A stretch of 64,000 nucleotides of DNA from Paragyromitra xinjiangensis (lineage: Eukaryota; Ascomycota; Pezizomycetes; Pezizales; Discinaceae), in NCBI GenBank assembly GCA_038503065.1, contig JBCAMK010000006.1, positions 1,364,001 through 1,428,000 of the forward strand. The letters run 5' to 3'. Position 1 is the stretch's first letter; each line of letters begins with the position of its first letter. This document shows, one piece after another, positions 1 through 64,000 of this stretch. The notes beneath the pieces were generated by a model. That model was not told where the DNA came from. It worked only from the letters and a program-made list of their open reading frames with translations, and ran no database searches. A program made the translations under genes and the position numbers.

Positions 1-1737
1 CAACACCCCCAAACACCCGTTTTTCGCCTCTGCTCCATGGAGACCCAGAGCAAACACCTACCCAAGCCCTGCCACTTCGCCCAGCAGTCCCCCTACCTCA
101 CTATGCCTCCCTGCCCGCCACAGAGCCCACAGAGAGTGGCTCTGTCCTCCTGGAAGAGTCTGACTCTGACATGAGGGACACTGAGGGACCCCTCACCTTC
201 TCTACCACCCTACCTCCAGTCATCCAGATGGATGATTCTAACAGCAATTTGGATCGCCTTGGTGCCATTGGTACTGGGGAGAACTACAACCCCTCCCTCT
301 TCGCAGTGATGGATGAGCAGAACAGGCTCATCAAGGCACTCACCAAACGCGTCAAGCAGCTTGAAAAAGCTATCCTCACACCCCCACCAGCCCCTACCTT
401 CCACAACGACCCAGCTCTAGTGGAAAAGGTGGCCACCCTCACCTCCAAGGTTGCAGACTTGGAACAGAAACGGACACTCACAACGATTCTGACCTCTGCT
501 AACCTCCCCCTACCTCCAGCACCTGCTCCTCCACCAGCTACCACCTCCTGGGCTCAGGTTGCCTCCAAAAAGGCTTCCAGACCCGCCAACAAGGCCCCAA
601 AGCCTTCCAAACAACCTACAGCGCCTCCAAAACGTGACAGAACCCTCATCATTACCAGGAATGGTCTACCCATCCCTGATGCCATCACCCCACTCCTCAT
701 TTGCAATGCAGTCAATGCTGCCCTGGAAAGGCCATTGATTGCAGAAGTGCGATTCACTCCTGCCCATCATGTGCAGCTCATTGCTGTCACCTCCACCACC
801 TCCGACTCCCTCCTTAAGCAAAGACAGAAGCTTGAGGAAGTTGTTCGCACCACCATTCCCAATGCCACCAGCATGGAGAAGGAAGCAGTCCTGACCCAAG
901 TTGTTGTGCACAACGTTCCCACCTCCATCCCCTCTGGCAAAGAGGGATTCCAGCAGATCAGGTCTGAGGTTGAGCAGTTTAACCCAGGCACCACCCTACT
1001 CTGCGACCCCCGCTGGCTCACTAGACCTGAGCAGAGAGAGGGGAAACAGGCATCCTCCATGGTTCTTACCATTGTGGGGAAGCAGCCTGCCACCACTGCC
1101 CTTGAGAGAGGGCTCTCCATGTTTGGACTTCGTCACAAAGTCACCAAATACCTTCGCTTTGGGCCAGACACCCAATGCACTACCTGCCTGGCCTTTGGCC
1201 ACCCACAACAACGCTGTACCAGCAAAACCCCTTACTGCAACATCTGCGCTGGGCCACATACAGCATCCTCTCACTCTTGCGCAACCTCCTCTTGCACCAT
1301 CAAGGGAGCTCCCTGCCTCCACACTATCATCCGTTGCAAGAACTGTAACGAACAGCATCGTGGTAACTTCTCTGGTTGCCTCACACTCACCCAAGCAAGA
1401 CTTAGAGCCAGCGAACGTCAGGATCGCATGGTTGTTTAAGTTTTCCCCTACCTGTTATGATTCAACCAGCCTTCAGGGGTCTTAGGACTCAGTGGAAGGA
1501 GTGCTATAGGCACAAAACATGCGATGGTGAAGGAAAAAGGAACAGGTTGAGATCTTCGGGTAGTCACTTGTCTTTCCTTATCATATCAACTGACGACAAG
1601 CCTGAGAGAGGCTGAGATGGAACTGGTGGAGGATTTAGTTAGTTTGTTTTTGTTTTCTTTTTGTTCCTGTTGGGTTTTCTCTTATTGTACGCCATATCCG
1701 ATTCGGATGCGTGCGAGTATGAACAATAAATAAATCA
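1..1737 (+). mobile_element. ORF1-only half-LINE (HAL1-like), copy 1, cut by window start
   Basis: A retroelement copy has a Gag-like ORF1 followed directly by a 3' untranslated region and an AATAAATAAAT tail at about 1724-1737. No endonuclease or reverse-transcriptase frame follows ORF1. The 3' UTR contains ATCCGATTCGGAT near 1696, which can form a short hairpin. It also contains the segment CATGCGATGGTGAAGG near 1518, which occurs in the 3' UTR of the full LINE at 1974-7345. I infer a non-autonomous LINE that borrows the reverse transcriptase of the full element. The 5' end lies outside the window. Confidence 0.8.
3..1439 (+). CDS. half-LINE ORF1, Gag-like zinc-knuckle protein (5' end outside window)
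   Basis: The frame is open from the window start and in phase with the ORF1 of the copy at 26523, whose start reads MSSSSSRGR, so this copy starts upstream. Reading order is a low-complexity Pro/Ser-rich N-terminus, a heptad-like segment (MDEQNRLIKALTKRVKQLEK), the conserved SWAQVASKKAS, a central domain (LIITRNGLPIPDAITP to RPEQREGKQASSM), then three closely spaced Cys/His knuckles (CTTCLAFGHPQQRC, CNICAGPHTASSHSC, CKNCNEQHRGNFSGC). This is the usual build of Tad/I-type LINE ORF1, an RNA-binding particle protein. It is the only half-LINE ORF1 in the window with no visible internal stop. The stop is TAA at 1437-1439. Confidence 0.8.
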   Translation, partial: TPPNTRFSPLLHGDPEQTPTQALPLRPAVPLPHYASLPATEPTESGSVLLEESDSDMRDTEGPLTFSTTLPPVIQMDDSNSNLDRLGAIGTGENYNPSLFAVMDEQNRLIKALTKRVKQLEKAILTPPPAPTFHNDPALVEKVATLTSKVADLEQKRTLTTILTSANLPLPPAPAPPPATTSWAQVASKKASRPANKAPKPSKQPTAPPKRDRTLIITRNGLPIPDAITPLLICNAVNAALERPLIAEVRFTPAHHVQLIAVTSTTSDSLLKQRQKLEEVVRTTIPNATSMEKEAVLTQVVVHNVPTSIPSGKEGFQQIRSEVEQFNPGTTLLCDPRWLTRPEQREGKQASSMVLTIVGKQPATTALERGLSMFGLRHKVTKYLRFGPDTQCTTCLAFGHPQQRCTSKTPYCNICAGPHTASSHSCATSSCTIKGAPCLHTIIRCKNCNEQHRGNFSGCLTLTQARLRASERQDRMVV

Positions 1738-1973
1738 ACAGCAACCACATTGACCTCTTGCACTTTATTCGCGAGAACAATCTGGCTACAATTTCAACCA
1801 ACAAGTATCTCTATGGCATATCTAATACAAATCTGCTAAATATAAATTGATCATAAGGCAATCCGGGCGGGGGAAGTTTTTCTTTTGTATCCGGATGGTT
1901 TAAGTTCGATTATAAAATTTCCTTGATATAGTTTGTTGTATTCGTTATGTGTTATATGTTTTGTATTTTCTTT
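1738..1973. other. AT-rich spacer between two retroelements
   Basis: The stretch between the tail of half-LINE copy 1 and the reverse-oriented tail of the full LINE shows no supported gene. It may be the original target DNA of both insertions. Confidence 0.5.
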
Positions 1974-2349
1974 ATTTATTTATTTATTGCTCATATTGCA
2001 TAAATCCGTGACGGATATGGCATACAGTGAAAGGAAACCCCATGACCGCTCAATAACTAACAAAGGAAAATCCTCCGCGAACATGAACCAACTAATTAGT
2101 AGATATCCACATCCGATATCCCTTTGCGAAAAACAGAAGAAACATAAATCAAAACAAAATAACAAAAGGAAAATAACAAAAGAGGAAATAACAATTTTTA
2201 TCTCAAAGTTCTACCGAACAGTAGAAACGAACGGAATATCAATCGACAGGGTAAAATCATAGGGAAATACTCAAACAGTTTTTATCATCAGAAATCCTCC
2301 ACACGGTCATGTTCCATCTCACCACACTTTCAGGGTATTCATCAGTTTT

Positions 2350-5300
2350 CTATCGTCCTTCACCATCGCATGCTTTGGGCCTATAGCCCGTTCTTACTAG
2401 CCGTTCTCTCTTTCTCCTTCGCTCTCTTCCTCTTCGTCGTTGTAGAGGTATATTCCTTGGTGGGGGTACCTGGTGTCTTCTTTGTCGTTCCAGGGTCCAA
2501 TTTCTGGTAGCGATTTGGGTTGGTGTAAGGAATGTTTCAATGGTGGCAGCCAGGCCAGCATTGGTGTGCATCGCAGTTCTCCATGTGAGTGGCATTGGTT
2601 TGAGGGCTGCTTTGAGTGCCTTGCGATGGGTAGGAAGTGGTTCCTGGCCACACTCTAGCAGTAGGTGTTGAGGTGTTTGGTTATCGAAGCCACATTTGCA
2701 TTTGGTGTCTTCAATGTTGTTGGTAGGGATTCTGGCGAGGTAGGATTTGGTGTATCCATGTCCGGTTCTCATTTGAGTGATGGTGGAGGCTGTTCTTCTG
2801 GGGATGTTTCCCCTCAGCGGGGCACTTGGTTTCAGTGCTGGTTGTCCGTAGTAGCTGCGGCCTTTCTTTGCCTGCTTCCATTTGGCTTTCCATGTCGTCA
2901 GAGAGTGTTCCTTGATGTTTCTCTTGAGGTATGTGATGGAGGTGAGGACATCTGATTCTATCCTGGTTCCTTGGGCTCCTATCTTGGCGAGCTTATCAGC
3001 TAGCTCGTTGCCGGCAACGTTGACATGTCCTGGTACCCAATAAACATGGGTTTTGATGCCACTGTCTTCAAGTTGTAGCAAGTTGTTGCGGGCTTCAATG
3101 ACCAGGTGTTGGCCTGGCATAGGGAGGGGTGTTGTCATTCGTTGTACTGCTGCTTGGTTGTCGCAGTAGATGTAGACGTCATTTGTCAGGTGAGGTGATC
3201 GCTGTACTTGTAGGATTGCATGCTTAGTGGCTTTTGCAATACCATAAAGTTCTGCGTCGAAGACTTCATTTTCTTTGCCAAGGTGGTAGGATTTGTTGAC
3301 CGCAGAGTGACCTCTGCGGAAACCAGCAACTCCAGCTCCTGTTTTGCCTTCCAGGAGGGAGCCATCAGTGTAGAATACTAGGCGATCAGTCCTAGTACTG
3401 TCTCCAGCTGTGTGGTTCCGATGATTTTCTGCTGCTGCGTCTTTGTCTGCAGGGTCAATGTAGATGTCTATGGTGTTTTGGTGCCATGGTGGGCATGCCA
3501 GATTGTCTACACATTCAATTTCTGATTGTGGCTGGACCCATTTGTTGGTAGATGCCAGTATCCTATGTAGTCTTGTTTCGTATTTGGGGGAGGTGGTGGT
3601 TTGGTGCCATGGAGTGTTGTTGGAGCTATCTGGGTTGTCGTTTTCCTGGGTTGAAGGCCAGGAGTCAGGGCAGAGGGAGGTGATGGGATGGGTGTTGGGT
3701 AGGGAAAGGACTCGGAGTGCATATTTCCTTTGCAACTCGTCCAATCTGATTGGGGTAGGGAGAAGTCCTGTCTCTGCTTCCAGGGCATGGACAGGTGAGG
3801 TTCTGAAGGCTCCAGCAATCTTGCGCATTGCTTGATTCTGGACTTTCTGGATGGTTTTGCTGAGTCCAATCTGCCCGTTCCACCATACTTCAGCTCCGAA
3901 GTCACTGATGGTGGCTACACAGGTTTGGTAGAGTTGGCGGAGTGCTTTGTAACTCAGACCTTTTTCTGTGCTTGCGAGACGGGAGATAGCCATGAAGGCT
4001 CGAAGTGCGGAGGCAGCTTTGGTCTTCACATGATGCTTGAATGTGAGTTTGCGGTCAAACCAGACACCCAGCCATCGCTGGACGTCTGCAGCCTCAATCA
4101 CGTTGCCATCGGGCATTGTGACTTTGGCTTCATTAGAAGTGTCAGTTGTTCGTCTGGAGTGGAAGTGAGTGAGTTCTGTCTTTGGATTGTCAAAGTACAA
4201 GGCATTTTTCTCACCCCATTCGGAGGAGGTGAGTGCCATTGCTTCCAATGTTCGAGAGTTTTCTGCTTTAGACTTTCCTGTAACCAGAAGGCCCACATCA
4301 TCAACATAGCTGGGGCAGGTGGAATTAGGATATTTTTCTTCTAGCTCGTTGAACAACGGAGCCAGGTAGAGGAGGAAAAGGATAGGGGAGGTGGGGGATC
4401 CTTGTGGGATGCCAGTTTGAATGGGTGCCATGGCTTCAATTTCACCGTCGAATGCCATACAGGCTGTTCGATTGCTGAGGAAGGAGTCCACCCATCGACA
4501 GATGGGAAGTGGGAGGTCCAGTTCTATCATGGTCTTGATCAGTCGTCATTTGAATACAAAATCATATGCACCTTTCACGTCCATGCAAAGTGCAGAGAGT
4601 GTTAGGCCTTTCTTTTTGGCTGCATCGGCAAGCGTGCTGATAAGCATGCAAGCATCCACAGCTGATCTTTTTGGTCGACCTCCAATTTGCCATCTATGGA
4701 GAAGGTGATATCTTTCTGCCATAAATGCTAATCGGGTTGCTATGATCTTTTCTGAGACTTTGCCAAGGCAGTTGAGGAGTGATACTGGTCGGTAGGCTTT
4801 TGCTATCGTATAGTCAGGTTTATTGGCCTTTCTAATGATTGCAATTGTAGCTTCACGCCATATGGTTGGGTGGTATCCTGCTTTCATGGTGGCCTTGTAG
4901 AAGGAATTGAACTGTGTTGGGTTGACTTGGTATGCTTTTTGAATGCATAGGAAGCCGATTCCATCAGGTCCAGGGGCTTTCTTTGGTGCTGAGGTCATGA
5001 TTGCTTTCCGAATCTCATCGTTGGTGAGGTCTTTCCATGGGATCTTGTGTTTTCCTGCTGGAACAGGTTCATCAAGTTCCACTGAGGGAGGGGGAGGGAA
5101 TAGGGTTGCTCGAAAGAGATTGGCTTTCTCTTCAAATGTTTTGGACTCTTGGAGGGTGGTGGGATTGTGTAGGGTGGGGGTGCGTTCACATCTGCGAGGC
5201 TTGGTGTACCTCATTGCTGTGAAGACATCTTTTCCGTGAGCTTCTTCTAGGAATGTATTCCAGTGTTCACTTTTTGCTGTTCTGATTCGTCTGAAGTAGG

Positions 5301-6402
5301 ATGTTTGCAGGTTTTTGAATCTTCGCCACATGGCTGGAGTCTGATCTGTTCTCCAGTCCCTGAGGGCTGTCTTCATATGTCTGCGTCCTTCTCTGATGTC
5401 TTCATTCCACCAAGGTTTGGCGAAGGGCGATGGTTTTCGTTTGGGTACATGGATGTTGGCAGCTGCTATGATTGAATCTCGTAGGTGTTGAGCTGCCTCG
5501 TCTAGGTTTGAATGGGTTGGGTGGGAGTGTAGGAACTCCCAGGTGTCTTTAGTAGTGATGGAGGAAAGGGTGAAAGTTTGTTGGAAGCCGTCCCAGTCCG
5601 CCTTGGCCCAATTAAATTGTTCCGTTGATGGTGGGGGGGCACATTCCAAAGAGTCGGAAGCAATTTCAAACTGAACAACTTCATGGTCGGATCCTGTTGC
5701 AAGGTCTTCCATGACTGCCCAGTTCATAATCAAGTCTGTCATCGGTGAGGAGGAGAAGGCAAGATCCAAAACGGATCTGCCAGTGCCTGTTGGGTAGTTG
5801 TAGGTATAAATGTCAGGCTCGTTAATGAGGGTGTAGTTGAATTCTTCTAGTATAGCTAGAAGAGCTTCATGTCGTTTTGGTGAACGGACTCGTGAGTCCC
5901 AGAGAAGATGGTGGGCATTGAAGTCACCTGCCATGATACAGCGTTCTGGTAGCTTTAGTCCCACAAGTACACGTTCAACTGTGTATTGCGGGTGGCTGTC
6001 AGGAGATCATTGTGATGCTGCAGGTTGTTCATTGTAGATGTTGAGGAGGGTAAAGGAAGGAATGGAGGGGGTTGACAGCTCTATGGCCTGTACATCTTCG
6101 TTATTGATGATGTTGGGCCTTGGCCGATATTTCAGGAAGAGGTTGAATTTTGATATAAAGGTCATGGTTCGAGGGCGGTTAATACAGCTTGGAATCATTC
6201 TTGCAAATGACCCATGAGATATTGATGTCCAGGAGTTTGGTGGTGCGTCAGGGGAAGTATCGGGCATAACAAAGGGTTCTTGAATAATAACTATATCAGC
6301 CATTTCTGAGGCTGAGTCGAGGAGGGATAACATAACATTTTGGTTTCTTCGGCAGTTGTGTTGCATCAGGCGGATCTTGTGTGGGTTTGGTTGCACAATC
6401 AT
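2350..6402 (-). pseudogene. LINE ORF2: AP endonuclease, reverse transcriptase, RNase H; two in-frame stops
   Basis: The polyprotein frame is about 1350 codons. The N-terminal endonuclease shows QHNCRRNQ, IIQEPF, AGDFNAHHLLWDS, LDLAFSS and the GSDHE motif. The reverse transcriptase shows AYRPVSLLNCLGK, CMDVKGAYD, GIPQGSPTSPILF and the catalytic YVDD. RNase H follows (FYTDGSLLEG, DAELYGIAKA, YCDNQAA, WVPGHVNVAGNELAD), then a terminal CKCGF...HLLLEC finger. The frame is broken only by in-frame TGA codons at 6007-6009 and 4546-4548. Both flanks stay in phase, so these are point nonsense changes and not frameshifts. The start ATG at 6402 overlaps the ORF1 stop as ATGA. Without the two stops the catalytic motifs look complete, so the copy is fairly young. 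Confidence 0.9.
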
Positions 6403-7345
6403 TGTTCCACCATGATGTCTTTTTCAGTCCGGGTGAGGTCTGGGCGTGCAACACAGGATCTGTCAGTGGCTTTATGTGTGCCACCACAGTTGATGCATTT
6501 GGGAGGCATGTGGGCGCAGGAGTCAGTGGCTCTGCAAGTCCCACAGAAGTGCTTGTTGGTAGCATGGTCGTGTCCACAGTAGGCACAGGCTGGCTTGGTG
6601 GAGGGGCATCTCTGGAACTTGTGACCAAACTTTTGACAGTTAGAACATTGGTCACCAGGGCGTGCAGTCAAGTAGGCTCCGGTCCTGTGTCTTTGGCCGA
6701 AAATGAGGATTCCGTTTTTGATCAGTTTGTTGTACATGCTTTTGCTGGTGATGGCAATCATCACCGAACTGTGGGACTTTCCGTTTCTCTTGTCGGGGTG
6801 GGTCATGTAGCGAGGAGGTGCTGCCAGTTTTAGATCACTGTTTTGGTATTCCAGTTCATTTTGCAGGTCTCTCATGCCGGTACGATTGTCAGGGTATTCC
6901 ATGATTGGGACTCCGTGGATGGCAACCTTGTGCCAGGACTCCTGTTTGGAGAGAAAGAGAGCTTTCTCATCGCTTTCCTTCACAACTTTCTCAATGGTGG
7001 CCTTGTGCAGGTCAAAGTCGGTGCTGGTGAATCCATTGCGAGTGTAGAGCAGGAGATTTGCTTTCAGGTTCCAGGAGATTCCTGAGATCTGGAGGCTTTC
7101 TGGTGCTTTGGCAGTCAGGAGTTCTTTGTTGATGGTGTTGCGCAGGACAAGGAGATTGAGGCTTTCTTCTTTCTGATCACCACTGCGTTGGACAATCATG
7201 TTCTTGGTGAGTTCTGGGGTTGGGGTTGTGGGGGTGTCAGTGTTGGCCTTCACAGGCTTTCCATCTTTCACCACAGTGGCCCAAGTCTTTGGTGCAGGAG
7301 GTGGAGGAGGGGGAGGAGGTGCTGGCGCGTCTTCAATTGCCTTTC
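6399..7345 (-). CDS. LINE ORF1, zinc-knuckle nucleic-acid-binding protein (N-terminus missing)
   Basis: The frame is open on the minus strand from about 7345. A Pro-rich segment leads into KTWATVVKDGKP, the counterpart of SWAQVASKKAS in the half-LINEs. A central region (WNLKANLLLYTRNG to HPDKRNGKSHSSVM) and three knuckles follow (CSNCQKFGHKFQRC, CAYCGHDHATNKHFC, CINCGGTHKATDRSC). It ends at TGA 6399-6401, overlapping the ORF2 ATG by two bases. Known ORF1 proteins of this group coat the LINE RNA. The N-terminus is lost at the junction with minisatellite DNA. Confidence 0.8.
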
Positions 7346-7620
7346 CCTTCCATATGCCTGGTACGCCTGGTACGCCTTGTATGCCTATACGCCTGGCACA
7401 CCTTTACGCCTGGTACGCCCATATGCCTGCTCTATTGCACGCCCTAGTACATCCATACGCCTAGTACGCCCATACGCTTGCTCTATTGCTCGCCCTAGCA
7501 CGTCCATACGCCCACGCGCCCACATACGCCCACGCCCACATACGCCCATGCGCCCAGTCGCTCTATCGTACACCCATGCGCCCATATACTGACTCCTGGT
7601 CGCAAATTCAGCCAAGTCGA
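7346..7620. repeat. Degenerate GTACGCC/ATACGCC minisatellite
   Basis: Short words such as TACGCCTGGTACGCC and CGCCCATACGCC recur with variable spacing. Open frames run through it on both strands because of composition, so they are not taken as genes. The same word returns at 8510-8730 beside a CATCAGC-type terminus, so it is probably subterminal DNA of that element. Confidence 0.7.
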
Positions 7621-7715
7621 AACCCTAACCCTCGGTTACCCGACCCTCCATGCTCATCATGACCTCACACGTGCCTTCCGCCAGCAATACCCTTATATCA
7701 ACCACACACCCCACC

Positions 7716-7840
7716 TTCTGCTCGCCTCCCACCTCCTGCTCGCCTCCCACCTCCTCACCTCCCACCTCCTCACCTCCCACCTCTCCACCTCTCCACCTCC
7801 CACCTCTCCACCTCCCACCTCTCCATCTCCCGCTCACCCC
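7716..7840. repeat. CCTCCCACCTC minisatellite
   Basis: About ten copies of CTCCCACCTC or CTCCACCTCC, 10-12 bp each, form a strongly strand-asymmetric C-rich tract. No gene is supported here. Confidence 0.8.
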
Positions 7841-7897
7841 ACCCCTCCAATCCCCACATTTTACCCGTCAGTCAACTGTGCTAACCTGCTGTACTAT

Positions 7898-8405
7898 AGA
7901 GTCTATTCAACAGTCAATTCGGAGGCTTAGAAACAGCCGATTCGGAGTCAATTCGGAGTCTATTCAGGAGCCTATTCGGAGCCTATTTGGGAGTCGATTC
8001 TAAGTCTATTGAGCAGTCAATTCAGCAGTCAATTCAGCGGGATTCGGAGGCTTAGAAACAGCCGATTCGGAGTCTATTCGGCAGTCAATTCAGCAGTCAA
8101 TTCAGCAGTCAATTCAGCAGGATTCGGAGGCTTAGAAACAGCCAATTCAGAGTCGATTCGGAGTCTATTCAGGAGTCTATTCGGGAGTCAATTTGGGAGT
8201 CAATTCGGAGTCAATTCGGAGTCAATTCAGGAGTCAGTTCGGAGTCAATTCAGGAGTCTATTCGGAAGTCAATTCGGGAGTCAATTCAGGAGTCAATTCG
8301 GAGTCAATTCGGAGTCTATTCAGCAGTCAGTTCGGAGTCAATTCAGGAGTCAATTCAGAGGCTGCTCAGGAGGCTGTTTGGGAGTTGATTCGGAGGCAGT
8401 TGGAT
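7898..8405. repeat. 11-12 bp ATTCGGAGTCA minisatellite with a longer unit
   Basis: More than 30 units of the type ATTCGGAGTCA or ATTCAGGAGTCT follow each other. A longer unit containing GAGGCTTAGAAACAGCC recurs near 7919, 8047 and 8128. Unit length is close to one helical turn. The open frames (QFGVNSESI-like repeats) appear in more than one frame and look incidental. Confidence 0.8.
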
Positions 8406-9282
8406 CAACAGAGGAAGCAAGATAATGGGTGGAATTGCGTCCTACATGTACATAAAGCAGAATAGACTATTAGTGCCATACAAAGCAAAGAGGCGTGACA
8501 AGCAACGTGATATCGTACGTCCAATGCGCCCAATGCCGCCCAACGCGCCCATGGGAGGCTGTACGTCCAGTATATCAGGCTCGGATTTTCCAGGCCTGCG
8601 TCTGGGCGTGAACAAGGCAGGTCCTACGTCCAGTGCGCCCACACATACGCCATACTAGTCAGCACGCCTAGAGCAGTGCCTAAAAAAAATCCGAGCCCAG
8701 TGTGCCCAGTGCGCCTATGGCACTGGGCGCGACTGGACGCAGACCCAGCTTTTTGCTGATGCAGCCAGGAACCCCCCACCTCCCCCTACCATTCACAACG
8801 ACCCAGCCCTTGTGGAGAAGGTAGCAGACTTGGAGCAGAAACGCGCTTTAACTAGCATTCTGGCCACTGCCAACCTTCCCCCACCTCCAGCAGCTGCCCC
8901 AGCACCTGCACCTCACTCATGGGCTCAGGTTGCCTCTAAAAAGGCCTCCAGACCCCCAAGGCCCCCAAAACACCCACCAACCCTCCCAAGCACGACCGCA
9001 CCCCATCATTACCAGGAATGGTCTACCCATTCCTGATGATGTTACCCCACTTACCATTCACAATGCAGTCAATGCAGCCTTAGAAAGCCCATTGATTGCT
9101 GAGGTGCAATTCACACCTGCTCACCATGTGCAGCTCATTGCTGTCACAACCACCACCTCCGACACACTCCTCAAGCAGAGATCAAAGCTTGAGGAGATTG
9201 GGAGATCCACCATCCCCAATGCCAACAGCCTGAAGAAAGAAGTCACTCTCTTCCAGGTTGTTCTGCACAACGTACCCACCTC

Positions 9283-11056
9283 CATCAGCAAAAAAACGGA
9301 TTGTCGCCCGGTCCGCCCAATGCATCAGGCGCCCCAGGCGGTCGGGGCGGAATATAGCCCTCCCTCATGCTGTAAATTTTGCCCTTCACGTCTGGGCGAC
9401 AGCTTACTAGAGGTCGGCATGGGGGCGCCCTAGGTTCAGGAGGCTATTCTCTGGGCGACCACAGAGGGTTGACGAGCGTCTGGAGGACAGCGGGGGGAGA
9501 GCAGTGTGCCCACAGAATCACATTTTCAGCAGGTCACCCTGTGGTCTAGTTTGAAAGCTTTTGCCCATATTCTTGTTTACAATCGTTCTATTATTTCTAT
9601 ATAACTCTATATGTACATGTATCTGTTCTTCGTATCCTAGGGGTAGGGGGGGGAGCAGAGGCAGCGGAGGCTCCTGCAGCGAATCGACCAATTGGCGCAG
9701 GCAGCGGAAGCTGCAGCAGCAAATCGATCAATTGACTGAGGCGGCGGAAGCTCAGGCAGCGAATCGACCATATGGCGGAGGCGGAGGAAGCTCAGGCAGC
9801 GAATTGACAACCTCCAGGAGGCGGCGGAAGCTCAGGCAGCGAATTGACCATGTGGCGCAGGCAGCGGAAGCTGCTGCAGCTGTGGTGGAGGCGGCGGAAA
9901 CTCAGGCAGTGAATCGACCATAGGGCGCAGGCAGCGGAGGTGGAGGAAGCTCAGGCAGCAGATTGACGACTTCCAGGAGGTGGCGAAAGATCAGCTAGCG
10001 GATCGACCATATGGTGGAGGCAGCGGAGGCTGCAGCAGCAAATCGGTCAATTGACTGAGGCAGCGGAAGCTCAGGCAGCGAATCGACCATATGGCGCAGG
10101 CAGCGGAAGCTCAGGCAGCGAATTGACCATATGGCGGAGGTGGAGGAAGCTCAGGCAGCGGATCGACCATGTGGCGCAGGCAGCGGAAGCTCAGGCAGCG
10201 AATTGACGACCTCCAGGAGGCGGAGGAAGCTCAGGCAGCGGATCGACGACCTCCAAGAGGTGGCGGAAGCTCAGGAAGCTCAGGCAGCGAATCGACCATA
10301 TGGTGGAGGCAGCGAATCAACGACCTCCAGGAGGCGGCGGAAGCTCAGGAAGCTCAGGCAGCAAATCGACCAGCCAATTGAGCCACCTCCTGAGCTCGCT
10401 TAGGTGGAAGCAGCGAAGCAGCCAGCCAGCGGAGGCAGAGGAAGCTGAAGCAGCGGATCGAAGCGAGTCTAGGAGGCATATCAGCGTGAGTCAAATAAAC
10501 GGAATCAAGATGTTACCTAGGAGGTTCTTTGCAAGCAGAGCTTAGTACTTCGAGCCTAAAAGTCACGATGTTAGCAAAGTACTATGGTACAGCGAGGTAG
10601 GGGATGGGTGGGAGGGAATAGGAGATGGATGGGAGGGAATAGGGGATGGGTGGGAGGGAATAGGGGGAAGCAATAGTAAGAAGGACGGGAGAGGTGGAGA
10701 TTGGTGTCTTATTAGGCGTTGCTTTGGCGACGACTAAGCGACGACTAAGCGACCTGGAGACTTTTGAAAATCTCTAAGTGCCTGGGGGGAGGCGACGTGA
10801 ATTTTGCTAAGTCCCGAGTTTTCAGGGACTTAGAGAAAAAAAAAATTCAATCGGGCAACCTGCTAAGTACCACATCTGGGCGTGGGTGGCCGGAGCCGAG
10901 TGCCAGGAAGCCAGTGCAGTGTGCAGGTTGCGCCCACACAGGCCAGCGCTTGGAGCAGCTCGCCTAGGCGGTCGGGAAGGCCACAAACTCAGCAGGCGGA
11001 ATATGGCCTTCCAGAAGACAGGAAAGTGTCGGGGCGACATTTTTTTTTTGCTGATG
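9283..11056. mobile_element. 1.77 kb non-autonomous CATCAGC element (G1) inside half-LINE ORF1, TSD TC
   Basis: Left terminus is CATCAGCAAAAAAACGG at 9283. Right terminus is TTTTTTTTTTGCTGATG ending at 11056. The dinucleotide TC flanks both sides (9281-9282, 11057-11058). Removing the element and one TC restores the ORF1 context CCCACCTCCATTCC seen in other copies. Subterminal TTGTCGCCC and GGGGCGACA form the inner part of the terminal repeat. The interior is dominated by a 40 bp minisatellite and shows no transposase. Confidence 0.88.
9655..10480. repeat. 40 bp minisatellite with CCATATGG palindrome (array in G1)
   Basis: About 20 units resemble GCAGGCAGCGGAAGCTC plus AGGCAGCGAATCGACCATATGG, with a period near 40 bp. 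Because 40 is not a multiple of three, the reading frame rotates each unit. All three plus frames stay open for long runs (RRQRKLRQRIDHM, GSGSSGSELTIW, AEAEEAQAANRPYG). This argues for composition and not for coding selection. Confidence 0.85.
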
Positions 11057-11307
11057 TCCATTCCTTCTGGTGAAGAAGGATTCCAACACATCAGGTCAAA
11101 GGTTGAACAGTTCAACCCTGGCACTACCCTCATGCGTAACCCTCGCTGGCTCACCAGACCAGAGCAGAGAGAGGGCAAGCAGGCTTCCTCCATGGTCCTT
11201 ATCATTCAGAGGAAACAACCTGCCACCACTGCCCTTGAGAGAGGGCTCTCCCTTTTCGGACGCCGCCTCAAGGTTTCCAAATACCTTTGCTTTGGACAGG
11301 ATACCCA

Positions 11308-13107
11308 CATCAGCAAAAAACGGAAATGCCGTAAAGTCCCTCTGGACGCCAAAATGCCATGGCGGAAACCTACCCTTCTGGACGCAGCGTGGTCCAACTA
11401 CACGTCGTCCAGAAGACATGGGGTAGGAGCTTTGGCCGTTTGAAAGGCAGCGCTGTAGGCTCTAATCGTCTGGATGAGCTCTGGTCGCCTGGGCGGGCTC
11501 TGGTTGTCTGGATGAAGCCTGTCGACCTCTGTACGTCCGGGGGAACCTCTTGCGGGGCCAGCACATTTTGGTAGGTTTGGAATTGCACGCTTTGCTTGTA
11601 TGGCTTGTATGGCTCGTATGGCTCAAATTCGTTCTGTTGATTTATTTACTTTTCTATGGATCTAACTATATATATATGTACAAACATTTACTACCCGCAG
11701 CGAATCGACCTATTGGTGCAGGCGGCGGAAGCTGCAGCAGCGAATTGACCATATGGCGGAGGCAGCGGAGGCAGCGGAGGCTGCAGCAGCGAATTGACCA
11801 TATGGCGGAGGCAGCGGAGGCAGCGGAGGCAGCGGAGGCTGCAGCAGCGAATTGACCATATGGCGGAGGCAGCGGAGGCTGCAGCAGCAAATCCACCATA
11901 TGGCAGAGGTGGCAGAAGCTCAGGCAGCGGATCGACCATGTGGTGGAGGCGGAGGAGGCACAGGCAGCGAATCAACCATATGGCGCAGGCACAGGAAGCG
12001 CAGGCAGCGAATCGACCTATTGGCGCAGGCAGTGGAAGCTGCAGCAGCGAATCGACCATATGGCGCAGGCTACAGAAGCGCAGGCAGCGAATCGACCATA
12101 TGGCGGAGGCGGAGGAAGCTCAGGCAGCGGATCGACCATATGGCGCAGGCAGCGAATCGACCTATTGGCGCAGGCAGCGGAAGCTGCTGCAGCGAATTGG
12201 CCATATGGCGGAGGCAGCGGAGGCAGCGGAGGCAGCAGAGGCTGCAGCAGCAAATCGACCATATGGCAGAGGCGGCGGAAGCTCAGGCAGCGAATTGACC
12301 ATATGGCGCAGGCAGCGGAAGCTGCAGCAGCGAATTGACCATATGGCAGAGGTGGAGGAAGCTCAGGCAGCGGATTGACCATATGGCGCAGGCAGCGAAT
12401 TGACCTATTGGCGCAGGCAGCGGAAGCTGCAGCAGCAAATCAACCATATGGCGCAGGCGCAGGCAGCGCAGGCAGCGAATCGACGACCTGCCAGAGGCTG
12501 GCAGCGAATTTAGCTGCCTCCTGAGCTCACTTAGGCGGAAGCAGCGAGGCAGGCAGTGTGAATCGAACCGAGTCTAGGAGGCATATGAGCAGGAGTCAAA
12601 TAAACGGAAGCAAGACGTTACCTAGGAGGCTCTTGGGAAGCAGAGCTTATTGCATGAAGCCTAAATCTCACGATGTTAGTAGTGTTGCGAGGTAGAGAAT
12701 GGGTGGGAGAGAATAGGGGGAAGCAGATGGGAAGGAATAGGGGGAGGTGTCTTAGTAGGCGTTGCTTAGGTGTTGCTTAGGCGACACTTAAGCGAAGTTT
12801 GAAGATTTTGAAAATCGCTAAGTGCCTAGGGTCAGGGTTTTGACTTAGCGAAATAAAAAAAAAGTTCCGGCAGCTACACGCATCGGGAGGGTGTTGGACG
12901 CACACAGGTCGGTCGGTGAAAGCACGGGCTTCTAGAAGGGCGCTCGGGTGTTGGCTGGTGGTAAGAGTTACTCAGAGTGCGTCTAGATGCAGCACAGGCG
13001 CAGGCAGGCCGTCAGGAGGGGTTCAGGAGGCAATGCCCGTCTTCTAGAGGGTCAAAATGCCATTATACAATGTTACCCTTCTGGATGCCTTTTTTTTTTT
13101 ACTGATG
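11308..13107. mobile_element. 1.80 kb non-autonomous CATCAGC element (G2) inside the same half-LINE, TSD CA
   Basis: Left terminus is CATCAGCAAAAAACGG at 11308. Right terminus is TTTTTTTTTACTGATG ending at 13107. CA flanks both sides (11306-11307, 13108-13109). Removal restores GATACCCAATACACTC, matching the GACACCCAATGCACTAC context at about 1168 in copy 1. The interior matches G1: the same 40 bp minisatellite, a shared GAGTCTAGGAGGCATAT block (about 10470 and 12570) and a shared TTACCTAGGAGG block. It is a sibling of G1 with a different number of repeats. Confidence 0.88.
11697..12520. repeat. 40 bp minisatellite with CCATATGG palindrome (array in G2)
   Basis: It is the same repeat family as at 9655-10480, again about 20 units, with local expansions of GAGGCAGCG near 11760-11850 and 12190-12240. 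Open frames exist on both strands and are not treated as genes. Confidence 0.85.
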
Positions 13108-13682
13108 CAATACACTCACTGCCTGGCCTTTGGCCACCACCAACAACGCTGTACCAGCAAGACCCCCATCTGTACCATCTGTGCTGGGCCTCATACAGTG
13201 TCAACACACACCTGTGGCAAACCTTCCTGCCATGTCAAAGGATCTCCCTGCCTCCACACCATCCTCCGCTGCGCCAACTGTGGCGAACAACATTGTGGTA
13301 ACTCCCCTGAGTGCCTCAAACTCACAGCAGCAAGACTAGCTGCAAGCGAAAGACAGAATCGCATGCAAATCTAAGTCTCCCCCCCCACCCTTACGACTTC
13401 ATCCCCCTTGACAGTGCTCGGATTGTTGGAGGGGCGTGCTAGAGGCACAAAGCATGAGCTGGTGAAAGAAGAATGCCCATGGTAGTTTTGTCCTGTGAGA
13501 GAGGGCACTAGATCGGGGTATTAACACATATACTGAAGAATAGCCGTAGAGGGCTGAGTTGGACCCAGTGGGAGGAATCGGGTAGTTAGTTGCGTTTGAT
13601 TTTGTTTTCTGTTTGGTTTTCTCTATATGTATGCCATATCCATTTCGGATTTATGCAGTATGAAATATAAATAAATAAAATA

Positions 13683-13946
13683 ATCACCCAATGGCGCCCC
13701 GCTAGCAGGCCAGTTCTCAGGAGGATAGACACTATCACCGTCTGTTTCGGGCTCATCTGAGCCCTCTGTGGATTCAAGGTCTGAGTATGAGTCTGGGTTT
13801 GCGTCCGAGCCAAAAGAATCAAGCAAATCTGAGTTTTGAGATGGCTCATATTCGATATCCTGATGGCAGCGAGTGAGGTGCGTATTGAAAGCTCCGGCCA
13901 AAGCATAGTGACACGGGCGATGGGAGCATTTGGTCTCCTGAGGCAT
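13683..13946 (-). pseudogene. Plavaka-type transposase N-terminal fragment (C2H2 end only)
   Basis: On the minus strand an ATG at 13946 opens MPQETKCSHRPCHYALAG followed by FNTHLTRCH. This zinc-finger N-terminus, with an acidic stretch behind it, resembles the starts of the three Plavaka-type genes in this window. The frame runs into the poly-A-like tail of half-LINE copy 2 at about 13683, so the rest of the gene was separated by that insertion or lost. Confidence 0.5.
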
Positions 13947-14209
13947 ACTGTCTCTGTTAGTCGTGTCAGCCCTAGAGTCAAGATATATGTAGGGCACCGC
14001 ATACTTGACTATTCTCATGTAATCCCATGAATAGATCAAAAGAGGTGGTGATCTGAGGTGGTGATCTGAGGTGGTGTGGTTTGGTGTGGGGCAGTACCGG
14101 ATCAGGCATGAGTTTGCGAGATCTTGGCGTCTTGGCCTTGGACGTCATCGCCTACTTAGGCAATTAGCGACGTCACCTTCCCCCTCAACCACACCAACAC
14201 CGCTCACCA

Positions 14210-14456
14210 CATCAGCAAAAAAATTAATTGTCACCCAGTGCGTTTTGGTCTTCAGGTGCATCCTGATCTTCTGGAAGGCCACATTCCTTCAGAAGTACCA
14301 GGTGCAATTTTTCACTTTTAGTATGTTATCATTCAGCCTAATCCGGTAACAATATTTTTGGCACCCAGTATCATTTTGGCACCCAGTGCATCCTGATCTT
14401 CTGGAAGGCCACATTCCTTTAGAGGCACTGGATGCCACTTTTTTTTTTTGCTGATG
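14210..14456. mobile_element. 247 bp CATCAGC MITE (type E), TSD CA
   Basis: Termini are CATCAGCAAAAAAATTAATT at 14210 and TTTTTTTTTTGCTGATG ending at 14456, flanked by CA at 14208-14209 and 14457-14458. The interior is an imperfect long palindrome with repeated CTTCTGGAAGGCCACATTCC. Its central core (TTCAGCCTAATCCGG) also occurs, in reverse, in the MITE at 29939-30432 and in variant form in the three 249 bp MITEs. Confidence 0.9.
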
Positions 14457-14458
14457 CA

Positions 14459-15129
14459 ATCTGTGGACTTTAAAGATATGGAGAAGGATGGTGTGGTGTG
14501 ATGAAGTAAAAATTGAGGCAGGGGCAGGAGGACTTCACGACTATGTATGACGAAAGCCCAACACAGCATTCGAGAAACGAAACCTTCGTCTTTCTTTCCA
14601 TGCTGGCCGTATTGTGGCTCAATTTTTAGCTTGTTTCACATATGGCCACTGCGGTTCAATTGTTTTTATACAGCAGAGACCTCCTGAGGAATGAACTGGT
14701 CCAAGAGACTGTGGTGGTTTAAACCAAACCCAATATTGGGATGAGGTGCTGGAATCACATTTTGTTCCTTTCTGGAATGAAGTTGCTAAGGGGCAGGAAG
14801 GATTTATTTTTATACAAGATCGCAATGGCCCTCATATAGGAGGAAAGGTGAAGGCGTGGTTGACAAGTCATGGTATTGAGATATCTGCTTGGCCTGGCAA
14901 CTCAGCTGATCTCAATCCAATTGAGAATGCATGGGTACCTTTAAAGCAGGGTATTAAAATTAGAACTAGAGACTCCTTTAAAAGGCCTCGCACACAGAAG
15001 GAATTAATTAAGGCAGTGGAGGAGGAGTGGGCAGCGATCCCACAGAGTTTCTTTGATAAATTGGCAGACAGCATGCCCAGAAGAATTGAGGCAGTATTGA
15101 AGGCCAAAGGGGGACCTACAAAGTATTGA
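14459..15129 (+). pseudogene. Tc1/mariner-type (DDE_3) transposase fragment
   Basis: The plus frame reads RMWCDEVKIE (a first-Asp-type motif), then FIQDRNGPH (second Asp) and WPGNSADLNPIENAWVPLK (third acidic residue). This is the order of the DDE_3 catalytic core of Tc1/mariner transposases. There are in-frame TGA codons after HDYV (about 14547) and after PPEE (about 14696). The final 127 codons (14746-15129) are open. The N-terminal DNA-binding half is missing; sequence upstream is the type E MITE. The copy is inactive as read. Confidence 0.75.
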
Positions 15130-15799
15130 AATAGTTCTTTACCATGTCTACTTTTATATTCTTTTTATTGTTTCTCAATTGCTCTTATTGTTGCTCTGTA
15201 ATTAATTTTTTGTTCACCCGTGAAGGGAGTGCTTTGGAATTCGTTGCTTCATTGCATGACTAAGCGACGACACCTGTACCTCCTATATTTCAGCCACCGT
15301 TTCTACCCTATTGGTATACCTTTGGTAGCAGTACTAAAGGCGTTCATCTCAGTTCTTACATTGGAAAGGCTCTCATTTTTCAATAGCCAGCCCACGACCT
15401 AAGGCTGCTACGCGCTATACAAAGCAGCCACCATGCAGTAACGGATAACAACGAGCCTAATTTTTCGACATTTTGTTTTCGGTTTCCGATTCCTAAAGTG
15501 ATGGCACTCAGTCGGCAACTGCTGTTCGGCAAATGGGTGGCCTGGCCTTGGGCTTAAGTCTTTGAAAACGTAGATCATATTTTTGATAGATTATTACCCG
15601 TAACGTACCTCACCTGGAATAAACTTTACCCCTGTTTAACCAGCCCAAACTTGCCGTACAATATACTTCATATGCCAACCAACGTCGAAACAATAAAAAT
15701 ATCCAGCACAAAACGAATAAACCCAGCAGAATAAAAAGTAGAAGTACACCTTCAGGAAAACATGTGTATGAACAGAGCCTACGTCCTAAGTGTGGATAA
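15130..15799. other. Intergenic region downstream of the ammonium transporter
   Basis: No coding region could be supported here. It contains the tail side of the mariner-type fragment and, presumably, the 3' UTR of the minus-strand ammonium transporter. Confidence 0.5.
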
Positions 15800-17719
15800 C
15801 TAAGGTTTTTCCGGACCATCAGCTGTATGTGGGTGGTGCATGGCAGGGGTGCCCGTTTCAGAGGAAAATTTAGGTGCTGAATCATCCTCAGAAATCACCT
15901 CGCGGGTGAGTTCAACATAGTCGTACTATAATCCCAAAATTAGATCCTTTCAAGCCATAGAATGATATGGTGAATATTTACCGCAAACTCTCCAAGCTCT
16001 GCATCATCGATCCCTAGTATCTCAGCCTCTTCGCTCGCGCGAAGGCTAAGGCCTGGGATCAGATTCATAACAAACAAAATAATGCAAGTTCCGCCAAACG
16101 CGTATGCAAAACCAGCAACGGAGTCCGCAATCTGATAGCTATGAATAGGTTAGCTCTGAGAGTAATTTCGCACTTATGTATATGCCTTATTTCCGTAGAG
16201 AGGGGATACAAACCCTAATTGAACCCAGTGGTGATTCAGCCAACCACCTTCAATCTGACTATAGCCGTCTAGGTGCGCTATATAGTCTCTAGTCGCCCGA
16301 GTCAGCACACCGCTACCGGAAAAAAGGAGTCTTAGGATATCTTACGCCGCAAAGAAAGCGGTTAAAATGTTACCTACGATACCTCCCACCCCATGTTCCG
16401 CAAAGATATCGAGTGCATCATCCACCCCGATAACGAACTTAAGCTTAGTAGCATAATTGCAAGCTGCCCCACCAACAACTCCATAGATGACAGCGGCCCA
16501 TGCAGGAACCTATCCGAATTTTCGCTATCAGAAATTCAACCTAGGTATCTGGATTTTGTAACATTGGATTTCAACTTACGAAACCTGAACCAGGTGTAAT
16601 AGCCACAAGACCCGCAATTACCCCTGAACAGAATCCGACTGTCGACCACTTTTGTTCCAGGCGATAGTCCAAAAGGCACCAGGTGATCCCCCCAACAGAC
16701 GCCGAGAGGTTGGTCACAACACAAGCCATGACGGCCCTCAAATTGGCGGCCAGTGCAGAACCACCATTGAATCCGAACCACCCAACCCACAAGAAAACCG
16801 TTCCAAGGACGATATGTGTGACGTTATGAGGACGATAATTTAACTCGTGAGTTCCGTGGCCACGTCTTTTTCCAAGCATTAATGAGTATGCTAGAGCTGC
16901 AGAACCAGACGAGATATGCACAGGAGTCCCGCCAGCGAAGTCGAGCCCACCCATCTTGAAAGACCATCCAGAAGCATTCCAAGTCCAGCAAGCGATGGGA
17001 TCATAGATCAAAGTAGCCCAAACAAACATGAAAACTACGCAAGGAAGCATACGACCCCTCTCTGCTGCTGCACCAATGGCCAGAGCTACACTATGGGGTT
17101 ATCAGCGTATGAAGATAACCCTTGGCAAGGATATTAAACATACGTGATAGAAGAGAACATTCCCTGATACACAGCAAACAGAAGATCGGGAATTTTTGAA
17201 CTTCCAACAGATTCCTGGCCCAAAACATTGCGAAATCCGATGTTATCGAGGTTGCCTAAGAAGCGGCCGGCTGAGTGGGAGAATGCAAGTGAATAGCCCC
17301 AGAAGAACCACTGCCAAGGGTGTTAGAGGGCAACCATAGCATATCAACCTGGGTTTAGGTTCAGTACCTGGAAGCTAACAACGGCTGTCGACATCATCGA
17401 CAGCCAGATGAGCGAAAGGGCAGACTTTCTTCTTGCAAGGCCCGAGTAGAAGAATCCAACGCCAGGAATCATCAAGAGCACGAGTGCCGTGGAAGTCATC
17501 ATCCAGGCATAGTTTCCGCTCTAATCAACCAGCACGCGTGTTAGAAAAAAAAGACTCGCTTAACTCTGAATAAAAATATGTTTGAAATCAAAGCGAGGTT
17601 ATTCGTACCTCGTACCAAATGTTAAGGTCCTGGGTCAAAGAATCACCGCCGGTCGCCCCTGTTCCATTATAGGGGAAAAGTGGGATGTAGTTCAGGTGAT
17701 CGGGATCAAGTGAAGACAT
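15800..17719 (-). CDS. Ammonium transporter, Mep/Amt family (8 exons)
   Basis: This plasma-membrane channel conducts ammonium and supports nitrogen uptake. Exons read on the minus strand: 17719-17609, 17520-17368, 17310-17144, 17090-16580, 16509-16346, 16312-16214, 16138-15982, 15925-15800. They sum to 1488 nt (495 aa), and every intron starts with GT and ends with AG. The start is MSSLDPDHLNYIPLF. Family marks are PGVGFFYSGLARRKSA, the signature DFAGGTPVHISSGSAALAYS with the first pore His, and AEHGVGGIVGN with the second pore His. About eleven hydrophobic segments are expected for the family and plausible here. The tail is short and hydrophilic. Length fits fungal Mep proteins, and no break was found. 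Exon joins were chosen by frame and family fit. Confidence 0.93.
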
Positions 17720-20589
17720 GGTGTTTATTGTTGAAAGGGCACTGATTCATATACCAGTTTTTTTTGCTAGGGACTCCTTTCTCGCGATGTCGTTAAAGAT
17801 GAAGCCGACTCAGATACGAGAAGGAGGTGGGGATATCCGGTTGATTATCTATTCCGTAGGTGCCGATCAAAATAGCAAAGGGGAGGGAAGCAAATTTAGT
17901 CGTGGAATGCAAATAAAGCTTCTACCAAGGTGCACTGCCCAGCAAAAACGTTCTATGTGTCGAAAATAGGCCGGCGCAAGCTGGAATGGTAATGAATGAC
18001 AGACACAGGCAGAGTGGACAGAGGTCAGAATGTGATGTAAAGCACACTATCAGTGTTCGCCGCTTAATTCAAACAGAAAGAGAGGCATTCAAGGGAATGC
18101 GAACGCAGGCGCTTCACGGGAAGACCGTTGTTATATCTCTTGACAGCAATCTGTTCCATATCAATACTCTGGGAAGAAAACACAAGCAGTGGGGGTCTCC
18201 GTTTAGGCCGACGGGGGATAAGAAAGGGTGGGTAGCCTTGCTAAGGCTGCGTTTGTGTGGGTAATCAACCCAGTGGGGGAGACTTTTGTTGATCTATGAG
18301 TAAGGGGTGCGCCCTCATCCCTTCTTCAGTATCACTGTCCCGACCGTGTATAATGCACACTTAAATCCACCAGCATCCACACCAAGTCGAAGATGTTCGC
18401 CCAAGTATGAAGCCCGATTCTTTCCGTTCTATGGGCCGGCTCCCGCACCAAAACCCAAAGCTCGAATTTCTCTCCCTACATGTATGTCTGCTTGCAATGA
18501 TTCCTCGTCATGTTTCACGGGGCTCTGTCCAAGAACACCTCGATCACGGCGGAGATTACCGCAGAGTGTTGATGGGAGAATGAGAGACCTTCGGATGAGT
18601 AAACAAAATGCGGAAATTCCGTGCATAGATGCTTCCCATGTACAGAGCTGCAAAATAAATATACATGCACTCTGCCCAGAAAACTTGAAGCGGATAACTA
18701 GAGACTTTGGTAGGATATCATACACCAGAAGGCGCATAGACAGACCTATTCTTGGGAATTTGTCCGGGGCAAACCGTCCAGTTACCCGTCAGATACCACA
18801 CCCTTGCCGAAAGGTTTTAGGATCAGGTTTGTTTCTACTTATCTACCGTTGGTCTTTACCAACACCAGATACAATATTCGCTCTCATAAGTCACACAATC
18901 ACCATAAGCCACAAACAAGGGTGACTTTATGCCTTACATTAATGATTCTTTGTCCTCTGATGCGATAAGGATCTGCAGCTATATTGGCTAAACCCAACCG
19001 TAACATGAAATGCCATCCTTTCTTCCTACATCTCTAGAACGCGCTGGGACGAAGCGGTAACAAACAAGATTGAGAAACCAGCCGCGAATCTAGTGACCTA
19101 CCATCTCGGCTATCATCTTTGTTGCAGGCAATGTTACACTACCTCTAGAGCAGTTTCGTCCCAAAGCCTACCGAGCGATGGGGGAAGACCAAGGCTTCAG
19201 CAGTATCCAGCGAAAACGCCCCGCTATACTCCATGTTTTGCATAGTTACAGACTCTTTTCTAAAACCAGGAGCACCTATATCCTATCCAGAACACCTGCT
19301 GAAAACCCATGTCGCACGGACTTGAGAGGCAGTAGATCCTGGTGGTCTGACTTGTATCGCTACATCTGTGCATTACTAATTCAATGTGCTATCTGCGGTA
19401 CACGGGTATTTTGCTTGCTTATCAACAGAGTAGATAAAGGTCGGCGTTCAATTTCGATAGAGAACCTCACAAAAGACTTGGCCCTTGGCTTGTTTCACGG
19501 ATGGTGAAAACACTTATCATTTGGGTGTACCGTCAATTTCAACACCACTTTAGGCAAAAATAATACCGCTCGTTTAAACGACCACACACATACATGTATA
19601 TACGTTCATGTATATATTACTAGTGCAGAAACCCTGAGCTCACCACCCTATAGTCTAGCAAGAAAACTTTTTTTTGGCTCAGTAGAGTATTCAGGCTGCT
19701 GTGTTACCTAGATATACCTCGGACGATGTGGAGCAAAACCGCATGTTGATGGAAGCCGTCAAGAGGGAAGCGTACCTACTTGTACTCTGGCTGGGAAAAA
19801 CAACAGTACAGCACGCTCCACAACCCAACCCTAAGGTATATGTAATGTTCTTTACACAACTACATGTACATGTATACTTTTAACCTTTTTGAATATGCCC
19901 CTGGTGTTTTCTCCTTCTTTCTTTCGTTTTTTCCCTTGCTTCTTTCCGCATCGCAATCGACTTGAAACACACGTCCCTTTGCCTCTCAATCTGAAGCTTG
20001 ACAATTATGTGGCATTAACTTCCTAAAATCTTATATATATATTTACCATCTATTTTGAGAGACCGGAGGCGCCGCCCGCTATCTGAGATTTAAATGCCGG
20101 ACCTTTTTGAATCCTATGCGCCATCGTTTAATAGCTACAGAATCTTTAATACCTGCATATTTCCTATGTATCACTAAGGGTATTTGCTAATAAGAACCCT
20201 TTTTCGGCGAATGCACTGAATCAATATATTTATTTGAGCACAGCTAACGAAAGTTGTATTATAGGAGAAATAAACTATGCATTAGCACACGTATGTATTC
20301 GATCTACCATTTCTTCTGCCTTTGTCAAGAATCAAAAAGTACCATGCAGCGCTGCACCACACATCTGCACAAGGTAGGGGGGATTTTAGATGAATACAAA
20401 CCACGTGGACAGTGGGTAGGAACCGGATTTCATTGAGCACATTTGATCTTGACCTACATGATAGTAAGTGACCTTATGCAGCTGGGTAAATACTTGATCG
20501 TTATTTTTTTCGCACCGAATGATCGCAAGGATTTCGACTCACCAAATTAAAACGCTTACTCAGCTACTGCGCAAACCTCTTGAAGCAAC
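17720..20589. other. Long intergenic region upstream of the ammonium transporter
   Basis: The first kilobase should hold the promoter of the minus-strand transporter; no certain element was picked out. An open frame at 18307-18924 has no recognisable domain and unlikely composition, so it is not called. ACATGTACATGT-type repeats occur near 19590 and 19860. Confidence 0.4.
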
Positions 20590-20591
20590 TA

Positions 20592-20748
20592 CCGTATAGT
20601 TTCGGGCGATACCCCCGGGGGGATCCCACAGAACCAAGAGGGATAGAAACATTTGATTGGTGGGAAAGACCTTCAGCCTCGTTTATAGGTGCCACCACCC
20701 TCCTTGTTGCGCGAGATTCCCCCGGGGGTATCGCTCAAAACTATACGG
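20592..20748. mobile_element. 157 bp MITE with TA duplication (Tc1/mariner-like)
   Basis: Terminal repeats are CCGTATAGTTTCGGGCGATA on the left and the complement of TATCGCTCAAAACTATACGG on the right, followed inward by a GGGGG/CCCCC palindrome. TA flanks both ends (20590-20591, 20749-20750). No coding capacity. Confidence 0.85.
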
Positions 20749-21777
20749 TATCAAATGTTCCGACCTGCGTTATAACGTGTCATCCTTTTACTGCAGAATC
20801 TTAGAATCTTGAGAGGTTTTGGTGCCATACCAGCCAGACCTGGTTGACTTCGACCCCGTTTAGGAACTAGTAACTACATGTACCAGCTGCATCGCTGTAC
20901 TAGTAGAAATGCATCCCAATGACAATGACAATTATAACGAAACGAAACGAAACGAACAAAAAGGATCTGGAATGGACGACTAAGGAAAAAGAAGTTTGGT
21001 CCCGGTTTCTGGCCTGATCCAGTTTCCTCTTTTCCTTCTGATAGACATCTTCGATCAGCCAAATGCCAGGAAGTCCGATCACCGTTCTAATTGGGTCAAA
21101 ATCGGTTGCCCTGTTGGATCTGAGCGAGTTTTCCCACTAGAATTTATGTTCTGGCATTTGGCTAATCGGGGATAGTATTTACTTCTGACTGGCTGTGCTG
21201 CTTTGGGAAATTTGATTAGGTCCCTGTATCTGTACCGAGTTGGCATGTAAAACTGCCGAACCTGTCATGCTCTAGTAAGATCGAGATCGGATGATAATAG
21301 GTCTGGGAAATAGAACTGCCTAAAATGCATAGAAATTCTTGAATTTAATAATCGAGGAGTCTAGCCATAGGTATAATCCGTCCTTCCGTAGCAGTTCACA
21401 ATTCGTTGAGGTTTGATTTCGTGTTAGCAGAAAAAGCTTCTTGGCGACAACAGCCAGCTTATTTCCCGGTGATTGAATTAGAGTAAGGGGCTTTGGTAGG
21501 GCTAGCACTGCTTTGGATCTTTGGGTGTAAGTTACAGAAACACGATTAATCCCCCAAAATAGTCGGAAGGTACATGTAGGTTTCTAGCAAGAGCATCGTA
21601 ATTGGTTGGGTGCTGATCGACTAATCGGCAAATGCGTTATTAATCTCTAGTAAATGTATAATTAATGTCGAGTACTCATCAATTGACGCTGGCGTTATGG
21701 ATACGGCTTTCTAGGAAGTTCTTTTCTATATTTAAAAGCTGTTATTCCAGTTACTTTTTACTGAAGTAACAGTGTAG
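20749..21777. other. Intergenic region with a short AACGA tract
   Basis: No gene could be supported. A small (ACGAA)n-like tract lies at about 20935-20960. Confidence 0.4.
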
Positions 21778-22633
21778 CATCAGCAAAAATAATTAACGCC
21801 TCTAGCAGGATGGGCACATCTCCCGGGGAGGAAATCTCCTCCAAGTGCTCTGTGCTCTCCCGGGGCGCCTGGAGGCACGAGCGCCCGACCTGGATCTATC
21901 GGAGGATATGGCTTCTCCCGAGATATGCTGTACCCTCTATGAGCCAAAGGCACGATGCTAAGCCTCCACCCCACTCCTGGAGATTAGCTGTGTCTCCCCA
22001 GGAGCAAATTTTCTCCCTGACCTTCCTGACCTCCAGGCGTTATGGAGGATAGCAGCAATCCTTCTGGAGGATTTTGCCACTCCCTGACTTCATGTTTTCT
22101 TGTGGAGGAGCTTGCTGTCCCTCTTTACCAACTATTTGTTCCTGGAGCACCCTTCTTTCACTGTCTATCCCAGGGAGGACAATGTTAATCATTACTGAAT
22201 AATTGGGGCAAGTGTACTTACTAATTGCAGCTCCATCAGTAAAAATAATTAACACCTCCAGGAGCATCATCAGTAAAAAAAATTCTCGCCCACTAGGTAC
22301 ATATTCCGCCCTACCGCCTAGGCCACCTAGGAGATTTGCCTGCTTCTTTAGTTCTCCTGAACGACCTCTCTGCGTCCGGCACCCTCCCTGGAGAGCCTGC
22401 TTATATCACATCACCGCCCAGAAATACTCACCCTATACTTCATTTCTAGGAGGTGAAACGCCCTCCTGGTGCTTCGATTTGCCCCTATTGCCCTCATGGC
22501 AGGGCTGCTTTTGATTTTGATGCACCTGGAAGATATCGCTACTCCTGCATAATCCAATTTATTCAGCTACTTATAATATGGCGACAACCTCTAGCAAGTC
22601 GGTAAAAGGCTTTGTAGATTGCTACTCCACATC

Positions 22634-25600
22634 CTAATAGATATCGTTGAACGTTTCTAGGTCTATTCTACTGTTTACCAACCATTGTTCCTCTTCCTCG
22701 TCTGGAATCAGGTGCGCCATGCCTATAATTGAAGCCACGCTAATAACCCATTCATCACTATATGGTGTGTTTACTTTGCGTGAAGCCACCCTCACCAAGC
22801 TGCTGTCGGACTCTAGGCGTCTGGCGCCCTCCACCCGGAGCATTCTTACCAATGCTAAACGATGACTGTATCCGGTTGTAGGGTCCCGCAGTTTGAATAA
22901 ACATCTCAATTGACCAGGTAAACGCCCATGTAAGGCACCAAATTGAGTCTTGTCACCTACAGCCACCCATACCCAATCATTTCTTGGCGCAGCACCTCAA
23001 AATCGCTCCTGAATTGTACAACGAAAGCGATGTATGGTATATATATCAGTTTCCTGGAATTTGAGCACCGGCAGTTGAAGCTGTTTGAATCGTTCAGCTG
23101 GATAATGTAGCAACTTCCGTATATTGGTTGTCAGCTTGTGGGGGTCCAGCAAGCTTTTGTTGCTGTAGTCCACCACCTTTTGCACAAGTCGATCCTCCTG
23201 GTCCCCAAGCTCATAAGCCACATCTTTCAGTGACTTTGTCCTTTTAGTGCTGACGAGGCCCCGTAGCACCCGAGGTGGCCGGTATTCTGACCGAATATCG
23301 AGCTCTGCCAAAGAAGGCATCTCCTTTTGTAGAAAGTCTATCACCTCCTTCCCTAGGTCCTTTGCCGACTTCTCACAAGCTGCCTCTCGAACTGACACCA
23401 CATGCATAGACATTGTGTGGTGGCGGGAATAGTGCTCGAGAATTTGCTTCGTGGCGTTGTGTTTATTGGAGGCACAGTATCCAACCTTAATTTGCTGTTG
23501 GTGCGAGGCTTCGCCGACTTCGCCGACTTCTGTGGAGTAGCTGGGTATATTGCCAAATCGCTTGATATGGGACGTGAAGTGAGTCAAAAGGTGTATTTTG
23601 ATGAAGTTGAAATGGGATTCTTGGCGGTAGATATCTTGCAACTGCTCAGACCTCTCTAGTCGATCCTCCACAGCTGCCTTGCGCTTTTTGTTTGCTGTAC
23701 ACTGAGCAGTCGACAGCACCTTCTCTTGTGTTAGTCACAGTATTGCATCTGCCTGCTTTGCTTTAGCAGTCGCCTGCTTCGACCTGCGAAACTCTAGAAA
23801 GACGTCTTTATGCTTGTGAAACTTGTCAAATAATCCTCCATATATTCAAGGGTTTGCTTCGTATGGCTGCGATACTGAGCCATTAAGTGGAAGTCTAGAA
23901 GGGCTTGGGTACAGTTGAGGGCTTCTTTGAACGCGGGCCTCTCTGAAGCCGTTGGCTTCCTCAGAGCAACGGTCAACGCTGCTAGTAGAAACCGCCCAAG
24001 ATTCCGCATTTCTTTTCCTTGCCATTGAGTAACCTCCCGATAGGCCTTTTTAGGGATAGTAATACCAGTATATGGGGGAATAGACTTCCATGCTCTGTTG
24101 AATTGATCGAGGCGATTATGCTTTTTTAGTAAGCCCTGTATCCACTCCATTAAATGCTTCAAAAAGCCGAGATAGATAGTATGAAGAAGATCCGGTTTCC
24201 AGATCTCTTCTGGCCGGACTCTGGGAAGTCGCCAAAAGCTATTCATTGCTGCCTTTAGACCTCTCTCCTGAAGCCAATCTAAATTCTCGATATTGCCTGT
24301 GTCCCCAAATTGCTGCGCCTTGGCATTATACTCTTCATGATTGCGTGTGTTGAAGGGCAAAATAGTTAGCTGGCCTAGATTCTCAGCGTCAATCTCACAC
24401 ACAGGGCAACAGTTATTCTTCATGTGCTGCAGGGTGACATGCTCCAAGTGGTCGGCAATCCAGCCACAGAGTATTGGAAAGCAGAATCGCAGTTGCCCAT
24501 CAGTGCACGACAGCTCGATGCTGTTCGCTGCTGGCTCGTAGAAAGCTGACAGCATCTTATCCATGACCAAATCAAGGATCACTCGATTCCTGACTCTTTG
24601 AGCTTCGGCTTCTTTCGTTTTCAGCTAGCCAAACTTAGGGGGGATGGGAAGAAGTGCCAGAAGCACCATGGCCATTGCTGACATTTTGTTTTGCACTGTG
24701 GATTTGATATTGCCTATCATCAGATAGATAGGCCAAGCCTTTTTATCTTCAGAGAAGTTAGTGAGGTAGGTTTGATCTGATGTGCAAAGAACTGGAACGA
24801 CTGTGGAGCCAGAAGGAAGAGTCTCCTATAACCGATTAGCAAGAAGCGCCAGCTCTTGAGAGGTCACAGGCGTTACCTGTAAATCCCACCACCAATCAAC
24901 TGTATGGAGCTCTGAATACATGCGCTCACCAGCAAGATTGAGCTCACGTATAGGAGCATAAACCATATCATTTGAATAAGCTGCTTGGCTAATTAAATAT
25001 CGAATACAGACCATTGGATCGCGATGTGCCAGCACGACGGACTCTCCATCCACTACCTCCTCTATAAACTCCCAACTGGGCGCCCCTAAAGTTGGGGGTA
25101 GGTTCTCGATGACCTTGAAAAGGGTATAGGCGGACTGATAGGAGCCGGCACCTTGATATAAACCTTTCTTGAAGTAATCTTCAATGCCAGTCTCTGTCGT
25201 TTTGGTGTCAATAAACCATTTTGCTTGGTGGAAATCATATGAGGTGTGGAACGGAAATATAGGATCATCAAGCAGTCTTTTCTGAGCCTCATGAAAGCCA
25301 GCTGCTTCGCCAGCCAACCTCCCAGCGTCCGGAAAGGAGATGATAGCAATTGTTGAGGCACGAAGCGTAGAATCAGCCTCATTCTCCTCATCAGATGCTC
25401 CAACAGGCTCTTCGTTCGAGTTGTACTCTGGTGGCATATCCTGAGTATTTGTAGGGCCCCAATTCTTGTCAGTCTCTTCTATATCATCCTCCCACTTGAA
25501 GGAAGTAGCCGACGACTGCTGACTGGCTGATGGATTGCCGAATAAGCGTGGGAAATACTGCTTGCTCAACAGCTCATGCTCATTCTTGAGATGAGTCTCC

Positions 25601-25653
25601 CAGGCTGTAGAATAAAGATAGGTGTGGCGACAGAAAGGGCAAACCTGAGGCAT
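22634..25653 (-). pseudogene. Plavaka transposase A (broken)
   Basis: The minus-strand gene starts MPQVCPFCRHTYLYS with a C2H2 finger (CPFC...HLKNEH). An acidic linker follows, then the catalytic region with QAKWFIDTKTTETGIEDYF, MVCIRYLISQAAYSNDMVYAP, DKKAWPIYLMIGNIKS, CGWIADHLEHVTLQH, CPVCEID and PDLLHTIYLGFLKHLMEW. The end is INRIDLETFNDIY-like. A 51 bp intron (24876-24826, GTAACG...TTATAG) lies after DWWWDLQ. Breaks: a TAG near 24627, a one-base frameshift near 23830, a TGA near 23736 and a TGA at 22997-22999. Family assignment rests on recognisable similarity of this architecture to Plavaka/CACTA-type transposases, and on resemblance to genes B and C here. Confidence 0.8.
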
Positions 25654-26109
25654 AATCAGCTATATAATACTGCTGCAGCCGCGTAGAGGTCGGAGAGCAA
25701 TTGAGAAGGTAGAAGTGCTGATAGGGGAGCTGATAGAAGTGCTGATAGATGTGGTATTAGGTGAGGATCGTGAGGATCGCGAGAATAGGGTGATGTTGAG
25801 GGGTATGACTAAGTGACTGCAGAGCCGCACAACACCAGCACCATCAGGATCCTCAATCTCTACGACCACTCTATAATATTAGAAAAGAGCTGCCAAGGGT
25901 TAGACTAGCCATAGAAGCTCCCAGCTGACCTCCTAGAGGTTGGCTCATTCATATAGTGTATTTGTAGGCTTTTCCGCAGAATGACATCATCCTAGCCATG
26001 AGTCTTGGCAATCGCTAGACCTCCTGCTCTTTCAACCTCACCTCTTTCTTTCAACGCTCTCCTCCACACCCTCCTTCACACCCCCCCCCACCACTGACAA
26101 CAACAATGC
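25654..26109. other. 5' flank of transposase A up to the half-LINE
   Basis: This stretch should carry the promoter side of transposase A. It contains short repeats of GCTGATAGAAGT (about 25715-25755) and GAGGATCG. No other gene is supported. Confidence 0.4.
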
Positions 26110-26128
26110 CAAAGTGACTTTTTGGTCA

Positions 26129-26450
26129 CAACTCCACCAATACTACTCCGATTAACGAGATTTTTGATTATTCGGAATCAGCTCGCTGCCCCCGTTCGAT
26201 CCTGCTATTGTACGTCGAAATCGCTCTCGATTTGCAAAAGTTGTTGTCGAATTCGCTGTTTTACCCCTCTTTCCCCCAAAACCACACCAAATCCTGAGAT
26301 ATTGCAAAACCTCATATCTCCACCAATACTACTCCGATTGACTCGACCCTGGGCTTTTTGGAGTCCCCTCACTGTGCCCGTTCGATCGCCCTCTCGTTCG
26401 TTCGGATCGGAGCAGATTTGCAAAAGTTGTTGACACTTTCTGCTCCACCC
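26129..26450 (+). repeat. Tandem 5' UTR monomers of half-LINE copy 3
   Basis: Two diverged copies, about 183 bp apart, share CTCCACCAATACTACTCCGA (near 26130 and 26314), a CCCGTTCGATC segment and GATTTGCAAAAGTTGTTG. The inner half-LINE has only one such block (near 26935). In some LINEs such monomers carry internal promoter activity; that is an analogy only. Confidence 0.6.
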
Positions 26451-26887
26451 ACCCCCTCCAGCTCCCTTTAGGGACCCCCCCCATACACCCCACCTCCTCC
26501 TGTCGGTTCAGGACCATCCTCCATGTCTTCCTCTTCGTCTAGAGGCAGAGAAAGAGGCAGAGGCTTCACGTCTCCCTCTTCTGTGACTAGTTTACCTCAA
26601 AGCACGCTCCAAACGCCGTTTGGTGCCCCTACAACACCCCCAAACACCCGTTTTTCGCCATTGTTCCATGGAGACCCTGAGCAAACACCTACTCAAGCCC
26701 TGCCACTTCGCCCAGCAGTCCCCCTATCCCTCTATGCCTCCCTGCCCGCCACAGAGCCTACAGACAGTGGCTCTGTCCTCCTGGAAGAGTCTGACTCTGA
26801 CATGACGGACACTGAGGGACCCCTCACCTTTTCCACCACCCTACCTCCAGTCATCCAGATGGATGACAGTAACAGCAACCTAGATCG

Positions 26888-28945
26888 AAAAACCTCACCA
26901 AATCTTGAGATTCTGCATCTTCTTATAACTCCACCAGTTTTCGTCCGATTAGCTCGACCCCGGGCTTTTTGGAACCGCCTCAGCGCGCCCGTTCGATCGC
27001 CCTCTCGTTCGTTCGGATCCGACCAGAACTGCAGAAATTCTGCTCGATTTCCCACCCCCCTCCGCCAGGGACCCCCTCCAGGGCCCAGCACCACCCCCCC
27101 CAACACACCCCACCTCCTCCTGTCGGTTCAGGACCCTGCTCCATGTCTTCCTCTTCGTCTAGAGGCAGAGGGAGAGGCAGAGGCTTCCAGTCTCCTTCTC
27201 CTGGTGCAATTTCGCCCTTTTCCACCCCCACAACACCCATTGCACCCACCACACCCCCCAATTCGTGATTTTCTGCCTCCCACTATGGAGACCCGGAACA
27301 AACACCCACACAGGCCCTACCACTGCGCCCAGCAGTGCCCCTACAAGACTATGAGTCTCTCCCTGCTCCCCCAGACTCTCATGACCATGAGATGAGTGAG
27401 TCTGAGTCTAAGCAAGAGTCCCTGGAAGACTTCAACCCCCCACTCCTCAACACCACTACCAAGATCGCGGATGCAGTTATTCAGCTTGCCAAAGATCTAT
27501 TCCAATACCGCCTCTATGTCAAGCAATTGAATAGAGAGATTAAGCAGCTCAGAAAGGCTGCCAATGCTCCCCCACCAACACCTACTTTCCACAACGACCC
27601 TGCTCTTGTGGAGAAAGTAGCCACCCTCACCACCAAGGTAGCAGACTTGGAACAGAAATGCGCCCTCACCAGCATTCTGGCCACTGCCAACCTCCCCCTA
27701 CCTCCAGCAGCTGCCCCAGCACCTGCCAACAACTCCTGGGCCGAGGTTGCCTCCAAAAAGGCCTCCAAACCCGCCCCCAAAGCCACCAAAACCACCAAAC
27801 CACCAGCAAACCCCCCAAAATGCGACTGTACTCTCATCATCACCAGGAATGGTCTACCCATTCCTGATGACATCACCCCACTCCTCATTCGCAATGCAGT
27901 CAATGCTGCCCTAGACAGGCCATTGATTGCAGAGGTGTGATTCACACCAGCTCACCATGTGCAGCTGATTGCTGTCACTTCCACCACCTCCGACTCCCTC
28001 CTCAAGCAGAGACAAAAGCTTGAGGAAGTGGTTCGCAACACCATCCTCAATGCCACCAGCATGGAAAAGGAAGCCATCCTTACCCAAGTTGTTTTGCACA
28101 ATGTCCCCACCTCCATTCCCTCTGGCGAAGAGGGATTCCAGCAGATCAGGTCTGAGGTTGAGCAGTTCAACCCAGGCACCACCCTACTTCGCAACCCTCG
28201 CTGGCTCACCAGGCCTGAGCAGAGAGAGGGAAAGCAGGCCTCCTCCATGGTCTTGACCATTGTGGGGAAACAACCTGCCACCACTGCCCTTGAGAGAGGG
28301 CTCTCACTCTTTGGACTTCGCCACAAAGTCACCAAATACCTTCGCTTCGGACCAGATACTCAATGCACAACGTGTCTGGCCTTTGGCCACCCACAACAAC
28401 GCTGTACCAGCAAAACGCCTTACTGCAACATTTGTGCTGGGCCTCATACAGCATCCTCCCACTCCTGCGCAACCTTCTCTTGCACCATCAAGGAAGCTCC
28501 TTGCCTCCACACTATGATCCGTTGCAAGAACTGTGACGAACAGCATCGCGGTAACTTTTCTGGTTGCCTCAAACTCACTGAAGCTAGACTTAAGGCCAGT
28601 GAACGTCAGGATCGCATGGTTCTTTAAAGTTTCCCCCTACCTGTATTGATATATCCAGCCCTCATGGGCCTTGGGGCTTAGTGGAGGGAGTGCTATAGGT
28701 ACAAAACATGCGATGGTGAGAGAAGAATTGCCAGGGTAGTCTTGACACTGTGGGAGGGAGTCACTAGATCGGGGTATTAACACATTCATTGACGATGAGC
28801 CTAGAAGAGGCTGGGTTGGAACTGGTGGAGGATTAGTTAGTTTTGTTTTGTTTTGTTTTATGTTCCTGTTGGGTTTTCTTCTGCTGTACGCCATATCCGT
28901 TTCGGATGCATGCGAGTATGAATAATAAATAAATAAATAATAAAT
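26888..28945 (+). mobile_element. Half-LINE copy 4 (inner), complete, with 14 bp TSD
   Basis: This 2058 bp element has a 5' UTR, ORF1 (27143-28627) and a 3' UTR with CATGCGATGGTGA (about 28707) and CCATATCCGTTTCGGATG (about 28891). It ends in AATAATAAATAAATAAATAATAA-like sequence. The perfect 14 bp duplication AGCAACCTAGATCG flanks it. Because both ends are defined, this copy shows that an ORF1-only unit without any ORF2 was itself the inserted element. Confidence 0.93.
27143..28627 (+). pseudogene. Half-LINE ORF1, inner copy, two in-frame TGA codons
   Basis: The frame begins MSSSSSRGRGRGRGF at 27143 and ends at TAA 28625-28627, in one phase throughout. It has the Pro/Ser-rich N-terminus, the acidic DSHDHEMSESESKQESLED, the SWAEVASKKASK motif, the central domain and three CCHC-like knuckles (CTTCLAFGHPQQRC and following). 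Nonsense codons: TGA at 27266-27268 after PPNS, and TGA at 27938-27940 after LIAEV. At the second site the sibling copy at 750-752 has CGA, so this is a C-to-T change at a CpG. Confidence 0.9.
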
Positions 28946-29591
28946 AGCAACCTAGATCGCCTTGGCACCATTGGTACTGGGGAGAACTACAACCCCTCCC
29001 TCTTCACAGTGATGGATGAGCAGAACAGGCTCATCAAAGCACTCACAAAACGCATCAAACAGCTTGAAAAAGCTATCTTCACACCACCACCAGCCCCTAC
29101 CTTCCACAATGACCCAGCTCTAGTGGAAAAGGTGGCTACCCTCACCTCCAAGGTAGCAAACCTGGAACAGAAACGGACCCTCACAACCATTCTGAGCTCT
29201 GCCAACCTCCCCCTACCTCCAGCAGCTGCTCCCCCGCCAGCCACCACCTCCTGGGCTCAGGTTGCCTCTAAAAGGGCTCCTAGACTCGCCAGCAAGGCCT
29301 CCAAGCCTACCAAACCACCAGCAAACCCACCAAAACGCGACTGTACCCTCATCATCACCAGGAATGGTCTACCCATTCCTGATGACATCACCCCACTCCT
29401 CATTCGCAATGCAGTCAATGCTGCCCTAGACAGGCCATTGATTGCAGAGGTGCAATTCACACCAGCTCACCCTGTGCAGCTCATTGCTGTCACCTCCACC
29501 ACCTCTGACTCACTCCTCAAGCAAAGACAGAAACTTGAGGAAGTTGTTCGCACCACCATTCCCAATGCCACCAGCATGGAGAAGGAAGTGT

Positions 29592-29938
29592 AACGGGGGT
29601 CTCGCCTAGTCTCTTAAGCAATACTGGCTTCGGTATCTGAATGGTACTCGCACTGGAGCAGTTCTGTTGCAGGTAGTGCATGTCTAACCACTCAGGGGTA
29701 AACTCGTGAAGACTCTGAAAACTATCACGGTCGGGAAACGAACCTGACCTCTTCCAGCAGCAGAAGAAACTGAGGAAGCTAAGGACTCAAGACATATACC
29801 GCTAAGCTAGAAAAGATGGCCATTGCTTATACTAAAGTCAGGCTGAAATCTTAAAGTATTTTTGTGCAGTATACTGAATAATCTTAAGGGCGGAACTCGG
29901 TAATTCTCGTCACTAGGTCTCTGGTTGAAGATGGAGAA
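29592..29938. other. LTR-like or tRNA-like debris beginning TGTAACGGGGG
   Basis: The segment starts abruptly inside half-LINE ORF1. About 60 bp near 29820-29880 (AAATCTTAAAGTATTTTTGT region) recurs inverted at 32436-32490. On the minus strand, TAGCTTAGCGG (about 29807) and GGTTCGTTTCC (about 29740) resemble pol III A and B boxes, but no tRNA fold could be closed. Its origin is unresolved. Confidence 0.35.
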
Positions 29939-30432
29939 CATCAGCAAAAAAAAAAAGTGGCACCCAGTGCCTCTGAAGGAATGTGGCCTTCCAGAAGATC
30001 AGGATGCACTGGGTGCCAAAATGATACTGCATCAGCAAGAACAAAAAATGACTTATTTGAAATTAGGATCATGTTCTTACCTCTGTGACCTATTTGGCTC
30101 CTATTTGGACCTCTGTGGCCTCTGTGGCCTCTGCAGAGGAAAATATCGAAATTTCCTCGGAAACCTCCACAGAGGAATGTTGACCTCTGCAGAGGCCACA
30201 GAGGCCAAATAGGAGCCAAATAGGCCACAGAGGTCAAATAGGCCACAAAGGAATGTCGTTTGTTTTTGCTGATGTGGGTGCCAAAAATATTGTTACCGGA
30301 TTAGGCTGAATGATAACATACTAAAAGTGAAAAATTGCACCTGGTACTTCTGAAGGAATGTGGCCTTCCAGAAGATCAGGATGCACCTGAAGACCAAAAC
30401 GCACTGGGTGACAATTAATTTTTTTGCTGATG
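29939..30432. mobile_element. CATCAGC MITE (type E), 247 bp when its insert is removed, TSD AA
   Basis: Termini are CATCAGCAAAAAAAAAAAGT at 29939 and TTTTTTTGCTGATG ending at 30432, flanked by AA (29937-29938, 30433-30434). After subtracting the nested element at 30030-30274 and one TG, the unit is 247 bp. It is the reverse complement of the MITE at 14210-14456 apart from scattered differences. Confidence 0.92.
30030..30274. mobile_element. 245 bp CATCAGC MITE nested in another MITE, TSD TG
   Basis: Termini are CATCAGCAAGAACAAAAAA and TTTGTTTTTGCTGATG, flanked by TG (30028-30029, 30275-30276). Removing it restores GATACTGGGTGCCAAAAAT, which matches the uninterrupted sibling at 14210-14456 read in reverse. 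The interior repeats CCTCTGCAGAGG and GAGGCCACAGAGGCC and can form a long hairpin. Confidence 0.93.
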
Positions 30433-31041
30433 AAGAGCAACTGGTGGCAGGGCTCGCCAGTACTTGTAGTACTGCATGCTCGCTGCCTCTACTCAGTTCT
30501 ACTCAGCTGGGGGATCCGGTTAACCCTGAATCCTGTCAGTGATCATGGGCGGGTCTCTTCGGAAGTGTTCTCTCACATTCCGCTGGAGTTCTGCACCTCA
30601 TGTGCAACCGCTCCTCATGCACTACTCTACCAGTCAGGACTCTATGATCTGCCAACCTAGTCCTGCAGGACTACTTGCATGGCGCTGATCAGTCCATAGT
30701 TGCGTCAAGTGTCCGCTAGAATAGTTCTCCCAGTTGCGCCGCCTATCAGCCATAGCTGGTGGGGCATGCACAGGTGGATTAGGAACTCAACCGCATTTCT
30801 ATGTGCTTGATGTCATCGGAGATCTGCTACAGGCCTGTCAGCCTTAGCACCTCCAGATGTTCCTAACCACCAGGTCAGCGGGGTACTGGTGTTCCCTAGC
30901 ATGTGGTAGCTACTCCACTCATGCTGGTCCTTGTACCTCTCCATCTGCCCGGGTCTATTCTACCTTTTGCATGTAACAGCCTTGCGGGTCCGTTATAGGA
31001 TTCCGCAGAGTGAAAGGCATTAAAAGAGGAGGAACTTCAAA
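30433..31041. other. LTR-like fragment, no gene
   Basis: No gene is supported. Near 30950-31005 the sequence TCTGCCCGGGTCTATTC followed by GCATGTAACAGCCTTG is almost repeated at 32375-32433, where it ends CTGTTACA. I read both as the 3' edge of an LTR. Confidence 0.45.
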
Positions 31042-31568
31042 ATGCACGAGAGATACGAGCTGCTGCCAAAATACGTGGAGAAAAACCTTCTAAAACAATG
31101 CAGTCATGGCGAGGAAAAAAACATAAAATCACAAAAATCAAACGAGGAGATGGACATGGAATTGATTCCTGGCGATATATTCAACATGTATGCAAGCCTC
31201 TTTTATGGCCTGAATGCAAACAATTGGTAGTAGAATACCCAAACTTTATGCTGATGGAAGATGGAGCGGCTTCCCACAGTTCTGATTATACAACACAGGA
31301 ACGCTTAAAAGAGGGTATCAAAAAAATGGAGTGGCCACCAAATTCCCCTGATTTTAATCCTATTGAACGGATTTGGACTTTGTTGAAAAAGCGAATACAA
31401 ACAAGAAGAGGTTCAGAGAGAATTACTACAATTAGTGAGATGAAACAGGTTTTACGAGAAGAGTGGGATAAAATTACTATTGAGGAAATCAATGTTGAGA
31501 TAGCTAAATTACCAGCTATTATGGAGCGTTGCATAGCTGTTAATGGTGGGAATAATTATCATGCATGA
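31042..31568 (+). pseudogene. Tc1/mariner-type (DDE_3) transposase C-terminal half
   Basis: The plus frame contains GHGIDSWRYIQHVCKPLLWP, LMEDGAASHSS (second catalytic Asp with its His) and WPPNSPDFNPIERIW (third acidic residue). This is the C-terminal half of a DDE_3 core. It ends at TGA 31566-31568. The first catalytic Asp and the DNA-binding domain are missing: an LTR-like fragment stands directly upstream. It differs clearly from the fragment at 14459-15129, so it represents a second family. Confidence 0.8.
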
Positions 31569-32149
31569 ATGTACATCATATATGTAGTTTCATTCTCTTG
31601 CTTATTACCTTTCATTCGGTCCCATGTATGTCTTATTTGAGTGAGTATTGATAGATATACACATGAACTCGTGAAGAGGATTGATTTATAATACTGAGAT
31701 GTGGGTTAGGGTTTGGAGGTGTCCGAACACTTTAATTTCCCCCGAGTAGATAACAATCCCTACGATCTGATAGTGGATTTTTCCAGTTTCTACGGTACCA
31801 TGTGCTTGGCTGCAATTACTAAGCAAAACTCCTGAAACTTTGCAGGAAAGAGAAGCATTATCCTCCTAGAGATATGAAGAAGCTGTTAGGCGCTCCACAA
31901 GTTGACTGCAGCGACGAAGAGTAGTCATTTCCTCCAGGAGATGGCTGGAGTCAAAAGGATTAGGTATATCCTCCATGAGGATGTAGTAGTGCGACCACTC
32001 CCCAAGGAGGTCAGGGAGCACATGGAGGTCAGGGAGAAAATTGCCTCCCAGGGAGACATGCCCAAACTCCAGGAGGCGATAATTATTTTTGCTGATGTTT
32101 AGGTGGAGGTTTGGAGAGCAAATGCACCAGGCTGTAGGATGGAGGTCAA

Positions 32150-32433
32150 ATGGAGGTGGTTGGTAGTAGGGCTTAGCTCTGTGGCGAAGTATGTGGCGCA
32201 CCAAATCCTACAGCCTGGCAAAAGCGAGGCTACTGAGACCTAGTGGGGTATAAAAAGGCGAGAATAGCTTCAAGACTTGTAATCAATCATCACTATTTCA
32301 TTTGAACAATTAAGAATTATATTGTTGAGCTGGGCTCTAAGAGCCCCATCGGAGTTCATCTCCTAACAATACCTCTGTCTGCCCGGGTCTATTCCACCTT
32401 TCGCATGTAACAGCCTTGTGGGCCTGTTACACG
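32150..32433 (+). promoter_or_regulatory. Probable solo LTR remnant with TATA box
   Basis: GGTATAAAAAGGCGAG near 32250 is a good TATA box. It is followed by the pyrimidine- and A-rich stretch expected of R/U5, and the segment ends CTGTTACA at 32433. Its 3' part is shared with about 30950-31005. No internal retrotransposon genes are nearby. The assignment as LTR is an inference from layout. Confidence 0.45.
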
Positions 32434-33358
32434 AAAATACTTTAAGATCTCAGCCTGATTTTAGTATAAGCAACGGTGTTTCCCTACCTAGCCTCAGCAG
32501 TTCTCTAGAGAACCATCCACGTTAACACGGTAGATAGTCAATAATAATGGACAGAATTATTTTCCAAACCTGAGTGACAAAGTGGCATCAGCGAATCTCA
32601 ACCGCGGCAGGTGTAACGCACGTGCTGTCACAGAGTTCCATGGTACGTTTTAAAAGATGCACTGGGTCTCTAATAGATCTGTCGGTTGATTCCGGAGTCT
32701 CCTGGGGAATAGGTTGCCAAGCGTCCCTTCGTAAAGCTCCAGCTCCCAAGGGTCAGGAAGGGAACAATAATTCCTTCCGACCACCTCATGCAACATGTTT
32801 CTAAACCAAGTCTTAGATTGTCGTGCTGTATCTCCTCCTCCTGTACGAGTATTTTACCCGTTTGAGACCTCAAAGTACTAATTCCCTTAGTTGCACTCCT
32901 CAGTAGTGCGAAACCAATTCCAAGACCGTTGAAATGTCTTATTTTGAACCCAATTTATCAAGCTTACTGCAGAAGTTAATGTCTATTTTGGGTGTCGGCT
33001 GTGGTGGAATATAGGTACTTGGGTGCTACTAAGTCAAAACGCGCATAGTTTCTGGCGTTCCAAGCAGATCACACCTACTGGAAGTTTAGTTTTGATGTGA
33101 GTGGAAACAATTGGATTTTCAAAACAGTAATTGTGATACTAGTAATGGTTGAATCAGAACTACTAGAAACGAGAAAAAAAACGTCAGGGTAGGAGTTTGG
33201 GGGATAGTGTTGTGGGAAATTACCGAATGATCATGTATTTTCTGGGCTGGACGATTAATTCCATGGATCAAACCCTAAAATTGAAACTAGTACAAACTGG
33301 CTTGTGCACAAGCAGCCGTGAAAGAACACATGGTACAGAAACAAGGAAAAAGATACAC
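32434..33358. other. Intergenic region upstream of the SET gene's 3' end
   Basis: A 60 bp block at 32436-32490 is an inverted copy of part of 29820-29880. Beyond it no gene or clear repeat was recognised. Confidence 0.4.
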
Positions 33359-35102
33359 TCAATGCTTCCAAAGCCAGCCACGACATTCTCTCGCACCACA
33401 CATGCATTTCCACTTTGGATCAACTTTTAGGTCACCTCCTTCGTCATCTTTTTTCAAATCAACGTCGACGTATGCGAAGGTTAGTTCCTCAAATGCCTTA
33501 ACTTTGCGGTTGGTGAAGAGCGCAAGGTTATACACCATACCGTCACGTCGATCAGACATCACAGCGTATGTATAAAGGTTTGGCTCGCAAGAGTGATTGA
33601 TGAACCTGGCCACACTGCCACAGTGTTCCCCGTCAATAGTATAATTTATAGCTCGTTCGTCACTTTTATTATCATCATCAAACTTGTCGAGATCAAAGAG
33701 GTATGAGGAACCTTTAATATCTCCAGCTTCGGCACGACGGGAAGCTTCATCTGGCCCAATAACTTCTCCGAGATACAATTCAACGAAGGTACCATTTTCG
33801 AGTTCACGAGGACAACGTAAACCTTAGAGGGATAAGAGTCAGCGCCATATAGTTTCCAGAAAGATGTCCGAACAGTGCTTACCCCATCCTTTATTAGCGG
33901 TGCGAAAGATTTGCAAAGGAATCTGTCTGCCGCGTTGCACAACCCGGTTGTCACATTCAATACTACAGGAACAGGAGTCATTGCACTCGATGATCGAGAT
34001 CTCATTCCCGCGGCCAGGCCTGACTCTCCCATTCTTATATGCAAACTGCCGAGGATCGATATCATCTAAACACCCACATTGTTTAGTGTCCGTGCAACCT
34101 GAAGGCGGACATTCGCATCCGCATTGAAAGGCCGGATCAAATAGTGGAACACCGCTGCCCAAGCACAAGCGTTCGATTAATTCAAACTCCAGAGGCGGTG
34201 AATGCTCGTTGTCGCCAACGTTGTTGACTATTGTGACCGGGGGCCCTTTCAGCTTGTCTAGTTTCACCTGAAACCTAGCAGTGTCAGGATGGATCGGGGT
34301 TGGAGGGAATACATGGCTTTGATCGCCTAACTACGATAGCGTTAGTACTGGCAGTAAGAGCATATAATATTAGTAGGGTTAAGGATGCGGAAAAGATTTC
34401 TTCGGTTGTATATTGGCTGCAGAAATAAAATATTCGATGGGTAGAAGGGGGTGGTTTGATTCATGCAAACAAATTTCCCGAGCCCAAAGTTGAACCGAAG
34501 ATGAGAAGATGAGAAGTGGGTATTCGAGGGATAAGGCGAAATGTCATACCGTTGGGGTGCATTCTATGTGTACTGGAGCTGCAGCGGTGACCGCTCCAGA
34601 AGTCAACTCATCAATACAATCAAGATGAATCGAAGCAGCGTCAGCTATACGTAGTTTTTTCGATACGTGCCTAGGTGACGGGGATGAGGAGGTTCGTTTT
34701 TTGGTTTTTTTCTCGAGTGATGCACTTAATTTTTGTGGTAGCAACTCGAGTAAGTAACCCATCGCAGGTGTAAAGATGCGCAGCACGAAGGGTTATACCT
34801 TTGCTTATGATTTCCGTTCCACTTCTTGAGAGCGTACGGATAGCCTGCTAAATTCGCCCGAGGTTCCCAAATCGCTTCTTGGTAACCTCTCCAGCGGACT
34901 TTCAACCACTGCATGAGTCAGATAATGTTTTGATGAGATGCACGATTTGGCAGACCTGCTGGTTGTCCTCATCAATGTGCTGCTCGATGATATCCAACAC
35001 CTAAGGTTGATTGGTTAGTGGACAATACAAAAGAGCTGAGAGATGAGAGAGGGGTAGCCTTACATCAAAGGAATTTCTATTGGTGGTCATGGTACTGGGC
35101 AT
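33359..35102 (-). CDS. Histone H3 lysine-9 methyltransferase, chromodomain plus SET (Clr4/Suv39-like)
   Basis: This nuclear enzyme would methylate H3K9 and seed heterochromatin. Starting MPSTMTTNRNSFD (35102), exon 2 (35000-34956) and exon 3 (from 34908) join as DNQQ-WLKVRWRGYQEAIWEP, a chromodomain. A basic Ser/Lys-rich linker follows (about 34780-34555). The pre-SET cysteines are CGCECPPSGC, CGCLDD and CNDSCSCSIECDN. The SET domain spans an intron at NKGWG-LRCPRE (donor GTAAGC near 33875) and shows GEVIGPDEA, RFINHSCEPNLY and ELTFAYVD. Post-SET is CMCGARECRGWLW. No break was seen, though the joins around exon 3 are uncertain. DIM-5 of Neurospora lacks a chromodomain; Clr4 has one. Confidence 0.85.
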
Positions 35103-36427
35103 CTCTGTTAAAGCTGAAATTAATCTCTTGTGAGTTCTGTCATCCCCTTTCTCCTTGCCTCTAGTTTTTGCCATAATATTTTTCTGCTCAATGCTGTTAG
35201 TATTTGGCTTGAGTAGGTAGAGGTTTTGTATGACAGTTGTTGAATACTGTGGTGGGGATGGATTGAAAGGAGGCCAAGTGCATCACAAGGGAATAGATAA
35301 TGTAAATCACAAAATTATGCAGTGTATATCAGGTTGAAATGTGTTGAATGTATGGATTTGGCAGGAAACTTGAAAAGGGGAGGACAAAGGTAGGGTATAA
35401 GGGGAAGTGAGTTTAGAAGGGGGAAAGGGTTAACATGAACATGATAAAGGTGTCAGTGAAAATTAAACTGACAAACGAACTCACTTATAGAAAACTTGGG
35501 AATGTTTGTTCAGTTTGGTTGAAAGTGAATGAAGAGTGGCTCATGGAATGAGGTTGAGAAGTGATGTGGTTCAACAAGCGCCAAGAAACTAGCGTCAAAT
35601 CGCCTCAAGGAACACAAAACTCTTTATTCAACTACACTTGGTATAAAATGGTTGAATGGAGATTCGAAATTGAAGGTACAAATTCTACAAGCTTACGGCT
35701 ATCGAAGCTTGCGACGTCACGAACTGTAGGAAATACGTGCGATGCTTCCAAAGCGACGGCACATACCTGTATGCTCAGAAATAATGGGTAGGGCTAGGCT
35801 GAGACAGCAGTAGGGTATTGTGTCTTGTCTGGTTGAAGGGTGCTGAGGCTCAACTGCAGCCAGTGAATAGAGCTTAGGTAGTCCAAACCCAGATACCACA
35901 GGCTCTATTCATCTAGCCTACGATTGCATGAAATTATCCTGCAGTTTCAGCCTGGCCCCATTCGTTATTTCTGGGTTTATACGGTAATTCCACGCGAAGA
36001 GACTGGTGGGTGCAGACCTGATTCGCAGCGCAAGCCACGCACCCTATGTCGGAAGAGAGTAGGCATGAGTGGCTTACACCGCGAGTTACCTATGCAATCT
36101 TCAGAAATAGCCGGTCTCTCTCGTGGAACTATACGATACACAGAGCACACACACAGGCTTTACTAGTGGGGTGTATATTTTGGGGGGAAAGGTTTTGAAC
36201 TTCAATTACACGCATCTTTCCGCTGCTGAGGCATGCGCTGCATAACGTGTGCGGAGCTCACCAAATTTAGTACAAGATGAGCTCTGTTCATAAGATTCGA
36301 CCATACCCATGTATCCGCTTTCAGTCCATAACTTACAATAATAAAATTGGTCTGGCTTCACAATCCATTTAGCAATTTAGTGGAAGGGATTTCGAAGGCA
36401 AGTGTGGTGTTAAGGTACATACATGTA
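35103..36427. other. Intergenic region, upstream of the SET gene
   Basis: The first few hundred bases should hold the promoter of the minus-strand SET gene. No other gene is supported; small open frames (for example 35924-36166) show no domain. Confidence 0.4.
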
Positions 36428-36808
36428 CGAAGGGTGCACAAAAGTGATGCACATTTCTACTAAGCAACACCCAAATACCACCCAAACACCCCCATTTTGT
36501 CACAAAAAACACCCGAGATGAACACGGTTTTTGATGCTCAATGCAATCTATTAGGATAGGGTGTGAAATATTTAGCCTCACTCTACAAAAAAACATACAT
36601 CATCGGTGAAAAATGATGTGGGAGCACCAACCACTAACTACCATGCACTAGTACAACCAGCAAAAATGAGCTTTCTTCAATTTTTCAAATTAGAATCGGA
36701 ATCTACACACCCCAATTGACCTACCTCCTCTTGTCGTGCCAATTAATCGTGTGGTAGTTGTGAATCAGTATTTTGCTAAAAACGTGCATCACTTTTGTGT
36801 ACCCTTCG
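36428..36808. mobile_element. 381 bp MITE with TA duplication
   Basis: Terminal repeats of 25 bp read CGAAGGGTGCACAAAAGTGA on the left, with the complement TCACTTTTGTGTACCCTTCG on the right (one mismatch). TA lies at 36426-36427 and 36809-36810. It has no coding capacity and is typical of Tc1/mariner-driven MITEs. Confidence 0.85.
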
Positions 36809-37969
36809 TACATACGGACAACCTAGCGAGATTCAAAAAAAAAGCAAGGGGTGTCCGTAAACTTATAAGAGAACCGTTGCCCATGTTCTAATGTACGTTG
36901 CATTATATGGGTTTACAGTACAACTTTTCTGTTTCCAATCGTTCCACGGCCCAAAGTTTTATAAAGCGCAATTAAGTGGATATATGGGGCAGAGTTGTTA
37001 CATAAATGTTTGCTAATCTGGTCCGAGGAAACACAGAAAGCCTTCTAATAGTCTGAACCGACTTTCAAACTACTCTAGACCGGATTAGATTAATCGTCAG
37101 GAATCTAGAACTGGACCGATGAATTATCAAATTATCGGTCCGATTGAAGCACTTAATTCCGTGATATAGTAACTGGGGTTGTGGGGGTTTCAATGGTAAG
37201 CTTAAAGTTCGAAGGAGCGTGCTCAACGGATTCTTCGCTTCCACGCGATTAATACCGTAGTTGAAATGACCTTGGGGACGGCAAACCTGGAAAAATTCAC
37301 CTGCTGACTGTTTTGTGCTTGAATAATATTTAGCTATATTTGGGAACAAAAATAACAATTATGGAAAAGTAGACTGGGGCGAGATAGCTCGAGCCATTTA
37401 GCTCCACCTAGAGTCGAGCCTAAGAGAGATAGGTCAACTATCTAATTTTTTGGGCTAGACTAATTCTAGCAGTAACGGACGAGTCAAGGCTATAAAAAGG
37501 CTCGGCCATTGGAGGGGCTATATACGCAAGGATTCTCGTTGTTTCCGGCTAGATAACTATCTCTTGTAGGGAAGGAAATAATTTAAATGATGATTGGGCC
37601 CGAGCCGTAAGAGCTGAACGCTAATACTTCGGTAGTGACTAAGAAAGATGGTTTCGGGGTGTGCTACTTCACCAACTATAGGATTCTTAGATGAGGCAAG
37701 TCAGCGGCATATAGCGTTTGTGTTTACATATCCTTTGTTTTGCATTGTGGGATTTGTTTATGTTTTTATTGGTCAGAATTTAACTTGGATATAGCAACCG
37801 TAGAACTGTCCGACGACCCTAGAGATTGATGAGATAAAATCTTCGACTTCTAATTATATGATTGCTGATGACCTAGACTTCAAGGCCCCACTCCGGCTAG
37901 TTCTCGTCGGTTGGATCAAGGAGAAAGACATGGCGGTGCGAAGTGAGGATGATATTGTACCGGAAAAAG
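36809..37969. other. Intergenic region with a TATA-bearing LTR-like patch
   Basis: No gene is supported. GGCTATAAAAAGGCTCGG near 37490 resembles the LTR-like TATA region at 32250, but the rest could not be matched. Confidence 0.35.
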
Positions 37970-39819
37970 TCAAACACCGTTTGCTTCATACCTGTCACCC
38001 TTGGCTAGCACAGTGGCAAGCCCACGGTGCACTTCTGCTTGAAATGGTGCGAATGGGATACGCTCGCCGTCTATGCTGATGTAGCCCTCCGTTACACCTG
38101 CTCGCTTGTGAGGTATGATTCGGTATGCAAGAACTTTCTTGTAGTCAACCTATTAGGTAGATTGGGACGATTAACGGAGAAGCTAGTCAGGAAACCAGAC
38201 AAGATAACCTACCTGAGGCAACTCGAAATGAGAGCCGTTTTCTACGGCCAGTAATGTTTTGGAAGCCTGGATCCTGTTTAAGGTACCGTTGATGCAAATG
38301 AGATCGAACATTCCATCATTTGGTTTTGCTGCAGGGAAAAAGTTTGCCCCTGCTGACATCCATGCCATCTGACAAAGAAATCAGGTTATTTACTTATTAC
38401 TAGAAGACAAAACGAAAAGCAATTTTACGCATGAGTCACTCACATTACCCGCATAAAAAATCCCCAGATCAGCGTGATGAACCAATTTCCAGTTATCATG
38501 TATGGGATCGTTGATTGTACCAAACTCCAGTGTCGGAAGCTCTTCACCATGTAGTGGTTGTGACACTTCATTGTCATTCCTACTGCGATAGTGGTCTCTA
38601 ATTGAAGCTTTATCATCGATAGCTACCCTGATCGCTATATCACATGGGTAAACCTTTTTCTTCGAAATTCGTTGCAGTAAGCCGACAGTGAATCTGAAAT
38701 CGCCCATCCAGCGTAGGTGCTCCGTTCCCAAATCCACCTCGGCGATCATCCCAAGAGACTGTGACAGAAATGAGAGAATGCGGCATTCGCCTTGAGTAAT
38801 GGAAACCATATCGAGTGGTTTACGTTTACCTTCAATTCAGGTCAGTATGCCGAGGCTAAGAATCAGCTAGGTGCGAAACCAACCTTTGATGATTGCGACA
38901 GTAGCCAAACTTGCACTACCGGTTCCTGTCAGGTTCCAGCACATTGCATTACCCGAACCCCCTGGAAGCTGGCAGACCGCAATCTTTTTGAGGGCTCGAG
39001 CTGCATCCTTCCGCTTGAATAACCCATTAAAAACTTCGTGTGGCACACCGTCGCCAGAGCAACAGACAACGCCATCATACACGTCGATATCTAGCCCCTC
39101 CGCAATCTCCATAGCATGTTGGCTACGTAGTGTCTGTTCGATATCAAGTTCACAGTGTGCTGCCTCAAATAGAGGTTTCGCATGCTTGTTGAAAATATTG
39201 ACTGCCTGTCCAGAACCGCCGAAAGGGTTGATAATAACTTTGAAGCGTTTTAATGGAAGGGAGTCTGCTATAGTTAGCCAGAACCTCAAGCTGTCGCGAG
39301 GGGTGATATTTCAAGCCTTCATATGCTTTAGCAAGCAGATTCGACACCCATCTCTCGACATTTTCTCGGGTAGAGCCCTCAAACGGATAGGTCAGGCTTG
39401 CAGGCTTGACAGAAGACCTTGAGATTGGCACCGCGAATTGAAGGGTAATCGCTGTTTCCCCGACTTCGGCCCAAAGGAGATTATACAGGTAAATAGTGTG
39501 CTTTTGGGGTTGACCAATTGCTGAGGATATCGTTAACACAGTACGCAGGCCGTAGAGTTCAGAATCGCAAACCGCCAACCCAGCCACAGCAGGATCTAGA
39601 TGCAACAATGCTGGGGGTTTCGTCTGATAAGCTCCGTTAATGAAATGTTGCATGAGAGGGATTGGGCGATGTACCCGTGATAACGAGAGAATCCTTCTCA
39701 ACAGTCAGAAACAACCGCTTCCCTAGAGACAACGTATTAGACGGGGATGCTCTAGAATCTAGTGTTCTGCAGAAGGGTTCGGAATTATTGGCTGCCATGA
39801 GAAGAGGACTAGAGGACAT
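37970..39819 (-). CDS. Sphingoid long-chain base kinase (DAGK-fold, Lcb4/SphK-like); one apparent frameshift
   Basis: It would phosphorylate sphingosine-type bases using ATP. The minus strand reads MSSSPLLMAANNSEPFC at 39819 (start uncertain; 39879 is also in frame), then TKPPALLHLDPAVAG. The kinase core follows: RFKVIINPFGGSGQA (nucleotide loop), CCSGDGVPHEVFNGL (usual SGDGTPHEV has Thr where this has Val) and LPGGSGNAMCWNLTG. Then come GMIAEVDLGTEHLRWMGDFRF, MAWMSAGANFFPAAKPNDGMFDL and a final exon VLAYRIIPHKRAGVTEGYIS to TGA 37970-37972. Several short introns split it. Near 39310, AYEGLK and the kinase core lie in different frames; an extra A in TTGAAATATC would explain this. That may be real decay or an assembly error. 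Confidence 0.82.
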
Positions 39820-39957
39820 TATGTTTTCTAGAAAACTTGAGGTTCTGGGGGTGCATGTAGCTAGACAGTCACTAAACAATTCCTAATTGAGATTCCAGCA
39901 GAGGAATCACTAATCCTGCTAACGACTGATCACTTGGCAATTCTATTTTTATTCTGT

Positions 39958-40112
39958 ACAGTGAAAACCGGATCCGGTGTGTGGCGAACAGGGGTGCTTC
40001 GAACAAAGGGACACAATATTCCTGAGCCGCACCACTGGCGGATATTGTGTCCCTCAACCAAAAAATACCCCGCCCGCCACACCGGATCCGCCATATGACT
40101 AGTTTTCACTTT
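39958..40112. repeat. Palindromic MITE-like element with GTGAAAAC ends
   Basis: AGTGAAAAC on the left and GTTTTCACT on the right bracket inverted blocks with GGATCCGGTGTG and CACACCGGATCC, plus an inner pair GGGACACAATATTCC and GGATATTGTGTCC. No clean target duplication was seen, so the exact ends are uncertain. Confidence 0.65.
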
Positions 40113-40699
40113 GGCTGGCTTCTGAGCTAGCGTTGCTTGGCTTCTATCTGTGATCTTATCAATCAGCTTAGAGTTGAATTATGTACCTACATGTACATGT
40201 AGCTTTTGACCCAAAGGACTTACTTGGTCCCTGTAAGGATTGCAATGAAACTCATTGAGGCCCGAATGTTGTCTAGGCGGCGGCGTATAGGGCTACATGT
40301 ACTTTTGGTGTGAAATTGCCTAATTACGAGAGTCGCGAAAACCTACATGCAGACAGGGGCTGCCCAAGCTGGATACACCTGGCTTGGCAAATGGTTTTGC
40401 TCAATGACTGAACTGCGTGGGCCAGCGTGAAGGTTGCACTAATTTCAAAACCCTGTTTATTTGTTGGGCCGAAATTAACTTATGAATGATACGGTTCGTT
40501 ACGGCTTTGATTGTGATGTCCTTTCTGATCTATTATCCATTCGTGCTAGGCACTGTATCTCATCTTGTTGACATAGCTAGGCAAATTGAATGGACCTGCT
40601 GCTTCTCAACGATGTGATCAACATTTCCACCTGGCCTCATATCTCTTATCAATCCTTTCAAACTCACCATCACCACCACTTTCTCGGCCACCTCTCAAT

Positions 40700-41661
40700 A
40701 TGCCTCGTAAAACAGATACCGGGACTGATATCAAAGATAGCACAGGAAATAGTGCGGGGGGTAACGGTGGAGGGGGGAGTGTCAAGGACGCTCTATCCAT
40801 CGATGTAAGTCCGTTATCTTGTTGGATTGGCTCATTGATCAGCTTTTGACTCAAAATCTTCAGGACCATACCCTTCCAAAATCCATTGTTACCCGCCTAG
40901 CCAAAGGTGTACTGCCACAGAACACGAATGTTCAAAGGGACGCTATCCTTGCACTTTCTAAAGGTGGCACGGTGTTTGTCAACTACCTCTGTGCAACGTT
41001 CGAAATTCCTCAACCTAAACGAGAAACTGTGCTGTGTTTTTATCTTACTGATTTTAGTCTATAGAGCAAATGACCAAGCAAAATTGCATGGGCGAAAAAC
41101 GATAAATCCAAAGGACATCCTTGAAGCGATGCAGATCATGGAATTCAGCGACTTCTTACCGCGGCTAAAAGCGGAACTAGACAGTTTGTACCCTTGTTTG
41201 AACTTCTACACTCCAGTCACAGCTGATTCTTCTCTATCTCAGAGTTCAACGAACTGGCTTCCGAAAAGCGCGCAGCTATAAAAAAGCCTTTCAAGCCCAA
41301 AACTGATGAGGCCGATCGAGCATCTAGTCCTACCCAGCATTTGCTTTCAGATGCTTCAAATAAAGCAAATGATTCTCCCCCCGCAGCCAAAAAGGTTCGG
41401 GTAGGTGATGCCGCAGCAGACCCTAGTGCAAAGCAGGCAAAGGGCTCTGGCGTAATTGCGACTCCAGTCCTTGTTAGAGGTTGGGGTGATGAGGATGAAG
41501 AAGAAGACGATGAAATGGGTGAGGATGACGAACTCGATGGGGTTGTAGAAACGGAATCTGAAGGATTTGACGAAGAAAGCGACAGAGATCTTGATGAAGG
41601 TGGAATCGGCCACTATGAAGAGGTGGATGAAGCACTTGACAACGGGGTTGATAGCGATTAG
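40700..41661 (+). CDS. Histone-fold protein, DNA polymerase epsilon subunit Dpb4-like (4 exons)
   Basis: The product is 258 aa from exons 40700-40804, 40864-40997, 41065-41183 and 41243-41661, which sum to 777 nt. It starts MPRKTDTGTDIKD. The histone-fold core is LPKSIVTRLAKGVLP, RDAILALSKGGTVFVNYLCATAND, KLHGRKTINPKDILEAM and EFSDFLPRLKAELDKFNELASEKR. A Lys/Ser linker and a long acidic tail (EDEEEDDEMGEDDEL) follow. This order matches Dpb4/DPOE3, which pairs with a second histone-fold subunit in polymerase epsilon and in ISW2/CHRAC-type remodelling complexes. The donor of intron 2 is GTTCGA, a weak site, but the join gives the conserved ATANDQAKLHGRKTI. Other CBF/NF-Y-type proteins usually lack this acidic tail. 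Confidence 0.88.
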
Positions 41662-42920
41662 CTATCATGTATGGTAGCCTCACTTCCATAAGAAACTAAT
41701 TCTAACATTTTCAACCGTACTCCAACAGAACGCATAAGATAGTTGCATCTAGGTGAAAGCACAACCTCTCATGGGCATGAAATTTCTTGAAAAGGATTCC
41801 CAACTCCCTTGTGAACTTGACGGGGGAAACCGCCATGTTGATTACCGATTACTATGTAGCACCAAAGGCGGTTAAATTTTGATTCTGGTACTTGTCCCAC
41901 AGCATATATATATGTATGTGCCAGCATGTGGCTTTGAACGTCCCAGTTTCTGCGCTCAATCCAGTAGCTTACAAGGCTCCACACCCTGTTTTCTGCAGTA
42001 CATTTAGTGAGTTCTTTATTATTTTATAATGAGCTTATTATAACTAGAAGACACTAGCTACAAGAGGATAGACTCTCAGTGGGTACATGTATTCATCCTA
42101 CGACACGGAAAAGACTAGCCGCTCTGCTTAGGCATCAAACAAAACTATGTTCACTAAGGAACATGTAGTTAATATGCCGGATGCCAGGTACACAGAGGCT
42201 GGAGGTTCCCACTGTAGAATACTTATAATTCGCCTCCAAAGGTCTGGGAGATACGCACACAATGATATCTACTATGGTGGCGGAATCGATAAACATGTAC
42301 CTCTTCTAGAACGATCTATTATAGCTAAATAGGACGGGTTTTTAAGAAAAAGATCCTATACAGTGATTTATTATATGGTAAATACATTGCCTATAGGGAG
42401 ATTTTCAAAGTTGAAGATATTTTCATGGTGTAATTGGATTTTGAAAAGTTGGGTTTTGGGTGGTGATGTGGTGGAAGCACCCACCAAAAAAAGAAAGGTG
42501 CAACATTTTAAAGCCTAGATCCACCCAGCTCAGGGGGTTTCCACTCTGTGAGACCTCCTTATGCCTAACCAGAATACAATCTAACCATCTGAGCCACAAT
42601 ATGATGGCAACATCATGCCTAATCCTCCAAAATGCTTAAGCCCCGGTTACATTATAGGTCACACATTGGCACACGTTTATCGATTCCCGCAGTATGCATG
42701 TAGCTTAGTTACTCTAGGCCTATTATCAACCAGTAAGTTAATTCAAATATCTGAGATGGTATCTTCCTAGAACAAACCGATGTACATGGAGTTATATAGC
42801 TAAGAAGAAAAACGTTAAATGTAGTTCCCTATTGAAACCGAATACAGAAAGCTTACGCGTACAGTCCCATTTCTGTTCAGCGCCGGACCCAAAACATTAG
42901 AAGGGGCAAACTAGGGAATA
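41662..42920. other. Intergenic region
   Basis: No gene is supported. GTACATGTA-type words near 42090 and 42780 are the only notable sequence. Confidence 0.4.
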
Positions 42921-43090
42921 CAGCTCAATCGCCCTATAAGGGTTCGCCCTATAAGGGTAATCGCTCTATAAGGTATGCTTGGCGTCCCTGATGTCTATTC
43001 ACGGGTATCATACAGCTGGTTGTAAGGGTATCTGCTCTATAAGGGTATAGATTTTGGTCTAGAGCGAACCCTTATAGGGAGATTGAACTG
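42921..43090. mobile_element. 170 bp MITE with TA duplication, CAGT/CAGC ends
   Basis: The left end CAGCTCAATCGCCCTATAAG and the complement of the right end CTTATAGGGAGATTGAACTG match with a few differences. TA stands at 42919-42920 and 43091-43092. The word CCTATAAGGG recurs five or six times inside. Confidence 0.83.
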
Positions 43091-44008
43091 TAAGGAATAG
43101 ACGAAAAATAAATTTTCGCAAACTTGAAGTGCTAGGTGATCTAGCGATTTGTATGCTTACTTACCGCAGGGCGGCGGCCTCAACCTGCTAGTGACCGAGT
43201 TTTAGCGAAGAGAAAGAGAGGTGGTAGGGCCCTTCAGGCAGGACGGTGCGTGTTGTTCTAATGAGGTGGGCAAGCAATTCTGCTTACTGAGAGCCACAAT
43301 TAATTCTCAGGAGTATTGGATTCTGCGTTTTCTAACCGGTCATATCCACTAATATTCTGTAGCCTAGTGCGCTGTATCTAGTTAGGAATACAGCTACGAT
43401 ATCCCATCCCACACAGTGCATAAAGCTTGCTGTTCGAATTTCTAGTGCGGTTCGTGAGGTGATGCTCCTCTAGTATTACACCCGGGCGCCCCCAGTCTGT
43501 CCTACGGGCCTAGTGCTATACTAAACTCTTTCATAAGTGAAGGTAGAGATTGATCGGGCTTTTATCTATTATAATATAATACAGCACGAAGCGGATAACT
43601 ATTTTTGGGGTGATGATTGGAGCAGCATTGTACGGTAAAGCCCTCGATGTTAACCTTCCACTGCTACTGATCATGTAGGTTCTCTCGCGTAGAAGCGTAG
43701 GAAGGGTAGTCGATATGATTATGACAAGAGTTGCTGATATACTGCTTTGCTTATAGATGGTATATTTCCACGAGCGCTTCTTCTAGCTAGCGGGTGACTA
43801 TGGGTTCACGAAACCTTTTCCTGAGGTTTGATATGCCCTCGTAATAGTAGATAGGTATGCTTTGATTGGTTATATGTAGGGCACAGCTGGGCATGACTTG
43901 ATAGATATTGACACGCCATTGGTGATGAGCATTATGGAGGTCAAAATCACAAGAAATTAGCAATATACAGCCAGATTCTAAGTCACACAATTGACTAAAG
44001 GTAAACAA
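43091..44008. other. Intergenic region
   Basis: No gene or repeat was recognised in this stretch. Confidence 0.4.
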
Positions 44009-45488
44009 TTACTCATTGGTCTCCTCTAACCACGTCCCAAACCGTTCCAAACGCTCTTTCTCTACCTCCTGGTTGACTTCTCTGCTGCTATTTTTCTTAA
44101 ACTTTTCCTCCCCATCAAATATATACGCTTCAACCTTTTGGCCCCCAAAAAACCGACCATTCATCAACTGTCGATTTAGTCAGTGATGATCGAAAAAAAC
44201 ATGAGGAGTAATATGGAGAGAAGGTAAGTACTGCAATGCATGCTTTTGCACTCTCTGTGTCTGCAAATTTTACACTAACAATGCCATCTGCTTCTCCATC
44301 ATAGAGCACAACATTTGTTACACCTCCCAATTTTTCGCACTCTTCCCGAATATCCTCCTTTAAGTCTAGGAGCATCGTAGGGTCGTCCTACAAGATTAGA
44401 GATTATATAACGAGATTTCGAATTTGGTTTCCCTACCTCTAATTCCTTCAGTGTGAACATGTGTTTAAGGATAACAACTTTCTCCCACTTTGAAGTTGCC
44501 TCCTTGACAGCTGCGAGGTCATCATCGTCCCAGTCTGCAAGCTTACTGAATTGTTGATGTTAGTTATTTCATATTCAACGCCCCAAGACGTGGGGTGTGG
44601 TTAAAACCTATTCAGCTTTTGGGTCTTCGCAATGACCTTCCTTTTTTCCTTTGCAGATTTTTTGATTGGAGCTTCCTGTTGAGCTTTATAACTAAAATCT
44701 GCTGGTTGAACCTTGATTGGAGTTCCTTGTACGCCAAATCTAAAGTCCGAATCGTCAAGCATTTGGACGGCAAGTTTTACGCTCTCTGGTCGAAAGTAAA
44801 CTACTAATGCATCTCCTTTTGGTTTGCCATGTTCATCCCTGTAAAGCTTGATACGGGGCTTTCCTTGATCTATCTCTTCGGCAATGACCCCGCACTTGGA
44901 GAAGACGTCGTTTATTTCTTGTTCGGTTACATCTACCGGAAGGTTGTTGATATAGATGGCCGTGTTTTTTCGAGGTGTTGGTTCTGTATCACCCTTCTTA
45001 TTTCTTCGAGGTTTTTTTGAGTGCGCTGAAGCTTCCTAATGTTTGTATTGTGTAAATCTTCAATCGAGGGGGCTGTTGGCCAAACTTAGGAACGAAGTCA
45101 TGTACACACCTCATAGCTTTCATTCGAAGTGTAGATTTTTTTTCTCTTCTTATTTGTCGGAACTGCCGGCTCCATTTCATCAACGCCAGCCACAGCATAC
45201 GCTGCTTGTTGTTGCTCTGCTAGGTACTCATCTAGCTTCGCCAAAAGTCAGGGACAGGTCGAGACGAAGAAGCAGGGTGGAACTATATACCACTGGTATC
45301 CAGCGCCTCAAAGTCTCGTCAAACTCAAATTCAGAGCCACCATCCGCCTCAAGTACCCATTTCTCTGAAACCCTGGACCATGATACGCGGGAATCCGCTT
45401 CAAATTCCTCACGCGTCATGGGGAAAGTCGAAACTTCGCTTAGCTCGTCATAGGTGGTCATGGCTAAATCGATCAAAGTAGGATCCAT
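44009..45488 (-). CDS. Splicing factor of the Cus2/Tat-SF1 family (two RRMs, UHM-type second)
   Basis: In yeast, Cus2 binds SF3b1 and assists U2 snRNP folding. The minus strand starts MDPTLIDLAMTTYDELSEV (45488). After an intron it continues LDEYLAEQQQAAYAV and a basic segment. The first RRM is AIYINNLPVDVTEQEINDVF to GDALVVYFRPESVKLA. A Lys-rich linker (KKSAKEKRKVIAK) and VVILKHMFTLKEL lead into the second RRM (GGVTNVVLYDGEADGIVSVKF, KACIALMNGRFFGGQKVEAYI). The RFF in GRFFGGQ is the UHM signature. The tail is acidic and basic and ends LEETNE, TAA 44009-44011. The intron at KACIA-LMNG (near 44225-44162) is GT...AG. At least four introns are needed, and exact joins near 45000-45100 are uncertain. 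Confidence 0.85.
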
Positions 45489-46748
45489 AGTGGTTTGTGA
45501 AAGGCAGCCTTCCAGTACGCGACGGACAGGTTCAACTGTCGTGTTCACGCGATCTAAAGATGTCAGTAGAGAGTTTGCGGTGTCAGCTCTGGAGCTGCAC
45601 CGCCACATAACCAGCCCTGCTCCAGTTCCAAAACTTCGATTTTCGGACCTGGAGTTTAGACCAATATTGCACAACAAAATTAGAATCAGATAATATTGAG
45701 GTAGAGAGTTAGACTGCAGGTTTTCCTGAGAAATCCGACCAACTCAAATCCAAGATTTAATCCTCTGGCAGCGAGATTTTGGTTCGGGCAGGGTAGGTTT
45801 TGTGGAATTACACTGCGACACCTAAGCCTTGGCGCGACCTACTACGCTGCCGATAAATCATTCGGTCACGTGCGCGCAGGTACTGTGTGGCACGGGCGCA
45901 TGACGGACAGGGGGTTGATCTAGGTATACAAGCGTATGGGGGGGAAGTTGGAACGGTAGGGGCCCTAGTCAGGACTAAGCGAGTGTCACAGGAAAAGATC
46001 TCTGAATCTAATACCGTATTATCTCGGGAATAGGAAACTGGCCTGGACTGGATGGGTTTGTAATTGGCCGAGGCCGAATTGATATTGAAATATAAAGATC
46101 AGGGTTAGGGTTCACCTGGAAAGTCCGGAGGCAACAATACCCTCCCGTTCTCAACCACCAATGCCTGTAAATTAGTGGGAATTGGGAAATACATCAATGG
46201 ACACTGTTTATTGAAATATCTGGTGCCGATAGCAAGATTAAATGACATATATGTACATACGCAATAGTATTTACTACCAATACACAATAATTGACAGCGG
46301 GTGCTACCATATTTTATTATTTGGAGCCCACACGCTGCAGACTCAAGCAGCTCCTTTTATTATGACCTTGCTGCTTGCATACTGAGTAGGTTGTTTGGCG
46401 GCGGGGCTTTACTACCTTTGAGGATTGGTTTGATCCACCAACATTTTTACTTTTCTTCTGCCTTCCTACTGTAAGACCGGTACTCCACACCACTACTGAA
46501 TTCTAAGCGAAGCTTTAGATAGCTCTCTAGACTCTGTAACTCGACCGGCTACTATCCGTAGCACAATACCCGAGTGCACATCCTGACAACTTCTTATGAA
46601 CCACACAAAGGCAACAATAGTTTAAGCGAGATAAGGGTCGGGGCTGTTCCGTTGAAAGAACTTTCTCAATAGGAAGGACACGAGTGTTGAAGCGCAAAGC
46701 TATGCTAAACAACTCGATACGATGGAGAATTTATCACAGAACAAAGTA
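45489..46748. other. Intergenic region
   Basis: An upstream in-frame extension of the Cus2-like frame reaches 45677 but lacks conserved sequence, so the promoter is probably here. No other gene is supported. Confidence 0.4.
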
Positions 46749-47128
46749 TGTTGGTAACAAAATAATATTGATAAGGCTTGTTCTTCCTGGATGATGATCA
46801 ACTCAGAATTGATGTCCAATGCAAGAGTATTTATATCCCGTTGTGGGCGAGTGCATAGGAGACTCTGCCAGTTTGACGCAGAGATCTGATATTCGCTGCC
46901 TTCGCGCTGTGAAGAAGAGACTGCGTCGACGTGGACTTCGATGTCCTATAGCGAGGCACATATATGCGGATTATTAGGCGTGGAATCGAGCGAATAGGAA
47001 GGATATATATTCGATATGAATTAGGCAAGGCAAAAGCCCGCCGCAAAGGAATACGATACAAAATAGATAGATAGATAGGAAAGAATAGAGTAGTGAATAG
47101 GAATAGAATCGACAGGAAATGTTGAACA
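46749..47128 (-). mobile_element. Candidate solo LTR (380 bp), minus orientation
   Basis: The segment is bounded by TGTTGGTAAC and TTGAACA, giving TGTT...AACA ends. On the minus strand GGGATATAAATACTC (about 46830) would be its TATA box. No convincing target duplication was found (AAGTA on the left, GTAAT on the right), so this is tentative. Confidence 0.35.
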
Positions 47129-47599
47129 GTAATAGAAATCCTCCGCTGTCAATACCCCTAACCCTTATACACGTGACCGCGCACGTGACTTATCCATCGC
47201 TTCCTTCCACCTCCTGCGCACCCCACCACACCGTCCTCTTTACTACTGTGTGTTCTTTGTAGCTTGGGTCGACGGACTAAACTATCTACTATTACAAATT
47301 GAACTAACTCGCTTATCCATTTATCCAACATCCTATTGGCGAAACTGATATCTCCAACTTCCGATGCTTACCCCTCGTTCAGTAATCCTCAGATCACTTT
47401 GGTTTGACGTGACGATGATATGGTTGCGACGGTTGCGTTCGCCTGATTGACATCAGCAAAACCGATTCGTGGCTCCTGGGCGCTCCCGGACCCTCATGGA
47501 CGGTGCGGACCAGATGGAGGCAAGCATCCCGAAAACCTAAATTCTAGTGGTGGGCAGTGGTAGGAATGCTTGTTTTTCGAAGCCCACCGTGGCTTCTTT
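47129..47599. other. Spacer left of the complete Plavaka element, with an orphan terminus
   Basis: At 47451 CATCAGCAAAACCGATTCG resembles the left terminus of the CATCAGC family, but no partner was found. No gene is supported. Confidence 0.4.
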
Positions 47600-47975
47600 C
47601 ATCAGCAAAAAAAAAATGTCGCCCCGACACTTTCTTGTCTTCAGGAAGGCCATATTCCGCCAGATTAGTTTCTGGCCTTCCAAAGCGCTTGGAAGACCGC
47701 TGCGAGCTGATAAAACCTCCTGACGACCTTTCTCAGGTTGTCATCTTCCAGTGGCTGTATTCATGCCGTGCCTTCTGAACGGTCCCTTTGTTTCTAGGTT
47801 GTCTTCGGGACACCTCCACTGCCGTGGCCTGTCGCCAGGTGGCATTGATCCTTGGTGCTGGAGATGCTTTCCGATCCTGATGAGCTTTCGCTGTATGTGT
47901 GATATATTTGAATTACTATTTATTGACGACCTCTAGTAGGTCGTCGCCAGGTTCTATGCACAATCCCACCATCCG

Positions 47976-48335
47976 ACTACCCCTTGGATCGACTTTTGCT
48001 GCGTAAGCCCTTCATGTCGACCCTCCAGTGACTACCCCTTTGGATAGACTTTTGCTGCGTAAGCCCTTCATGTCGACCCTCCAGTGACTACCCCTTTGGA
48101 TCGACTTTTGCTGTGTAAGCCCTTCATGTCAACTCTCCAGTGACTACCCCTTTGGATCGACTTTTGCTGTGTAAGCCCTTTGTGTCGACCTCTGGTAGGT
48201 CGTCGCCAGGTTCTATGGACAACTCCACCATCCGACTACTCCTTTGGATAGACTTTTGCTGCGTAAGCCCTTCATGTCGACCCTCCAGTGACTACCCCTT
48301 TGGATCGATTTTTGTTGTGTTAGCTTTATGCCGAC
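47976..48335. repeat. 56 bp tandem repeat in the left arm of element B
   Basis: About six copies contain CTACCCCTTTGGATCGACTT, TTTGCTGCGTAAGCCCTT and GTCGACCCTCCAGTGA, with some units replaced by the GACCTCTGGTAGGTCGTCGCC word. It lies between the end of the transposase gene and the terminus, a usual place for transposase-binding repeats in CACTA-type elements. Confidence 0.8.
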
Positions 48336-48380
48336 CTCTGGTAGGTCGGTAATGGATTCTCGCTGTGAGTTCCAGCCCCT

Positions 48381-51344
48381 CTAGTATATGTCATTGAACG
48401 TCTCAAGGTCCACTCTACTATTTACATACCAATAGCCCTCTTCTAGATCCTGCACTAGATGAGCCATTCCTGTAATCGAAGCAACACTCACAACCCACTC
48501 GTCATTACCAGGAATCCGTACATTACGGAGGCCAACTCGAATCAAGCTGCTGTTGGCCTCCAAGAGGCCGGCACCATCCAGTGGAAGCATTTTGACGAGC
48601 GCGAGCCGATGGGTATGTCCTGAGCTCGGATCGCGGAGCTTAAACAAGCATCTCAATCGGCCAGGTAAGCGCCCACGCAAGGCACCATATTCGGTCTCGT
48701 TTCCTACCATAACCCAGACCCAGTCATTCCTTGCAGCCCCTCCTCGAAATGGCATATTGATCGTACATCGAAGGTGGTGTATGGTATAGAGATCGGTCTC
48801 TTGGAATTTGAGCATGAGGACCTGAAGCTGGGTAAAGCGCTCCGCTGGGCACAGTCTTAGCTTGATGTTGTTGGTTGGCAACCTCTGGGAGTCCGGCAGC
48901 GTACTGTTATATGACTCTACCTTCCGCACTAATAGACCCTTGGTATCACCAATATCTAGCATCACATCTTCGAGGGATTGAGTCAAACAGGCGCTTATAC
49001 GTCCTCGGAGGTAGGATGGGGGCTTTCTTTCTGCTCTGATATGTGGCTTGCACCAAGCTGGAACCTTCTCCTTCTCCAGGAGATCCCTCACGTCTTTTGA
49101 GAGTGATCCTGCCGGCCTTTCACGAGTCGCCTCCCAAATGGATATGATACGCATAGCCATCAAGTGTCGACGGGAATAGTGCTCTAAGATCTGCTTAGTT
49201 GCATTGATCTTATTCGAGGCTCGATAACCAACTTTGATCTGTTCTCGATGCGAGGCTTTACCGACCTCTGTGGAGTAGGCAACGATATTACCGAACTGCC
49301 TGACATGTGTGCTGAAGTGGCTCAATAGGTGCATCTTGATGAAGTTGAAGTGAGATTCTTGACGGTAGATATCCTGGCACTGCTCTGACCTCTCCAATCT
49401 ATCATCTACCACCACCTTTCGCTTCTTCGCTGTACTCTGAGAGGCCGTCAACAGTTCCTTCTGAGCTTGCCACATAGCTTTGTTGGCTCTCTTTGCTTTT
49501 GCATTCGTCGCCTTTGATTTGCGGAATTCGAGGAAGATATCCTTATGCTCGTGGAAGTCCTTCAAATAGCCTTCCATATAGTCAATAGTCTGTTCAGTGT
49601 GGCTGCGATACTGAGCCATTAGGTGGAAATCGATTAAGGCTTGGATACAGTCCAGAGCCCTTTTAAATGCCGGCCTTTCAGAGGTCGTCGGCTTCCGCAG
49701 AGCAACTGTCACCGCTACTAGGAGGAATCGACCAAGGTTTCGCATCTCTTTGCCCTGCCACTGAGTCACCTCTCGATAGGTCTTTTTGGGGACTGTGATG
49801 CCCGTATAGGGGGGAATGGACTTCCATACTTTGTCGAATTGGTCGAGTCGGTTGTATTTGCTAAGAAAGCCTTGGATCCATTCCATCATATGCTTCAAAA
49901 GACCTAAGTAGACTGTATGTAAAAGGTCGGGCTTCCATAGAGCTTCTGGCTGGACTCAGGGAAGCCGCCAGAAGCTGTTCATCAGTGCTTTCATACCTCT
50001 CTGCTGCAGCCAGTCTAGATCCCCTATTGAGCCTGTCTCTTGATAACGTTTTACTCGAGCCTTATAGCAATCGTGATTGCGTACTGGAAAGGGCTGCGTA
50101 CGAGGCTGACCTAGACTGGAGGCGTCAACTTCGCAGACGGGGCAAGCATTATTCTTTAGGTGTTGGAGGGTGACGTGCTCTAAATGGTCTGCCAACCAGC
50201 CGCAGACTACTGGGAAGCAGAATCGCAGCTGACCATCAGCACATGAAAGCTGTACACCGTTTGTGGCCGGCTCGTGGAGGGCTGACATAGTCCTTTCCAT
50301 GGCAAGATCTAGAACCGCACGATTTCTTGATCTTTGTGCTTCAGCAGCCTTGATCTTCAACTTGCCGACCTTTGGCGGGACGGGAAGCAGTGCCAGCAGC
50401 AATGATGCCATTGTGGAAGGTTTGTTTCGAAGTGTGGATTTGATATTGCCTATCGTCAAATAGATGGGTCAAGCCTTTTTGTCGCCTGAGAAGTTGGTAA
50501 GATGTGTTTGCTCTGACGAACAAAGAATTGGAATCAATGTGGAGCCAGCGGGGAGGGTTTCCTACAACTTATTAGAAAACTCCGACGGCTCCTGGAAGGT
50601 CGGGAGACTAACCTGGAGATCCCACCACCAATCAGCTGTATGCATTTCTGAATACATTCTTTCACCGGCAGGGTTGAATTCCTTCACTGGAGCGTAGACC
50701 ATTTCCCCTGAATATGCTGTTTGGGCCAGCAAATATTGTATACAAACCATAGGATCCCGATGGCAGAATACAAAAGGCTCCCCATCAATCTCCTCCTCTA
50801 TGAAGGTCCAACTAGGCTCTCCCAAGGTCGTCGGCAGGTTTTCAATCACTTTGTAGAGGGTGTAGGCGGACCGATAGGAGCCGGCACCAAGGTAAAGACC
50901 TTTCTTGAAGTACTCCTCAATGCCAGTCTTCGTTGTTTTGGTATCAATAAACCATTTGGCTAAATGGAAGTCATAAGCAGTGTGGAAGGGGAATAAAGGG
51001 AATTGGAGCAAGCTTTCCTGAGCTTCTAGAAAGCCAAGCACACTTCCTGCCGACCTCCCTGCGTCCGGTAAAAAGCTTTGACTGATACTAGGAACTTCGG
51101 CTGTACCATTATCGTTGTCTTCAGCATCAGAGGCTGTAGCTGGTTCTTCGTCTGAATTATTGTCCGAATCGTAAATTGATCCATCACTCCTTTCGTCCAG
51201 GTAGTCCTCTGCCGGCTCCTCTCGGTCCGTCAGTGAATCGTCAAGATAAACTTCTGCTTGTTCAGGGTGCTTGGTCAAGATATGGGTCATCAAAGCTGAG
51301 CTTTAGTCGTAGGAATATCGACAAAAGGGGCAGCGGTCTGGCAT
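48381..51344 (-). pseudogene. Plavaka transposase B (intron plus several nonsense codons)
   Basis: The minus strand starts MPDRCPFCRYSYD (51344) with a C2H2 finger completed by HILTKHP. An acidic linker follows, then HLAKWFIDTKTTKTGIEEYF, MVCIQYLLAQTAYSGEMVYAP, DWWWDLQ, a 51 bp intron (50612-50562, GTTAGT...CTAATAAGTTGTAG), then ETLPAGSTLIPILCSS. The core continues CGWLADHLEHVTLQH, CPVCEVD, PDLLHTVYLGLLKHMMEW, and the C-terminus is SRVDLETFNDIY. Nonsense codons: TAA just before 51300 (YD*SSALM), TGA near 50463 (KA*PIYL, Trp in A), and TGA near 49946 (RLP*VQPE, Arg in A). Between them all segments stay in phase. It is recently inactivated, yet its element ends are intact. Confidence 0.85.
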
Positions 51345-52271
51345 GTTTGGAGATTTGGTGGTAAAAGGGGTAACGAGGTGTTGTGGAATAATAGGGGACT
51401 GATGGTCTGGCAGTGACGACCTCTGAAGAGCCGGAGAAGAGTTCATAGCACTCTCAGCCGTGTCTCCAGGGGTTGAGAGCAGGGGTTGAGCTGACGTCGA
51501 GGTTGATATGACACCTGATTCAGCATAAGAGCCGCAATTCAACAGCTTGGACCTTTGCAGCCGACGCAGCCTGTCTTTGAAGCTCAACGACCAGCTCAAT
51601 TGCAGCTCAACAGCAGCAAGATCCTCAAAAAAAAAGTTGCTCTAAATTCTGTGATTTTCTGGCGTGTGGGTCCTCCACCGGCCTTCAGGAGGTCGGCAGG
51701 CTCCTCTCTCGATATTTGCACATATTGAAATAGCGCTAGTACTATATAACCCTAACCCTGAGCCCTTTAAGAGTTTCGGATTTGCTAACTCTTACGTCAA
51801 CCCTCCACCTCACCTTCCAACCTCTACCCCTCGCACTATTCACACCACCCCCTCCCTCACAGCCTTCCTATTCAACGCAACGTTTCAAACTGCTGCTGCT
51901 GCTGCTTCCATTCAGCTCAACGTTTCAAGCTGCTGCTGCTGCTATTCAGCTCAATGTTTCAAGCTGCTGCTCTCGCAATCTTCCCTTCCAGCTTGAATAG
52001 CTGGTAAAGGCTATAAAATGGCGGATATGGCGCCCCTAAGCAAGTCAGAACCAAGCAGCGCAAACAAAACCCCCCCGCCCAATCCAAACAATCAAACGAC
52101 CCCACCAAACAGTGTACCGACCTCCCGCAAGCCGTCGCAAACAGATCTATCCACACGACGAATATCCCCAAGCTTAACCCCTCCCCTCGACAAAAAACTC
52201 CAGTATATCGAACACCCCGGCCATCAGCAACCCAAACGACCTCTCCCAAGCCGGCAAACTCCCCTACCAAG
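51345..52271. promoter_or_regulatory. Divergent promoter region between transposase B and its accessory gene
   Basis: This space separates the minus-strand transposase from the plus-strand 435 aa gene. TATA-like CTATATAACC (about 51742) and GGCTATAAAATGGC (about 52010) face the plus gene. CCGGCCTTCAGGAGGTCGGC near 51678 is one of the element's palindromic words. GCTGCTGCTGCT tracts lie near 51890-51940. Open frames here (51664-51996, 52018-52302) are low-complexity and not called. Confidence 0.5.
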
Positions 52272-53579
52272 ATGCCGCCCCGCGCCAGAGCGACGGAAAT
52301 GACTGCAGCAGATCTCAAAGTAGTGTTGGGCTTCAACGCAACCAACAATCCAGCCTATTTGATTGTTCGTGATGATATTGTTTCCTACGCTATTCAGCAC
52401 GGTATCACAGGCGTTGACACCCCTGGAAAGGCTGCCTGGACTGCCTGCGAGGAGCACGCAGTCAGCCACAAATACTTGAGCCGTTTCAAGGAAGCCTACG
52501 ACGGAGCAGGGCCGAAGGAGAACTGCGCGCTCGTTCAGAAGGCTATCAAATGCCTTTGCCTTGACTCTATCAAGAAGAAGAACGCTGCCAGAGTAGCAGC
52601 AGATAAGCAGATGGCAAATAATGGTGACTTTGATGGACCTGCTGCCGGCCTCGCTGGAGTCGTCGCTGCTGCTGGTGCTGGTGCTCGTGCTGTACCTCCA
52701 CCTTCCCACGTCATTCGAGTCCGCATTATCGATCCTGACCAAATTGGTGACTACGACAGTGATGCACCTGTACCACGCCGGACAAACGGATATGGCTGGG
52801 ACCCAGCTAATACCATCTTCGATAAGCTGACGACCTTCCTGGAGCCGGTCACACACCGTGATATCTTGACATACGCAGCAAAGCATGTCGTTGAGAATCG
52901 TCGCGCTCGTGCAGTTTGGGGAGCTCTTATCCCCATACCTGAAGACTTTCGGATATCTCACAACGATGAGATGATTCTCAGCGAGGATGATGAGGTGACG
53001 GCCTGGCTGAGGTCGACAACGGCTAACCCCCTGGTTGTGAACGTTATTCTTCATCGGGTTACTGCCAAAGGAATGGCTTCGCGCCAAACCCCGCCGCCCC
53101 CTGGCGAGCGGGCACATATCTCCAAGCGCTATTTCGCCACTCTTCTCGAGGACCCTGCTGAGGATTCTGACGAGGACGACCGCCCGCTTCGGAAGAAGTT
53201 TAAGCCACTGCCGCGTACAGATAGGGGCTTCCAAGCTCGCGAAAGGAAGATTCGGGCACGGATCTTGCGCCAGCAAGAGCTCCTAGAGTCGATCAAAGAG
53301 CATCATAAGGAGATAACGCCAGACGCCATGTTTTCTGACGAGGAAGGGTTTGAGAATAGGTATATGTCGGCCCCTCAGAGGCGGGCAGCTAGGGCAGCGG
53401 CTAAGGCAGCGGCTGGGGGGGAGGATTCGGAGGATTCAGATGATTCGGAGGATTCGGTGGAAGAGAATGAGGATAGGAATGAGAACGAGAATGAGAACGA
53501 GAATGGTGGGGAGAATGAAGAGGATGGAGAGAATAGGGAGGGTGAGCCTGACGTGGGAGGTGGAGCTGCCGCCACTTAG
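52272..53579 (+). CDS. Accessory protein of Plavaka element B, 435 aa, unknown function
   Basis: A single open frame starts MPPRARATEMTAADLK at the first ATG after a TATA-like box, divergent from the transposase. I do not recognise the family. Visible parts are an N-terminal alpha-helical-looking domain (residues about 10-110), an Ala/Gly spacer (about 120-140), a second folded-looking domain (about 145-270, with YGWDPANTIFDKLTTFLEP), a basic segment with RKKFKPLPR and RERKIRARILRQQELLESIKEH, and a highly acidic tail (EDSEDSDDSEDS, NENENENENG). It is intact, unlike the transposase. Basic plus acidic tracts suggest a nuclear, perhaps DNA- or chromatin-associated, helper; that is a guess. Capture of a host gene is the alternative. 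Confidence 0.7.
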   Translation: MPPRARATEMTAADLKVVLGFNATNNPAYLIVRDDIVSYAIQHGITGVDTPGKAAWTACEEHAVSHKYLSRFKEAYDGAGPKENCALVQKAIKCLCLDSIKKKNAARVAADKQMANNGDFDGPAAGLAGVVAAAGAGARAVPPPSHVIRVRIIDPDQIGDYDSDAPVPRRTNGYGWDPANTIFDKLTTFLEPVTHRDILTYAAKHVVENRRARAVWGALIPIPEDFRISHNDEMILSEDDEVTAWLRSTTANPLVVNVILHRVTAKGMASRQTPPPPGERAHISKRYFATLLEDPAEDSDEDDRPLRKKFKPLPRTDRGFQARERKIRARILRQQELLESIKEHHKEITPDAMFSDEEGFENRYMSAPQRRAARAAAKAAAGGEDSEDSDDSEDSVEENEDRNENENENENGGENEEDGENREGEPDVGGGAAAT

Positions 53580-54735
53580 CTTCTACCTCCATTTTGTTCT
53601 TGATTTCCTCTTTTCTTTGGTTTGTAGTTGTGGTAACCCCCCCTCGGCCTCCTGGAGGTCGGCAAATTTCTTTACCCGTTTCTTTTTGTTTTCCTTTGGT
53701 CGATATATGATGGATACGCATGATTATTTTTTGGTAGGTCAAATTTCCTCCCGTGCGGTTACCTAAATACTGACTAGCCTGTGAAGGTTTATGTATAGTG
53801 TTTACCGACCTCTCAAAGGTCGGTGGTCTTGGCTTTCCTATTCTTATTATTATTATACCGGATGCTTTATATGTTTTATATCCTTTGTTTCATATTCTTT
53901 GTTTTATGTTGTTTTAGGGGGTAGAGGAGGCAGCAAGGCGTGGATGAGTGCTGGTACGCTCCCTCCTGCTAATCGTTTGAGATCCAAAGCTGACTCTTAG
54001 GTAGTATCCGACGACCTTCAGGAGGTGGGCAGGATCTTTATATTACCCTATTATCTGTATTATTCCTATTATTCCTATTCTTTGTATTACTCCTATTATT
54101 TGTATTATTTGTATGATTATGGCGGTATCGATTGGATGTTAGATATCTTGGCGTTTCTATTATTGGCTTTGGGGGCAGCAAGACATCGGCCGTTGCAGGT
54201 ACCCTACTACCCTATCAATCTTTTATAGCTAAACGCTAACGTCTATGAGACAGTATTTGCCGACCTTCAGCGAGCTGGTAGAGGGTCTTACTATCTTTAT
54301 GGCGTCATTTGACTGGATTCGCTTAATTATTAATCATTTTTATGTATTCACAAATATATCTACTAGCCGCTGCTGCTAGGTGTGGCAGCAGAGCTGAAAA
54401 TACAGTCATTTCCACAGTCATAGTGCGCTTCCGTGGTAACCAATGTTTTGCGAGTCCGTGCAAAGCCCCTTTACTTATTCCCCCAAGCAGACGCCAACCT
54501 CTCTCAGGCTGGTCAATACCTTACCTCTCATCCAAAAAGCTGTCGACTCCCTACTTCTCAACAAACTCCTTTACCACTACAGAAAAAATGATCAGAGATT
54601 CAGGTAAGAAAGCTGGCACTTTAAAACGCCGTTCCATACAGATAAAACCTTTCCTACCACCCCCCCCCTCCTTCAGGAATCTGCCGTCTCGTGAGAGATC
54701 GGTGGAAGGATATAGGGGGATACAAAGCTATGAAG

Positions 54736-54846
54736 ACGCAGCAGAAGACGAAGACGAAGACGAAGACGAAGACGAAGACGAAGACGAAGACGAAGACGAA
54801 GACGAAGACGAAGACGAAGACGAAGACGAAGACGAAGACGAAGATG
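54736..54846 (+). repeat. (GACGAA)n hexanucleotide repeat, about 18-20 units
   Basis: A pure GACGAA microsatellite sits inside the second accessory gene and encodes an Asp-Glu run. Length is probably polymorphic between copies. Confidence 0.9.
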
Positions 54847-55322
54847 ACGAAGATGAAGAGGAAGAAGGAGAAGGAGAAGGGGGAGAAGACAATAACGATG
54901 AGAATATAGGGCTCTTTCGTAGAACCTACGAGAGTGACGATTCAGATGGATATGAATTACCTCCGACCTCGGAGAGGCCGGCAGGTCCTTCCAAAAAGCC
55001 TGCTGCAAGGCATCGAGAGATGATACAGGCAAACCTCATTCGCAAAAAACTGGCAAGTACAATTAATTCCCAAGTCATTTTTAATAGCCTACTAAGGAAT
55101 GTGATAGGACATCAATTTGGAGCCAGTACTGAGCAGTGTCATGCCGACTCCTCTGCAGCCGGCACATGGTAGCCTGGGTAGTATGATCAACACGACTCAT
55201 AATTGCAATCGAGACCGAAGCGTGTTCTGCGCAGAAGACTCCCTGCAGCCTGTTGCTCGGCTTGCAAAGCTATATATTGCTTCTTTCACCTACTTCAGGC
55301 ATCCCTTTCCTGACGGAATCGA

Positions 55323-55571
55323 CATCAGCAAAAAAAGATATTTGTCTTCTGGACCTTCAGATGCAATATGGCCTTCTGGAAGACCCTGAAGACCCTGAAG
55401 ACAAAATCTCACTGGAAGACAAAAAATATGTTCCCGGATTTGGCTGAATGATAACATATCAAAAGTGAAAAATTGTCTTCCAGTCCTTCAGATGCAATAT
55501 GGCCTTCTGGAAGACACTGAAGGCCCTGAAGACATAATCTCACTGGAAGACAATTACTTTTTTTGCTGATG
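55323..55571. mobile_element. 249 bp CATCAGC MITE (type D, copy 1), TSD GA
   Basis: Termini are CATCAGCAAAAAAAGATATT and TTACTTTTTTTGCTGATG; GA stands at 55321-55322 and 55572-55573. Each half holds TTCAGATGCAATATGG, CTTCTGGAAGAC and TCACTGGAAGACAA, giving a direct and inverted repeat structure around a core with CCGGATTTGGCTGAATGA. It is inserted in the second accessory gene of element B. Confidence 0.93.
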
Positions 55572-57083
55572 GAGATGGCTAAATGGACGAAAAGAGCCTG
55601 GGCAACTGCCAAGAGAGATATGGGCGTAGCATGCCCTATCAGCAAATTGTGCTACAACCTGGTATGTTGCCGGCCTCTGTGAAGTCGATTGAGTATTCTA
55701 ACAGCTCTTAGCTAAAAGCAAAGCAATCAAGCACACGGTCCCAATTTCTCGCTCACATCAAAAAGAACGTGTTGACCGCCTACAGCCTCACAGATCTGAA
55801 CGAGGAAGAGCGCCAGAAGAAGATTGAATATCTGCTAGATGAAGACAGGTTCACCTGTCACCCTGATGCGTACGAGGTCAGTACAAACTCCTACTAGTAT
55901 ATGACAACCGCTAACGAGCTGGCAGAGTCTAGAGGGTAGATTCCTTGCTCCACAAATTCCCTCCCTGATATTTAGTAAGTTTTACGAAGGTAAGAAGGCT
56001 CTCGGAAGGTCGGATAGAACTTTCATTGGGAGTATCAATGCTGTATTTATTGCAACGACCGCAGCAACGATATATCACTGTCTCTCTGCTTGGAAAACAG
56101 GCGCCTATAAAGACCCCAAGGACTTCAACACGGGAAACTCTCTCTGTAAGTTATGGACGACCTCTGGAAGGCTGGTATTCTCTGCTGACAAGACGATAGA
56201 CCCTTGGCACCGTCAGCTGAACACAATACAGATCTTGCATTTCGAGATTCGGGAAATGTTACTAAATGATATCTGCCGCCAGATCAATGAGCTTGTATGG
56301 TATCTCCCCCTGACAGCGTGATACTAGCTAACAGTATTAGCGAGCGAAGGGGCACGTTGGCCCAGATATCGAGTCGCAGAATGCCTTCCGTGGAGATCAA
56401 GAACAACTAAAAGCAACACTAGAGCTGCGGAAGAGGAGCTCGTCGACGGCCCTCCAGCAGCCGTATGCTCGGTGGGCTCGGCAGTCAGGCTCTGGCCTAA
56501 TCCCTAGTGACCCGATTGAAGAAGTGGCTGCCATCCTGGCGGCAATCCCTGCCTCGGAGGGAAACGGCACCTAGGAGCTTGCCGATGACCTCACATGAGC
56601 TGGCATGAAGTATTGGAAAGGTGTTAGGGGGAGGGTCGAGCGAGAGGAAGGATAGGGAAGGGAGGCGAGAGGTGAGGTGAGCGGAAGGAGGAGAGGCAGC
56701 TAGAGATATTTGTAATAGAGCAATAGACTAGAGTGTTTCAAGGAATATATAGCCATTTTACCAAACGCCTGAATATAAGCCTCCTAAAGATAAGGCTACA
56801 CGATCATAAGCATCCATAATCCCCAGAACATCAAATCCGGAAAGGATGCGTCCGGACTGTAGGAGGTCATCAGGATCTCCGGGAGAAACGATGTCGAAGC
56901 GGAGCCTTCCAGAGGCTGAGCTACCACAATAGTTGCGAAAGGGGTCATCATGACTGACGGCCTCCCAAAGGTCGCCTCCAGGCGCAAAGAGCAAAGTTTA
57001 CAACCTGAGGGAGAGCTATATTCCGCCCCGACCACCCAAGGCGTCTGATGCATTGGGCGACATTTCAATTTTTTGCTGATGTT

Positions 57084-57286
57084 AGCTTTTTGAAAGTCAT
57101 TTGGTAGGCTTTAGCGCTTTTTTGTACGATCGCTTGCTTTGAGTGGCTTTTGAAATTGGCGTTGGTCTCATTCCAGCTACCACTTGCTTCCTGTAGTTTT
57201 AGTTCGCTCACGAGCGGTCTCTTAGGGGCTTTGACGACTCCTATCATGTGTCTTCGCCGCCTTTCAATGACTATTACATGAGCCTT
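57084..57286. other. Target DNA right of element B
   Basis: About 200 bp lie between the end of element B and the next MITE. No gene is supported. Confidence 0.4.
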
Positions 57287-57535
57287 CATCAGCAAAAAAA
57301 GATATTTGTCTTCTGGACCTTCAGATGCAATATGGCCTTTTGGAAGACCCTGAAGACCCTGAAGACAAAATCTCACTGGAAGACAAAAAATATGTTACCA
57401 GATTTGGCTGAATGATAACATATCAAAAGTGAAAAATTGTCTTCCAGTCCTTCAGATGCAATATGGCCTTCTGGAAGACACTGAAGGCCCTGAAGACATA
57501 ATCTCACTGGAAGACAATTACTTTTTTTGCTGATG
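57287..57535. mobile_element. 249 bp CATCAGC MITE (type D, copy 2), TSD TT
   Basis: It has the same length and nearly the same sequence as 55323-55571 (small differences, for example TTACCAGATTT for TTCCCGGATTT in the core). TT stands at 57285-57286 and 57536-57537. Confidence 0.93.
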
Positions 57536-58199
57536 TTAATTCTCTGATATCTTTCGGGACTTTGAAATATCTTTTGCAGCCGACCGCTTGCTATTACAAT
57601 TTACAGCCTATTTTTCACCGCCATCCATTTTAAAACTGGCTTCATTCGAGTCATCCTCTATGTGCCCACTAATCCGTTCCCGTCTTTCGCGTGGGTCTTG
57701 GGCATCCGTTTCTTGACTGAGTAAGTTCACGTGTCATTGGGTTGGTCAGAGTTGTCAAAACAGAGATGAGATTATATGAAGGAAAATAATGAGACGAAAA
57801 ACTGTGCCTAAAACAGAGCATGGCCTATTCCACTACGTATTATTAGTCGTTCATCCATCGACTCTGAGCCTTTTTCTCATGCTCATGCCAACACTAATAT
57901 CGACTCTGACTCTGACTCTGACTCTGACGCTGACTGAAGCCTAAACTCTGCTAGAAGAAACATAAATAGCAAACACCAAAGTCTTGTCCTAGTCCAGCAT
58001 AACTATTATACGAAATGTGAATAGTCCTAACACTCGAGTCATGTCCTAATCCAACATAACTATTATACGAAATGTGAATATAAAAACATTCCTCGTAATC
58101 ACATCCTACAATTACCATCCAATCTACCGAGAACCGCCATGAAGACCAAGGGCCAAGCACAAAGCCGACTCCTGAACGTTATAGCCACTTAGCGTGCGC

Positions 58200-58876
58200 C
58201 GTCTTCGAGTTTGCCAGCGAAAATGAGACGCTGCTGGTCTGGAGGAATGCCCAACCATTCGCAGTCTTCAAGCTTGCCGGCGAAAATGAGACGTTGTTGG
58301 TCTGGAGGAATGCCTAACCATTCGCAGTCTTCAAGCTTGCCAGCGAAAATGAGACGCTGCTGGTCTGGAGGAATGCCCAACCATTCGCCGTCTTCAAGCT
58401 TGCCGGAGAAAATGAGACACTGCTGGTCTGGAGGAATGCTCAACCATTCGCTGTCTTCAAGCTTGCCGGAGAAATGAGATGCTGCTGGTCTGGAGGAATG
58501 CCTAACTATTCGCCGTCTTCAAGCTTGCCGGAGAAAATGAGACGCTGCTGGCCTGGAGGAATGCCCTACCATTCGCCATCTTCAAGCTTGCCGGTGAAAA
58601 TGAGATGCTGCTGGTCTGGAGGAATGCCTAACTATTCGCCGTCTTCAAGCCTGCCGGCGAAAATGAGATGCTGCTGGTTTGGAGGGATGTTTAATTATTC
58701 GCCGTCTTCAAGCCTGCCAGAGAAAATGAGACGCTGCTGGTCTGGAGGAATGCCCAACCATTCGCAGTCTTCAAGCTTGCCGGCGAAAATAAGACGTTGT
58801 TGGTCTGGAGGAATGCCTAACCATTCGCAGTCTTCAAGCTTGCCGGCGAAAATAAGACGTTGCTGGTCTGGAGGAC
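58200..58876 (-). repeat. Tandem array of 11 ubiquitin-derived 63 bp units
   Basis: On the minus strand each unit reads GIPPDQQRLIFAGK followed by LEDGEWL or LEDCEWL. The first 14 residues equal ubiquitin residues 35-48, and LEDG equals residues 50-53 with Gln49 absent. Ubiquitin is otherwise missing. Units are 63 bp, one being 62 bp near 58470, which shifts frame. Two units carry stops where others have Trp (TGG to TAG or TAA). The array lies downstream of, and on the same strand as, transposase C. No start codon or full domain supports a functional protein, so I call it a minisatellite grown from a captured ubiquitin fragment. Confidence 0.88.
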
Positions 58877-59178
58877 ACGAAGCCGATGGACCGAGTGGAA
58901 AGTCACTTCTTTTTGTTGTAATCAGAGAGGGTACAACCCTCCTCAGGCTGTTTGCACCTTTAACTCTGACTCTGACATAGACTCTGACGCTGACGCCAAC
59001 ACCAATGCTGATATCGAGACTGACAGGATGCTGTTATTGACTGGCATGCGTTTGCTCAGTAAACTGTGTTATACATCTCGAGATCGATATAGTTGTTGAT
59101 GAAATATCGTCCTTTTCATCCAATTTCAGCCGGTATAAGATGAACTGCACGATATATATGGCTTACTGGGATGACTCT

Positions 59179-62043
59179 TCACCTGGTTGAAGCCCCGTCT
59201 GCTGATATCTCAGATTGCTTGCGTACCTCTACCATTCCGTTGTTCGGATTCGGTGTGCCGGATCCCATGATTTCAAAGTATTCCACCAGGGCCAATTGAT
59301 GACTGACATAGCGAAAAACGGATCGGCCTCTGTCGTCTTTGTCACCGTTAGGAACCTTGTCAACCAATTTAAAGACACAGATGAGCGCTGCCGGCTTCAG
59401 GCCGGTTTCACTGAAGTAGCTTCTGTTGTTGGCACTGCCGGCTGTAGGCTCTCCGTGGACAAGCACATTATCATACCGGGGTCCGCTACCCCTCCAGTTG
59501 TTGATGCACCAAGCAAACTCTGTGCAGATTTTCTTGGGAGAGTTGTGGCTAGGAAAGCGCGCTACTAATCCTGTGCCTAAGTAGACCATTTGCGTCTTAA
59601 TCCATGGGATGCTGGTACGGGATTGAATCAATTTATCGCTTGTGTTTTTGCTGGCCCTGACCGTGGTCAGGTAATTTTTAACAAGGCGCGGAAGCTCTGA
59701 CTCTGACTCTGACTCTGACATGTTGGCGTGTGCTGGTATCCGTATTTGCTGCAACTGTATTCGCCTTGGAATTACTCCACTGATGACGGTTTTTCCCTCC
59801 TGGGGTTGTGCATCAGCAAAAAAAGATATTTGTCTTCAGGACCTTCAGGTGCAATATGGCCTTCTGGAAGACCCTGAAGACCCTGAAGACAAAATCTCAC
59901 TGGAAGACAAAAAATATGTTCCCGGATTTGGCTGAATGATAACATATCAAAAGTGAAAAATTGTCTTCCAGTCCTTCAGATGCAATATGGCCTTCTGGAA
60001 GACACTGAAGGCCCTGAAGACATAATCTCACTGGAAGACAATTACTTTTTTTGCTGATGTGGAACACTTTGGACCAACATGGAACATAACGGCGCCCACC
60101 GTGAACCGATCTCTTTTAAGTGCTGGAGGAGTGCAACACGTTCTTTGACCTCAAATAGTCGACCTTCCCATGCTAACATCTGCGGTATCGGATTGACTCG
60201 ATTAGTTGATCGATAAGCTTCCTTAATCATGTAGGAATGAGCTGCTTCACTTTGCTCTGTATCGGTATTGTCGCACGATCCGAATTCGCGAATACTTTGA
60301 GTGTAGTGACGCATCATGTGAAGCTTCGGTATTCTGTAGAAATTGCCGGAGTCTCTGGACTCCACAAAGTTCACTAGCAACTTCTCATACTCTGCCATAG
60401 CTTCGTCCATCATTTCCAAAGTGTCCTCGGTGTGGGAGTGATAACCGGCAAAGAGAATGAAGTCTGTGAGATGCTTCAGACATTTCAAATGATCGGGCCG
60501 CCTTTTGAAGAATGGTGTTAGAACCCCAATCCAGACCTTTAACAGTTGCTTGTATTCTGCTCCCGTCCACTGCGAAACTTGAGAAAACCTTTCGCCAAAG
60601 TTCTTCAAATCAGTGAAAGGGGGGATGCTTCTGAATCGCTTATCAACTTCAATCATAATGCTTTTACCAAACTGGCTTTCAAGGTAAACGGTAACCCATG
60701 ACCAAGTATGGTCCTTTAAAACTCCTTTTAGCAGCTGATGAAGTCGATCAGGATTGATTGCATGGTGGATGTTGCAGTGGGTGTGATAAGTCGCAAAGTT
60801 CTCAAAGTCACAGCTCCATTGACTGACAGTCTCCATATCATCTTTCGTCATCTGGGCGTAACGAGCAGGGTCTCTGGCGACAGATGGTGCTCCCGTTAAG
60901 TCACTTAGATTAGTGGGTGGGCATTCCCACCGAGGACACCATCCTGACTTGATCAGTGTCAGAGTGACCATTTCGGGGTAGTCAGCTATCCATGTCGCAA
61001 TGCGAGGGAACACGATCCTCGTATATCCATCTGCGCAAACAATCTCGACTCCTTCGCGCCCAGCCGCCTCGAAAGGGCGTAAGATTTGTTGTATTGCTTC
61101 GTGGAAAGCTTTTCTCGTTGTGAACCTTTTGGGAGCCTTGGGCATCTTCGGGAGAAGCGCAGCAAGTACCAGCCCATTCAAGTTGGTGACTCGACGTTTC
61201 TCCTTCTCGAGATTCCCAATTGACATATATACCGGCCAGGCACTTTTATCGCCAGTGAGTGTAGATAGCATGGTTTTATCAGTGCCTATGATCACTGGCG
61301 CAATTGTGGCTCCTGGAGGGGCGTTTAGCTAACTCGAGAACGAGTGTTAGAATCGGGAGTCAGAAACGGGAGTCAGAGCATTTGGTCTATACCTGTTGGC
61401 GCCACTACCAGTCTCCTGTCCACATCTCGCTATATAATTTCTGGCCAGTGGAGTCGACATCTTTGATCGGGGCGTAGGTAAGATGGTCTCGGAATGTTTG
61501 AGAACCGAAAAGGTGTTTTAGGATTGTAATCACGTCCCGATAGTAGTACTCCCGACCAACACCTTCCACTTCAACCGTACCCTTTATCCACTCACAATCT
61601 AGACTGTCGCCCATTTCACGTACTAATTCTCGAAGGTGGTTGGCGTCCCTGATATTGACCTCGTCCTTGAATAACCCACGACGTATCATGCGGTCCAAGA
61701 CGTTTTTCCCCGTATTCTCCTCAACATGTGCACAACAGAAATCCCATTGCAGTTTTGATTCAAAAGGTGACAAAGGATTCCAATTAGGGTCTTCATGGCG
61801 GCAAGGCATCTGGGGATGTGGAAGAGGAACCCCTGCCCCAGGAAAGATATTGGGCTCGGCGGGTTCTTCGGCGTTGTCTTCCATGGGAGTCTCATCACTA
61901 TCGCGCTCGGGATTCGTGTCAGGGAAAAGTATTCCTCGGGGGTTCAGCCTCCGTCTCTCGTGAGTTCTCCTGTGATGGTTGGTCAAGCTACCCTCCCGAG
62001 TAAAGGTTCTTAAACATATCTGGCAAGAAAAGTTCCGGGGCAT
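59179..62043 (-). pseudogene. Plavaka transposase C, split by a MITE, one nonsense codon
   Basis: The start is MPRNFSCQICLRTFTREG with HHRRTH completing a C2H2 finger. The catalytic region has LTYAPIKDVDSTGQKLYSEM, then an in-frame TAG (GD-W*-WRQQ, Trp expected), a 64 bp intron (61392-61329) at the same site as in A and B, and PPGATIAPVIIGTDKTML. The core follows (GDKSAWPVYMSIGNLEK, TWIADYPEMVTLTLI, INPDRLHQLLKGVLKDHTW). The MITE at 59811-60059 cuts after SMLVQSVP. Removing it with one TG gives continuous coding sequence into LQQIRIPAHANMSES, and the C-terminal domain (YDNVLVHGEP, ALICVFKLVDKVPNG, RYVSHQLALVEYFE) ends at 59179. Divergent from A and B, it is a separate subfamily. Confidence 0.82.
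59811..60059. mobile_element. 249 bp CATCAGC MITE (type D, copy 3) inside transposase C, TSD TG
   Basis: It has the same length as copies 1 and 2 and differs at a few positions (TCTTCAGGACC for TCTTCTGGACC, TTCAGGTGC for TTCAGATGC). TG stands at 59809-59810 and 60060-60061. Its removal restores the host open frame, so the insertion is recent relative to decay of that gene. Confidence 0.94.
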
Positions 62044-62487
62044 TAGGTGTTGGATGTGTGCCGTATATCTGGTTAGAGCTTGGCATCAGTTGTATAAACA
62101 TTTGATGAAGGGGAACCCAAGTCTTACTGGTAGCTTTCGTAGCCTGACGCTGACGCTGACTCTGACGCTGACGAGGCACTAGCTCTCTGACACGAAGCGC
62201 CTCCGGAATTAGGAACGTGAGAATTTAAATTTAGGAGGAATTCTTGATGTGAATTTTATCAAGTAGTAGGTGTTTAGATTCTAGGTATTTGAAGATCTGG
62301 TTGACTAGCTATGGTTTTGGCTCTGACGGACATCATGGGGCGATTTGCTTGCATCGAGAGCAGACTCTTGGATATCTACATTAGAACAAAGGGGTCGTAA
62401 ATCTTGGAAGCCCCAGTAAGCAATAGCGGCGGGATCTTCCGAATCCTTGGAGGACAAACCTACATTCAGTAGCTGTAGACTTAGACT
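62044..62487. other. 5' flank of transposase C
   Basis: This should include the promoter side of transposase C. The GACGCTGACGCTGACTCTGAC cluster near 62145-62172 is the main visible feature, with no further gene. Confidence 0.4.
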
Positions 62488-62676
62488 CTATTCAGAGCGA
62501 CAATCAGGATTTGGGCACGTGCTAGCGGCAACCTTTTCCTGCCTTACGGTTCTGACTCCCCAACATTGATGGAAGGGGTCATTCCTCGCGAAGTGACAAT
62601 ACTTGATCAAGCATTGGGTGAAATGGCCGCAATTGTAGGTGACTTTTTCGTAATCACACATGTTTGCTGAATTCAA
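62488..62676 (-). CDS. Small Cys/His-rich protein, about 62 aa
   Basis: The minus frame reads MNSANMCDYEKVTYNCGHFT, then KYCHFARNDPFHQCWG and CPNPDCRSE, with seven Cys and several His spaced like a small zinc-binding protein. Short proteins of this build (MCxY...CGH...C) are common in filamentous fungi and have no firm function. It may be a host gene or a fragment. Confidence 0.45.
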   Translation of the reverse strand: MNSANMCDYEKVTYNCGHFTQCLIKYCHFARNDPFHQCWGVRTVRQEKVAASTCPNPDCRSE

Positions 62677-62899
62677 ATATTCTCGTGATATTGAACGGTG
62701 TTTTAGGATGTTTGATGGAGGTTTAGGGGCTGAGGTCCTGAATGGTCAGGTGCTAGCCGAGGGCAATATTGGCGATCTTGGCAGCTTTCCAGATGTGGCT
62801 ACCCCACTCAAACCTGGGTTCTTCCGATACACGCCCTCGGAAGCTTGAGCTCAGATACAAATATCGGCAGCTCTACCATCTTCCCCCATAACCGAATAT

Positions 62900-63640
62900 C
62901 AATCATGCTTTTGCAGGCTCTCGGCCCCCTTGATTGCTATGTCAGAACAACTCACAATAATGGTACGTATACGATCGAAACAAAGCAATAAGTGTATAGA
63001 CTAACTAAATATAGACAAGTGGCATGAGCTTTTATTGGGCGAGGGAGCGACTCATGGTATCCAGGAGTATCAAACAATCAACACTAATTGTGGGGGGATG
63101 CCAGAAACATCTTTCTATCCTGATTTTGCAGACACATCGGACATAACTAGCGATACTTAAGCTGCCGCTCCGCCAACACCAGCTCCCGTCTTGATACTAT
63201 CTTCATTTTGGCTCTGACGCTGACGCCAAGGACTACAACCCTTCACCATGGCACCACATCCCTGGAAAGCGGGAGTTCAGAACTTTGGGCTATCTCACAT
63301 TACCGCGGCTTTTGGGTGTGACAATCAGAAGGTTGACAGATATCAGCGGTCGCAGGTTGTTATCGATGGCTGTGCCGAGATAAACTCGTGGAAGCAGAGG
63401 AATAATTGCACGGCGCCTTCGCTGGCGGTCCTCAAAGTAGGTCTTAACGAGCAGCTGCAGAAGTATAAGGTATGGCTCCACTAATTCGGCAGCCTGGACC
63501 CTGGCCGTCGGATTCTGATACTGTTTCTGACTCTGACGCTCTTTCTGACTCTGACACTCTTTCTGACTCTGACGCTCTTTCTGGTTCTGCACAATTTAGC
63601 AATATCATGAGTACACGAGTATACTCGAGACTATAGTTGA
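62900..63640 (+). other. Possible multi-exon accessory gene remnant near element C
   Basis: Coding-like pieces on the plus strand include WHELLLGEGATHGIQEYQ (about 63010-63070) after an apparent GTACGT...ATAG intron, and HPWKAGVQNFGLSHITAAFG to LAVLKVGLNEQLQKYK (63257-63470), with TCTGAC words between. I do not recognise the product and could not build a continuous gene model. Confidence 0.3.
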
Positions 63641-63747
63641 AAGATCACGAGACTTTTGGGGGCTTGATGCAGATGACGATGTGCTCTATGATCATGTACT
63701 AGATGCGCATTGGATGTTCAGCTTTTTCTTGCGCAATCGTCAAAGCT

Positions 63748-64000
63748 CATCAGCAAAAAATTCGTTCCTCCACAGAGGTCAGAGCGTTGGTCACGCCTCG
63801 GCTGCCTCGCTGTGCCTCGCTGTGCCTCGCTGGAAATTTCATGATCTTGTTTCTCCTCGCTGACCTCGCTGCAACTTTAGGAGCACTCCCCGTCCTCGCT
63901 GGCCTCGGCAGAGATCAGGATGACGTTCTGCGTCCTCGTAGAGACAGCGCTCGGCTCTGGCCTTGGTAGAGGGTCAATTGGGGCAGGAATTCGGCCGCTG
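63748..64000. mobile_element. Left end of another CATCAGC-family element running out of the window
   Basis: CATCAGCAAAAAATTCG at 63748 is followed by tandem words GCCTCGCTGTGCCTCGCTG and CCTCGCTGACCTCGCTG, the pattern of a subfamily-specific subterminal word. The flanking dinucleotide is CT (63746-63747). The right end would be expected at TTTTTTGCTGATG followed by CT outside the window. Confidence 0.6.

What the first reader, a model, noticed from the sequence alone, without database searches (positions are those of the whole stretch)
9283..60059. One terminal sequence shared by an autonomous element and at least eight unrelated-looking non-autonomous elements
CATCAGCAAAAAA-type ends with a 2 bp TSD occur at 9283-11056 (TC), 11308-13107 (CA), 14210-14456 (CA), 29939-30432 (AA), 30030-30274 (TG), 55323-55571 (GA), 57287-57535 (TT) and 59811-60059 (TG), as well as on element B. 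Additional single ends are at 8761, 21778, 22234, 22269, 32097, 47451 and 63748. TSDs of different sequence but constant length make coincidence very unlikely. I infer cross-mobilisation by Plavaka transposases.
Basis: partly seen in the sequence, partly recalled or inferred. Interest (0 to 1): 0.9.

Follow-up and report, generated by a model that had tools for sequence, protein, structure and literature searches.

The report
Plavaka jumping genes and their hitchhikers
The window holds a fungal-type cut-and-paste transposon of the known Plavaka kind together with several short elements that carry the same end sequence but no enzyme of their own, so they most likely move with the help of Plavaka enzymes; this is a good, clear example of a known kind of system.

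Summary
All 8 listed pairs, and element B (47600-57081), have CATCAGCAAAA-type ends and equal flanking dinucleotides (9 of 9). Three have uninterrupted sister copies in the window, which proves a 2-bp target duplication. In this 48.2-Mb genome the 13-mer occurs 398 times (reversed control 1); 21 of 24 adjacent end pairs sampled and 8 of 8 Plavaka-transposase elements fetched also have equal dinucleotides. These ends and duplications are those published in December 2025 for PlavakaB (CATCA..TGATG, 2-3 bp; PMC12730594), so the kind is known. The eight elements are four families, one of them a 247-249-bp family with five copies. General cross-mobilisation is not shown. Behind the first 11-13 bases the ends are lineage-specific and go mostly, not always, with transposase clades. 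One non-autonomous family matches one lineage at both ends, another at one end, two by shared internal motifs. This resembles plant CACTA elements. A side result may be newer: a second gene, head-to-head with a transposase at 47 of 53 loci, a candidate subterminal-binding partner.

The parts
47600..57081 (-). Element B, transposase-bearing Plavaka element (9482 bp, includes nested 55323-55571), TSD TT
   Evidence: Ends and TT/TT flanks; left end 97/100 identical to L068 and L069, right end 87/91 to L067 and L070, ends of transposase elements C7:854164 and C15:997343; no empty site found in the window
48384..51302 (-). Plavaka transposase exons of element B
   Evidence: PF18759 E 3.2e-29 (49959-50468) and 3.2e-18 (50565-51302); the piece 48384-49955 has no PF18759 match at E <= 1
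52017..53576 (+). ORF2, second gene of element B, head-to-head with the transposase
   Evidence: 53 loci in the genome, 47 head-to-head with a PF18759 hit; dN/dS 0.20-0.64 in 6 of 6 comparisons; no Pfam match for this copy
9283..11056 (.). Non-autonomous element e1, TSD TC, B-lineage ends, internal 40-bp array
11308..13107 (.). Non-autonomous element e2, TSD CA, internal 40-bp array related to that of e1
14210..14456 (+). Short non-autonomous element e3 (247 bp), TSD CA
29939..30432 (-). e4: copy of the e3 element split by e5, TSD AA
30030..30274 (.). e5, 245 bp, nested in e4, TSD TG; CCTCTGTGGCC-type motif shared with the F lineage
   Evidence: empty site; shared words; 13% of its length matches L083 at 88%; second copy in L038 flanked TC/TC
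55323..55571 (+). e6, 249 bp, nested in element B, TSD GA
57287..57535 (+). e7, 249 bp, TSD TT
59811..60059 (+). e8, 249 bp, TSD TG
22268..22278 (+). Probable end of the second CATCA-type Plavaka copy (transposase 23000-25659, minus)
   Evidence: 82/99 identical to L089, the end downstream of the transposase locus L032; L032 and the window copy are in one transposase clade
23000..25659 (-). Second Plavaka transposase copy (winA)
   Evidence: PF18759 E 9.6e-27 (23797-24624) and 9.5e-15 (24829-25659); the piece 23000-23734 has no match
63748..63758 (+). Left end of a further Plavaka-type element that runs out of the window
   Evidence: 90/90 aligned bases identical to ends L072 and L074
47451..47461 (+). 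Single end of another end family
   Evidence: clusters with L073_35+
21778..21788 (+). Single end, same end family as 32087-32097
   Evidence: 73/97 identical to 32097-; flanks AG and TT differ
32087..32097 (-). Single end, same end family as 21778

Best explanation
These are PlavakaB-type cut-and-paste DNA transposons and their non-autonomous derivatives. The first 11-13 bases (CATCAGCAAAAAA) are the part common to the lineages and most likely the place where the transposase cuts and joins, leaving a 2-bp duplication of varying sequence. Behind it lie lineage-specific subterminal sequences. A non-autonomous family is mobilised in trans mainly by the transposase lineage whose subterminal sequence it shares: e1 by the B lineage, e2 probably by the L026 lineage, the 247-249-bp family probably by the B lineage, e5 probably by the F lineage. 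Shown: ends, 2-bp duplications, three empty sites, association of the ends with Plavaka transposases. Inferred: cutting site, mobilisation in trans, lineage specificity.
For: 9 of 9 window pairs, 21 of 24 sampled genome pairs, 8 of 8 fetched transposase elements, permutation test, 3 empty sites. The left and right ends of e1 are 90/100 and 85/98 identical to the two ends L076 and L075 of one and the same transposase element, C2:2817033. The 20-mer GTCTTCCAGAAGGCCATATT occurs exactly 33 times in the window and the loci held: 8 at B-type ends, 25 in e6-like copies, 0 elsewhere; these loci were chosen for their ends. e5 shares 16 11-mers (both strands counted) with an F element against a mean of 1.2 and a maximum of 12 in 200 simple shuffles and matches it over 13% of its length at 88%. 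Transposase tree of 53 exons: 8 of 9 B-clade loci have a B-type end nearby (one of the 8 at 4.8 kb; the ninth had no end fetched), 3 of 3 F-clade loci an F-type end, and L104-L106 share one end type. Published PlavakaB: CATCA..TGATG, 2 or 3 bp TSD (PMC12730594, passages).
Against: The tree does not fit the ends everywhere: L025 (e1-type end), L108 (B-type end), L110 (e2L-type end) and L034 lie in other clades than the nearest end suggests, and two elements with F-type ends (C14:1192400, C17:259767; 11.6 and 14.3 kb) enclose a transposase of the L009 clade, perhaps by nesting. e2 is matched to a transposase lineage at one end only; its left end is 98-100% like L004, L094 and L098, not tied to a fitting transposase. 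3 of 24 sampled pairs differ (GC/GG, CG/CA, AG/CA). No movement was observed. Ends were found by searching for the motif, so its own constancy is partly circular.
Confidence: 0.88

Rival explanations
1. General cross-mobilisation: any Plavaka transposase of this group moves any element with CATCAGCAAAA ends, whatever lies behind them.
For: In 18 ends compared, 9 of the first 11 positions are invariant and 2 agree in 17 of 18, and transposase lineages with such ends are only 40-50% identical to each other; the four non-autonomous families look different inside.
Against: Non-autonomous families carry lineage-specific sequence behind the shared end, which would not be needed. Choice by motif makes the shared part look more constant than it may be.
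Confidence: 0.25
2. The short elements belong to another transposase family and resemble Plavaka ends by chance.
For: Two Tc1/mariner-like DDE_3 remnants lie in the window.
Against: Duplications are 2 bp of many sequences (TA in only 3 of 36), not TA only; 398 motif copies against 1; the same ends on 8 of 8 fetched Plavaka elements.
Confidence: 0.03
3. Chance pairing of a frequent 13-mer.
For: 3 of 24 sampled pairs do differ.
Against: 36 of 39 equal dinucleotides against a permutation maximum of 14; three empty sites.
Confidence: 0.01

Closest known systems
PlavakaB DNA transposons (Kojima 2025, PMC12730594, passages read)
   Same: Plavaka transposase, CATCA..TGATG ends, 2-bp duplications
   Different: The main text does not contain the word 'subterminal' and its theme is TET/JBP-carrying families; in this genome the 4 Tet_JBP matches (2 over the cut-off) lie outside the elements studied, judged by position only
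Plavaka and non-autonomous DNA elements of Marasmius oreades (PMC8290104, passages read)
   Same: Plavaka defined by PF18759; non-autonomous families assigned by the TIR and TSD of autonomous ones
   Different: The TIR figure is in a supplement that was not read; a link of subterminal sequence to transposase lineage was not in the passages seen
CACTA (En/Spm, Tam1, Tgm) elements of plants (PMC2613891, passages read)
   Same: Conserved 13-bp end, subterminal sequence that differs between families, derivatives moved in trans; a second protein (TNPA) binds the subterminal repeats
   Different: 3-bp duplication and CACTA ends; no sequence relation was tested; whether ORF2 acts like TNPA is unknown

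Membership tests
PlavakaB | Plavaka transposase (PF18759) | tested here: met
   Element B exons E 3.2e-29 and 3.2e-18; non-autonomous elements lack it by definition
PlavakaB | Termini 5'-CATCA..TGATG-3' | tested here: met
   9 of 9 window elements, 8 of 8 fetched transposase elements; elements were found by this motif
PlavakaB | 2 or 3 bp target site duplication | tested here: met
   36 of 39 equal dinucleotides, 2 of 2 more; three empty sites
PlavakaB | C(2)C motif in the transposase domain | tested here: met
   C..C in 49 of 53 exon translations; none in winC, L038, L109, L120, whose translated pieces may be incomplete; [quoted passage not shown]
PlavakaB | H(3-4)H motif | tested here: inconclusive
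   Not resolved by the pattern used
PlavakaB | Place in the published PlavakaB clade of the transposase tree | not tested
   The published sequences are in a supplement that was not read
Tc1/mariner | TA duplication only (recalled) | tested here: not met
   TA in 3 of 36 equal pairs
CACTA/EnSpm (plant type) | 3-bp duplication and CACTA ends | tested here: not met
   Ends CATCA and 2-bp duplication

The most novel reading that the evidence does not exclude
PlavakaB elements are two-gene systems: the transposase recognises the common 11-13-bp end, and ORF2, a fast-changing protein encoded head-to-head with it, binds the lineage-specific subterminal sequence and so decides which non-autonomous family is moved, as TNPA does in CACTA elements.
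Probability: 0.3. Interest if true: 0.55.

Novelty: new member of a known kind. Interest (0 to 1): 0.35.

Why it matters
It gives a clean, countable case of non-autonomous elements that depend on Plavaka transposases, with proven empty sites, and lets the question 'one end for all, or one subterminal code per lineage' be put to a direct test. The conserved second gene would, if its role holds, extend the two-protein plan of plant CACTA elements to Plavaka.

Tried and rejected
Chance and Tc1/mariner were tested and rejected. A whole-genome table of flanking dinucleotides was planned with NN in front of the pattern; the tool drops leading N, so flanks were read from fetched stretches. A first clustering of transposase loci ignored their strand and was replaced. 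Homologues of ORF2 in the protein database: of the 7990 candidates scored none had E <= 0.001. A structure prediction of the ORF2 N-terminal part from one sequence had a mean pLDDT of 42.5 and was not used further. ORF2 against Pfam: no match for the window copy; Tri-helical PF24465 below its cut-off in L127 (E 0.00049) and L131 (E 0.016); L131 has further matches below cut-off, the best DUF4746 (E 0.0015), largely over its acidic stretch; none in L137, L139, L083. An alignment call failed for wrong coordinates and was not repeated. A paper search for the string CATCAGCAAAA gave 15 papers; the 10 listed look unrelated by title.

The 40-bp array was first thought to be part of a transposase element (L075, L076), but the units lie outside its ends, so that idea was dropped.

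Of the 98 PF18759 hits used, 14 have correctly oriented exact ends on both sides within 9 kb; 8 of these were fetched, one more is element B, and 5 were not tested (C1:2829909, C6:1424693, C7:212577, C9:320783, C9:325942).
Full report
What is there. The window is G000:C6:1364001-1428000 of a 48.2-Mb, 22-contig genome. Pieces of ordinary genes in it (ammonium transporter, SET, diacylglycerol kinase, RRM) come as separate short open frames, as expected of a genome with introns. The species was not identified. The eight pairs listed and the pair 47600-57081 have equal flanking dinucleotides, 9 of 9.

Insertion is proven at three places. e1 and e2 cut a non-LTR gag-like sequence, and a sister copy of it in the window runs through the sites without a break, with one copy of TC and of CA. 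e5 cuts a 247-bp element whose unbroken copy at 14210-14456 has one TG. For the other six elements no sister site was found in the window.

Genome-wide test. The 13-mer CATCAGCAAAAAA occurs 398 times against 1 for the reversed pattern. The A-run has 6 bases in 72 places, 7 in 166, 8 in 6, 9 in 27 and 10 or more in 127. Only the first 100 places were listed; in them a forward end is followed by a reverse end within about 3 kb 24 times. All 24 pairs were fetched: 21 have equal dinucleotides, and the three others are GC/GG, CG/CA and AG/CA. Of 6 non-adjacent pairings in these loci 2 are equal. Fourteen of the 98 PF18759 hits used have correctly oriented ends on both sides within 9 kb; 8 were fetched and all 8 have equal dinucleotides, one more is element B, and 5 were left. 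Window, 22 sampled pairs and 8 elements give 36 of 39; permuted pairs gave a mean of 4.7 and at most 14. With the two pairs added last it is 38 of 41.

Which transposase. Element B holds PF18759 exons. The genome gave 125 PF18759 matches; I used 98, dropping 27 by hand, nearly all companion exons. Of the 98, 22 have a correctly oriented end 1.5-3.2 kb downstream and 2 a wrongly oriented one; upstream at 4.5-7 kb the numbers are 13 and 5; positions shifted by 15-60 kb gave 1.9 and 2.0 downstream, 2.7 and 3.0 upstream. The end list used there holds 305 of the 398 places, so these are lower bounds. Kojima 2025 (PMC12730594, passages read) states that PlavakaB families have CATCA..TGATG termini and 2 or 3 bp duplications. 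This is the same kind of element.

How many families. The eight non-autonomous elements of the window are four families. e1 has 10 relatives among the loci (1.5-2.2 kb, 9 of them matched over their whole length, one over 69%). e2 shares with e1 a related internal 40-bp array (61-63% coverage, 72% identity) but has other ends. e3, e4, e6, e7 and e8 are one family of 247-249 bp with two subfamilies 73% identical. e5 has one further copy, in L038, flanked by TC/TC.

Shared end or lineage code. I compared 18 ends picked by hand: two from one cluster, one from each of the other 15 clusters with more than one member, and one single; 8 singles were left out. Nine of the first 11 positions are invariant and two agree in 17 of 18, partly because the motif was the search key; agreement falls to 13 of 18 at position 13. 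Behind this, ends fall into clusters, and these go largely with the transposase tree of 53 exons (L115 was too short). Both ends of e1 match the two ends of the transposase element C2:2817033 (90/100 and 85/98); the right end of e2 is 80/99 identical to the end near the L026 transposase. The 20-mer GTCTTCCAGAAGGCCATATT is found exactly 33 times in the window and the loci held, 8 at B-type ends and 25 in e6-like copies. e5 shares CCTCTGTGGCC-type words with the F lineage. Against this: L025, L034, L108 and L110 do not fit their nearest end type, and two F-ended elements enclose an L009-clade transposase, possibly by nesting. So lineage matching is favoured, not proven.

22268 is most likely the end of the second Plavaka copy (transposase 23000-25659); 63748 is the end of an element that leaves the window; 47451 and 21778/32097 belong to other end families; 22234 and 8761 stayed alone. 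21778 and 32097 have different flanks (AG and TT), so they are not a proven pair.

A second gene. ORF2 of element B (52017-53576, +) gave 71 matches, merged to 53 loci; 48 lie within 6 kb of one of the 98 PF18759 hits and 47 of 53 are head-to-head with it; 48 of the 98 hits have such a partner. It is 25% identical over its best stretch to the ORF2 of the F-lineage element L083 (E 6e-13 for that one comparison). dN/dS was 0.20-0.64 in 6 of 6 comparisons among 8 sequences, and the third codon position changed most often of the three. It has no Pfam match above cut-off and no homologue among the candidates scored in the protein database at E <= 0.001. In plant CACTA elements the second protein TNPA binds the subterminal repeats (PMC2613891, passages read). 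I propose ORF2 as a candidate for such a role; nothing here tests it. Eleven papers of the library hold the word Plavaka; I read passages of three of them (PMC12730594, PMC8290104, PMC9674265) and saw no mention of such a gene there, but did not read their supplements or the other papers.

Verdict. The kind of system is known. Literature searches behind this.

Noticed in passing
52017-53576 (+): ORF2, second gene head-to-head with Plavaka transposases at 47 of 53 loci in the genome; no known domain above cut-off; candidate subterminal-binding partner.
   Followed up: partly
9658-10372 and 11697-12484: A 40-bp tandem array lies inside e1 and e2 although their ends differ; the same unit occurs in loci with a third end type (L002, L003, L005-L008) and was not found inside element B or in L083.
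   Followed up: partly
60045-62085 (-): A third Plavaka transposase copy of a distant lineage, 29-35% identical to ten of the lineages compared and 39% to L118, without a CATCA end that could be assigned to it; possibly PlavakaA.
   Followed up: no
2353-7403 (-), 1-1448, 8818-13383, 26472-29593: Non-LTR retrotransposon with endonuclease, RT and RNase H (2353-6006), and several gag-like copies on the other strand (no Pfam match for 3-1436), one of them broken by e1 and e2.
   Followed up: partly
14695-15126 (+), 31014-31565 (+): Two Tc1/mariner-like DDE_3 remnants.
   Followed up: no
58127-58977: Array of 63-bp repeats, ten register positions reported, between e7 and e8.
   Followed up: no
L061, C1:3431858-3432259: One of four Tet_JBP matches (this one just below the cut-off) lies about 0.9 kb from an e1-type element (C1:3433111), outside it.
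   Followed up: no
L075, L076 (C2:2817033-2826347): A B-lineage transposase element lies between 40-bp array units on both sides, so it seems to have inserted into a non-autonomous relative.
   Followed up: no
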